A DNA stretch of 64,000 nucleotides, from NCBI GenBank assembly GCA_029582155.1, contig CM055902.1, forward strand, positions 14,334,086 through 14,398,085, in the 5' to 3' direction. The translations under genes and the position numbers were made by a program. Numbering within the stretch: position 1 is the first letter of the stretch; each line of letters opens with the position of its first letter. Positions 1 to 64,000 of the stretch are shown here, in pieces. Source of the stretch: Panopea generosa. Its lineage: Eukaryota > Mollusca > Bivalvia > Adapedonta > Hiatellidae. Under the pieces are notes generated by a model. The model did no database searches. It saw only the letters and a list, made by a program, of their open reading frames with translations, and had not been told where the DNA came from.

Positions 1-129
1 TATCACTTATTTTTGAATTAGACATCCTTGGAATAAAGTAGTTAATTAATTTTATAATCCCAGTTATCATTTGGGAAATTACGATTAAACCTGGGTTACG
101 TTTAAGCTTAGATTTAAACGGCCGATGTA

Positions 130-205
130 GGGATATTCCTTAATGGCGTAGTGATAATATATATGGGTTATGATCCGAGCGATCCCGGTTCGAATCCCGC
201 GTAAA
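130..205 (+). mobile_element. tRNA-derived SINE head (fragment)
   Basis: TGGCGTAGTGATA resembles a pol III A box and CCCGGTTCGAATCCCGCG is a good B box, about 40 bp apart. No clean tRNA cloverleaf is apparent, so a SINE fragment or tRNA pseudogene fits better than a tRNA gene. Confidence 0.45.
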
Positions 206-1129
206 ATAATTGCATATGTTTATTTTCTTCGCAACATTAGTTTTTTCCTACAGTGGTTCATAAACGGCTTCTCATATCCAACAAAGCTGAAAAATATATT
301 AGCCCATATATGCATTTATATCCTTGCACATGTCCAGCGACTACTCTAATACTGAATAATAACGGAATTGGTCGAGCAAAAACGATTGAATCGGAAGTTT
401 TACAATAATTTCCGTCAGCGAAACAACTACATGTATGAGAATTACTGACCACTAAATGTCTGTTTAAAATAAGATTCATTTACGCTTAAGAAAGTTAGCG
501 GTCAGTATAAATGTATCGAAGTGTTATCTTTACAAATAAGATAAAAACATACGGTGGTATTAAGCTAAGCAAACACACAGTTGCTTTATCAGACGAAGGG
601 GTTTATAAAGTAAAAGTCGTAACAATAATGTCGTTTCTCGTTTTCAAATTTTAACTTTGTTTGTTCTTTGATTGTTTAATGTTTCAGAAATAGAAACACT
701 TCCAATTCATCAGAACAAGCAGCTCTAAATGATAATGTCCTTAAAATGATATTAGTGACATTTAGTTTGACCAGTATGAACCTCATGAAGTATTACATTT
801 TTTCAGTGAGTTACGTAAAACTTCTTATCTGGCAATATTGCAATGATAAAACAAAAATGACAAGTTTCTGTAAACATCAATCAACAAGTGTAAATAAAAC
901 GAACCAGGAAACACGTGCACTTCAACAAATATTAATTGGTCACTGTAATCTTTTCTATGTGAAATATATTCTATCAGTGAGGTATCCTGGTTACAGTGCA
1001 TAATAATTGGTCTGAAGATCCAAACCTTAATCATACGTAGGATATACGTATTACTTTTGGTAAGCTATGTTTAAAGAGAACGCATCTGTTAAACACTAAG
1101 TAAACTTGTTATTAAGTATTAAACCATTT

Positions 1130-1530
1130 CTTTTCCCTCCTACTGTTCCCAGTTTAAATATATTACTGCAGATGTATAAGCTGCATTGTGTATATCTCGA
1201 TTGCATTATTGGTAACTGAGAGTGAAACAAAAACAAAATTAGTTCCTATCACCAGTTATATTTGCTGTTATAAATATTAATGCATTGAGTAAGACTCAAA
1301 GTCTTCGTTTTGTATACCTATGATTAGTGATAACACATGCATTTACATAATGTTACCCCCCCCCCCCCCCCACCCACCGCCAACCATTATATTTCCTTTA
1401 TAAACTGAAAGAATGAAAAAGAATACTAAAGTAAGTTAAATGAAAACATTTTCAATTTTTAATCATGCTTCAGTACACTTGTCATCAACTTGACATTTGA
1501 AACAACAATGTTTTAAAAGGAAATATACGT
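1130..1530. repeat. Dispersed segment shared with 25590-25985
   Basis: Both copies run in the same order through a CTGCATTGTGT block, a TTCCTATCACCAG block, a GACATTT.AAA block and an ATTGTTTTAAAAG block, with diverged spacing. It could be an old dispersed repeat or a remnant of duplicated upstream DNA. Confidence 0.5.
1356..1371 (+). repeat. Poly-C tract
   Basis: Sixteen consecutive C, followed by ACCCACC. It is striking in DNA this AT-rich. Confidence 0.9.
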
Positions 1531-2241
1531 TTTTCGCATCAAGCATAATAAACAATTTTATCGTATTGATTTTGTAATTAGGAAATAAACGTTGTCGAGT
1601 AACATTTATTATCATCTCATGTACATGAGAATTTTGGTGGCATAAGGCTTATCTAATTGTTATATATATTATTAATATATATATATCATGAATAAGAAAG
1701 GCGTTGATGGGAAAATTCATTTTTCATGTGGGAATATAGATATTCTTTTGATATTTGGTGTAGCCATGGGCTTATACATTTTAAATTTGTGTTTTGTAAT
1801 GCCTAATGATTTGCTTGTGATCACTCTCTGTATTTTTGCTACAGTCAGTTTATTAGGCATTATTAGTCTAACACTTTTACAAAAATTAAATATGAAGCCT
1901 TAACGTATATTATGATGGCATTGTGAATTTAATTACCTTCCTTTATAAAATTATATATAAATATGAATTCACTATGATCAAACGGGTTTATAAATATGTC
2001 CTTAATAAAGCTTGTGAATAACCAAGACATAGATGTACAGACAAGACTACGGCGAGTGCGCTTAGCTACAATGCAAACCATATATATAATATCAAGGCCT
2101 TTGCCAAACCAATAAACTTGGTGTCGACCATGACTTATATACAATGGAATTACATGCAACACATCGGACAGGGTGAACAAATTTACATACATGAACTGAT
2201 AGCTTTATATGAGTAGGACCAAGTTAAGGATTCATGACTAC

Positions 2242-2242
2242 T

Positions 2243-2303
<61 letters not shown>

Positions 2304-2318
2304 ATATATATATATATG
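2242..2318. repeat. Compound CA/TA microsatellite
   Basis: About 12 CA units run into a long TA tract, interrupted by GTGTG and followed by more TA. Confidence 0.95.
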
Positions 2319-4333
2319 TATTTCATTTCCATCAGAGAGACTTTCAAAGGATTGCTTAAAAAAATAAAAAAATGATATATATGTAGTTATCATATTTCAT
2401 GTACAGTCAATTTGCTTGCAACACTTAACATAATTTTACTTTGTTTTGCTATTGTATTTTGTTAATAATATGTAAATGTATCATTGGAGGGCTCAAAGAA
2501 AGATTAGTTTAAAACTTATTGGGCTACCCTCTTAAAATAAACTCTTCCATTCCGTTCCATTTCATAATTTCATTTTGGTTTTGTTAAGCCGAAAATGAAG
2601 TCTGCACATAGGAGTTATAGAGGTGTCTCAGCATCTTTAAAACAATTGCCTAATAGAAAATGAAATCTAGTATCTTTATCCCGAACATGAGATATTCTAC
2701 ATTTTTTGGAAACAACGTGGAGTACTTATGATATATATACATTAAAAGTTCGATTATTTTATGATATTATAGGTATTTTTATCCGTGTGTTAACATCGCA
2801 ACAAGCGATAATAGTTATTTCCGAGTTTAAAAGCTAAAACTAATTGTTCCATTTTTAAAGCAAAAACTCATGTACGTATTTATATTAAGATGATGTGAAA
2901 GTATAGATACATTTAAAGAAGCTAGCAAAAGTTGCTTAGAGAACTTAAACAATCGTTGTCATGTTTGATTATTTGTTAAAATATGTAGATAAAAAAGCAC
3001 ATAAAAGCTAAAAACTAAACTGGTACTCTCTTCACATGGACTGCATATTAAACAAGGGTGACATAGAAATGTTCAATTTTTCTCGACAAGATAGGAAATA
3101 TATTTTATATGTATTGAGAATAGGTTCCATTTTATCATAATGTGCAGTTCTTGACATGCATGTGTATCTCTTTATTATTGACCGAGTATGTATACATACA
3201 GAATAACAATAAAGATGATTTTTTATCCAATTTGAAAAGATGTCTTTCTTTGGACGGGAACATGCCACGAATTATGCATTTAAAAGCGTATTTGTTTATC
3301 TTCTAAGGCTTATAGTTGTAATATTTTGTTTTGACCGAAGTTATATTTTAGATTCTATGACCTACAGTCATTGTCATATCATTCTCAAAATCAACACATG
3401 AATTAAATAACACTTCTGCAACATATTTGTGATTGACCTGACATTTATTGTGATATAACGCACTCTTCGTAAGATCTTGGGTCGTTATCATATCACTTAA
3501 TTCGATTTGGTAAACAGTAGATCACGAAACATTCATAAACCTACCATATTTATTCGATTCTACAGCGCACTGCACGTCTATAAAATTAAGTCCTATTTCA
3601 GTTGGCCATCACGTCTTACTCTATGATTATATAACAACCGGAAGGATACGGAACTTGATGATGGCGCATTCCTCCAAAAATGTTAAACGAACAGAGGGTC
3701 TTGACACTTATACATGTACATGTCTTATTGTACCTGTATATATTGCTACTCCAGCTCCTTAATTGGCATCGTATACATCTGTGCATCGTTTTGTATCAAT
3801 TTTCCTAAGCAGTTTTGTGTTTTACAATATACACATCAGTCACATTTGTAAGTGACAATCAATAGCCCCATTGCGTTTATAATTGTGTAACTCCCACATG
3901 ATCATTTTCAACGATGGTTTGATTCATTAATATTACAAAACACAATTACCAGTTAATACTTGTGTAGTCTGTATTTTGAGAAAAACACATAGTTCAAAAT
4001 TGATTATATCAATTGGAGATATAAATTTACAAAAGCTAGTGTATTCATCTTTTTTTATTTCTCTTGAGCAAATTAACAAGCTATCGAAAGTGTCACAATA
4101 CTTTGGCAGATAACTGATATTGTAAATGTGCCATTTCAGCACGGTAACAGCGTAGTGTATGTTGTAATAAAACACTCGTATTTTACATCAATGCATCGTG
4201 GTGAAGTAGTTTAAAAAACAACTGTTTACATAAGTTAGCCGTAATTATTCATTTGCATTTTGAGAAAATGGATAAAAGAAAAAAACAACAGACAGAGACT
4301 CTCTGCAATAAATGTGTACCTACTTGATAACAC

Positions 4334-4340
4334 TATATAA
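4334..4340 (+). promoter_or_regulatory. TATA box of gene 1
   Basis: TATATAA inside CACTATATAAACC, 78 nt upstream of the ATG at 4412. The predicted transcription start is near 4364, giving a 5' leader of about 48 nt. Gene 3 has a TATA box in the same relation to its ATG, which supports both. Confidence 0.6.
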
Positions 4341-4411
4341 ACCAAATGTCGGCAAAGTGTCGTGAAACACTTACTCCAGAGAAGGGAAGACAGACACAAA
4401 CACCGGCAAGC

Positions 4412-4414
4412 ATG
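4412..4414 (+). CDS. Gene 1 coding exon 1: ATG only, followed directly by a splice donor
   Basis: The ATG is immediately followed by GTAAGTG, a near-consensus donor. The first exon therefore carries the 5' leader and just the initiator codon, in phase 0. Gene 3 repeats this layout exactly at 60300, and the next exon in both genes is 67 nt and encodes the signal peptide. This conservation is why I chose this start. Confidence 0.75.
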
Positions 4415-7400
4415 GTAAGTGTTCTTTACTTTAATTACTAAAATGTGTTAAAAAAAAAAGTCATTGGAACCTGGTTATATTCTGCTTGTTATTCACAGTT
4501 GTAGTTTGATTATTCAGATTTATAAACGGTTGCTCTGACATTGAAATATTGAAAGTTTGCTATATGGACAAACACTGTTATATAATACATTAACCGATAT
4601 ATTATGTTTTATATTTTTAACAATTTTAACTATCTAAGAATATAAACGTTCATAGACGTAAATAAGAAATGATATTTACTTTTATATTTGTGAAGGAGAA
4701 TTGATTACAGAAACAGTAGGGAAAAGTACTACTTTTTTCTACTAACAATCTAAACGCGGCAACCCGTGTTTTCACTTTAGCTGTATGTTTGCATTGTAAT
4801 TGTAATTATTACGTGTTTGTGCTGTTGTGGTGGATGTTTCATTTGAATGCTTAGTCTTCCCTTGCACATAAAATGATGAAACTATAACTAAGAACGCATT
4901 TCTTCAAAACCAAAAAGATATTTGATTAAAATAGAAAATATACAAACTATATAAGCATAATTTTCGGTGTATTTGAAGTGTATAATTACATTTGATCTTA
5001 GCATGACGGTTAACCTTTGGTTTAAATGTAAAACGTGAACGTGAAACAATTGCCATGTCTTATTTTTTCATAAGTAGTATGTCCATCTGTCAAAGTTAGT
5101 TATGATTGCATTTAACTGTATTTGACAACAACGCAACATGAATTGTTCACATATTTTTTTTATTATCAGTAACACATTACCATTATCTCTTCTTAAAAAC
5201 ATGAAAATAAAGGACTCTGATATGTATAGTTTATGCAACATAGAAATAGAAACATTTAAACATATTTGTATCGAATATGACGTTTCTAAACAATTAATCT
5301 TGTGTTTGATGAAGCATATTCGCAAAAAATGTATAGGAATTAATTTATATAGAACAAATACTGACATTATGTTCAGTAATAATAAAAATGACAATGTCTT
5401 GGATAAGATAATATTAATTGCAAAGACATTTATTTACACTCAGAAACTAAAACAGTTAAACCTACACTTTACAACTTTAAAAAAACATATTTTAAATATT
5501 TATAATACAGAACGGTATCTTGCAGAAATAAATTGTAAAATACATACTTTTGATATTGTTTGGAATGTTTATCAGACACTTGTATCTTGATATAAATTTG
5601 AAACATTGTACATGTTACTCTTTAAGTTTTAATTTAGACACATATGTTTGAGTTCAAATACATTTATATGTTGTAGACCTTTAATTAAATCAGTCTCCAT
5701 CCCCTCCAAAGAGTGTTTTTATATTTTCTTATTTTTTTTCTATTCTCCAATCAATTATAATATTTAACTGCTCATTATCATGACAAGACATGCAAGAAGA
5801 ATAATAATTTAATGTTAACATACTTCAATAAATAATTACTTTATTTTCAAAAAACAAGTTTACAAAGTCAGATGCGGAATGTTTTATGGCACTTGGATTG
5901 TTTTTTATGTACTTACCTATCTTCAATAAATGAAGTCCGACACCCAATTTAACATGTATTGTTGCATTATAGTTTATACATTTAAACAAGTGCAAAGCAT
6001 TTTGATAACATGACAATGTTGACTACCATCAATGTTTGTTAGACTGGGTGAACACTTATGGACATGTATGTGAAAGTTTGCACTTTTTAAGTTGTATAGT
6101 ATTTGCTCAGGAGTTGGCAGAGCTTTAGCTTATATATTTATAGTTTCAAAAATATATCTATTACAAATGATTAACCTGCCAGATGTTTAATGAAAATTAA
6201 AACTGTTGAGGAAGGTTTCTGTTAGGGCATTTTTACTAATTACGATAAATCGGCCCTTGAGTTTTAAACTACACAAATAAATTATCTGGATTTAGTGGGC
6301 ATTGTTTGTTACCCATTCAAATTTCACAGACAGTGAGCCACTTAATGGATATTAGAAACTTCTAAATGCATATATAATTGTCATGAATTATTTATGTATC
6401 AATTTGTCTGATTTTGTATAACTAAATTGAAATAAAAGTTACAAAAAAACGTTACCATAATCATAATCTAATGGTATAATTGAATGTACGAGGGTGAATA
6501 AAAATACCTGGACTTTCATTACATATTATTACAATTAATATAAATATTAAGATTATATGGCGTAATTATATTGGAAGTAAGCTTTTATTCCTGCAGTTCT
6601 GGCAACGATCAATCTAGAATAAGTTCCATGACAACAGTTTAAGTACAGCGATATAAACGTTAACGATATTGCTATGCAGAAATACACGAACATCTTTCAC
6701 CTATCGTCCTATTTCATGATGCTTTAACAGCTTCAGAACACACCAAGCATGTACCTGTCATGTTGACATATATGTTAAAATAGTTTTCACAGTTCAATGA
6801 TTTACACCAACTTGTGACAAACTTTCGTTCTGAGTCAACTGGTGGTCCTTCTTAATCAGACCCTTCACTGCTGCGGATGTCCTCTACTGGTAAATCCCGC
6901 CCTCTTACTATCTAGTGTACAATGTCCAATAGAACATATAACACATATTTAAAACAATTAAACTATACACAATACCTTGAATAAGTACAATGTAGACACA
7001 TTGCACAACAAACATACGGAGGAAGTGACAAACGAAAAAAAGAAGAAGCCTGCCCGGTCTATCCTATTGTAATGCCCTACATATCATCAACTAATACAAT
7101 ATAACCTATTTGTAATAAAGGCTTACGTTTTACAGGAGCTACTATCTTCTGCCTTGTGGATTTTAATTTGCATGAGCGGTGTTTACAGATATTCGTCAGC
7201 AGGTAGGTTTCGTTTGGCTTATAGAATCATATAGATCTGACTGTGAAACGTGCAAACTTAATTATTAAAGTTTGTGGTTTTGTTCAATTTATACTTAAAC
7301 ATAACCATAAGGTAATAACAGAAAATAACATATAACGACTAAAATATATATATCAAACAATATATCTGGACACAAAACAACACATACATTGTAGAATATA

Positions 7401-10400
7401 TATCAAATCATTGATCACACGATTATATAACAATAAGTATAATTAGCATTTTGTAGAAGGGAACCTGAATAGTTAATCTTAATGCATTTTAAAACATGTG
7501 TGCCTAACATCACTTGTTTCGTTTATATATTATATTGCCTGTTGATACATATAGTAACATAGGCATTAGCATACTACTGCATTTGTAAGGTATTATCCTG
7601 GGGGACGTATTTTTTTATTTATACCGTTTTGATTTTTGACGTGGCGACTGAGAAGAACCAACTTTTAAGTTTCTCGTTGACTGTTTCGCTACAGATCTTT
7701 CAAATGCAGTAAATCCAGTTGTCACTTCTAAGTTTCATGTATAGTACTTCTGATCGATATCAATAGTTTTAATGCTATTCGTTTTAGTGTGTTCTTCGAA
7801 CCTTTGGATTATGTGTCTCCTTGTGTTCAAATGAAATAAAGAGAATTTTATTTAGCGATGGAATGAAAAATTAAACGTTAAATTCTGTTTCTGAAATTAT
7901 TTTTTTTCTAATTATTGACCCTGCTTAAACTGTTTTGGTAAAGACACAAACATCAGCCGAATACAAATAAATATCGTAAATAATATTTCGCACTTCATTT
8001 GCGACGGTCATGAATGTATCAATTATAAATTGTATATTTGATATTTTACATATTAATATATATTGCAGGAGACTCTTGTTAAATTATTTTTTCATCACAT
8101 TTCACCAGTTCATAATTGTATTCATTGGTATCTTTTACCTTACATGCGGCAATAACTTCTCTATGGCAAAATTACATTTTGAACAATTTCTCTGTTATTT
8201 GACAAGGAATCGTTGTAACTGAGTGGTCTAAGAAACTGTTTCAATGTTTCAACATTTCTTACCTTTCAATGTGAAGATTATGTATGAAGCTGTTTAACTT
8301 GTATATAACAATATAAGGCTTAAAAATGTTCCAAATCTATATATTTTTGCATATTTTTACAAAATGGCGATTTTAATGATAAATCCATGAATTATTATAG
8401 CTCTTATTGCATCATGTGATAATGACGGTAAATGTAAAGTAAGTGGTGGTGATGACAATGCAGTATGTTCAACTGCGGATGGGAATGGCGCCTGCGTTTG
8501 TAAAAGTACTCACAAGGATGACGACAGTGGTACATGCGTTCCAAAAGGTTAGTAATATAGTTCTATCACTATGAGAAACCAATATTATAGTTGATCATTT
8601 ATTGACATTTCCCCATAAACTTTATAAGCTATGTAAAGGATGTTGACTCGTCAAAATGAAAGTAATTAGATTTTTTAATTAAGTTAAATCATATTTAATA
8701 TTATCTCAGTTGAAATTGATCGTAAAAAAGATATGTTGCCGTGCTTGTTTTTGCGCTATGTCATTTTAAAGATGATATATTCCTAAACAATCAATAGTGA
8801 AGGGGTATTATATATATATAATATTTTATTCTTTACTTAATTTGATTTTAAAATGGTATTTACTCTCAAAACTTGTTTGACTTTCCTGTGTTAATTAGAA
8901 TATGATTAGTGAAAAAAGAAGTGCAATCACAAAGGTAATAGAGGTATTTCATTGTTTAGATTTTGGACATGTTTACGTTGAATATGCATACGGTACCGCT
9001 CTTTCAGGTTTTATAGCTAAATTTTCACACAGCATCCTGTATAATTGTACTCAAGGATTGGATCAATAAAAATATAATCGTATATGCCTGTACATTTTAC
9101 AACCAGAAAAAAGTATATAAATCAACCCGATGATGGCGTTTGCTAATATTGTATTTAACCGGAAAATCTAAAGCCTAAATATACATTGCACGAGTAAAAT
9201 GCTTACGTTGTTTAAAATGAGTTGATTTTATAACATTAACGGAGAACACTTACATTCCTTGATTTTAAATTGGATAACATATCATGTTTTATCAATTCAT
9301 CAAACATTAAACGGGCTATCAATTCTTTACAAGATAGCACATTATATGTTTATACTATTGAACATCAGAAAAGTGGTAATTATACAATTTTAGAAATGGT
9401 TGTTTTATTCAATAAAAATGTTAAAATAATATGATAAAGACATAGCTGGTGTGTTAATTCATTCACTAAAGGTTGTTGACTAATCTTAAACCGACATCTC
9501 TTGTTATATTGTTTATAATTATAGCTACATAAGTCTGCAAGTAACTTTATTTTGCTACGTCAGTGTTAAACATATGTAAATATATATAATAAATAGCAAT
9601 TTCAATATCAATAAATTATTATTCATCATTTCACATTTCCAGCACAGAATAGAAAAGAAACTCATAAAACAATGTTAATATTTTGATTGTACATGATCAG
9701 TTACAAAACAAGAGATCCTTTCATAATTATTGCTACTTAGCCTTGATTTCGGGTTATGTTTCAACCTATTTTCAACCATCTGATGTTTTAATAAAACTAT
9801 ATACTCTCCAGAACATGGCGATCCTTGTACAGCGAACACAGACTGCAATGGTCAATCTCAAGAGTGCAGTGATGGTTCTTCCAAAGTGTGTACCTGCATT
9901 TCCGGACATTCCTACGATGGCAAAAAATGCGTCGTAGGTAATACGTGTAATTTGTTTTGTCAATATAGCATAAGTTGGTTAAATAGTTTGATTAAATTGA
10001 GCCAGTTCTTGATGAGTAAGATTTACAGGCTTGTACATATATAATTTATTAGTTTTATGAATTACCTAAATAGCTCTCCATTCTTACTGCATGTTTATTT
10101 GTCACCACACCCATTAACAAGATAGAAACTATATACATTGTAACTAAAGTATATACATACGTTTTACACGGAAACCCAAAGGGATGTTTGTTAATTGTTA
10201 TCGATCTACATGTAAATGTTGGTACAATAGTTCTCTACATCATCAGACGAATTTGAAAATAAAGTATATAGTATAAACGGTATACTGTATAACATTTAAT
10301 TTCATTCAGGACACGGTGACCCATGTACAGATGACGCAGACTGTAATGGACTAAATCTAAAGTGTGATACAAGTAAAGATCCTGATGTCTGTGCTTGCAA

Positions 10401-12448
10401 AGATGGATATTCACAGGACGGTGCAAACTGTATAAAAGGTACATCTATTATAACAAGAGAGTCATTATTTAGATGGAAATCAAAGTGTAAATCGTAAACA
10501 TACGTTTTTGCACCATATGAAAACAGGGTTATCGGATCTATATCTTTGTACAACTTTTCTCTACTTTATATCACGAAGTTTGAAATGAAGTATATGTATT
10601 ATACTGTATCTCATTTTATTTCACCCAGGACATGATGATGAATGTAATGCCGACGCAGACTGTACTGGACTAAATCTAAAGTGTGATACAAGTAAAGATC
10701 CTGATGTGTGTGCATGCAAAGATGGATATTCACAGGAAGGTGCAAACTGTATAAAAGGTACATCCGTTATAACAAGAGAGTCATTATTTAGATGGAAATA
10801 AACGTGTAAATTGTAAACATACGTTTTTGCACCATATGAAAACAGGGTTATCGAATCTATATGTTTGTACAACTATTCTCTACATTATATCAAGAAGTTT
10901 AAAATGAAGTATATGTATTATACTGTATCCCATTTTATTTCACCCAGGACATGATGATGAATGTAATGCAGATGAAGACTGTACGGGGCTAAATCTGAAG
11001 TGTGATACAAGTAAAGATCCTGATGTGTGTGCATGCACAGATGGATATTCACAGGACGGTGCAAACTGTATAAAAGGTAATAAGTGTATACTGTTATTCA
11101 TTTGACATAAACCGATAACTTTGAAGTTTTTTTTGCAAAGCCAACATCAAAATATCCAATATTCGTTATAAAAGAAGTTTATCAAAGATTTATAAAAGTT
11201 TATAGAAGTAATATAAAACATAAAAGCACAGAAATATAATACGTAGTTGTACACCGTGAGATACACCTAACAAAATGAGGAAGTGACAGATAAATAAGCT
11301 ATTTTCTAAAGACAACACCAACTTATTCAGTTTTGGTTAGGAATAAAGTTCCTAAATAGTTTTTATATTATAGATAAAAGTATTAATTGGAAGGACAATG
11401 CACAGGCAGTAAATTATATAAGACTTTTATATAATAAGTTCATATGCAACATAGTAATATACGTCTTCAATTGTGCAACACTTCTCATCATGTATTGAAA
11501 GTGAAAGTTCAAACTTATACTTTTTGAAAACAGCTTAAATGATAATCTATTTATTAAGGTCCATTCGGTACAACACCATATTTTATTGTACGCTGATTTG
11601 GATATAGGTTTATCTCACATTTTGACTTTTGATATAATTATGTACATGTTTATATATAAAATTATTTTGTTGAATAATTCTCACTGGCTTCTCATCATCT
11701 TTGATATATTGCAATAATACCTACTGTCCAATCTTCATAAACATGCAGCACGTGACACAATCCCTAATTACTATCTGTATGCTTAATTTCAAATGAAATA
11801 CATGGAACGAAATGAACAAAGTCATATGTTGTTATAAGAATCTTACATGGGTTGAGGCTCGGATTGACAATTCCGTCTCGAGGGATAACTGTTCTAGCGG
11901 GAACGAAGCTCCTGCAAAAACTGTGATCCAAAGAAATGGCATTTCTATCCGAACCAAAAGATCATGAACTATTCCTAGTTTGACCGTTTGAATAATTATT
12001 ATAACTTAATTTTACAACGGTCGCTTTTAAGACGTTTTATTATATGATTTATGTTTATATAATTATACGTAACGTCATCTGGATTGTTTTGATTGTCTGG
12101 TAAAAATGCAGATATCTTTATCCGGTATGCAAGAGTATGTATTCCTATGAATTAATATTGAATCACTGTAATGCCATGAATATGTTTCTCTGTCAGTACC
12201 TTGAACTATATAAAGATTTCTATTTTTGTCTAAATTTATGTTTCTGTAGGCTATAACATTGAAATAGAAAATTGTGATATACAAATCAACGTGAGCAATG
12301 TGAGATTAAAATTATTAGAGCATGTGACCTATGTACCCATAGTGTGTATTTATTAATTTCAGTTCCCGATAATTCTGCTGATGTGACTGGCATGGCAATA
12401 CCTGTTGTGATATTATTGTTGTCCATTGCTTTGTTTGGAAAACTGTGA
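4412..12448 (+). CDS. Gene 1: secreted/anchored protein with five EGF-like repeats, complete (spliced, 8 coding exons)
   Basis: Coding exons: 4412-4414, 7136-7202, 8401-8547, 9812-9937, 10310-10438, 10629-10757, 10948-11076 and 12363-12448, total 816 nt, 271 aa. Every junction has AG/GT and the frame stays open. Residues 1-23 are a signal peptide (core LLSSALWILICMSG). Five 6-cysteine modules follow at about 24-72, 73-114, 115-157, 158-200 and 201-243. The tail, 244-271, has a short polar stretch VPDNSAD and then hydrophobic PVVILLLSIALF ending two residues before the stop. The module pattern C-x5-C-x6..10-C-x7..8-C-x-C-x10..11-C resembles invertebrate EB/EGF-like repeats. A hydrophobic end after small residues is typical of GPI signals; a single-pass membrane helix with almost no cytosolic tail is the alternative. 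Likely cell-surface; ligand unknown. A TATA box lies 78 nt before the ATG. The family is clear; the function is not. Confidence 0.85.
5138..5620 (+). mobile_element. LINE remnant in gene 1 intron 1: C-terminal end of a non-LTR reverse transcriptase
   Basis: An intact 150-codon stretch (5138-5590) contains LLKNMKIKDSDMYSLCNIEI and then ETFKHICIEYDVSKQ. This matches the zinc-knuckle tail (zf-RVT type, C-x2-C...H-x4-C/E) of L1/Tx1-like ORF2 proteins, where typical sequences read like DxCxxCxxxxETIEHLF. The following DKIILIAKTFIYTQK fits the same C-terminal region. The polymerase core is not seen upstream, so it is 5'-truncated. It sits in gene 1's sense orientation. Confidence 0.55.
7136..7202 (+). 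CDS. Gene 1 exon 2: signal peptide
   Basis: 67 nt between TTTTACAG and GTAGGT, encoding 22 residues plus one base (phase 0 to 1). The residues after Met are ELLSSALWILICMSGVYRYS and then SA, a hydrophobic core followed by small residues suited to signal-peptidase cleavage. Its length equals that of the gene 3 signal exon. Confidence 0.85.
8401..8547 (+). CDS. Gene 1 exon 3: EGF/EB-like module 1
   Basis: 147 nt, phase 1-1, between ATTATAG and GTTAGT. It encodes six cysteines with SCDNDGKC at the start, ACVC in the middle and GTCVPK at the end. It is the longest and most acidic of the five modules, with GGDDN and KDDDSG loops. Confidence 0.85.
9812..9937 (+). CDS. Gene 1 exon 4: EGF/EB-like module 2
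   Basis: 126 nt, phase 1-1, between CTCTCCAG and GTAATA. It encodes EHGDPCTANTDCNG at the start, VCTC in the middle and GKKCVV at the end. The GHGDPC/EHGDPC start marks it as the closest relative of exons 5-7. A longer ORF over this exon (9683-9937) is in the wrong frame and is not real. Confidence 0.85.
   Translation, partial: NMAILVQRTQTAMVNLKSAVMVLPKCVPAFPDIPTMAKNAS
10310..10438 (+). CDS. Gene 1 exon 5: EGF/EB-like module 3 (tandem copy a)
   Basis: 129 nt, phase 1-1. Six cysteines: GDPCTDDADCNGLNLKC, then DVCACKDGYS, then GANCIK. It is the first of three near-identical exons at 319-bp spacing. Confidence 0.88.
10629..10757 (+). CDS. Gene 1 exon 6: EGF/EB-like module 4 (tandem copy b)
   Basis: 129 nt, phase 1-1, starting exactly 319 bp after exon 5. 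It begins GHDDECNADADCTG. The rest differs from exon 5 mainly by a D-to-E change in SQEGANC. The flanking introns are 190 nt each and alike in sequence. Confidence 0.88.
10948..11076 (+). CDS. Gene 1 exon 7: EGF/EB-like module 5 (tandem copy c)
   Basis: 129 nt, phase 1-1, 319 bp after exon 6 and closest to it (GHDDECNADEDCTG). It has ACTDG where exons 5 and 6 have ACKDG. The following intron (11077-12362) does not continue the repeat. Confidence 0.88.
11840..11965 (+). repeat. Unclassified dispersed repeat in gene 1 intron 7
   Basis: It shares the block order CGGAT..AATTCCGTC, GAAACGAAGCTC/GAAACGAGGCTC and TATC.GAACC.AAA with 23200-23310. It is GC-richer than its surroundings. No coding content or family was recognised. 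Confidence 0.4.
12363..12448 (+). CDS. Gene 1 exon 8: hydrophobic anchor tail and stop
   Basis: 86 nt after TTAATTTCAG, encoding VPDNSADVTGMAIPVVILLL and then SIALFGKL, TGA at 12446. A small polar stretch followed by a terminal hydrophobic run is the layout of a GPI-attachment signal. It is homologous to the gene 2 (49931) and gene M (31775-31863) tail exons. Confidence 0.85.
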
Positions 12449-12568
12449 TAATGAAATCTTTAAATAATAATTTTCAATGTTGCTAAATGTATTGCTTGAA
12501 GAGATTGCTGCCTATCACCTTTCTAAAAATGTAATTAATCAACAGACTGTCTTAAAAATGGCTTTTAC

Positions 12569-12612
12569 AATAAATAAATAAAAATTGTATTTAGATAATT
12601 TTCAAAATAAAG
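12569..12612 (+). promoter_or_regulatory. Polyadenylation signals of gene 1
   Basis: AATAAATAAATAAA begins at 12569, about 120 nt after the stop, and a further AATAAA lies near 12607. Either could direct 3'-end formation. Confidence 0.55.
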
Positions 12613-13568
12613 CATCTTGAAGCCGTAAAGTGTCACCAGATTAAATTAAAATGCGTTGTGTCCTTAAAGATATTTTGATATCTAGATGGCGATGGAGTCA
12701 TTTAACCTGTGCATAACTATTAACCAGTCATTTCGAAAAACATTTCTTGAGAATCAACAATCAAATATGAATCACCATCATTAATGTTTACCGTGTGACC
12801 TTGTCTCTGTATGTATCTTGCTTGACGGCAATTTGTTAATAATAGGTGAACCATATACATATGTATACAGTTGCTTAATCATATCAATATTTGCCTGGAG
12901 ACTTGGTATGTGGTTAGAGTGCAAAACCTCACACTGTCAGTTTGTGTTTAAATTTGATATTTCCATTTTTTTTTCTGCTAAAAAAAACTGACCAGTTCAA
13001 AACGTTTGGTTAAACAAATACAACTTGAACAGGTTTCCCTGTTTGCATCAGGTATTCGTTTAAGTGATATTTTTACCTAATTATAAAACAACGTATATAC
13101 GCTTATGTTTAGAACAATCTATGATGTCATGCCATCTGTTCATAATTTGTAATTAATGAGGGCTTTGATAGTGACGAGCGAAGTTAATGATATATGATAA
13201 ACAGAGACACAAGAAGCACAGAATGCAACAAAGAAAATAAAATAGACTCGCTTTATTTGAGTTTCTTCTTGAATGTTCATGAAATATGCAACGCCCACAA
13301 TGTCATCTACCATATACCACTTATCCAATGTTTTACTTTCGAAAAATGCTGAATTAATTCAAAGATTAGCAAATAATAACAACAACGTATCTAAGTACGT
13401 TTTCGACTGCCATGCAGTGTGTTAAAAGATTTCTGTGCAGAAGTTGCCCAAGAAAGGAAAAATCACAAACTCTAATACCTGGTTCTCTTGAGTCAGTTCA
13501 TGACAATGGTATAACAAATATACTTCACTTATTAGTATGCTTATAATTGGTTTATTAACTAATATGTG

Positions 13569-13722
13569 ATTCAAGTGGGAAAGTTATCAGTTACTTGCTT
13601 AGATGTTGTGTGCTCGAGTACTGGTTAACCTCTCAGGATCCCAGGAAACAGTGGTTAGGTTAATTGGTTTTCTGTTAGCCCTCGATGGCATAAAAGGACG
13701 CTAAATATTCAATTAATCAAAC
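13569..13722 (+). mobile_element. SINE family I, 5'-truncated copy
   Basis: It shares GATTCAAGTGGGAAAG, the GTACTGGTTAACC block, CAGTGGTTAGGTTAA and CTGTTAGCCCTCGAT with the copies at 17.03, 17.47 and 27.36 kb, and ends in a short (ATCA)n-like tail. The tRNA head is missing. Confidence 0.6.
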
Positions 13723-15645
13723 ATTAGATAATATGTGTAAAAATATTGATTGTACAATTAAGCAACGAAATTTCACACTTTATTTCCTGCAGAAAGCCAT
13801 ATGAACATTGGTAAACATTAGACCAGATGACAGAAGACCAAATACAACTTAAACTTCGTTATTGCTATACCTTGTTTCTATATTAATCAGTATTTTATAA
13901 GTGCATTTTAATATATAATTACTATTCAAAACATCTATTTTTTCCTGAATCGACAAACTATCTTGTCATGCCGCTAGATAAGACTTTACAGGAATTGAAT
14001 TTAAATTTTTTGGTACCTTTAGTATTGAAATGTTGTGACTAACATTGTGATATGTTTAAAACATCGTAATTGAACACAATCCTGTTGGCTATTATGACCA
14101 TATATGTACAATCAACATTCTTAGTGTGTTTTTTCAAAGTATTAAATTCGTTAGAAAATGAAAAATAAAACGATCAATCAAAAAAAGTATTTGTGTTATT
14201 GTTTTTTTTTGTGTTTTCATGTATCTTAGAAATAAAACAACGAATTGATAATGGCGACTGTGTCGTCTGTATATTAAGTTTTATATAAATTTAATCTGAA
14301 ACGTTTCGAACGAATTTGTCCACACTATGCATATATATTTGCGTCCAACCTCATAATTTGGTAACATATAGCACCTTCATTTTCATTATAAAACATTATA
14401 AGTGAGATAATGAAAGCTTGGATAAGTTTGAAAAGCTTCACTTTCATACACCACATAATTGTGGTTACCTGAGTCTAACTTCAGTTCTCTGTTATACAGT
14501 GTGGTCTCTTTACTTTATGAGTCTCATAAAACCAGGAATAAATTTTAACTGATTAATCAATGAACTATGTATTAACATCTACGTATTTTAATTTATAACG
14601 GTGATCATTTTACTTATGACTCGTAGGAAAAATGATTTATATACGTATCCAGTAAAGACGAATTGCGCACACAAGGGAAGCGACTCTTTTGATACTGTCA
14701 ATTGTATCACTCGTAAAACAGAAAGTAAACAGTTACGAAAGGAAAGAAGGCCGGTTAAAAACCAATTGTTCTGTACGGTGTAAATTTTCCAGTTCTATGA
14801 CGACTGTGTTTGTTTGAGACATTTTTCATTCAGTATCATAACACAGACGCAAGTTACGGTTCTCCAACTAGTAACATTATACGTACACGTTGTCTTAAGA
14901 TCATTTTCCTATCATCGCTTAGTTATGGACTCGATCAAACACATGTTTGTAAAATACCTCTCCGCTACTTGCGGGGAAGAAGGACCGCTCTGATACGATC
15001 TATTCTGCGGTCATTCAACATCAATAAAACCGAATGCCATAACAAGACTTAACGTGTGATAATACGTTCACCACATTAAAATGCAAGCAGCAACATGTGT
15101 AATTATTTAATATCGCGGCGTCTCTGCTGAAAAAAAACGTAATGTTTAAACAAATTTAGTCCGTTATTTTTCGATTCTTAAAACTATGTTTATAATATCA
15201 ACAACTGTGAGATTATTGGCTGCCATTAGGCGGGGCCCAGTAGGAATGCTTCTAGAATTTGAGTATGAGGTTGCGTAACCGTATTGGAGAGGCATTTGAA
15301 GGAAGTCTTTATCTAGGATATACAAAATGTAGTATTATAGATATGGTGGAAAATGTCCAAGTACATTAACTATATATTGTGTGTTTTCAATTTTATGTAG
15401 GAAACTTTAATTTTTTAAATTGTTTATTTTGAAAGTAGAATACTTTATTTTGTAATGACTAGTACCTTAGACAAATCAAGGGATCAAAAATTGAATAATC
15501 AAGAAATCAAAAAATAAAATTAGAGCTTGAAAAACTTTAATTCTAACTATTTGTATTAACAAAAAGTAACAACACAAGTATTTTACATTTCTCCAAATAT
15601 CTGAAAAAGCCATTACAACAAATTTTGCACGAAATTTCAAGCAAC

Positions 15646-15856
15646 TAATCAAAGGTGCTGACGTTATCACGTGATGTTTATATTTGTGCATACGGCTTCA
15701 ATAGTCTGATACCCTGCCCTACTTCATTCCGTTGTAATGGAGAGTAACGGAAAGAAGATGGGCAGGTTACCCGACTACACAACACAAAGTAATATGTCAA
15801 TCAACCAGTCAAATGTGCTAATCCTGTCACGTGATGTTTATATTATTTGCATGCGT
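15646..15856 (+). repeat. Direct repeat pair
   Basis: Two roughly 50-bp blocks, beginning near 15646 and 15808, share CAA.TAGTCAAA.GTGCT-like starts and TCACGTGATGTTTATATT (15668 and 15827). They are about 160 bp apart and flank the hairpin at 15714-15765. Confidence 0.6.
15714..15765. repeat. Imperfect 20-bp hairpin
   Basis: CTGCCC.. CTTC.TTCCGTT pairs with AACGGAA.GAAG..GGGCAG across a loop of about 12 nt with three mismatches. No element is recognised. Confidence 0.6.
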
Positions 15857-16489
15857 GTTCTTCAATACACGCTAGTAGGAAGACGCGAGGAAAAGAAAGA
15901 AAATAAGGTTTTAGGCAATTTCCACCAAGGGTGTGAAATATTTGCGCCATTTAATGGTTTACAATGTACAACTATGTCTTCGTTTTGTTGCTAACCTTTT
16001 TTTAGATCGGTAATGTCAATATAGCAGATTATAAAATTCAATGTAGGCAGATTTAGACGTAATTTTGCGGTAATCAATGAAGAAAGTGGTCAAAGTCACA
16101 GAATGTGATTTTACCGTAAAATGTGACTGAAATGGGTAATAGACATGTTTTACCTGAAAATGTTGGTAGTAGAGCAACTGGTCGAGATAAAGTCAAGTCA
16201 TATTTACTTTGGACAAACTAAAAAACGCAAAAAGGTGCACATAGAAGTAAGTTTCCTGCATTGACATGTGCAATCGGGTCACCAAGTGAACGTTAGTTTA
16301 CAGTTATTTATTTTCGCTCGACTGCGATGAAAGTTCAAAACTTATATGTCCCGCTCTTGCATCTAGTGAGATTAGCCTAGTGTTAGAAACTAATTTGTTT
16401 CAGCTCAATCTCGATGAAAGCTCAGAACTTAAATGACACGTTCTCAATCCGCTTCCTGGGTAGAACCAGTATTGAGTGTTACTTTATAA

Positions 16490-16575
16490 GAGGTATCGGG
16501 TCGAGCTGGGGATCAAACCCGCAACATCTGGCGTGAGCATTCAACATTCTATCCATTAGATTACATCCCCCAAGT
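16490..16575 (-). mobile_element. tRNA-derived SINE head
   Basis: On the minus strand, GGGGGATGTAATCTAATGG resembles a tRNA 5' end with an A box, and GCGGGTTTGATCCCC is a B box about 50 bp later. No intact 3' acceptor stem or terminal CCA was seen. Confidence 0.5.
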
Positions 16576-17029
16576 AGAAAAAAATGTAAACAAGTGAAAA
16601 TTCACATGCAACAATGAATTTGATAACTTAAGAAACCATTTTCGATGCTGGTTTAGTCTATGATGTATTCACATCAAATGATCTAAATTTCATCAATTGC
16701 ACAAGTGACCAATACTATGTATATGATTACGAAAATAATATACGGAAGAAAACCAGCAGTTTTTGTCATTCATGGTACCGGATTTTATATCAATATCGGG
16801 TTAAAGATCTCCGTTCGACAAATATTTCTGTAATAAATTTGGCTTTGACAATACCTTGTAATTCGTGTTTGAGAAAAGGTATACAACTCAAACAATCCTT
16901 AAAGTAGTGACTTTTTCTATTTTGTTACACTGATAAATCGACAGAATTGGTTTATCTTTCGATTTTATTTTTTTTCCTTTACTACATCTCAACTATTTTA
17001 CCTAGATCAATCCAGCCTTCATGTTCAAT

Positions 17030-17330
17030 GGTTGATTGATTGATTGATTGATTGAATATTTAGCGTCATTTTCATATTATCGAGGGCTAACAGACGATCA
17101 GTTAACCTAACCACTGTTTTCAAGGATAAACCAGTACTCGAGCACACCCCATCTCCGCAAGTAACTGATAGCTTTCCCACTTGAATCAGTGGTGAGAGAC
17201 GAATGATAATGAGACACAATGTCGTATATCAATCATCACGGAGACTGTTACCGGGCGGGGATTCGAACTCACGATAGCTTGGCTTGATAGTCAGACGCGT
17301 ATCCGAATGAGCTTATCGGGACCGGTAACA
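17030..17330 (-). mobile_element. SINE family I, near full-length copy
   Basis: Read on the minus strand it opens with a tRNA-related head whose B box is GAGTTCGAATCCCCGCC. The family body follows (GATTCAAGTGGGAAAG... GTGGTTAGGTTAAC... GTTAGCCCTCGAT) and then an (ATCA)n tail at 17030-17055. About 300 bp. This copy defines the family in the window. Confidence 0.7.
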
Positions 17331-17469
17331 TGTTCAAAATGATTGTTTTGTCTCTTAATAACATTTTACACTAGATGACCATTCTCTTTTGGTACATATT
17401 CATAAAATAACATACAAAGCACAATTATTGTAACAGTTGTTTCTTTAAAATAAAATTTTGTGTATCATT

Positions 17470-17632
17470 CTCATTCGTCTCTCACCGCTGATTCAAGTGG
17501 GAAAAGTATCAAGTGTGCTTGAGTACTGGTTAACCTTTCAGGATCCAAGGAAACAGTGGTTAGGTAAACTGATCATCTGTTAGCCCTCGATGGCATAAAT
17601 TGATGCTAAATTTTCAATAAATCAATCAATTA
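17470..17632 (+). mobile_element. SINE family I, 5'-truncated copy
   Basis: The body and tail match the copy at 17030-17330 but in the opposite orientation, so the two form an inverted pair about 140 bp apart. It carries a short deletion before GTACTGGTTAACC. Confidence 0.6.
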
Positions 17633-18867
17633 AAATTTGCGGCGCCATTGATGCCTTGCATTGACGTCTTGTATATATTGTTAGTACACGAACGGAAACT
17701 ACTACATGGTTCTGGTATAAGTAGTGTGTTTATTTGTATGTGTATACCTATGATTATCAGTGTGTATATATAACTTGTGACATGCAGATACCTAGTGATT
17801 TCACTTTCATTTAGCACACTAAACCAAAGGATCTCTCTCGCTCTCTTCTAGCGCATGTATTTCGACAATTCGTATTATGATTATGATTTATCTCAGGTCA
17901 TTTGTATTCTTCAAACAGTCGGTTAAAATAGTTTAAGCCCAATAAAGAAAGATAATTCATAAACTTCATAAACCTCTTGTTATGTTATATACCCTTGAAT
18001 TTGGCATAATTACCACTCTTGACCATGCACTTTTGTGCTTATTCGATGAACTACAATGATACTTCATTCAATGAAATATAATATATATTTTTAATTGGAC
18101 GACAACAATTGCCTCCAAATTTATATCTTACAACGTATAACCACTTAAAAAATTACAAATTGCAGTTAAAGAAAAGCCAAGTCGAATGTTGACATGCAAT
18201 ATACCTTATATTAAAGACAATCCGAAAGTAAACGCATGCCGATGAACAGAGGAGTGCCTCACTTTCAACTCGTACTGCATTGTAAGATCAGATTTAGTCC
18301 TCATAGTCTTAACCTCTGGCTTTAACAGTTATATATAAATTAAAGGTAAATAAAACACACACAAATGTTTCAAGTATAGTATCTGATTATTGAAATGGTA
18401 TTATATTACTATCTTAATATTGACAAATTGCAGACCATCTACCGAAGGTATGATAACGAGCAGGTACACGAATCCATATCTGGGCTACAGTATTACACGT
18501 CAATATTTATTGAGTAATGAGGGATGTGTAACAATCGTGCACAAGGCTACTTATCACTTATCTTCAAGTTTTATAATATTACAAACTATGAAGAATCGAG
18601 TAAATCGAGAAATTAGTAATTTATTTACTATGATAATTATAGGTGTAAGGGCATTTTAAAAACATGCAACCCGAGTCACAAGGTTTCATGTTTATCTTCC
18701 CTACTTCGTGTGCACAATGTGTCTTATATGTTCGCAGTAATGACATGTTCAGGTACTCTTGAGGTGTTGCGAGACAACAATTGTTATTGTTTTAATAAAA
18801 ACAAGGTTGGTCACTGAGTTATTTTAATAATAGTTAACCCTTGCGATATCTATTTGTAGCAATTTTA

Positions 18868-19005
18868 TTCATGAATACACAATTTATAAGTTTTCGTACG
18901 TTGTATGATAACTTATAAATTGTGTAGTCATGAATAAACATATTTGTGTATTTTTGTAATATATTATATTCTTGAAAATAGCAAATTATTTTTAAGAATA
19001 TAATA
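18868..19005. repeat. Two adjacent near-perfect hairpins
   Basis: Stem 1 is 18868-18892 with 18910-18934, 25 bp with one mismatch and a 17-nt loop. Stem 2 is 18962-18979 with 18988-19005, 18 bp with one mismatch. Both are AT-rich. They may be remnants of a foldback element; no terminal repeats or target duplication could be assigned. Confidence 0.7.
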
Positions 19006-22000
19006 CGTATATGTAATAAAGCTATATAACAATATACTACCAACGCTGCACGTCTTAGCAACGTCAAATGCGACGTCTTGAAACTCACGTTCGAAAATAT
19101 CACTTGCTATTTAATGTATAGTCAATCTGTATTACCTGCTTCTTGTATATCTCATTTGGCACGTATACGTATATGTCCATCTATTGTGCTTCAAGCTTTA
19201 ATTTCGCAGCTGTATCAAATCTCTTATTTCTTAGCTGTGCCTTTATCCATAATCCATTTTGTTATTTCACTAAATTTGATCATTTTATAATAGTTTTATA
19301 CCGAGTTTTATACCGAGGGTCAGACAATGTGTTGGAAATTATGTTTCATTCTTTTTTTAATGAAAAAGAGGTCAAAGTCGACACTGGTTAATATCATTAA
19401 AACATGAGTTTTAGCTGTTGCACGATTTTGAAATATGATCAGCGAACATCAAAAGCTATTTATGTTCAATGTATATGTTAAACGTTCAAAACTTAAGTTT
19501 TATATTATTAATAATTATTCAGGATTCAGTTTATAACAACGTGTCCCACCATGCCTTGCTTGTCAATATTTGGCTGAATCTATCGTGACACCAACAAATA
19601 AACAATTATTTATGCACGAAACCGGAAACGAGATATTTTGTGTATATTTCATATTTATCATTTAAATGTTTATTCAAACTTGCTTTAACAGTATTAAACT
19701 ACATTAAATATATGTAAAGTTATTTTTTACGAGGAATACGTATTTGATAATTACTACGGTTCGTCTCAATTCGACATGAAGTAAATATATATATATATAT
19801 ATAAAATGAATAATAATGGGTTTCTTTATAATTAGTATACATTAAGAATTACAATGAGTAACGGTGGAAATGCTGTCCAGTGTCATTTCAACATGGTGTT
19901 CACCGTGTGAATAAGATCATTAGTGATACTGAATTGAATAAAAAATGAAGGCACTTAAATGCAAACATGGACATGAATTACAGATAATTGCTCCTTGTGG
20001 ATGTTGTAATTTAAAGACATGTTCAAACAGTTTGGACTGTTTGTATATACTTAAAGAGCGATCAGTTGTTTTATTGTTTTATTTAAACCATAATCATCAT
20101 ACAGATAAGTCAATGGTACCATAAATTATGCAGTACTTGTAATCGGCGGGAGAAGAATTTGGGTATAAATCGTAAATCGTCAATATATGATTTTTGCTTC
20201 CGAACACTTAATTATTTATGGTCCTTTTGGAGGCATGGAATTTATTTAAATGGCTCATAATAACTGTTTCAGTTGGCGCCAGGGATAAAATAAGTCTTAA
20301 ATTTAACATCATTCCTTATGAACATATTCAATAAAAGTATGCTATGGATTTTTGTCGCGTTCAGTACTTCACAATGTCCCAATGGCACTGTCAATTCAAG
20401 TAATATTATGTTATTTCTTTTCAACATGATATATGTTTTCTTGATAGTTATAATTAGGTCAGTAGAAGGACCAGAATCAGATAAATAGTTTTTATGAGTG
20501 GTCTTATTATAAAAATAATGATAATTATAATAATAATAATTATAACAATTATTGATAATAATGATGATAATACTAATAATGTATCCGCCATATGTTCTAT
20601 TTCTCTTGCCATATGCAAAATCTTTCTGATGAAAAATATTTGGAAGTTTGATGATCTTCATTTTAATAACTATCTTATTCTAATGCAAAAACAGCAACAT
20701 ATAACACATGTATAGCTGATTCATTAGAGCATAACTGACACAACATATAAACGTTACTTGAATTGTGTATCATATAAACAAAATCTAATGAACATATAAG
20801 GAAGACACTGAAATGATTGGCAACTTCCAATCTGTTATGATCCCTTATTGACTGATATATGGTCTATGTATTTCAGATGATGACTGGATTAAATTGACTA
20901 ATGACATTTTCATAAAGTTTTGATTTTTTTATTACTTTTACAAATGTATTAAAAAAATAAATGCCATATCAAGTGTTTTTTGTATAAATACTATTTGCTA
21001 AGCTTCAATCGTGAATTATGTTATTTGATACACACATATCAGGAAATAGAACAGTTGACTATAAAAATCAACTATTAGTGCAGATTTCATTATTTGCAAG
21101 ATATTACAATTAAACACTGCTATAGATAATTGAAAGTCTCTTTAAATAAAAAATACAGGTTGGCATAATATCACTTATAGAATATGTTTGAAGAAATCAA
21201 AATTCATCACAAATTATGCAAACTAATATATCTATCTGTGTTCACCCATTTACCAGTATCATATATAAACGAATAACTCGCGCACATGAAGATAGTTAAG
21301 TCATTGCCAATGAATCCCATATTGTTTACCAGGGAATAACTTTCAAAGTATATGTATAATCAATAACGAAGTATCAACCCGAGCACGCTTTATTGTTCTT
21401 TGTTAGAATGTCATTGTTTCGGTTCTCATTGGGCTTGTTCATAACTAATATGTGTACTTTGAAAGAGAAATTCTGGTTCCATTGGAGATATAATTTTATC
21501 GTAGTTATATACGAAAAAAATGGAAAGGGAGGTAAGTAAATAATGCTTCTTGCTGCACATATCACCATTGTGGATTGTGAATGTTGTTTATTTTTAATGA
21601 ATAAATCTCAGACACAGTTTGTGGTGCAGTTTGATAATTAACACTATTGTTTAAAGTGGTATTAACTACGGTAGCATAGTTATGCCAGCCTGACAGTCTG
21701 ATAGTCATTTTGTTATGTCGAAATCAGGAATGTATAGTGTCCACATGTCACTTAAATATATTGACATTACCGTCTTTATTAAACCATTTATTCAAATGAT
21801 TATGGCAACATCATTAAGTGGTGCCCCGTCCTGCCACCTACTTCTTAGTTTTAAGTATTCAAATTGTATATATAATAAGAATTCTGTCAAATTCATAAAT
21901 CTACAAATTCAAAATGTACATAAATAAGGCCAATAAAAACGTTCTTAAATATATTCGTGACGGAAACATCCATGTAATACTAAACCCCGGCCAAGTTCAG

Positions 22001-23034
22001 GTTGACCCGGCCACACTACGGTTGCAAGAAAGGTTTTACTGACACTGTGAATTGCCTTTTACATATTTAATGATAAAATATCGAAAAATAAAACAAAATC
22101 GCCTGATATCTTTAAACTTAACTTTTGACATTTGTCTTCCTTTTGTTTTACAGGCAATTAAGTGTATATACTTTTAAAATAACCATTTTTTAAATATTTT
22201 GTTACATATAACGTAATCTATAGAATCCATTGTTGACTTTGATCGGTACGAAAAACATATATTTTCGTTTGAAACTTAGTTATTTTAAATGTCAAGTTTA
22301 TGACTGGTGCATTTAAGTATGATCAAATCTTTTACTTTTTTCTTTCTTTCAGTTTTTAAAAGAATAATAACGAGAGCTGTATTAATGAAGATGCGTTTGT
22401 TATCATCGATGAAAAGTAAATAAAACGATTACTTTAAGTCCTACTCAATGTATGAATACTTACAACAATCAATGTATCTGGTGATGGGAATTGCTTTTGT
22501 TTTTCACTCTCAGTTACATATCAAAATATCATACAATGGAGATTTCCCCCACACAATGCGGTATAAAACATAAAATATGCAGTAATAAATATCTAAATTG
22601 GAAAGAGCGTGAGGGAAAAAAAAGAGATATTTTTCTTCAAAATAATCCCATCGAGGATTTGGGCGGTGGCTGATATGATACTTGGTAACCCCTGAAATAG
22701 TTTGCTTTCATATATTTACATGTACGGTAGTCATGCACGTGTATGTTTTTGAAAATAATTTAAAAATTTATAAATGACTTCAATTACCATAACTAGGTGT
22801 CATGTTAACTTGCATCAAAAACATATTTTTAATTTCGTTTTTTAGCCATTTACAGCTTGCTTAACAACATAATTATTTAAACAAAAGGGGTTATCTGCAT
22901 CAACGCGTTATCATATTTCATTCATATCTTGATACCTTCCATGTATTTTTTATTGTCATTCCTGGAGGTAAAATAGTACATGTTCATAATGCCGTTCAAA
23001 ATATAATGGCTTCTAAAAGTATAATAGGACTTTT

Positions 23035-25155
23035 AATAACTAGCAAACCGAATATGCAGAAAATCTGTAATCGCCAAAGCTAAACGAGCGCGGTTTTAGT
23101 ACTATGTACTTCAAACAACCGTGAACGGAAGCGGCCGAGCGAGTATCGGCTTCTTTACAATGAATGACGGAAATAAAAGAACGGGTTCGGCATATAAGAA
23201 TCGGATATATAATTCCGTCCTGAGAAATAAGGGTTTTGGAGGAAACGAGGCTCTGCAGCGAAAACAGTTATTCAATTGATGGAATTTGCTATCTGAACCG
23301 AAAAAGCGAAATAATGTTTTTCTTGCATACCAGAAAGATTGAATACTTTTATGATATTGATAATATTATTATTTTAATAAATAATTATAATTACGACGAT
23401 AGATTTTTAGACGTATAATAAGATATATTAGATCTACGTCGTATGTTTTAATACGAAAGTCACAAAATTTTCCTACGTAACAGTAGGATAGGATGAGCCC
23501 GGTAAAGATACGCGAAAGTCCTTTTCCGGTATCGCCCCATTGGTACAAAAAAGGTACAAAGATCCTTCTTATTTCTTCCCATGTCTTCAAAATCAACCTA
23601 CCTCTTTAAACCTGACGAAATTAGAAGTTCAACCAGTGAAAAAACTGCACGATGCATTTCATTTTGTTTCTTGTCCTCGAGACTTACAGAGAGATTTTGA
23701 CAGTCGTATAAAAAAAGACAACGACGACTTGCAAGCGAATCACCTAGTAAATAAACCAATATGCACAGTAAAATTATTTACACTTTGGTTTTCTTAGTTG
23801 ACCTATAGTTCTAAACACGCTTATACAAACACATACTTCAAATTTTATGTTATTATTAAATCTGCACCAACAAATTTACATATGTAATAGATAATAAATA
23901 CTTTGTTATATGATTGTGATGGTTATACATTGCATGGGGTAATCATTGAAAAAAGTGAAAGTTTTTTTGTAAAAAGTGTATTCTTTATAATCTACAGGAT
24001 TTCAATCACGATGACAGATCGATCACCATATGTTCCAGATCGTGATAAATAACTGAAATATTACGGGAACGTAGAAGTTCACAAGTCCCTTCAAATATGA
24101 TAGCTGGGAGAACGAATACGACTACAAACAGTTAGGCGGTAGAAAAGAACGTGTGAGCATATTGTAGCTAAGATAGTGCTAACTGTGATACAGCGATAGG
24201 TTTTCGCATCATTGGGTTCAACCCCTTTAAATATGGGAACAATATATCCTCATCCCTACCTTTCTGGGTATTCCGTTTTATCAAAGAATCTGTTACAAAA
24301 AATGATGAAATAATATCATAAGACACTTTTATTACCTCTGCCGATATTCTATCGGGTCCTTGTGATTTACTGCTACTCTGTTTGAAACATACCGTGCGTA
24401 TTTTTGGTTGTAATATTTAAGAGTTAAGTTCATTATCATTAATAGTGGCTTATTGTCGTTTTTCTACGTTTTCTATATCATTTTTTTCTCAATATAATGA
24501 AATTATTATGTCATTTATATTAATTTCATCTCTTTTAAAGCATGTTTAATTGATTTCAAGAATGGTCTTAGTTGAGTTTTTGCAATGTTTTCAAATCGCT
24601 GTCCCACTTTTAGTTTAAATTTATTATTTTCATTTCTCGTACCTTGTTATGTTTATGTGTAAATATATTGATATTTTCTTCATATTCATTTTTTATTGAT
24701 TCGTTTCTTGCTCTTTTAAAACTTGTTTTGCTATAAAACAATTTTCTGCAAACCAATTTAAAGCATTTGATACAAATGATACAATAGAGTAATGCGGGTA
24801 AACCAAGTGTAATGAGAATACATTTTTTGTATTTGTAAATAAAATAGTTTACCATTTAATCTGTATAATTCATCTAATAAACCACAACTCTGCTTTGAGT
24901 AAATGGATAATTATAGAGTTGTACGAATTGTTCTACTTGTTATATCGCGTCAATGTATTTTGTTCAAGCCGATCGAAATAGGTGAATTTTATTTCCGAAT
25001 CCGTTCTTTCATTTCCGTCAACCAATCGAAATTGGTAAAAAGCTGATACTCGCTTGGTCGTTTCAGTTCACGATCGTTTGAAATAATAATGACTTAAGCC
25101 GCGTTTGTTCACCTTCGGCGAGTATAGATTTCCTTCATATTCAGTTCGTACAAAA
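23035..25155. repeat. Inverted-repeat structure enclosing a LINE fragment
   Basis: The left arm (about 23041-23190) and the right arm (about 24985-25150, reverse complement) share in order a GAATATG..GAAATCT block, an AACGAGCGCGG/AACAAACGCGG block, GTGAAC.GAA, CGAGCGAGTATC and GACGGAAAT.AAAGAACGG.TTCGG. The enclosed 1.8 kb includes an 85-codon ORF (23540-23797) I do not recognise and a minus-strand reverse-transcriptase fragment. It could be a transposon with long terminal inverted repeats or two opposite copies of one repeat. Confidence 0.6.
24300..24860 (-). pseudogene. Degenerate non-LTR reverse transcriptase fragment
   Basis: The minus strand reads SSSKSQGPDRISAEVIKVS at about 24320-24380, preceded after one stop by NDNELNS. 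This is the finger motif of LINE reverse transcriptases (LN..I...EI....K..KS.GPD.I..E.IK). Stops and frame breaks upstream make it a dead copy. No palm motif (F/YxDD) was found nearby. Confidence 0.5.
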
Positions 25156-27351
25156 ATGTTCCCTGGTTATTCAATGGAAATAAATTAGGATTTTTAAACT
25201 TGAAGTTTTCAAAATTGGCTTAAACATTTTTTCAATACATCATGCCTATTTAACTCACTCCGTATTACCGAAATGTTATCTATTTAAACATGCAAAAACA
25301 ATATATTGAAAAAAGATTTCCTAACTTGAGAAAGCGCTCAGATTAGACTTGAATAAATTTCCAACTTTAAATCGCATTATATTAAATAAGTCACGTGATC
25401 TCATTTATATGGTTACGCATTGTTTAAATGGATAACAAAATAAACTATAAATATGTTTTTGGTACAAGTAAACATCGTACCTGGAAATGGTAGTTGAAGT
25501 AATTTAGCTATTTCAAATTATTTTCAAAAACATAAACTTGCATAAATACCGTACATGAAAATATACGTTTTGTTTATTGACATATGATAAACTCTTACTT
25601 TTCCCTCCCGCAGTTTCGAGTTTAGATATATATTATTGCAGATTGCACATATGTGCTGCATTGTGTGTCTGAAATATACATTGCATGATATGTAACTGAA
25701 AAGGTGAAACAATAAACGATTCCTATCACCAGGTACATTTTTGTTGTAAATAGTCATTGCAATTATTAGTTTCGCTCATTTTTGATTGATTAATCCTAAC
25801 ACAAACATGTGCATCATTTGAACTCTCATTGTTGTTCTTTCAAATGAACTAGAAGACAGAAATAAAGATATGAAACGAAAATAAATTGAATAAAAACATT
25901 TGTACCTTGTAACTTTACTTCGATACAATATTCATAAATTTGACATTTAAAATCACATTGTTTTAAAAGAAAACATATTGCATCTCATTGATTGTGTTAG
26001 TAGTTTCATTTTTTCGGCTTAAGCATATAATAATCTTTGTAACAAATCATTGAAATTATAATTGTTGAAAAGTATATACACTTAATTGCCTGTCAAACAA
26101 AAAAAACCGGAAAAAAGGTAAAAATCGTCAAGAAATTAAGTTTAAACACCTGAATTAAGGCTTATTTGTTTTACTTTTCGGAAATTTTTCCTGAATATTT
26201 TACAAGCAATGCGTCATAATCATTATTATACAGTTTTGCCGTTTCCTTGCAGCCGGAATATGGCCGAGTCATCCGGAACATGCCGCACGTTTAGTATCAC
26301 ACGGAGATTTCCGTCACAATTATATTTTGCTAGCGTTTTTATTTATTCGTTTATATACATCAAAGTGGTGTTTTGTGTTTTAAGTTTAAACATATTTTAT
26401 TTATGATATTAACACCGTTTACATGTATAACTAATGACAAACTCTTTTAGGTTTAACTAATTGTGACATTATTTCAGTCTGTACTGTTGATAGAATGAAA
26501 TAACACATACGGATTTGGAACAACATAACGAAAACAAACAACAACAAAAAACAAATAACATGTATAGTATATCTAGATAACATATACATTTTCAGCCCTC
26601 AGGTACAGGTAGAAACCAGGTGGCGACACCGGATAGGGTGTGGGGACGAAATATCAGTATGATGGAATTCAAGTTGTAATATTTGATTTAGATTGACAAT
26701 TGCTGCATATGAATGCATTATGTTTTGTACACAAATATCAGCAGACCATTAAAGAAAAAATACTACACACGTTCAAAATGAAAAAGAAGATTTTGTCGAA
26801 ACTCTTATATTTTATGTAATCAAATAATTGAAACCTACATAACTCAGGGTAACGATTTACTAATGGAAAAACAGAGAATGTCGTTTCAGGTTTTTAACGT
26901 GAGTATATGTTTTTGTTTTACAATCATACGTGTTATTATAAGAGCTCGTATACCAGCGAACACATCGCTTCGCACGCAGTCGCTCTCAACTAAATCGAGA
27001 AGAAATTGAAAGTAGAAGGGCTTGCTTATTTTAATAATTATTATATAATAGTTAATGTTAACATGCAAATTACCGAGATAAACTCATTTACTAAATTAAA
27101 TGTTAAATATTAAATAAAAAAATAACTCACACATCAAAAGGTACTGTTCAATCAGTGATTTTATTAGTATTGTTTGTTTGAATACTGATTGATACAAATT
27201 AAATGAAGTTCGGAGTACTTTATGCATGGTTTGTGCGTGATTCGGCATTTGTTATTGCATTTCATACATGTTCATGTAAATAGGATAAAATGATATTTAT
27301 CCTTATAATTTCTATCTTAAAGATATTTGCTTTGTTTATGACGCCTCTCAA

Positions 27352-27592
27352 ATAAAGATTGATTGAATATTTAGCGTCATTTTTATACCATCGATGGCTA
27401 ACAGACGATCAGTTAACCTAACCACTGTTTCCTGGGATTAACCAGTACTCGAACACATCCCATTTCGCAAAAAACTGATAACTTTCCCACTTGAATCAGC
27501 GTTGAGAGACGAATGATAATGAGACACAATGTCGTATATCAATCATCACGGAGACTGTTGCCGGGCGGGGATTCGAACTCGCGACCCCTGGA
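27352..27592 (-). mobile_element. SINE family I copy
   Basis: On the minus strand it retains the B box (GAGTTCGAATCCCCGCC) and the whole body, then the GATT tail at 27352-27368. The head stops just past the B box. Confidence 0.65.
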
Positions 27593-27719
27593 TAAAGAAT
27601 ATTTATTATATGAAAATTTAAACTAAACGCGTATGATTAGATAATAGCTAGGAACGTAAAACATATCCTGTGTCTTTTGAATGCTACATATAATGTTGGA
27701 CATATATCCGGAGCACATC

Positions 27720-27940
27720 GTCTTTATATCCTTGTGGTTAAGGCGCTGTCCTAAGAAAAGATACGTCAAAGGTTCGAATCCTGGTTGAAGCACTTAATAC
27801 ATTTTCTGATCCGACCGATTGCCCACCTAACAACTTGTTAAATTGAGGGGTACCGGCAAGAACTGTGTGCAACATAAAAGTGTCTCATAAGCCCTTCCAA
27901 TGTGTATGACACTATGATAAACACTTACTATACTATACTT
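27720..27940 (+). mobile_element. tRNA-derived SINE
   Basis: TTGTGGTTAAGGCGCTG is a good A box and AAGGTTCGAATCCTGG a good B box, about 45 bp apart. A non-tRNA body of about 150 bp follows. The anticodon arm is not tRNA-like enough for a functional gene. Confidence 0.55.
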
Positions 27941-28876
27941 TATATTTTCTTAATATTATGTCGAGTAAAAATAAAACAAATCCGGCATTTAACGATTTAC
28001 ATATTGTGCGCCTCGCCGCAAAGTCCCAAGACAATAGAATAGTTTAAGATCTGTGGTAACAAGAAGGATGTGCCTAACGCTACCGTCGATATGTCTCTTA
28101 GGTGTTTGTTAAATATTCATAACAATAGTTAAAATGATACATTATTACGAATATCGACAGATTCATCTTACCGTTCTTCTTCAGAAATATACAAAGGTCA
28201 GGTAAAGAAAATGAAAAATGAAAAATGAAAAAGAGCAACGATGAAGACACACCTTTCAATTATCATAGCATTAATACCATTAATCGTGGTATGTTAAGTA
28301 ACAGACATTATTTACTTACCTCCATTTCCAAATTTGTTTGTATTTTTAACTGCCGTAACAATATATCTTGAGTTGGAACCCGGTTACCTAGATTGACAAA
28401 CATGCATACCATAAACACAACCAAGTAATCAAAACACTATTTCATGCGTTTGTTGATAAACGTTACGACAGAAATATAAATCTAGTTCAAAGTACACAAA
28501 TTAATGAAATAATAATAAATAAGTTGAATAAGCATCACGCGTGGCGAGGAACTAACATTCCAACAAAGAGATATATAAAGTTAACAACCAGTACGAAGCA
28601 CGGATTGCTATTAAATCGACATTACATGTGCAGAATCAATTTTGTTAAACAAGAAAGCAACACGAGTAAAAGTATTTGTTTTCATTGCACTCATTTGAAC
28701 AACATCCAATTATAAAACATAAACTTATATGTAACTCGGTTGACAAAATTATGTTTAAAACGATCCTTTAATTGCTGCCTGACTTCAGTCATATTCATAT
28801 ATAACTAAAACACGTGATATTAGATACATAACGTACTGATGTGTAGTTTCATTCCTGTTTGTGTATTATCCATATC

Positions 28877-29096
28877 TTAACCCTTTACTCCGTAGATACA
28901 CGTTTTCCCGCACCAATCACAGAAGGCTTTTGAAAACAGTGCAGTGCAGTGCAGTGCAGGAAGAACACTTCCTGCACTGTTTTCCACTCTTTCAGTTAAT
29001 ATAAACATAATTCACCCAATAATTTAAAAGCCTTCTATATTTAAGGTGTCAAAAGGCGTCTATATTAGGTGTCCAAAGGCATCTATAAAGGGTTAA
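28877..29096. mobile_element. piggyBac-like MITE (212 bp, TTAA flanks)
   Basis: TTAA at 28877-28880 and 29093-29096 flank a 212-bp element that begins CCCTTTA and ends TAAAGGG, the end type of piggyBac-family elements. The interior has four GTGCA units and an imperfect hairpin (28935-28988, CAGTGCAG...CTGCACTG). It has no coding capacity. Confidence 0.6.
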
Positions 29097-31140
29097 AAAG
29101 GTTAGTAATTCATTAAATAATACTGACTTTGCATATCAGATCAGAGTCATTTATTAAAAGTGTCAACATATTTTGCCACAAAATCTTTGTTTGTAAATGC
29201 TATTGTATTGAATGTGTTTCTTTTAAATTAAACAAGATCGAGCTCACTGAATGTATTCATGTCACAGCCAGTTATATTACATGTATTATCAAAAATTAAA
29301 TGATGATCCCATAAGCATGACCGAAACGTTTGTATTAGTAAAATACATATCCTGATTCTAAAGTTTAATGTCAAAAGATGAATTACATATATACATTATA
29401 CACAGTACTCATAATACACTTAAATGTACTATCAAATAACTACTTTATATTGGGCTAGACAAAAACACTAAACATATTTTATTTTTAACCAGCCTACAGA
29501 TGAAACATTAGTGACATCAACGAACAAAGAGTGAAAAAAATGACGAAATTCAGATACGCTAAAAACGTATAAATTTTCAATTTAGTAATGCCGTTTGTAA
29601 GTATGTGATGTGCATTAGTTTGTGTTAAGAATATATTTCCGAAGGGTGTTAGGCAAGGTTGTGGTCATCCATCAATCATGTTAAAGCTCTAAGTAGGCGG
29701 ATTTAAACTGACAGTTATCTTTTTTGGTATTTCCTTACTATACGTGTTTTAATCTTTTAAAGCATAGCCCATTCTGTGTAGTGTTTTTGGCTGTAGTCGT
29801 CATATATATGACATAGATTTCCACATTTAAACACTACTGGAGATATTCCTTTCTAAAAAAATCCGTATGAAATCAAAGTCAAAGTCCATTGTTTTGTTTG
29901 CCATTTTGTGTTATGCATATGTAAGTATAACAGATAGCTAGACTTCACAGTTCTGGGGATGAAATTGAACAAAGGCACTACTTTACATACGTACTTTTGT
30001 CTTTATTTTGTAAGCACACATAACACAACAAAATAAAATCAACTTTTCGTTGTCATTGATACATCGTCGATAATAAGCATTAATCCAAGTAACTATGTAA
30101 AGCGGTATAACCAGTATCTGAATATATGTCTTTTATAAGGAAAGAAACAACTTCTTTATGAATGACATACATTTTCGTGAATTCACATGGACTGCATTTA
30201 TAACAGCCGATACATCTCCTAAACGTGAATAAATCGTGTTTTAAATCTAAATTTACTCATCATTTCTTCTAATATGCAAAAAAGCTGTTGCACGGACAGA
30301 ACTTATCGTACCAATACCGATTCAATATCATATACTCGGCCAGTTCTGTTATACATCATTCTTAGAAAGGTCGTTCGATATGTGCAAAAATATAGATATA
30401 TATATGGAAAAAGAGATTTGTTATGAAGCACTTTAGACAAATAGTATTGCTAGAGAAATGAGCAATCAAATATAGTTTCCTTGATCGACCAAACGACAAA
30501 CCGCAGATATAACTTTGCAATGTAGAATTATATCAAATTGGCGGTATGAATCTTAGTTGCAATTTATACGGACTTAATCAGACTTAATCGATGATGAAAT
30601 CTCCTGAAGTTTACGGACGCTTACGGATAAAACGACTACACCGTTCACGTCATTATTCTCATTAAAATTATATTGGAGACAATAGAGAATTTAAAAACAT
30701 GTTCTTTACTATGAACTGTGGTATTTTGCATCATACATGATCAAGATAGTCAAAAGTTATACTCAACATTACAATTATGCTAGTTTTATATTGATAGTCA
30801 TAAATACTGGTTTTGCCGCTTTTAAAGTTATGTTTACATAATCAACATCATACCACAGCAATGAATGACAACTTATTTTCTAAATATGGATTTTAAGAAG
30901 AGAATGTGTCCGATTTGAGCATTTATTCATGTTCATATGGCTTTCTGTAGGAATATAAAACCAACAAAGGCAATTTAGTTTTCATGAGATACTTAAACTG
31001 ATATTAATTGTTTGGCAGCAAATATTTTGGTAACTGAATTTATATACGACTTCAAGGAATCGTCGTTAAAATTTGGTTAACTATATCATGATATGTGGTC
31101 TAATGACTCTTCATCGTCATATAAATTTATTTTTTTAGAC
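29097..31140. other. Intergenic DNA between the MITE and gene M
   Basis: No firm feature. A signal-peptide-like start with a donor lies at 29867-29920 (see findings). A stretch at 30560-30840 is similar, in the same orientation, to 48650-48935. Confidence 0.4.
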
Positions 31141-31164
31141 AAACATATATTAATATGACTTTTT

Positions 31165-31375
31165 CATCATTGCAATAGTCAGTTCCATACTCGACTGCAT
31201 ACTTGCCAGATCTTTTGTTTCATGTACATTTCAATAACTAGCAAACCCATACTAAGCCACTGGCTGTGATGGATTGTTTGTTTAAAAGTACATCAACTTA
31301 AAGATCCCTGTCGCATGGTAAACACAGATGGTGAATATACATTTAACACATAATGTTTGGACACACATTTGTTAG
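31165..31375 (-). repeat. Gene M 3' flank, inverted homologue of the gene 2 3' flank
   Basis: The reverse complement of 50425-50637 aligns across the whole segment. Shared blocks are ATACTCGACTGCATAC, CCAGATCTTTTGTTTCAT and GATCCCTGTCGCATGGTAAA. With the equal-length tail exons next to them, this shows genes M and 2 are inverted duplicates. Confidence 0.75.
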
Positions 31376-31774
31376 TATTTATATCATCAGCAAACAGTAA
31401 ATATGATATAATCATTAATACACGTTTATTGTCTTTCTTTCTATACAAGAATGCTATTAACTTTACGTTGCAAACAGTCCTCCTCCAAATTTACAACGAA
31501 CGACGAAGAGAAACATTATAGAAAAGATAATTAGTTCTGAATAATAAACATTTATTACAGCAAATGTTTTGGCAGGTGTAATGTAAACAACGATCTTACT
31601 TTATCATAATAAATATTTGTATTTTTGCATGTGGTTATTAACATTGAACACCTCAATAAGAAAATAAGAAATATTTCAATATATACATTGTCAATAGCCA
31701 GCAACAGAAAACTATGAAAAACAAATATGTATAAAGCAGCACAGCAACACAATGTATTTTTATTATAAGTCGTA

Positions 31775-31863
31775 TTAAAACATTTGCATTAAGATGTTTG
31801 TCAGGGCTGCCATCATCAGTGTTACTGCAGCCATCGCTGTCTTGCCAGCAGATTTACTAGGAA
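31775..31863 (-). CDS. Gene M terminal exon: anchor tail and stop
   Basis: 89 nt, the same length as the gene 2 tail exon, after acceptor ACTTCAG. Stop TAA at 31775-31777. The C-terminus is moderately hydrophobic and follows S/A/G residues, compatible with GPI attachment. A minus-strand AATAAA lies at 31759-31764, only 11 nt past the stop. Confidence 0.75.
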
Positions 31864-33649
31864 CTGAAGTAAAATATTTATATTTACATATAATATTAAT
31901 ACACAATAGACAAAATGTAGAATATTATTAATAATTATTAGAGATTTGTTTCTTTGTATAATAATTGTATTAGAATGGACAATATTATCTATAGTAAACA
32001 GTTCTTGATTGATTCAAGTACTTTAGTCAGTTCAAGAAAAGTTAACTTTACAGACGCAAGTATTCCATTGTTAGGATAAGCTATCAGATACAAGGTTTAG
32101 ATATACCAAACAATTACTACATGTAGCTAGAACAGTTATTTTCAAATGTAATCAGAAACATGAACAAAATAATTAAAAGAACACAAGAGTGATGGACAAA
32201 GGATGACTTAAAAAAGACATGATACAATTTTATAATATTTAAAACAATAACTACTGAGAAACACCTTAATATTAATTCTTCAAACATAATTGAACACTAT
32301 TATCAAAACTATAGAAACATATGATATTTCTGATGATAGTTGAATTTTGCCACTGACCTGTTCCACAATCGTCTCCCGTATATCCCGCTACACAAGTACA
32401 TGTTGTTTCCCCAGTATCGCAAGTGCCATCGTTCTGGCAGGTACCTTCATGGCAATTAAATGCTGTAATAGAGTTTATTTCATCAACACCTTTTTCAAAC
32501 TGTATATACTTCAGTATTGTATTATTGTTATTAAATTGCCTTTTCATCTTATACGTTTTTGTTTTAAGTCATAACTGATGTTACCATTATTTACAAGTGT
32601 AATATGGAGTTTTAATTAAACCTTGTTTTACAAATTAATGAACGAACACAATTTGATACATATGATCCGTGGCTGAACACAAGATATCCATCCTTGGTGC
32701 ATAATACTAGACCCCTCCCTCTTTAAACAGTCACTAATATAATATAAATTCAAAATAATTTTGTTTCTTATACATTTGATTATCCTTTTTATGTTTAATG
32801 TATTTAAAACTAGAACATAATTATATAAGCAAGTAAATATATAAATAAATCAAATCAAGTGTATTGGTATGTTATCCAAGTTCAGACATATTACAATATA
32901 AAAACACAACTGCTACTTTGCCCCCGATTAAGTCAAAATAGATTATTCACGCGAGAAACCTTCAATAGTGTACTTTGTGTTGTGTTTTATCTACATGAGA
33001 ATGGAGGTTCCAAACTATGACTGATATTTGGATCGTTACAAATTTGCGAGGTTTTTGTATTTATATTTTTTTCGCGATCTTCTGCTGCTGAATTATATTA
33101 TTCATCATTTTCATTTTGCATTTAATTTCTTAACTGTCGAATTAATTGGTCTTGTGGAGAAACTATTGTCAGCAATAAAACAGAATAAACAAGAAATTCT
33201 ATCGTTACATCTCACAAAGTATGTGACCTACTTCCTGGTGTTTATAAACACGTGTGTAACCGAATGTCAAAAGTTAATGTATTCATTTCTTTCTTGCTTA
33301 TCAACATTCTACCATCTTTCTTTAGGCTAGAAATATTAACAAGAAGTCTGGCTGAAGGTTTTTTCTTATCGAAAAATGAAAGCCATATATCAAACAAATC
33401 CAATAAAAATACATTAAATACATATATGAAAGTGAGATTTGAATGACTGCATCAAAACCCAATGCCAAGTTCTGAACAACATTAATAATAAACCATCCCG
33501 TTAATTGTATCTCATAACTAATAATTAAACAATATTACTGTTACAAGTCGCTCCTGACCATCCTGCAATACAGGTGCAAGTGTAGCCGTTTACAATATCG
33601 TTACAGGTAGCGCCATTCAAACAGGGATTCGGCAGACAGTCATTTATGT
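31775..33649 (-). CDS. Gene M: EGF-repeat anchored protein, 3' part (minus strand)
   Basis: Exons in transcript order: 33649-33539 (cbEGF), 32462-32358 (EGF) and 31863-31775 (tail and stop), all phase 1 at their junctions. The product is a cell-surface or secreted EGF protein like gene 2. The cbEGF has DINDC and [10 protein letters not shown], matching the calcium-binding and Asx-hydroxylation consensus. The EGF exon reads [10 protein letters not shown] to DDCGT and is a homologue of gene 2 exon A3. The tail is [20 protein letters not shown] and then LTNILMQMF. The donor of the cbEGF exon is weak (ACA/GTAATA). No signal exon was found upstream on the minus strand, so the gene may be partial or broken. 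Confidence 0.65.
32358..32462 (-). CDS. Gene M exon: EGF
   Basis: 105 nt, phase 1-1, acceptor TCTATTACAG, donor GTCAGTGG. Six cysteines from AFNCHEGTC to DDCGT. The exon, its acceptor and the preceding AATAAACTCT stretch match gene 2 exon A3 at 39821. Confidence 0.75.
33539..33649 (-). CDS. Gene M exon: calcium-binding EGF
   Basis: 111 nt, phase 1-1. Six cysteines: [16 protein letters not shown], then [12 protein letters not shown], then GWSGATCN. The acceptor TTTATTTTAG is strong; the donor ACA/GTAATA is weak. C-x-D-x4-Y-x-C matches the hydroxylation consensus of cbEGF domains. Confidence 0.7.
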
Positions 33650-34795
33650 CTAAAATAAAGAAAAGCATGATGTACGAATTAAACATAAGGCAATATATTA
33701 GATAATATATATCCAACAAAAGATGCATCATCTTAGAACACGGCCATTGCAACAGGACAGAGTTAATAAAATAAATACATAGATTACTCATAACTAGTAC
33801 AATAAATGTACAGAGAATAAGTAGCAAAATTGTAAATACCGAAGGAACATTTAAACACAACTCAAACTTTATTACCAAATATTTTAATTTCTATTAATAT
33901 TTCGAATACTAAAATGCATAAAATCACAAATATCACTTTCTGAACACGAATCACTGATTGAGAGATATCATCCATACTTCAATATCGTCACGGGCGTTCA
34001 CGTAAGCTTTTAAAGATTCAAAAGCATTTCTGTACCTAGTATGAACACCTCGGAGGACATCCACTTATTCACCTCTGAGTAATCCTAAAACCAGTTTGAT
34101 ATTGTTCTAAATTTAATCTTTATGTGATAGATAACTTTTTTATATGTCAATTTTTGTTAGCAAATAGACAGATACATGTACGAAGTACGACGCGAATGTG
34201 CAACTTGGTGACTGTTGAAAAGACATGACTGAGTGAGTGTATTTTGACCAGTGTTAGGGTGTAGTATTCGTATAGTATCCATTGAACGTAATCGACAGCT
34301 TTGTACATATCGTAACAAATGAAATCATCAACTTATACAAAAAGCTTTTCCATTTCCGTTCGTCTAGTAGTATATTTATAATTTAACAACATCAATGCAT
34401 TACATAAAATATGGTATGACTATCAATACATAATAGTTAATATAAAAGTGGTATTGTAGTTGTGTAATTAAAATTTATGTTATTAAAATATGTGTTGCGT
34501 CTCATATTTACATCGTTATCTCAAAATATGCCAGCTGTAATAACAACTGCTTCAGATTATTATACATTTCATTCTCGATAAAAGGTATGCATCGATATGG
34601 TATATATATTATATTCGTACATATCTGGAAATTTGATCTATTCTGAGTCAAGCGTAATGCGCGATGTCTACGCACAGTATCATATATAACAACCAGACAC
34701 GAAGCATTTGATGTGCATAAGCTTAACACTGGTTTTGCCAAATTACAGTATTGTGTTTAAGTTAATGGAATTACATAATCGAGGAAAGTAAATAA
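33650..34795. other. Gap between gene M exons and the large duplication
   Basis: If gene M and gene 2 are divergent, their 5' ends should lie here or in the next 2.8 kb. I could not find a 67-nt signal exon, an ATG-GTAAG start or a convincing paired TATA box on either strand. ORFs at 34508-34741 and 33525-33878 are not supported beyond the gene M exon. Confidence 0.4.
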
Positions 34796-37582
34796 GTTTA
34801 TATATATATATATATATATTCAAACCAATTCCACTTGTTTATATCCTCAAATTGACATAAACATCAATTGCAGTTTCAATTCAAACCATTTGCGTCAGCT
34901 CATGTCATGAAGTAATGGAAATGATGGTTTATTAGAAATGGCATTCAATCTCATTCTTTCATTCCAAGTGGTTAAATGTTATACAGAAGGTACTGAATCC
35001 AGAGCACAAATGTGTTCTCGACGAAATCGGTTTGTTCGTCAGTCATAAGTAAACACATATGGTTACTGTACAGTTTGTTTGGGAATGTATTTGCATGTAT
35101 GTTAGTGATCAACGTTTTATACATGACAAAATCAACCAATATGACTGAATATACAGATGATTAATTAAAATTTAAACAGTACTGGATTTGTATTGAATTT
35201 ATTAACACTACTTTTGAAGAAATGTTAATCAACATCATTTTTTCTGTATATTACATTATGATGGAATTGTACACATTATTGTATTGTTTCTGTTTATTTA
35301 CCTGAAGATTGAATAGTTTCAAAATTTAAAAAAAATACATATAACTGTCAAAACGCAATACATCCTAGTACATATTACAGACATGCTTAAGCAAATCATT
35401 TTCCTGCGTGTATAATCATAACTTATTAAATGCAAAATCGAGTAAGTGTATTACTCAGGGACATAACACAACACATGGTTTTCGACCCTTGGTCTAGTAT
35501 TTCTAAAATATGAATACATTCTTGATTTTTCTTTTACCAGTTTCATTTCGAATATGGAAGTTATACAAGAGTCTGAAGTAGTTGTAATTGTTACTGTCAC
35601 ATTTTTTTAAAAATGAGACGAAGTAGAATATATTTATTGGATGTGATGGATTCAAAAGGATATTTTTCAACTCAATTTTACTGACTACCATTATCCGTGC
35701 CAGATACATTCAAATCAAATCAGTCATGTCTGGGGTCATTAACTATATATAAGTGCCAGTTTAGTATCAATGATTGATAAAGTCCAGTTTACAAATAAAT
35801 ATATTGTACGGATATATCAGCCTATATACCCAAATATACATGTATATGTTACAAGTGAAGATATGTGTATATTAGAATTTACACCAAACCATCATTAATG
35901 TGCTAAATTACTGAAACATATGTTTTAATAGAAAATAGTGTATCGAAGTGAACAATACAACACAGATGGTCTAAAAATAATCAATTATTTATAAGTCTAC
36001 TATATTAACTAACCACAAGTAACATAATATCATCTAGCTTAACAAAAGGTCATATCTAAGCAATCTCCTAACTTAGCCTACCCTTTTGAGCTCGTATTTC
36101 CTTGTGTATATAAGCAGCCCATGACAATGTCAACTGCTTGTTAACCAGCTGGTTACGTTCAGCGTGACCTAGTAACCCACGTCACTCTCATGTCTTTACG
36201 TGACTAACTAAGCATTGACAATCTCATGCGTTTATTAACTGTCATTTCCTGCGGCATATGGTCCTTATTAGTTTTACATGTCAACCTACATATCTCTTTT
36301 CATGTTTAGACAACATCTATCTTTGATAACTGTTACGAAACTTCTGAATTCGTATTTAGGTTTATCTTTTGTCTAAATCATTCTTAAATCTTGGTTAAAA
36401 AAATTGGCTCTACTAAATTTTGTTGCAAAAGTTAGGAAATATATTTGAACCAGAGATATGTCTAACACAGAACGAGTGTCAAAAGGGTCTACACTATTAT
36501 TAAACTCTGGCTACAACAGAAAACATATTACTAAATGAGAGATACGAATGTGTTTGAGTATAAAATAAGATAATAATATAAACTATAAAGTGCTCTTTAT
36601 GCACAAAGTTCCATTTTATTTACATCATCTGACATTGCAATAAAGATATTTACCATAATCAAATGAAATGTCGTTGTCTAAATATTATTTGATTATTTTG
36701 CATTACTTTTTATTCAATCATTCAATTTAGTTCAATAATTAACTTTTAGTTTTAGATGTTATTTACCTTGATGCAGATGTAGCTACCTAACTGTTCAAGT
36801 GATTATAGTCAGATACATGTAACAGAATGCACTCTATAGTTTATGCCCTTTGATATTGATAAAAAAAACGCTAGCTACACCAAAGTGACCCATATGGCCT
36901 CTTTAAGTAACATTCAAAAAATAGTTTAAAGGCTTGTTTAGATCTGAACTAAAACTCTGTTAATGTTTGCCAATTTTTATATGAGCAATACACTTTACAG
37001 CAGGTCGTTAAAACAACCATCGATCAATTAAGGAATTAGGAATGATTCTCAATCATTTAATCCCCAGTGACCGAGATTGTTCTACAATTAAACAGGAAAA
37101 TGGAACGTCTGAAACTATAAAGTCATCAACCTCCGAGTGCGGAAAAATGTAGCAAATAAGGATGTAAAGTACTTTTATTGTCATTTAAAGTGCATTGATA
37201 GATGTAATGAAATAAGAACTTTATTAGTATCTTGGAAAAAAATCTATTCATAATTACATTTATTAAATTGTACTACAGGGCAGCATCCTGTAGTAAATCG
37301 AATAAGTTGTTATAGTGTTGCAGCTGCATTTATTATGAATATTTCATATAGTTACATGTATGTATATATCTAAGTGCCTAGGTAGTACAAAACAAACCCG
37401 TATACAAACCTATATGCAATCAGCCATACGTGCTAATGTCGTCTTCAAAATAATGGTTACAACATTGGTGATAAAGCTATATGTATAAATAGTTAAATTA
37501 AAAGTAAATAGAACAATATAAAACAAATATTTCAAATAATGTCTTTTTGACGGTGTCATGACGCATCTTTTCCTTATTTTAG

Positions 37583-37696
37583 ATATTGATGAATGTGCCA
37601 CGAAACCTTGTAAGAATAGTGGCTCCTGTAATAATGGAGTCAACGCATTCACGTGTACCTGTGCTGCAGGCTGGACAGGGGCAACTTGTGAAACAG
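37583..37696 (+). CDS. Gene 2 exon A1: calcium-binding EGF
   Basis: 114 nt, phase 1-1, acceptor CTTATTTTAG, donor GTAATAC. DIDECATKPCKNSGSC, then CNNGVNAFTCTC, then GWTGATCET. Six cysteines. C-x-N-x4-F-x-C is the cbEGF hydroxylation motif. It reads NSG where B1 and C1 read NGG. Confidence 0.85.
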
Positions 37697-40600
37697 GTAA
37701 TACTGTTTTGTTCTGGGTGACGAAATACAATTATATTACTGTGATTTAATGCATGATGTCTCAAATTGTGTATATATTTTCGTCAAAATACACAATGAGA
37801 AATCTATTTTAATGAATTTGGCTGGTTTTTTACATGTATATTTTCCATCAAATAAAGAGACATTACAATATGTGTAGATGGCTGCGCTATTTATCTAGCT
37901 GATCACCATTTTAGGAGTGGCCTTGAATAGCTAAGTAATTCCTGTCTTTTCATGCATATGATAATTAAAAAGGATATTTATCACGACATTGTGTATCAAA
38001 TATTCATAATGATTCAATGACCATTAATACTTCTTGATTATCTATTTGCGCAAAGCCATTTCCATTTAGTATTGAATAGGAACAATAAATGAACATAGGA
38101 GTGCTATGTTTTCTCTGATTCGTGTAATATTTGCTCTGACAAAGACTCTTTCACAGTTCCCGGACTCAATTCGCCAACTTATTCAACAGAATCATTGTCT
38201 TTTACTTAGTTACGTATATATATGTACACAAGTTTAATTTTTAAAATCTAAATTAAACCATTTTTGGTTCAGTTTGTTCGGTTTCGTAATCTTGGTGATT
38301 AAATGAACACACCTTCCAACAGTATACACAATGCTCTGCAATGATATGTACTTATTTCTCAGTAATATTTCAAAAGTAGATTATAATAGGCATTTCCGTA
38401 TGTTCCCGTAAAAGAGCTTTTGTTTTAGGTTGCATACATCCTTTTTCAAGTGCGTTTAAAGCCAAAATATAATTATGATATACTGAAATTATATTATTCA
38501 TTTTATTTTTGGTACTACTTTAAACAAAACAAGTTCAAAAATATTTAAGGTGACCAACGTTATGTTTTCGATACATGATCCAGTAAAGCATTGATATGTC
38601 TCATGCAGTAAATGAGTAAATGTTTTATCAGATATTGAGGAGTGTATCGCTGGTACAGACGGTTGCCACGCAAATGCTGCGTGTGACAATACGGTTGGGT
38701 CAATCACATGTACCTGTAACTCCGGATTTGTTGGAGATTGCAAGTCTTGTACAGGTTAATGTTGGTGAAATATTTAAATAATTGAACATATTTAAGTTTT
38801 TTACATTCATGATATAAGTTTCGATCTTTTCTTTCATAAAATATTTTAGGTAGTGAATTAATATTCAAGCAATGGTGTGTTATCCGAATATATTCATTGT
38901 CGCTAGTCTTTAAAATATAATGCATACAATGTGGATATTTATTTTGTTGTGAATAGTTTACAAACCAAATAACAGTTTTAAATTAAAAAAACTATTGACA
39001 ATATACAAAACCAAGCGAAAAATATTCTCAATTATAAATGAATGCAAATACAGTTTTAGAATAAAAATATACCGTTAATGTAAGATTAAAATCATTATTA
39101 AATCGATTTTAACATTGTATAGAAATTGTATATAATAAGTCATTGTTTAGTATGCAACACCATTGTATCGTTAATACAGGCATTCCTCATACATCGTTCT
39201 TCCTTGTCGACTTATATTTATATTAGTATCGTTAAATCGATCAACATTTATTTCCACACTCTTATACATGTATATTGATATGTATATCTACATGAACTAA
39301 CGTATTTGATTTAGTTATAGATCTACAGACGTACATAAAAATATATTCTAGTTTTAATAAAAAAATAAACAACAAAACAGTATTGGAATAATAACAAGTA
39401 TAGAAACATTCATTTAAATTCATATTATATATTAAAGGAGCTTAAAGGAGATTTCCTATCTACTAGTATACAACAAAGTGTCACGGATCAATATTAAATG
39501 TATATTTAATTAGGTTTTTTATTTCAAAAATATATTTTTTATTTAAAACTTTATACGCCACTGATGTAAATTCTGATTTATGTAAATAACGGTAAAATAA
39601 ATTATGACTTAAAGCAGAAACATGTGACATAAAAATCAAGTATACAGTTTAAATACTATACTGAAATATAGTCTATTAGTACACATTATTGTGTTTGTCA
39701 TGGATATTAAGTAAGCTTCACATTTTTTTAAAACTCGAATGGGGATGACGTTACATACACGTAACATATTGTATGACATACATTATGAAATAAAGTGTTG
39801 CAAAATAAACTCTGTTACAGCATTTAATTGCAATAGTGGCAGTGATAATTGTCAGAACGGTGGTACGTGCCCGGCAACAGGAACAGCGTGTTCGTGTGTA
39901 GCGGGATGGACGGGAGATGACTGTGGAAAAGGTCAGTGACATATATCATATTTTCATCAGCATAATGACATATAATTATAATTATACAGTATATATTAAC
40001 TGTATATAAATTCACAACAACGGAATTTCATATATATATGATATATTGTGAATGAGCATTTAAAGAGATGCCAAAATCGGAAATTACGTTGTTGCGGAAT
40101 CATTTATCTCCCTTGATAAAAAAAATACATTTAAATTCACTGTATCTTCATGAGTCATAAGGTTTCTAAATGTTTCCTTTATATAGCATGAGAATAGTCA
40201 TGAACCCTTAACTGGATGCTACTCATATAAAGCTATCAGTTCATGTATGTGGATTCTCCGTCCAGTCCTGATGGAAATCCATAGTATATAATTCATGTTT
40301 GACAACAAATTTATTGGTTTGGCAGAGGCCTTGATATTGTATCTATGGTTTGCATTGTAATTCGGCGCACTCACAGTAGTCTGGTCTGAACATTTATGTC
40401 TGGTTATTCACAAATAATTATCTCAGTATATATATATATATATATATATATTCAACCCAATTCTACTTGTTTATATCCTCAAATTGACATAAACATCAAT
40501 TGCAGTTTCAATTCAAACCATTTGCGTCAGCTCATGTCATGTAGTAATGGAAATGATGGTTTATTAGAAATGGCATTCAATCTCATTCTTTCATTCCAAG

Positions 40601-43600
40601 TGGTTAAATGTTATACAGAAGGTACTGAATCCAGAGCACAAATGTGTTCTCGACGAAATCGGTTTGTTTGTCAGTCATAAGTAAACACATATGGTTACTG
40701 TACAGTTTGTTTGGGAATGTATTTGCATGTATGTTAGTGATCAACGTTTTATACATGACAAAATCAACCAATATGACTGAATATACAGATGATTAATTAA
40801 AATTTAAACAGTACTGGATTTGTATTGAATTTATTAACACTACTTTTGAAGAAATGTTAATCAACATCTTTTTTTCTGTATATTACATTATGATGGAATT
40901 GTACACATTATTGTATTGTTCCTGTTTATTTACCTGAAGATTGAATAGTTTCAAAATTTAAAAAAAGTACATATAACTGTCAAAACGCAATACATCCTAG
41001 TACATATTACAGACATGCTTAAGCAAATCATTTTCCTGCGTGTATTATCATAACTTATTATATGCAAAATCGAGTAAGTGTATTACTCAGGGACATAACA
41101 CAACACATGGTTTTCGACCCTTAGTCTAGTATTTCTAAAATATGAATACATTCTTGATTTTTCTATTACCAGTTTCATTTCGAATATGGAAGTTATACAA
41201 GAGTCTGAAGTAGTTGTAATTGTTACTGTCACATTTTTTTAAAAATGAGATGAAGTAGAATATATTTATTGGATGTGATGGATTCAAAAGGATATTTTTC
41301 AACTCAATTTTACTGACTACCATTATCCGTGCCAGATACATTCAAATCAAATCAGTCATGTCTGGGGTCATTAACTATATATAAGTGCCAGTTTAGTATC
41401 AATGATTGATAAAGTCCAGTTTACAAATAAATATATTGTACGGATATATCAGCCTATATACCCAAATATATATGTTACAAGTGAAGATATGTGTATATTA
41501 GAATTTACACCAAACCATCATTAATGTGCTAAATTACTGAAACATATGTTTTAATAGAAAATAGTGTATCGAATTGAACAATACAACACAGATGGTCTAA
41601 AAATAATCAATTATTTATAAGTCTACTATATTAACTAACCACAAGTAACATAACCTAACATAATTTCATCTAGCTTAACAAAAGGTCATATTTAAGCAAT
41701 CTCCTAACTTAGCCTACCCTTTTGAGCTCGTATTTCCTTGTTTATATAAACAGCCCCTGACAATGTCAACTGCTTGTTAACCAGCTTGTTACGTTCAGCG
41801 TGACCTAGTAACCCTCGTCACTCTCATGTCTTTACGTGACTAACTAAGCATTGACAATCTCATGCGTTTATTAAATGTCATTTCCTGCGGCATATGGTCC
41901 TTATTAGTTTAACATGTCAACCTACATATCTCTTTTCATGTTTAGACTACATTTATCTTTGATAACTGTTACGAAACTTTTGACTTCATATTTAGGTTTA
42001 TCTTTTGTCTAAATCATTCTTAAATCTTGGTTTATAAAATTGGCTCTACTAAATTTTGTTGCAAAAGTTAGGAAATATATTTGAACCAGAGATATGTCTA
42101 ACACAGAACGAGTGTCAAAAAGGTCTACACTATTATTAAACTCTGGCTACAACAGAAAACATATTACTAAATGAGAGATACGAATGTGTTTGAGTATAAA
42201 ATAAGATAATAATATAAACTATAAACTGCTCTTTATGCACAAAGTTCCATTTTATTTACATCATCTGACATTGCAATAAAGGTATTTACCATAATCAAAT
42301 GAAATGTCGTTGTCTAAATATTATTTGATTATTTTGCATTACTTTTTATTCAATCATTCAATTTAGTTCAATAATTAACTTTTAGTTTTAGATGTTATTT
42401 ACCTTGATGCAGATGTAGCTACCTAACTGTTCAAGTGATTGTAGTCAGATACATGTAACAGAATGCACTCTATAGTTTATGCCCTTTGATATTCATAAAA
42501 AAAACGCTAGCTACACCAAAGTGACCCATATGGCCTCTTTAAGTAACATTCAAAAAATAGTTTAAAGGCTTGTTTAAATCTGAACTAAAACTCTGTTAAT
42601 GTTTGCCAATTTTTATATGAACAATACACTTTACAGCAGGTCGTTAAAACAACCATCGATCAATTAAGGAATTAGGAGCATTTCTCATTTAAGACTTTAG
42701 GAATGATTCTCAATCATTTAATCCCCAGTGACCGAGATTGGTCTACAATTAAACAGGAAAATGGAACGTCTGAAACTATAAAGTCATCAACCTCCGAGTG
42801 CGCAAAAATGTAGCAAATAAGGATGTAAAGTACTTTTATTGTCATTTAAAGTGCATTAATAGATGTAATGAAATAAGAACTTTATTAGTATCTTAGAAAA
42901 AAATCTATTCATAATTACATATATTAAATTGTACTACAGGGCAGCATCCTGTAGTAAATCGAATAAGTTGTTATAGTGTTACAGCTGCATTTATTATGAA
43001 TATTTCAAATAGTTACATGTATGCTTATATCTAAGTGCCTAGGTTGCACAAAACAAACCCGTATACAAACCTATATGCAATCAGCCATACGTTCTAATGT
43101 CGTCTTCAAAATAATGGTTACAACATTGGTGATAAAGCTATATGTATAAATAGTTAAATTAAAAGTAAATATAACAATATAAAACAAATATTTCAAATAA
43201 TGTCTTTTTGACGGTGTCATGACGCATCTTTTCCTTATATAAGATATTGATGAATGTGCCACGAAACCTTGTAAGAATGGTGGCTCCTGTAATAATGGAG
43301 TCAACGCATTCACGTGTACCTGTGCTGCAGGCTGGACAGGGGCAACTTGTGAAACAGGTAATACTGTTTTGTTCTGGGTGACGAAATACAATTCTGATAT
43401 AATTATGATATACTGAAATTATATTATTCATTTTATTTTTGGTACTACTTTAAACAAAACAAGTTCAAAAATATTTAAGGTGACCAACGTTATGTTTTCG
43501 ATACATGATCCAGTAAAGCATTGATATGTCTCATGCAGTAAATGAGTAAATGTTTTATCAGATATTGACGAGTGTATCGCTGGTACAGACGGTTGCCACG

Positions 43601-46600
43601 CAAATGCTGCGTGTGGCAATACGGTTGGGTCAATCACATGTACCTGTAACTCCGGATTTGTTGGAGATTGCAAGTCTTGTACAGGTTAATGTTGGTGAAA
43701 TATTTAAATAATTGAACATATTTAAGTTTTTTACATTCATGATTTAAATTTCGATCTTTTCTTTCATAAAATATTTTAGGTAGTGAATTAATATTCAAGC
43801 AATGGTGTGTTATCCGAATATATTCATTGTCGCTAGTCTTTAAAATATAATGCATACAATGTGGATATTTATTTTGTTGTGAATAGTTTACAAACCAAAT
43901 AACAGTTTTAAATTAATAAAACTATTGACAATATACAAAACCAAGCGAAAAATATTCTCAATTATAAATGAATGCAAATACAGTTTTAGAATAAAAATAT
44001 ACCGTTAATGTAAGATTAAAATCATTATTAAATCGATTTTAACATTATATAGAAATTGTATATTAATAAGTCATTGTTTAGTATGCAACACCATTGTATC
44101 GTTAATACAGGCATTCCTCATACATCGTTCTTCCTTGTCGACTTATATTTATATTAGTATCGTTAAATCGATCAACATTTATTTCCACACTCTTATACAT
44201 GTATATTGATATGTATATCTACATGAACTAACGTATTTGATTTAGTTATAGATCTACAAACGTACATAAAAATATATTCTAGTTTTAATAAAAAAATAAA
44301 CAACAAAACAGTATTGGAATAATAACAAGTACAGAAACATTCATTTAAATTCATATTATATACTTAAGGAGCTTAAATGAGATTTCCTATCTACTAGTAT
44401 ACAACAAAGTGTCACGGATCAATATTAAATGTATATTTAATTAGGTTTTTTATTTCAAAAATATATTTTTTATTTAAAACTTTATACGCCACTGATGTAA
44501 ATTCTGATTTATGTAAATAACGGTAAAATAAATTATGACTTAAAGCAAAAACATGTGACATAAAAAGTATACAGTTTAAATACTATACTGAAATATAGTC
44601 TATTAGTACACATTATTGTGTTTGTCATGGATATTAAGTAAGCTTCACATTTTTTTAACTCGGCGCACTCACAGTAGTCTGGTCTGAACATTTATGTCTG
44701 GTTATTCACAAATAATTACTTCAGTATATATATATATATATATAACCCAATTCCACTTGTTTATATCCTCAAATTGACATAAACATCAATTGCAGTTGCA
44801 GTTTCAATTCAAACCATTTGCGTCAGCTCATGAAGTAATGGAAATGATGGTTTATTAGAAATGGCATTCCATCTCATTCTTTCATTCCAAGTGGTTAAAT
44901 GTTATACAGAAGGTACCGAATCCAGAGCACAAATGTGTTCTCGACGAAATCGGTTAGTTTGTCAGGCAATAGTAAATGGTTACTGTACAGTTTTTTATGG
45001 TAATGTATTGTTACGTTCAGTGTGACCTAGTAATCCCCGCCACTCTCACGTCTTTACGTGACTTACTAGGCATTGACACTCTCATGAGTATAATAAAAGA
45101 TAATAATATATTAAACTTTAAAGTTTTAATGCACACAGTACCATTTTATTTACATCATCTGACAATGCAATACAGATATTTACCATAATCCATTAAAATA
45201 TCGTTGTCCAAATATTATTTGATTATTTTGCATTACTTTTTATTCAATCATTCAATTTAGTTCAATAATTAACTTTTAGTTTTAGATGTTATTTACCTTG
45301 ATGCAGATGTAGCTACCTAACTGTTAAAGTGATTCTAATCAGGTACATGTAACAGAATGCAATCTATAGTTTATGCCCTTTGATATAAATAAAAAAACGC
45401 TAGCTACACCAAAGTGACCCTTAGGGCCTGTTTTATTAGCATTCAAAAGATAGTTTAGGCTTTTTTAGATCTTAAATATAAACTGGAACTATAACTCCGT
45501 TAATGTTTGCCAATTTTGATATATCATCATTTGTGAGGATTGTCATATGAGTAATACACTTTACAGCAGGTCGTTAACACAACCATCGATCAATTAAGGA
45601 ATTAGGAGCCTTTCTCATTTAATTTAGGAATGATTCTCAATCATTTAATTCCTAGTGAACCATATTGTTCTACAATTAAACAGGAAAATGGAACGCCTGA
45701 AACTATAAAGTTATCAACCTCAAAGCGCGGAAAAATGTAGCAAATAAGGATTGAAAGTACTTTTATTGTCATTTAAAGTGCTTTGATAGATGTAATGAAA
45801 TAAAAACGTTATTAGTATCTTGGAAAAAAAATCTATTCATAATTACATTTATTAAATTGTACTTCAGGGCAGCATTCTGTAGTAAATCGAATAAGTTGCT
45901 ATAGTGTTGCAGCTGTTTTTGTTATGAATATTTCATATATTTATGCATATATCTAAGTGCCTATGCAGCACAAAACACACCCGTATACAAACCTATATGC
46001 AATCAGCCATACGTGCTAATGTCGCCTTCCTATTAATAGTTACAACACTGGTGATAAAGCTATACGTATAAATATGTCTTTTTGATGGTGTCATAACGTA
46101 TCGTTTTCTTATTTTAGATATTGATGAATGTGCAACAAAACCTTGTAAGAATGGTGGCTCCTGTAATAATGGTGTCAACGCATTCACGTGTACCTGTGCT
46201 GCAGGCTGGACAGGGGCAACTTGTGAAACAGGTAATACTGTTTTGTTCTAGGTGACGAAATACAATTCTATTACTGTGATTTAATGCACGATGTCTCAAA
46301 TTATGTATATATATTTTTTTCAAAATACACAAAGAGAAATGTATTTTAATGAATTCGGCATGTTTTGTACATGTATATATTCCATCAAATAAAGAGACGT
46401 TAAAATATGCGTGTAGATGGCTACGCTATTAATTTAGCTAATCACAATTTCTGAAATGGCCTTGAATAGCTACGTTACTCCTTTCTTTTCATGCATATGA
46501 TTATTAAAAAGAATATACATCACGACAATGTGTGTCAAATATTCATAATGATTCAATGACCATCATTACTTCTTGATTTTTTTTTGTGCAAAGCTATTTC

Positions 46601-49600
46601 CGTTAAGTAACGAATAGGAACAATGAATGAACATAGGAGTGCCATGTTTTCTCTGATTTGTGTAATATTAGCTCTGACAAAGACTCTGTCACAGTTCGCC
46701 AACTTATTCCAAAGAATCTTTGTCTTTTTTATTTAGTTACGTTTATATATATACACACGAATCTAAAGTGAACCATCTTTGGTTTGTTTCGTAATCTTGG
46801 TGATTAAATGAACATACCTTCCAACAGTATACATAATACTTTATAATAATAATCAGTAACATTCAAAAGTATATAGCTATAGGTATTTCCGTATGCTCCC
46901 GTGAAAGAGCCTTGTTTTAAGTTGCATACATCCCCTTTCAAGTACGTTTAAATCTAACATATGTGATCTACTAAAAGCTCAATAAAACTTAAGAAACCTG
47001 TCCAGTTGTTGCAAACAGTTGTGTGGCGACGACATTTATTGTTTACCTATGTACCAATGTGAACATTAACCGCTGTATTCAACCACCATGTCAACCAATA
47101 TTTTATCTATCGACTTTCCAACAAGTCTAGTTGCTCAGAGTGCTTAAATGAATGGTTTATACTCGAAATTAGTCTCAGTTAAGTAAATGCCATAGTTTAG
47201 TGTGGTATAAATCATATTATTAGATCTTCCATCTCTATGCCAAATATAATGACATGAAAGTTACCCAGTGGAACGTTCTGCAACAGTATGAACTGTAGCA
47301 TGTAACACATTTCAGCAATTGTTCAACTAGTTCTATGTTTACTCATGATCTTGTAAAACATGTTTTAACGCACGACGTCGCCAACATATAAGTAGATGCC
47401 TTCCCTGCTAATATGTCTTTGGGGATGATGCTCCCCCATATTAAAATACAGTTGATAAGTATTTCCTCACTTCAAGAAACTTAAATTATGCAATACATCA
47501 TAATTTTAGCATATCTCATCCCTCTACACCAATCACACCTATATGTGTATCAATGGACACTACACAATACCTTGTTTATGAGACGATACCAAATACGTTA
47601 TCAATGCTGGAATATTTACATAATTGGTGACCTGGTTTTGATAGGAACACCTACTGTTGTCTTTTCTTACGAGGTGGTTTGTTTGAAGACATAACAAGAG
47701 AACGATTTATATATGTGTGTGTCATTAAATATATACAAATCGTTAACACATTCCGAGGATGTTTTTATAGTTTCAAATGTGATTTTTATAATGGATTGAT
47801 TACAACATTCTCAAATTGAAATAGACGTTGATATATATCTACTCATGATTAATCTCGCACAATAAATTAACTAAATGAATGTTAACAAGATATAGTCATT
47901 ATGTGACGTTGTGAATGAAGTCTTCAAATCATATCTAAAAATAAATTTATACAAAAAAAAAATAAGTGAAACGAAATATGCACAACAAAATGTGTAATCA
48001 AGTATTAAATATGATTTCGAAGTCCTCAATGTATTATGCATCATGTTAACAATTTAATACATAATCAACATAATTGTTTACAAAGTGCATTAATGACAAA
48101 AAACGGATTAGATACATATAAACAATTAGATACATATACACAATTAGATATATTTTACTTACTTATACAACTAAGTGGCGTAAAGTTGTGCACTTTATTA
48201 TATACAACTACACATAAAATCAATAACAGAGTTACATATGCATGTTGCAGCAAATCAACACTCAGTGTCAATACCGATCTTTAAAACTACAGATTTATCT
48301 ATAGAACATGAATTCCAGACCAAACAACTCCAAAATATATGTACATGTCTACCCGTATGTATAAATATTTAGAATACACACAAAATTGTTTAGCTGTGCA
48401 CACAAATATCAACACAATTACGTTGGTGATCTACCCACTAATATCACACTGACTTAAATGTGATAAACTACTCAGCCAATGTGTTTTAAAAAGAATTTGT
48501 ATGCAAAATGAGAAATGGTTTTCGGAAAAAAAACACTTTGTCATGGGACTGTAACCATGATCGCCGGAGTCATTATCCATAGACGTATCCACTGCGCAAT
48601 GCAGGCATATGCTAAAATTAGTCGCATAAATCTAACTTAAAGATTGAACTTGAACTGATTACTCTGGTTTCGTTGATAATGTCCGGACATTTCCAAACGT
48701 TACCGGTATAACTGAGATTATATATTTTAAATCATTACATTGATTGTTGGATCAAGTCTTATTCAAATATCGGCGATAAAAGCGAGTATAAATAGATGTT
48801 TTGGCAAAATATATCAATATTTACAACATATATAATCAAGACAGTTACAGTTAATGCAAAATATTACAATTATACGAGTTTTTTTAATTAAATGGTAACA
48901 ACTACTGGTTATGACGCTTTAGATATATCCATTCATTTTTTTCTAATAAAATCAATACTTTCTCTGTTTGCTGTATATGTCTTAGATCAATATCTTTACC
49001 TAGATGTTTTTTTTCTCTCTTTTTTTTTGCTATATCGTGTCAAATAAGTTAAAATAATATGAGAACACAAAAATATAATGCAACACATAGGCAAAAATTA
49101 AACGCCTTTATATAACATGACCATTAAAGTCAGCTAAGCGTTTAATGTTAATACATTCGAAAGATACAACATGATAAAATGAAAATGATCGAGATATATT
49201 TACTGATCGATATACAAATTGTTTGTTTAAGCTACTGTCGGTGTCTGCATTGGTACCCCTCTTGCATGTCCTGACACAGTAGATAATGGTGTATGTTCCG
49301 GTACTGCCTGTGTCTGCAAGGAAGGTTACCAAAAAGAGGAAAATAACTGCGTTTTCGGTAAATATAATTGTTAAGGGTTTACGTTATATAAATTCAATAC
49401 ACTTTAACTGTGAACCAATAACAGGCCTATCATGGAATAAGTAGTACTATATGTGTTGTTGTGTGTGTTATGTTGTTTTCTATTGTATTATAATTTATAA
49501 ACTTATATTATTGAATCACATTTTACAATGTCTTAATATACATTGAACTAACTGTTTTTATCTACCACATTGGTTTATGGTGGAGCACGTGATCCAGTGG

Positions 49601-50019
49601 TACAGCATCTGATCCAAGATCGGGGATCGTTTAGTTCTCTGCTACTGCTATGTGTGTTGACTTTGAGCAATACACTTTATCTTTATATTCTTATTACTGG
49701 TTCCACTGAGGAAGACTAAGTCTTCTACCTTGATTTGACAAAGTGTTAAAAACGCTGCTTCATAATAGATGTAAAATATATATGTTTTAGACCTTTGTTT
49801 GTGCATGTGTTGTCCATTATAATACAATAACCATACAAAGAATTAGTCTTTATTGTACATTAAATAATAGTTTACATTATTGGTATTTCTTTATTATGTA
49901 TTGATATTCTATGATTACAATTCATTTCAGTTCCTGATAATGCTGCTGATAAGACAGCAACTGTTGGAGTAGCACTGATGATGACAGTTCTGACAAACAT
50001 CATAATGCGTTTGTGTTGA
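37583..50019 (+). CDS. Gene 2: multi-EGF anchored protein, 5' end not found (8 exons seen)
   Basis: Exons: A1 37583-37696, A2 38632-38754, A3 39821-39931, B1 43244-43357, B2 43562-43684, C1 46118-46231, E 49232-49357 and tail 49931-50019; 914 nt, 304 residues. All junctions are phase 1. Order of domains: cbEGF, cbEGF, EGF, cbEGF, cbEGF, cbEGF, divergent EGF, hydrophobic tail. A1, B1 and C1 keep DIDEC and CNNGVNAFTC, a full calcium-binding and hydroxylation consensus, so the protein is extracellular and probably Ca-dependent. The tail VPDNAADKTATVGVALMMTV is like those of genes 1 and M. A start and signal exon must lie upstream but were not identified. Transcript continuity across copies A-C is inferred. 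Confidence 0.72.
38632..38754 (+). CDS. Gene 2 exon A2: cbEGF-like with a seventh cysteine
   Basis: 123 nt, phase 1-1. DIEECIAGTDGC, then HANAAC, CDNTVGSITCTC and GFVGDCKSCT. The usual aromatic of the hydroxylation motif is Ile, the first acidic pair is IEE rather than IDE, and GDCKSC adds one cysteine to the normal six. The matching gene 3 exon (63219) has GDGTTC at that place. Confidence 0.82.
39821..39931 (+). CDS. Gene 2 exon A3: EGF
   Basis: 111 nt, phase 1-1, acceptor TCTGTTACAG, donor GTCAGTG. AFNCNSGSDNCQNGGTC, then ACSC, then GWTGDDCGK; six cysteines, no calcium-binding signature. Homologue of the gene M exon at 32358. It has no counterpart in copy B, where the surrounding 0.6 kb is deleted. 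Confidence 0.82.
43244..43357 (+). CDS. Gene 2 exon B1: calcium-binding EGF
   Basis: 114 nt, phase 1-1, almost identical to A1. The acceptor reads TTATATAAG rather than TTATTTTAG, a weaker pyrimidine tract with A before AG, so inclusion could be reduced. Confidence 0.8.
43562..43684 (+). CDS. Gene 2 exon B2: cbEGF-like with a seventh cysteine
   Basis: 123 nt, phase 1-1. It differs from A2 by two residues (IDEC for IEEC, CGNT for CDNT). The extra cysteine in GDCKSC is kept in both copies. Confidence 0.82.
44725..46952 (+). repeat. Large tandem duplication, copy C (diverged, internally deleted)
   Basis: Begins at a third TA tract and aligns with copies A and B with more differences. It lacks about 1.1 kb (equivalent to about 35.09-36.15 kb) and about 0.33 kb (equivalent to about 36.23-36.56 kb). 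Similarity ends near 46952, before the second cbEGF exon, so only C1 is present. Confidence 0.85.
46118..46231 (+). CDS. Gene 2 exon C1: calcium-binding EGF
   Basis: 114 nt, phase 1-1, acceptor TTATTTTAG, donor GTAATAC. The protein is the same as B1 although the DNA and flanks of copy C have diverged, which hints at constraint on the exon. Confidence 0.82.
46953..49231. other. Gene 2 intron between exons C1 and E (unduplicated part)
   Basis: No exon or clear repeat seen on either strand. A stretch at about 48650-48935 is similar to 30560-30840 in the same orientation. Confidence 0.4.
49232..49357 (+). CDS. Gene 2 exon E: divergent EGF/EB-like module
   Basis: 126 nt, phase 1-1, acceptor TTTGTTTAAG, donor GTAAATA. 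ATVGVCIGTPLACPD, then GVCSGTACVCKEGY, then NNCVF; six cysteines. It resembles gene 1 modules more than the cbEGF exons before it. It precedes the tail exon as the last gene 1 module does. Confidence 0.8.
49573..49760 (+). mobile_element. SINE family II copy in the last intron of gene 2
   Basis: A tRNA-like head (GATCCAGTGGTACAGCATC as A box region, a degraded B box near GGATCGTTTAGTTCTC) is followed by a GTTGACTTTGAGCAATACAC core and TACTGGTTCCACTGAGGAAG. The core recurs at 54.6 and 55.6 kb. Confidence 0.5.
49931..50019 (+). CDS. Gene 2 terminal exon: anchor tail and stop
   Basis: 89 nt after TTCATTTCAG; VPDNAADKTATVGVALMMTV and then LTNIIMRLC, TGA at 50017. Homologous to the tails of gene 1 (VPDNSAD) and gene M (VPSKSAG). 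Less hydrophobic than the gene 1 tail. No AATAAA follows closely; ATTAAA at 50301 is a weak candidate signal. Confidence 0.82.
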
Positions 50020-50424
50020 TATGATTCTATCAGACTTACATATTTAGCTGCTGTGCTTTTTTTTAAATAATAGTTATATATAGTGCTGTTGCTAGCTATT
50101 ACCAATGTCAACATTGAACCATTTCTTATTTTGATATTTGGTTTGTGAATGAGCACATACCAAAGTCAATCAAATATCATTTAAATTGTATGTAAAGGAG
50201 CAGTCATTTACATTACACCTGTCGAAGTGTTTTGCTATGACATATGTTTAATTAGTCAGAACTACGTTATTGTGTCTTTAACGTTCGTTGAATTTTAAGT
50301 ATTAAAAAGGATTGTTGATAACGTCTAGAAAATAGAAGGCTTTTATAGAAAAGGTGCATTTACACATGTATTATCGGCTATATTATATTTACTAATTCAC
50401 TTTGCTATTCAATTTAAATACAAT

Positions 50425-50637
50425 GTAAAACAAATGTGTGTGCAAATATTGTGTGTTAATTGTATATTCACTATCTGTGTTTACCATGCGACAGGGATCT
50501 TCAAGTTTATGTACATTTAAACAAATAAGCCAGAATTGCTAGTCGTTTAGTACGGATGTGTTATGTGTTAAAATGTATATGAAACAAAAGATCTGGCAGG
50601 TATGCAGTCGAGTATGAAACTGCGATTGCAATGTAGT
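50425..50637 (+). repeat. Gene 2 3' flank, inverted homologue of the gene M 3' flank
   Basis: Its reverse complement aligns with 31165-31375 through blocks containing CATGCGACAGGGATCTT, ATGAAACAAAAGATCTGG-like sequence and GTATGCAGTCGAGTAT. Confidence 0.75.
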
Positions 50638-50648
50638 AAATAGGTATA

Positions 50649-52013
50649 TAATTATATGGTTATATGACTGCATGATTATCTAAATCTACATGGTTATTAC
50701 TAGCCATAGACGTCATATAATGGTATGAATATCTAAATCTATATGGCCAGTATTAGTCATAGACGTCATAAAATGGTACGATTATCTAAAATATATATTG
50801 CTATGACGAGTTATACACGTCATATAATGGTATGATTATCTAAATATATATGGCTATGACGAGTCGACAGACGTCATAAATTGGTATGATTATCTAAATT
50901 TATATTGCTATGACGAGTTATACACGTCATATAATGGTATGATTATCTAAATATATATGGCTATGAAGAATCATACACGTCATATAATGGTATGATTATC
51001 TTAATCTATATGGCTATGAAGAATCATACACGTCATATTATGATATGATTATCTAAGTATATATGGCTATGAAGTGTCATACACGTCATATAATGGTATG
51101 ATTATCTAAATGTATATGGTTATGACGAGTTTTACACGTCATATAATGCTATGAGTATCTAAATATATATGGCTACATGTATGACGAGTCATACACTTCA
51201 TATAATGGTATGATTATCTAAATATATATGGCAATGAAGAATCATACAAGTCATATAATGGTATGATTATCTAAATATATATGGCTACATGTATGATGAG
51301 TCATAGACGTCATATAATGGTATGATTATCTAAATATATATGGCTATGACGAGTCATACTAGTCGTACAATGGTATGATTATCCTAAATTATATTGCTAC
51401 GATGAGTCATACACGACATATAATGGTATGATTATCTAAATATATATGGCTATAAAGAGTCATACACGTCATATAATGGTATGAGTATCTAAATCTATAT
51501 GGCTTTGACGAGTCATACACGTCATATAATGGTATGATTATCCTAATCTATATGGCTACGATGAGTCATACACGTCATATAATGGTATGATTATCTAAAT
51601 ATATATGGCAATGAAGTAAATATATATTTCTGTGAAGAATCATACACGACATATAATGGTATGATTATCTAAATATATATGGCTATGATGAGTCATAGAA
51701 GTTAGACGTCATAAAATGGTATGATTACCTTAATTTATATGGCTACGATGAGTCATAGACGTCATAAAATGGTATGATTACCTTAATTTATATGGCTACG
51801 ATGAGTCATACACGTCGCATAATGGTATGATTTTCTTAATATATATGGCTATGATAAGTCATAGACGTCATAAAATGGTATGATTATGTCCAACTTTATG
51901 GCTATGATGAGTCATAGACGGTATATTATTGTATGATTATCTAAATATATATGGCTTTGACGAGTCATACACTTCATATAATGTTATGATTTTCAATATA
52001 TTTATGGCTATCA
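50649..52013 (+). repeat. Minisatellite, ~54-bp unit, about 24 copies
   Basis: The unit contains TCATACACGTCATATAATGG, then TATGATTATCTAAATATATA and TGGCTATGACGAG. Most units are 54 bp; some carry a 6-bp ACATGT insertion and a few are shortened. Copies differ by scattered substitutions, so it is not newly homogenised. It begins right after the gene 2 3' flank. Confidence 0.92.
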
Positions 52014-53239
52014 CAAGACATTGTGATTACCAGTTGTGAACGCCAGATATGGATTAAGTTATTTAAAGTCGACCATTCAACATATTTGCTGACAGAAAAT
52101 CAATTAACTTGATTTATCCCGATAATTTTGTTCAATTATAAAGGTTAGAAACGTAGCTTTCTATGGGTGTCGAATAAAACAAAACTTAAATGCCTTTGCT
52201 GGTTTTATATTCCTGCAGAAAGTAATACGAACATGGATATATGCTCAGCTCGGACACATACTATTTTAAAATTCTAATTAGAATATTCCCGGAACACAAA
52301 CTATCGTTTCTTTGCAAATGAAATTTCGTTCATTGCTATGGCAGTGAAATTAATTATGTAAACATAACGTTTAAAGATAACCAGTATTTTTGTCCTTTCA
52401 AATAAATAAAAAATACTGGCATAATTGATATATTTAATGTAACATGTGACTATCTGGATCCTATCTTGTGCAAATACAGAATGGTTTTGTTAAGGAAAGG
52501 TATAGGCTGTCATAAATGCATCGAATGCCGTGAAATTCGCAGATGTGTTTATACTTCATCAGCAATTTCTTTCTTTCTTTCTTATTGAGCTACTATTTAT
52601 GTCACTTTCCTTCATGTATATTATCGATAATGTCTCCATAACGAAGGCCTGTTTACTTGTTTGTTTTGAATGTGTGCTTACACAATAAAGAAAACAGAAT
52701 ATACATATTGTCTTTGTTCAATTTCGTACCCGAAATTGTATTGATCTATCTACAAATTTTGATGATATATGCATTGCAGAAAATGGCAAACAACATCCTG
52801 ACACTGTTATGTTATTTATAGCATAATAGGTTATGAACCGTAAATCATGAATATTCACAATCAGATATATCCATTTGTAGTGCGTCCGATGATACCAGCA
52901 AATAAATTATACGTGAGATTTTTTCTCTTGTCTCAACCACAAACAGTTGCATACAATGTAGTTGAATATGGTTGAAAACACCTTTCAAATCTTATCAAAT
53001 TCTGAGCTACATGAATGCCCCTTGCACAAGTGGAGTATATGTATTACATATTTTCATATAAATATAGTAATACGAAATAAGATGAAACATTGGTTCACAA
53101 TTCAGTTGGCTCAGAATGACAGCAAAATTTGAGACAAATGTGTTGCATGACCGACAGAAGTGTGAAAAATATCTGGTATGTCATTTTCTTTAGCTTGCAG
53201 TTCTAAAAGGTTCGTAAATATCGCTTACCAAACTGACTT

Positions 53240-53460
53240 CATGGCAAACTTCGTGACGTACGTCGTATGCAACTTACGTAAACCGTCGAGGACATAGGAT
53301 CAAATACAGCTCGGTCCAAAGAATATGTGAAAATCTTTGTATGCAAAAGAACGGTGATTCTAATCAGAATTATTATGAGGCCTTTCTCCCATAGCAATAC
53401 TAGATATATATTAACCTATTATGTGTTGAAAATGATGTTTAACCCCATTGAAATATATCA
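53240..53460 (+). mobile_element. SINE family III body
   Basis: AAGAACGGTGATTCTAATCA and a terminal TTTAACCCCATTGAAA match the 3' half of the SINE at 61.48-61.67 kb (GAAGAACGGTGATTCTACTC ... TTAAACCCCATTC). The head has a weak B box, GGATCAAATAC. Confidence 0.5.
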
Positions 53461-54564
53461 AACATTAAACTGAACGCCGTTACCCTTCCCGACAGGCCTT
53501 AGCTGTTTGTCAGTGTCTGATAGGTATACACTACGAAGACATGTAACGGGAGTGGTTAAAAAGACTTATAAGGTAAATTGCTGTTTAAAGAGATTGCTCT
53601 GTAGTTGAGGACTAAATATTATCAAGATATTTTGTGTTGCTTTTATTTTTATTACCACTGTAACGTTGTTAATTGAACGTCCCTTATGTGTCGTAGTTTT
53701 ATCCAAAAAAAATATTTAATTAATTAATTAATTTAATTTAATTTAATGCCTAGTACTAAACATATCACGATTAGAGATCGATTAGCGATCGTGAATGCTG
53801 TATTTGAATCAGCTTTCAAATTGTAATGTGTTAAGTTTCTTATATAAATGCAGTAACGAAACGAAAACATATTGCAATTATGGGTAAAAAATTCTCAGAT
53901 ACATAATGATGTGCGGTAAGACATTTAATTCAATTGTTTAAAGTGGTATTACTAAAATGATATTTGAAAGATGACAATAAGAATATCGAATCACGAATCA
54001 AAAACGTCCGATGGACGTTCAAGTCTTAATAATAAAAAAAAAAATATTTTAGTTTAAGCTCATTCAAGTAGTTTATTTCTAAATTATATGCATACAATTT
54101 AAAAAGTATCCACTTTGTAGTAAACCCGTATTAATACACGTTATTAGATTCACTAATATCCGATATTATTGAATTGTTTCCATCGTTAGTTGAACTCAGC
54201 AGTTGAAGTGACTTTTATATAAAATAGCTAATTATGCTTAGGCTAAAAATATACAGTGGTCTTTTGCTACGCGCCAAAAGATCGATAATTCACGAGAAAT
54301 ACCTAGTACATAGTTATGACATATGATTTACAACGGAGACAGAGTCATTTTAGTCGACATCATTCTTAGGTGTTGTCGATACAATTGTTTAACTGTTAAC
54401 ATTTACGAAGGTCATATAAATGTACGCTTATGGTAGAGAAACCACATAAAAACGTTATAGCCTCTATATTCTTATTGTTAAAAACGTTTTCAACCATCTT
54501 AACCAGTCAGTTCGTGTATATAACATCTACAACGACTATTCGAGTACTGACAGCTATTGTCCAA

Positions 54565-54725
54565 ATATATCATCCTCTCCTCTAATCGTCATGGGTTTGA
54601 TCTTTTGCCACGGCTACGTATGGTGTCCTCGGGCAGGACACTTTTTCACATATGCTTCGTACTGATTCTACCAATGAAGACTTCAAGTGTAATTAGTCTA
54701 AGGTTTAAAAACTTGTTTTACAATC
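54565..54725 (+). mobile_element. SINE family II copy
   Basis: B box CATGGGTTTGATCTT, then the core GTGTCCTCGGGCAGGACACT, then ACTGATTCTACCAATGAAGA, in the same order as the copy at 49.57 kb. Confidence 0.55.
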
Positions 54726-55089
54726 GAAGTAAACAAATAATTACGTTTAAACTAAACTAAATATCATCGTAGATTCATTATAAAACATACAGATGCAGGC
54801 TGTGCGTTTCTTCTCCGCGTGTTCTTTCGTCAGTATGACCAAATGATGCAAGCGTTATATCAATGTGCAATAAAATTTGCCCTTTGCAATACAATAAATT
54901 TTAAAGTGCTGTTTTGTGTATCTAAGGGACTTGGTTTAGGCAATTTCATAAACCGACTCAAAGATATGAGGTTGACCACTGGATTTTGTCGGTACAAAGG
55001 GATAGGGGCATTATGCTGATCAATCAATTATTATAAATATAAGGGATTAATGTAGTGCTTTATGTTTATGACAAGCATAACTTTTCATC

Positions 55090-55136
55090 GTGTCACGAGC
55101 AAAGTTTACAAAAATCATTCATTTTGCTCGTGACAC
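55090..55136. repeat. Perfect 14-bp hairpin
   Basis: GTGTCACGAGCAAA (55090-55103) pairs exactly with TTTGCTCGTGACAC (55123-55136) across a 19-nt loop. Confidence 0.85.
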
Positions 55137-55204
55137 AATGCATTCATTGCTTAAATACAACTAATGTATAAAGGTATGTTGAAGTGTGCTATGTTTCAAG
55201 GTTC

Positions 55205-55350
55205 ATTTTAATTTTGACTTTTCGATTTAATTTACAGCAGTTTATCAGTGTCTGGGCAATTTTAACTTTTCGATTTAATTTACAGCAGCTTATCAGTGTC
55301 GGGGAAATTTTGACTTTTCGATTTAAATCTACAGAAGCTTATCAGTGTCC
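55205..55350 (+). repeat. Three-copy 48-bp tandem repeat
   Basis: Units share GACTTTTCGATTTAATTTAC and AGCAGCTTATCAGTGTC. The ACTTTTCG starts are at 55217, 55265 and 55313, exactly 48 bp apart. The period is a multiple of three, so an ORF runs through it, but nothing else suggests coding. Confidence 0.9.
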
Positions 55351-55594
55351 TTTCACTATTGTATTATAATGGCACATACTATGTTTTAAATCAATACAAT
55401 ACATCAGTGTGAAATTTAAACAGGTCAATGGTCAAACTAAGTGCATAGTTATGTTTAAGGACTTCATCATTTATACAGCGAATTGTGTCTTGGAACAAAC
55501 AGAGAACAGAACTAGCGACGGCCGAATAAATTAACCACTTCTTGTTATCACTTTATTGGATCAGCTCCACGGTGAAAAGCACAGTATATAGATC

Positions 55595-55740
55595 GTTTAA
55601 CTGTTGTTCGGAGCGTGTGGTCAAGTGGTCAAGCATCGAATCGAAGATCTATGGGTCATGGGTTCAATCCTATCCCTCGGCCATGTGTGGTGACCTTGAT
55701 CAAGACATTTTTTTTCTGAATGGCATTTTTACAAATGCTC
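55595..55740 (+). mobile_element. SINE family II copy
   Basis: A box GTGGTCAAGTGGTCAAGC, B box CATGGGTTCAATCC, core GTGTGGTGACCTTGATCAAG. This is the best-preserved tRNA-like head of family II in the window. Confidence 0.6.
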
Positions 55741-55943
55741 TCAACACATAGTTATCAATACAGAAGTAAAAGTATTGATTTGTTGTAAAATAAAATGAAT
55801 GTGAATGAATTATTTACACCTTTAATGTAAATTCGAAATATCTCTTTTCCTAAATCTTTCTACTTACCTGTACACCTCATTTTGTTGTAACACAACACTC
55901 GTTGCGATGACTGTATGGTTAAATGAATGGCATGTATTTTAAT

Positions 55944-57602
55944 TATACACTACAACGCCAACGACAGACATATTGCCTGCAATTGCACCAATCTTTTTAC
56001 ATAATTATATAGTTCAAATATACACTACAATGCCAACGACAGACATATTGCCTGCAATTGCATCAATCTGTTTACATAATTATATTACATAATTATATAG
56101 TTCAAATATACACTACAATGCCAACGACAGACATATTGCCTGTAGTTGCATCAATCTGTTTACATAATTATATAGTTCAAATATACACTACAATGCCAGC
56201 GACAGACATAGTGCAAGCAATTGCATCAATCTGTTTACATAAGTATATAGTTCAAATATACACTACAATGCCAATGACAGACATATTGCCTACAATTACA
56301 TCAATCTGTTTACATAATTATATAGTTCAAATATACACTACAATGCCAACGACAGACATATTGCCTGTAATTGCACCAATCTGTTTACATAATTATATAG
56401 TTCAAATATACACTACAATGCCAACGACAGACATATTGCCAGCAATTGCACCAATCTGTTTACATAATTATATAGTTCAAATATACACTACAATGCAGTT
56501 CAAATATACACTACAATGCCAGCGACAGACATAGTGCAAGCAATTGCATCAATCTGTTTACATAAGTATATAGTTCAAATATACACTACAATGCCAACGA
56601 CAGACATATTGCCTACAATTACATCAATCTGTTTACATAATTATATAGTTCAAATATACACTACAATGCCAACGACAGACATATTGCCTGCAATTGCACC
56701 AATCTGTTTACATAATTATATAGTTCAAATATACAGTACAATGCCAACGACAGACATATTGCCAGCAATTGCACCAATCTGTTTACATAATTATATAGTT
56801 CAAATATACACTACAATGCAGTTCAAATATACACTACAATGCCAACGACAGACATATTGCCTGCAATTGCATCAATCTGTTTACATAATTATATAGTTCA
56901 AATATACACTACAATGCCAACGACAGACATATTGCCTGCAATTGCATCAATCTGATTACATAATTATATAGTTCAAATATACACTACAATGCCAACGACA
57001 GACATATTGCCTAAAATTACATCAATCTGTTTACATAATTATATAGTTCAAATATACACTAAAATGCCAACAACAGACATATTGCCTGCAATTGCACCAA
57101 TCTGTTTACATAATTATATAGTTCAAATATACACTAAAATGCAGTTCAAATATACACTACAATGTCAATGACAGACATATTGCCTGCAATTTAATCAATC
57201 TATTTACATAATTATATAGTTCAAATATACACTACAATGCCAACGACAGACATATTGCATGCAATTGCATCAATCTTATTCATAAATATATAGTTCAAAT
57301 ATACACTACAATGCCAGCGACAGACATATTGCTTGCAATTGTATCAATCTGTTTACATCATTATATAGTTCAAATATACACTACAATGCCAACGACAGAC
57401 ATATTGTCTGCAATTGCATCAATCTGTTTACATAATTATATTGTTCAAATATACACTACAATGCCAGCGACAGACATATTGCATGCCATTGCATCAATCT
57501 GTTTACATAATTATATAGTTCAAATATACACTACAATGCCAGCGACAGACATATTGCATGCAATTGCATCAATCTGTTTACATAATTATATAGTTCAAAT
57601 AA
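55944..57602 (+). repeat. Minisatellite, 75-bp unit, about 22 copies, with 323-bp higher-order period
   Basis: The unit contains ACAATGCCAACGACAGACAT, then ATTGCCTGCAATTGCATCAA and TCTGTTTACATAATTATATA. Equivalent points at 56195, 56518, 56841 and 57164 are exactly 323 bp apart: four 75-bp units plus one 23-bp partial unit. One frame is open through many units (25 residues each), but the 23-bp pieces shift frame, so I do not call it coding. Confidence 0.93.
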
Positions 57603-60195
57603 AATGATAATGAAGTGCAGTCTCTTTCAATGGCAGTTACATATTCTTCCTTTCCGTTTCAAAATCAAACAAAGATATGCAATTATACAAGTCTAAACAT
57701 AGAGAATACATCGTGTGGAGAAAGATTTACAAAACAAAACAGATATCTAATATGATCGAACATTTAAATGACATAAAGTTAAAACACGTTACATGTAGCT
57801 GACGACAGAACATTCATTAATTCGCAAGCCGTGATCAAATATAATAATACATGTTTTATAGGCAAATTAATTTTGAAGATATAGACACTCAATGCAAATA
57901 GATTAAACACGATGAGAAGCAAGTGATTCAAAGAACTTTACTTATATAGTATTACATACAGAACATAAAGTTATCAAAATGCTTGTAAAAAGAAACAAAT
58001 AAAGTATTGAAATATTTGTATGTTTTATGCAAAATGTTATCATGGCTCACGGCAGTTAATTGTCAAAATGTGGATGTGTTCTCGATTCAATGTAATAACA
58101 ATCAGTGTCCAAATTAGTTCAATAGTTAACTACATGAACATCTCATTTTGTTCTACTGTGTCACTACTCGCTTGCCTTCTGATGTTAACATTATCTCACT
58201 TTTATATCAATACATTGATCTCGTAAATTATATTGTTTTAATCGGATACTTGATCACCGATGGCAAATGCATAGCATTCAATCATGCATTCCTGATGTGT
58301 CATTTCTGCAAACTACATGGAAATAGTTACCACGGTCTCAATCAGGTAATAAATAAGCGTTATTGACTGATGATATTGATATTGAAAATGTCATGAAACA
58401 TACGAATTTTATATACGGTTCATAGTTATGTTATTATGTGCACCAGGTGTGTAAACCGTAGCAGTAGGATCGTTCAATTATTTTTTCTGAATTCTGCGCA
58501 TTGTTTTTGTTTATGTAAAGAGTTTTATCTGAACTTCCGTCGAATAGACATAAAATACTGTAAGATAGGATACCAACCTTGATTAGAAAACACAATTTAT
58601 TATTTTTTACCTGAACCATGCGTTCCGGTTCAAATCGGGATCCTCAGCGAACATATAGCTTTCTTCATACAAGGCGGTTTAAATCATTGATTGGGACACG
58701 GCTGATAACATGTATATGTTTTTATTTTACATATTCATCGATATTAAAATTGAAATGATATGCATGAGAACAAATGTTCTATTTTTGTCCATATGGTACC
58801 CGAGTTTAATCATTCAAATTTTGGAGAAAAAAATATTTTGGCACGAGAGAAAACAAATTAAATAACGAGATATTCTGATATTTCTTTTAATCTATATTTT
58901 CAGTTATTATTTAGGTTAGCATATTGACAAAACGATGGATCAATTTGTTTTACTCATGGAATTTTATACAGTTTGGGGAATTTTCGTCTTTTAATTTGAC
59001 AATGAATGTTTTTCTTTTGTATTTTACGAATGTGCCATGTATCATACTACTGTAAGACAATATATTGGATATTTTCTTATCTCAACAATGTACACACTCA
59101 GTACCTTGTACTTTACAACAAATAGACATGAAAGTGTAAACAGTCAGATACTGTGATACATGGCATCAATTGAGCAGTCACTTGAATACGATATACAACA
59201 TACCGTTTAAACAAAGCACAGTGATAACAGACGAAAGGAAAACAAAACCTGTTTTAATATCTAAACGAATTTCGATGTTTACGACTTAATGGTAATGATT
59301 GGGACATATTGATTAATCATTGTAAATCTTAAATCTATTTTCTGTTTATATGCGTGTTGAAGAGAGGCGTGAATTTTTGTATTTTGTCAGTTTTGATATG
59401 AAAGAAAGGAAAAAAGTCCATTATATTATCTATTTTAGCATTAACTTTACATATCTAATTTGATTTAAAGAACATTCTAATAATATATTCTCAGATGAAG
59501 CCTTTTTTTATATATAAAATGAAGCTTTTTCACTTTTACAAATACAGCCTCGTGTACGCTTAAATAAAAAAAACCCCAGATAATATGTATTTGTTAATGA
59601 TGAAACAATAATTTGGATAAATCAAACTCCAGTAAAGTGTATATTTTGTTTAAAATAAGAAAAAAGAGACACATAAATGAATTAAAGCAGCCTTCACAAC
59701 AGCACAAACCCTCTAATGATCACAAAAAGAATATAGAAGTGGCAAAGGACGTCGCCATCATGTAGTTAACACTGTGAACCTTAAACTTAGTTTAATGGTA
59801 CAATCTAAATTGATATCAATTTCAATGCAACATGCAGGTTGGTAGTAGATTATAAATAGTACTGGCTGCTCGTGCAAGAGATCGTGTCGCGAGTTCGATC
59901 CCTGACACAACTCATTGACCTCTTACGAAACCTAAATTTGTAATTGTTGTACCAACAAAGCAGAATCTTAAGGCATTTATATAAGATATGAGCTTGCTAT
60001 CCCATCGTTTCCCATCGAGTTACAATAAATTATTATGGTGTATTAATATCTTTCTCTTGAAGAAGTAAGGCATTTTCAAATGTCCGATTTCAGTCTTAAT
60101 TTACTTGTTTATGACTTTTAATTTACAACTATCGAGATAAAGTAGAACATAATTGAAATCATACGATAAATTTGCTTGCATCACGGTAGCTTTAT
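57603..60195. other. Intergenic DNA upstream of gene 3
   Basis: I see no supported exon. ORFs at 58020-58226 and 58148-58366 are hydrophobic or low-complexity and unrecognised. A tRNA-like SINE lies at about 59836-59930, and a lone B-box-like GGTTCAAATC at 58628. Confidence 0.4.
59836..59990 (+). mobile_element. tRNA-derived SINE
   Basis: GTTGGTAGTAGATTATAAAT resembles an A-box region and GCGAGTTCGATCCCTG is a B box about 55 bp later. A short unrelated body follows. Confidence 0.45.
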
Positions 60196-60230
60196 CTAGT
60201 TCAAACTTGATTTAAGCGTTGCCTCCTCTG

Positions 60231-60238
60231 TATATAAG
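60231..60238 (+). promoter_or_regulatory. TATA box of gene 3
   Basis: TATATAAG, 69 nt before the ATG at 60300; predicted start near 60261. The spacing matches gene 1 (78 nt). Confidence 0.6.
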
Positions 60239-60299
60239 GTGAATTTTAGGGAACATTGAAACATTATAGAAACAAGGACGAATAAACACGTAATCGAAA

Positions 60300-60302
60300 A
60301 TG
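60300..60302 (+). CDS. Gene 3 coding exon 1: ATG only
   Basis: ATG followed immediately by GTAAGAA. Same arrangement as gene 1 at 4412, with a TATA box at similar distance and a 67-nt second exon. Confidence 0.75.
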
Positions 60303-63300
60303 GTAAGAAATGTTTAAATGTTTCTTTCTCCGAGCAAATAATTATTTTGTTTACAAGCAAGGTGTGAACACATTTGAGCATGCATGGCACAGAATGTCTA
60401 TAAATATTATAATAATTGTCCTTTGTATATAAGAGATTTTTTATGAAAACATTTAATTTGAACTTTGAATGTTAAAATTGTATATCACATTACCTAACCT
60501 TCAAGGTATTGGTATAGTGTATTTACTTTGTAACATAAACATGCACATTAATTCCTATTTATTTTCTAAACTAGTGTTAAAATGTTAAACTAAATTGGTA
60601 TAATTGCGAATTAATCATCATTACATACGACCAATTAGAGATCGGTAAACTGTGATTATTAGGTTTTGGCACGTGGTGTATTCAATCTTTTTAATTATTG
60701 ATATTCATTTCAGGAACAGATCGTTTATAAAGTGGGTTTGTGGGTTTTACTTCTTGGCTCAATGTTCTCAATATCATCAGGTATGCGATTACTTTCTTAA
60801 CACGTATTTGATTGTTTGAAATAAACTTGGATATTACATCGTTTGTGTTAATTTTGGACAAACACAAGTTATTTACAAAAATATGAAAGTAGACTACAGG
60901 AGATTATAATTTCCATTTGGTGGAAAATTGTTGCTAATACAATTTGTGCAATAGATGTCAATGTATAGTTCTTGTATGTCGTTAAGCATTACTTTCAACA
61001 ATTTTTAGTCATATCGCGACGGTGTCTACATGAGACAGTCTTAGCCACATTGAAGTATCATGGCGCAAACACTTATGTTATACTGACGCCATGCCGACCA
61101 GACCCAAAACTATCCTCTAAATCTAACGCCAAATGTGGAAGCTTCAAGTATTTGATATAACCTGGCCGGAGATCGAACCCACGACTTTCCGCGTGCAAGG
61201 CGGGCGATCTACGTGCGATAGGCATTGTCCGACTTGAACATTAATATATAACAAGATTGTTTTATAGTTCATATATTATTTTAATAGAAATCAGTGTAAA
61301 CATCACCCCCTTACCTATCTCAGTGTGTATCTCATATTATATTGTTTGATATAAAATATTGCTAAATCCTATGTTAGGAAGAGTGAGAAGTGTTACATGT
61401 TTCTCTCATGCACAGACTCAATACAGCCGAGTCTGCGACCTTCTGGATTATTTTCTGGATTATTTTAGGACGTTTTCTTGTGTCTTTCGTAGCCGGTTGG
61501 TCTAAGGTGCCGTCTCAATATCTCATAGTTAAGGTCATTGTTTAGAATTCCGTCGCTCTAAAAACTTTATGTGAAAAAGTTTGCCAATTACATGTACTTG
61601 CGGAAGAACGGTGATTCTACTCAAATTCATTCAGAGTGGCATTAAACCCCATTCAAAAAAAGAAGGACGCGTTCTGCTTTTCCGAGGGATGTGACTTTTT
61701 GCTGCAGATGAGTAAAGCAAAAGCTGGCATAGCATACACTACCATAAAATATCACTTGCGTTAAAATAAGTAACTTTTATAGGATTTTAACAAATAGATG
61801 ACGGTATTTATGGGCTTTTGATGACTTCTTTTTTAAAACAATTCTTATGGTGTCACTGTACTGTCATCAAAAGAAAATAAGCTGGTCAACCAACCATTTA
61901 TTGTGCATTTAAATGCACAGATTCCTACTGTGACAAAAAATAGATTCTATGTGTAGTTTTATCATGGAAATCTTAGACCTGATATTTTATATAGAATAAA
62001 AAACAAAACCCAACTGTGTAGTGATTCTTATATTGCTTATTATACCAGATAATGTATTTAAATGTACGATCTTACTAAATCGAGTTTAATTTACAGCTGC
62101 TGTTGATACGGTGTGTACTGTAGGTGGTACCGAATGTGAAGCTAACGAAGTTTGTACAGATTTAACATGTGCTTGTGAACCTGGTTATACTGGAGATAGT
62201 ACAACACCGTGTGCAGGTCAGTACCATTATCAGAACTATATTATTTTCCATTTCACCAATATATCAAAAATATTACCTAGGCGATACAAATCATGTTAAT
62301 GTTTTCCCTACAGTCTGGTTATAATAATGTTGTATATATTCACATAGTTCAATTTTACTTGATATTTGCATATTTATCAACACAGTTTCAATAACAAACA
62401 TCTCGATTTTTTTGCCAATAAGGGAAAAATCGACTTATAATGTTAATATGATATTGAAAATAAAAAAATAAAAGGCGAATTGAATTTATTATATAGTTAC
62501 TGGATAATAATGAAAAGAGTGAAAAACAAATGCATCGACCATGTAAATATACTTATATACAAAGGTGGAGGTAAATCAAATAACAACCCCAGCAGTTTTC
62601 GATATTGTATGACACGACGGATTATTTCACAAAATTGTCGAGAAATCACGTGTCAGATGTTGAGTACTAAATCATTGGAGGTTGTAATATTTGATATTAC
62701 ATGTATTAATAATATGACAGATCATAACTCTGTCCCTATCGCTTTGGGATATATGCTCTCTGTTTCCCTCCCCTTTAGTTTCTCTTCCCTCTCCCTAGTC
62801 TCTCTTTTTCACTTTTATAATATATCTTCTCTTTACTTCTTTTGTAAAACCCTAAATATCAACTATTTGTAACGTTTTGTTATTGTGTCTTGTCACTGTT
62901 TCCTATGTATTGTTATTAAACTGTATCCTATATCCATAATATCCTTTAATGGAGGAAATAAATATATTTAATTGAGTTTAATTTAGTTGAACATTCATAT
63001 TCTGTTATATTTTTTTTATTTCCTTCACAAATTTTGTTTTCATTGTTATTAACCCTTTATGGTTGAAATTATTTATTGTTGGCTAAAGTAGCGGTTTCGC
63101 TACTGACCGTTCCATGGTGGAATCTCATTTGATAATTTTACTACGTGCTTTGATGTCCTTACAATAGACGTTGTCAGGGCAACAATAAGCAATATAAGCA
63201 GTTATCTTATTTTATTAGATGCTGACGAATGTGCTAATACTGCTGACAACAACTGTGACACAAATGCCGCATGTACAAATACGGCAGGGTCGTTTACATG

Positions 63301-63344
63301 TGCCTGTAATTCTGGATACGCTGGAGACGGGACGACTTGTACAG
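60300..63344 (+). CDS. Gene 3: EGF-repeat secreted protein, 5' part (runs off the window)
   Basis: Exons seen: 60300-60302 (ATG only), 60714-60780 (signal peptide), 62097-62216 (EGF) and 63219-63344 (cbEGF), with all junctions in frame. The first 23 residues are a signal peptide (core VGLWVLLLGSMFSISS). The next 40 residues are a 6-cysteine EGF-like module without a calcium signature. The next 42 are a cbEGF with DADEC and CTNTAGSFTC. The final donor GTTAGTA shows the gene continues past 64000, where more EGF exons and a tail exon like those of genes 1 and 2 are expected. Extracellular; function unknown. Introns 2 and 3 carry SINE and LINE pieces. Confidence 0.8.
60714..60780 (+). CDS. Gene 3 exon 2: signal peptide
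   Basis: 67 nt, phase 0 to 1, between TTTCAG and GTATGC. EQIVYKVGLWVLLLGSMFSI and then SS. Same length and phase as gene 1 exon 2. Confidence 0.85.
61010..61245 (-). mobile_element. SINE in gene 3 intron 2, minus orientation
   Basis: On the minus strand, ATCGCCCGCCTTGCACGCGG precedes a B box GTGGGTTCGATCTCC. A body follows with TTTGGGTCTGGTCGGCATGG. It is GC-richer than the surrounding intron. Confidence 0.5.
61480..61670 (+). mobile_element. SINE family III copy in gene 3 intron 2
   Basis: A box TAGCCGGTTGGTCTAAGG, degraded B box GTTTAGAATTCC, then the family body GGAAGAACGGTGATTCTACT and an end TTAAACCCCATTC followed by A7. Confidence 0.6.
62097..62216 (+). CDS. Gene 3 exon 3: EGF-like module
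   Basis: 120 nt, phase 1-1, acceptor TTTACAG, donor GTCAGTA. AAVDTVCTVGGTEC, then ANEVC, then TCACEPGYTGD and TPCA; six cysteines. Confidence 0.82.
62500..62965 (+). mobile_element. Probable LINE remnant in gene 3 intron 3
   Basis: YKGGGKSNNNPSSFR at about 62558-62602 resembles the reverse-transcriptase motif (I.KGG...NDPSSYRGI) of CR1/Jockey-like LINEs. The rest of the 130-codon ORF does not follow the family, so it is deleted or decayed. The block ends near GGAGGAAATAAATA, a plausible LINE 3' end. Confidence 0.4.
63219..63344 (+). CDS. Gene 3 exon 4: calcium-binding EGF
   Basis: 126 nt, phase 1-1, acceptor TTTATTAG, donor GTTAGTA. DADECANTADNNC, then CTNTAGSFTCAC, then GYAGDGTTCT. Six cysteines with full C-x-N-x4-F-x-C. 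Orthologous in layout to gene 2 exons A2 and B2, but without their extra cysteine. Confidence 0.85.
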
Positions 63345-64000
63345 GTTAGTAAACATTTTCTGTATCTGGAATGTATATCATAATTATGGACCCACTGTCT
63401 CGTCAATTGATGCATTTAAACACATTAAAGCTGTGTTTTTGGACATGTTGAATCTTATTTAGGCATGTATCATGACGCTACAGTATAAACAATTATCTTG
63501 GATGATGACGAAAAAACTTGTTTCTGTAGAATAGAGTTATGTACCCGTATCGATCATTATATATCAAACAACCAAATCAGTGGTCTTATATATGCATGTA
63601 TATTCATGTTTTATTAGTGACTTACTTGCAGAGACTGGCAGGCTAACAGCAATGTATTGTACATGGCTGAAATTTCGGGTGGCACCTTTATTGTTTCTTT
63701 CACTCTTTGAATCTTTTTTCTGAATGAACTAATCATGGTACCAAAGTAAAGCTGATAAAACTGATAACATTTCCTATTATCAATTATATAATATTCGTCT
63801 TCTGAATTTAAACCATTACGGATTGAAAATGAAAATTGTTTATTTTTTTATAAGAAAACGGTAGTGTATTTAATTTAACAGAAAAGTTTTAACAACACAC
63901 AGTAGAAAAAAACAACAAATATACAGAAAGAAATAGAAGTGAGTTTTCAATTGGTGGCGAAAATTTCATATTTCATACCCATTTAAAGACGTTTTTATTT
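63345..64000. other. Start of gene 3 intron 4
   Basis: AT-rich sequence after the donor at 63345; no further exon is seen before the window ends. Confidence 0.5.

Follow-up and report, generated by a model that had tools for sequence, protein, structure and literature searches.

Exon shuffling of phase-1 modules is a textbook process, usually viewed as an ancient outcome, and several described systems resemble parts of the gene cluster considered here. CD55/DAF are GPI-anchored CCP proteins; the one Sushi gene of the cluster that has been fully read likewise comprises four Sushi modules and a GPI-like tail, but it also contains an EB module, and its signal exon is a homologue of the one in the EB-only genes. 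Pfs25/Pvs28-type proteins of Plasmodium carry a GPI anchor and are, like the proteins described below, small EGF arrays. They gave the best matches to the predicted fold of an EB module (pLDDT 84, pTM 0.52), although at E 1.3 these are not significant, and there is no evidence of kinship with the cluster proteins. Proteins with EB modules (PF01683) are a further point of comparison, since gene 1 of the cluster scores above the EB cut-off, but gene 1 encodes a small GPI-like protein with signal and tail exons of its own; solved structures gave just two weak matches to it (E 0.02 and 0.048). The modules of gene 2 match solved EGF repeats of Notch1, DLL1 and NELL (best 1.5e-36), whereas the cluster proteins are short, end in a GPI-like tail exon and mix EGF with EB-like modules. 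None of the four proteins (gene 2 without its 5' end, gene 3 without its 3' end) had a Pfam match at E<=0.1 to the LNR, heterodimerisation and ankyrin domains of Notch or to the DSL domain of Delta, and the Delta/Jagged EGF model PF21700 reached 26.2 bits in gene 2, where the cut-off is 27. Biomphalaria has gene clusters for proteins of the cell surface, GRC and PTC2, whose products are single-pass transmembrane and hyperdiverse, according to the accessible part of the source (PMC7494358). Clustering of such genes is common to both; set against that part of the account, the present cluster differs in its GPI-like tails and mostly known module families. A literature search of open-licence papers found no paper naming this family.

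The C9 cluster and its gene plan

The window, that is, the whole stretch of 64,000 nucleotides analysed, lies at 14.334-14.398 Mb on chromosome C9 in an animal genome of 1.47 Gb. A preliminary description had recognised four genes here (1, M, 2 and 3), which proves too narrow: the window is enclosed by a cluster that spans 12.7-15.1 Mb, with some 35 predicted tail exons, candidates included, across ~2.4 Mb. The four genes likely belong to a large family, clustered on C9, that encodes modular and probably GPI-anchored proteins of the cell surface. In genes 1 and 3 the plan opens with a TATA box, an exon consisting of the ATG only and a 67-nt signal exon (phase 0 to 1); symmetrical phase 1-1 exons follow, each with one cysteine-rich module, and the last element is a phase-1 tail exon that encodes a short hydrophobic C-terminus. 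Gene 1 is complete, with a predicted 271 amino acids in eight exons:

4334..4341, plus strand: TATA box (TATATAAA), read in the sequence, 78 nt 5' of the ATG
4412..4414, plus strand: coding exon 1, ATG only, then GTAAGT (donor score 9.9)
7136..7202, plus strand: signal exon, 67 nt, phase 0 to 1 (ELLSSALWILICMSGVYRYSSA); paralogue homologues have the same exon edges
8401..8547, plus strand: module 1, EB-like; by eye and from paralogues, missed by the scan
9812..9937, plus strand: module 2, EB-type; scan and paralogues
10310..10438, plus strand: module 3, EB, within a 319-bp tandem repeat; scan and Pfam
10629..10757, plus strand: module 4, EB; scan and Pfam
10948..11076, plus strand: module 5, EB; scan, Pfam and paralogues
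12363..12448, plus strand: tail exon, VPDNSAD, GPI-signal-like (VPDNSADVTGMAIPVVILLLSIALFGKL, stop); phase-1 acceptor, tail query

A divergent gene 5' of gene 1 (ATG/GT at 3547, minus strand) was examined and dropped. Gene 3 extends past the window, with a candidate tail at C9:14400783 that gave no DNA-level alignment with any of the eight other tails compared:

60231..60238, plus strand: TATA box (TATATAAG), read in the sequence, 69 nt 5' of the ATG
60300..60302, plus strand: coding exon 1, ATG only (donor score 8.5)
60714..60780, plus strand: signal exon, 67 nt (EQIVYKVGLWVLLLGSMFSISS); scan and conserved paralogues
62097..62216, plus strand: module 1, EB/EGF-like; scan and Pfam
63219..63344, plus strand: module 2, calcium-binding-type EGF; scan and Pfam

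Across the window 16 phase 1-1 cysteine modules were counted. When 1-1 exons with five or more cysteines and fair splice scores were scanned for, 12 of the 16 were recovered, together with one antisense false match; the four that the scan missed (8401, 33539 on the minus strand, 43244 and 49232) each have a weaker site and were identified by eye. The modules noted in the preliminary description are real, as they occupy 13 bins of 250 bp in the window compared with 0-2 per random window (15 first-order Markov windows). Gene 1, which had been taken for an EGF protein, is not one in the usual sense: Pfam EB (PF01683) was matched in three stretches at 1.9e-12 (47.5 bits vs a cut-off of 24.3), whereas EGF-type families appeared only below cut-off (cEGF, 22.6 vs 26.6). 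EGF and EGF_CA (PF00008, PF07645) are above cut-off in gene 2, at 98.2 and 98.5 bits, and cut-offs are also exceeded in gene M (PF00008, 50.6 bits) and gene 3 (PF07645, 41.7 bits). No Rfam match was found at the gathering threshold. Searches of prokaryote genome contigs with the gene 1 protein, and of viral contigs with the first three modules of gene 2, gave 15 and 5 pattern matches respectively, none of which was confirmed; absence of such relatives fits the expectation for animal genes.

The extent of the cluster was defined with queries from its ends. Tail-exon queries gave 33 cluster matches, nine of them weak, to which scans contribute two further candidates. For the gene 1 tail, 9/11 matches lie on C9 (12.73-15.10 Mb) and 2/11 on C3 (10/11 at E<0.05); all 19 matches to the gene 2 tail (11 at E<0.05) and all five to a Sushi-type tail (each at E<0.05) are on C9. 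Matches to the signal-exon queries are likewise confined to C9 (13/13, with 8/13 at E<0.05, and 5/5, with 3/5 at E<0.05). Splice models, which were built from home-made scoring matrices and comparison among paralogues, agree over gene 1 and seven C9 paralogues, where 35/36 acceptors and 27/28 donors are in place (30/31 and 23/24 in the seven without gene 1). Some cluster members may be decaying, because two EB exons of paralogues have in-frame stops.

Related ends on different middles

The ends of these genes had been described as constant. At the 5' side, the claim that genes 1 and 3 share a 67-nt signal exon stands in so far as both exons exist, at 7136-7202 and 60714-60780; stricter thresholds left no other signal-like exon in the window. 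Random windows hold 0-2 each, so the count alone proves nothing, and the two were accepted because of their position and conserved paralogues. They have length, phase and a preceding ATG-only exon in common, but no homology is detectable (494/5000 shuffles reach their score; DNA identity 0.37, the random level), and alignment of the promoters of genes 1 and 3 was not above shuffles. The ends are therefore several related sets and not one constant pair. Gene-3-type signal exons were found upstream of gene-2-type genes or tails, and homologues of the gene 1 signal exon also begin the Sushi-domain genes of the cluster. DNA identity of signal exons is 0.886 among EB genes (21 pairs), 0.863 among Sushi genes (6) and 0.835 between EB and Sushi genes (28), compared with a random best-of-11 mean of 0.30. 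In the 14.6-Mb gene, the one Sushi gene that the Pfam test covers, Sushi (PF00084) was matched in four stretches (1.9e-41, 140.7 bits vs a cut-off of 20.7); the other Sushi genes were assigned by similarity or by eye.

At the 3' side, the tail exons VPDNSAD, VPSKSAG and VPDNAAD are all present with phase-1 acceptors, and in shuffling tests the score of tail 1 against tail 2 was reached by 0/5000 shuffles and that against tail M by 34/5000. Homologues of the gene 1 tail exon also close two genes on C3 whose six-cysteine modules are unrelated. In one of these, C3a, the tail exon sits within a ~1-kb block, 67-73% identical to C9, which starts at 5983-5985 in comparison with 5/8 C9 genes and at 6056-6072 with the other three; its edge falls within the last intron and reaches no module. 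For one further C3 locus, the sequence examined stops just past a Thr/Pro-rich stalk exon. The cassette idea of the preliminary description thus gains ground, as homologous signal exons precede EB and Sushi ectodomains and a homologous tail block follows EB modules on C9 but modules of the unrelated six-Cys type on C3. In the cluster, the middles that lie between related ends are of EB, EGF or Sushi type, and module number has been altered by tandem duplication of exon-plus-intron units. Because modules and tail share phase 1, intronic recombination could add, remove or swap them with the frame intact, and the cluster would have arisen by such intron-mediated exon shuffling together with unequal crossing-over.

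An ordinary tandem family is a possible, though less probable, explanation: a single ancestral gene of mosaic build (signal, Sushi, EGF, EB, tail) would have lost different modules in different lineages, with no exchange of ends. An EB module does adjoin the tail in the fully read Sushi gene, and likewise in genes 2 and 3; the EB, EGF and Sushi types of C9 are interleaved within one region, and differential loss from such an ancestor would account, with no swapping, for a large part of what is seen on C9. It fares less well on C3, where genes carry the gene-1-type tail block with its intronic edge, no EB module was found in the two loci, and their own module type was matched on C3 only (22/22, E<=0.01). 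Exchange is also suggested on C9 itself. The genes at 12.71 and 13.93 Mb, one pair among seven compared, have an identity of 0.93-0.98 at and around the tail and of 0.69-0.93 at and around three other exons, and their tail end looks exchanged. Conservation of the signal exon among gene-1 paralogues does not clearly exceed that of the modules (mean amino acid identity 0.76 vs 0.69-0.78; tail, 0.85). Gene conversion homogenising both ends was considered because the signal and tail exons show fewer synonymous differences (0.117 and 0.166) than the modules do (0.26-0.36); for the signal exon it is not claimed, as its flanking introns are no more alike than module introns in four more distant pairs.

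Duplication and divergence

Tandem growth is best seen in gene 2, for which relaxed scans gave only weak signal-exon candidates, none convincing:

34799..46962, plus strand: internal duplications of gene 2; self-comparison
37583..37696, plus strand: module A, EGF; scan and Pfam
38632..38754, plus strand: module B, calcium-binding-type EGF; scan and Pfam
39821..39931, plus strand: module C, EGF; scan and Pfam
43244..43357, plus strand: module A copy 2, weaker acceptor; by eye, missed by the scan
43562..43684, plus strand: module B copy 2; scan
46118..46231, plus strand: module A copy 3; scan
49232..49357, plus strand: membrane-proximal EB-like module; close paralogue relatives, missed by the scan
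49931..50019, plus strand: tail exon, VPDNAAD (VPDNAADKTATVGVALMMTVLTNIIMRLC, stop); phase-1 acceptor, tail query

Judged by alignment, gene M is an inverted paralogue of gene 2 on the minus strand; no homologue of its candidate signal exon was found at E<=0.01 in the loci searched:

33876..33939, minus strand: candidate 64-nt signal exon (phase 0 to 1) with a weak donor
33539..33649, minus strand: EGF module A; by eye, missed by the scan
32358..32462, minus strand: EGF module C; scan
31775..31863, minus strand: tail exon, VPSKSAG, 29 amino acids and stop; phase-1 acceptor, tail query

The duplicated segments 34799-39731 and 40431-44658 of gene 2 show 98.0 and 99.1% identity over aligned intron bases, gaps excluded, and a third block (45085-46962) shows ~91%. 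Part of the copy number, chiefly these ~98% identical blocks, might represent uncollapsed haplotypes or misassembly, since copies 1 and 2 differ at ~1-2% of aligned intron bases, a difference that alleles of a heterozygous animal could show. As an explanation this seems rather unlikely: copy 3 differs by ~9%, gene-1-type paralogues differ by up to ~30% in flanking introns, and genes M and 2 are ~71% identical and in opposite orientation, so that none of these can be haplotypes. Nor do we favour hypervariable pathogen receptors under diversifying selection, like the snail resistance clusters, a reading that we hold to be unlikely. Clustered surface-protein genes with a variable number of modules are in keeping with it, as is the analogy with Biomphalaria GRC/PTC2, so far as the accessible part of the source extends (PMC7494358), but dN/dS in three modules of gene-1 paralogues is 0.61, 0.30 and 0.26, none above 1, and the modules thus give no sign of an arms race.

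Probable anchoring and possible role

For the modular, clustered family favoured here, the protein would be secreted and its tail exchanged for a GPI anchor, and the ectodomain may act in surface recognition or adhesion, perhaps in an immune or gamete-related setting. In this animal, the C9 region is a candidate locus for surface recognition. Related end exons flank different module families inside one gene cluster, and the tail block with its intronic edge occurs on a second chromosome too; exon shuffling thereby becomes testable among close species and individuals. It is a good deal more speculative, and in our view improbable, that the cluster is a working combinatorial locus through which every individual acquires a particular repertoire of GPI-anchored recognition proteins. 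The reusable ends would then be the promoter with its signal exon and the anchor exon, symmetrical EB, EGF and Sushi exons would be traded between genes through intronic recombination, and possibly also through exon skipping or splicing across neighbouring genes, and the targets recognised might be self, mate or microbe.

With respect to the N-terminal signal of GPI-anchored proteins, the 67-nt exons of genes 1 and 3, the two genes concerned, are hydrophobic. The cluster tails look GPI-like on the basis of their residues: a rule that combines small omega residues, a spacer, a hydrophobic end and no cytosolic tail was passed by 13/15 tails (genes 1, 2, M and 3 included; EB14.48 and SU12.74 fail) vs 22/903 control ORF ends, the rule being home-made and unvalidated and the random ORF-end control one that cannot tell GPI ends from transmembrane ones. 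It is very unlikely that these are signalling receptors whose tail is simply a single-pass transmembrane end, for although the tails finish in a hydrophobic stretch, the chain stops at it or a few residues past it with no cytosolic domain, and small-residue triplets lie at a GPI-like distance in 13/15 tails.

Module genes in and beyond the window

The window (GC content approximately 31%) holds 16 cysteine modules: five in gene 1, two in gene M, seven in gene 2 and two in gene 3. Scanning with generic, home-written splice matrices for phase 1-1 exons that carry five or more cysteines recovered 12 of these together with one antisense false match, the remaining four being read by eye; 13 bins of 250 bp were occupied (false match counted), against 0–2 in each of the 15 first-order Markov windows that served as the random control for the scans. 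The preliminary description of four EGF-repeat genes sharing such modules is therefore right as to the modules, and EGF families exceed the Pfam profile cut-off in genes 2, M and 3, but gene 1 matches EB instead (PF01683; 47.5 bits, cut-off 24.3). Among solved structures, gene 2 matches repeats of Notch1, DLL1 and NELL. Two tandem arrays resembling satellites, with repeat units of 53 bp and 75 bp, lie at 50672–52011 and 55944–57601.

Gene 1 is complete on the plus strand and encodes 271 amino acids, the hydrophobic tail forming residues 244–271, whilst gene 3 runs past the window end into a further EGF module (C9:14398428–14398553, C9 being the chromosome of the window). The end exons of gene 1, and two further exons of gene 3, are as follows:

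4412–4414, plus strand: gene 1 ATG-only exon
7136–7202, plus strand: gene 1 signal exon, 67 nt
12363–12448, plus strand: gene 1 tail exon, five modules lying between signal exon and tail
C9:14399882–14399986: gene 3 EB-like module, outside the window
C9:14400707–14400783: gene 3 candidate tail exon

The candidate tail of gene 3 is proposed from its form, because DNA comparison with eight other tails gave no alignment. In both genes the ATG is cut directly by an intron and preceded by a TATA box, at 78 nt in gene 1 and 69 nt in gene 3. One other ATG/GT site in the window has a donor score of at least 8 (3547, minus strand); it was rejected as a gene start after a search for its continuation found none. 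A strict signal-exon scan of the window returned only the exons of genes 1 and 3; random windows also yield 0–2, so the case for both exons is made by their position and paralogues.

Gene M (minus) and gene 2 (plus) are collinear inverted paralogues, with approximately 69–76% identity across EGF modules A and C, the tail and the 3' flank, non-coding DNA included. Gene 2 appears to have been enlarged through internal duplications, in which aligned intron bases agree at 98–99% between copies 1 and 2 and at about 91% for copy 3; the near-identical pair may be an assembly effect. Scans of the window gave no convincing signal exon for gene 2, and the candidate for gene M is a 64-nt exon with a weak donor.

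End exons shared across ectodomain classes

The gene 1 signal exon recurs on C9 at 12854754 (+), 14607456 (-), 14779246 (-) and 12738931 (+), each with Sushi exons downstream, and a fifth site (13737295) has Sushi matches just downstream. The 14.6-Mb gene was read fully as signal exon, four Sushi modules (Pfam), EB and a tail beginning DPDNSAVATSL; the 14.78-Mb gene combines two Sushi modules with an EB-like one and a tail. The 12.739-Mb gene also has a tail, together with a Sushi fragment and an EB-like module that were read by eye, and the 12.855-Mb gene has one Sushi module, with no tail within the stretch examined. Signal-exon identity between EB and Sushi genes is 0.835 (28 pairs), compared with 0.886 (21 pairs) inside the EB class and 0.863 (six pairs) inside the Sushi class; random 67-mers, best of 11, give a mean of 0.30 and a 99th percentile of 0.43.

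A 67-nt signal exon common to genes 1 and 3 had been proposed. Both exons have this length, yet their identity (0.33–0.39 for gene 3 against the gene 1 class) lies within the random range, so signal exons fall into at least two classes. These may be distantly akin, as two further exons of the gene 3 class (14055571 and 14080962) show identities of 0.45 and 0.49 with the gene 1 exon. Exons of the gene 3 class are found upstream of gene-2-type genes as well: a 95% identical exon precedes gene N (minus; modules A, C, A and EB-like, tail at 14406754), and 57% identical exons precede the gene-2-type tails at 14059779, where one EB-like module was read in between, and 14088456. Of the cassette design first suggested, related ends flanking EB, Sushi and EGF middles are thus retained, but the signal ends are not constant. 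The signal-exon donor is GTAGGT in the seven EB-type genes checked; GCAAGT follows the signal exon in two Sushi-type genes (C9:14607521, minus; C9:12738931, plus), which looks like a GC-AG intron.

Cluster extent and possible traces of exchange

Tail-exon queries were run at E<=10 against the genome (G000; 1.474 Gb, 39 contigs), in which the window was located at C9:14334086–14398085. The gene 1 tail gave 11 matches, nine on C9 (one with E >0.05) and two on chromosome C3; all 19 gene 2 tail matches (eight with E >0.05) and all five Sushi-type tail matches (none with E >0.05) were on C9. With the candidates of gene 3 and 12743468, the 33 C9 matches make 35 tail exons over 12.7–15.1 Mb, nine of the matches being weak (E >0.05), and the cluster is larger than the four genes originally described. 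Signal queries matched C9 exclusively: 13 of 13 for gene 1 (five with E >0.05) and five of five for gene 3. Two of the latter have E >5, and both are exons of 67 nt whose splice sites are good. For gene 1 together with seven paralogues, 35/36 acceptors and 27/28 donors are in place (30/31 and 23/24 without gene 1), counted at five exon positions with GT or GC donors, two or three lengths permitted for modules, and the starts of two signal exons, matched from residue 3 onwards, set by hand. In-frame TGA codons in two paralogue EB exons (C9:12717330 and C9:12850014) point to decay in some members.

The gene 1 tail also ends two C3 genes (82% and 68% identity). Their six-cysteine modules have no Pfam match, and we take them to be reminiscent of PLAC or ShK domains; all 22 relatives of one such module at E<=0.01 lie on C3. 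Homology between one of the two genes, C3a, and C9 is confined to a block of about 1 kb, whose upstream edge (5983–5985 against five of eight C9 genes, 6056–6072 against three) sits in the last intron, approximately 460–550 nt before the tail exon; the block begins 332 nt downstream of the last EB exon at C9 12.71 Mb and 585 nt downstream of the last module on C3a. For the other gene, C3b, the edge falls at 6670–6687 against seven of eight C9 genes and at 6844 against one, about 500 nt before the tail exon. Such intronic edges are what intronic recombination would leave. On C9, the 12.71/13.93-Mb pair has identities of 0.97 ahead of the tail exon, 0.98 within it and 0.93 behind it, as against 0.69–0.85 in the flanks of the three other exons compared, a pattern as after local exchange at the tail. 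In a relative of the C3 genes (L042, C3:20799601–20805100), one exon encodes a mucin-like stalk, rich in Thr and Pro and several hundred residues long.

Probable GPI anchoring, selection, and EB and EGF matches elsewhere

A simple GPI rule, home-made and unvalidated, passed 13 of 15 tails (failures: EB14.48 and SU12.74) and 22 of 903 ORF ends taken from the window as a control, a control that cannot tell GPI from transmembrane ends. Among gene-1 paralogues, with seven to eight sequences for each exon and sums over pairs that are not independent, dN/dS comes to 0.61, 0.30 and 0.26 at three module positions, 0.47 in the tail and 0.99 in the short signal exon, with mean amino-acid identities of 0.69, 0.74 and 0.78, 0.85, and 0.76, respectively; the tail thus varies least, and the signal exon is no more constant than the modules. 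The modules of this sample show no excess of amino-acid change by dN/dS, and this argues against an arms race in sequence.

At the level of sequence, the architecture, the clustering and the homology of ends across ectodomain classes are established. The cluster would have grown via tandem duplication and intronic recombination, both made tolerable by phase symmetry, with tails that probably carry GPI anchoring and proteins that may serve surface recognition or adhesion; a possible immune role is suggested by likeness to snail clusters (PMC7494358). The component parts are already known, and a search of open-licence papers found none naming such a family; EB, EGF and Sushi genes using related end exons in one cluster are, as far as these searches show, new.

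Elsewhere, a long series of EB-like modules with weak gene 1 ectodomain matches (E 0.04–0.9) at C14:49.72–49.87 Mb may amount to a second EB array, on a chromosome other than C9, and EGF-domain matches form a further dense group at C14:18.78–18.94 Mb. At C7:53.149–53.179 Mb, periodic EGF matches of equal score lie within open frames of great length (as much as 2463 aa) and perhaps represent a giant gene or array of EGF repeats that is poor in introns.
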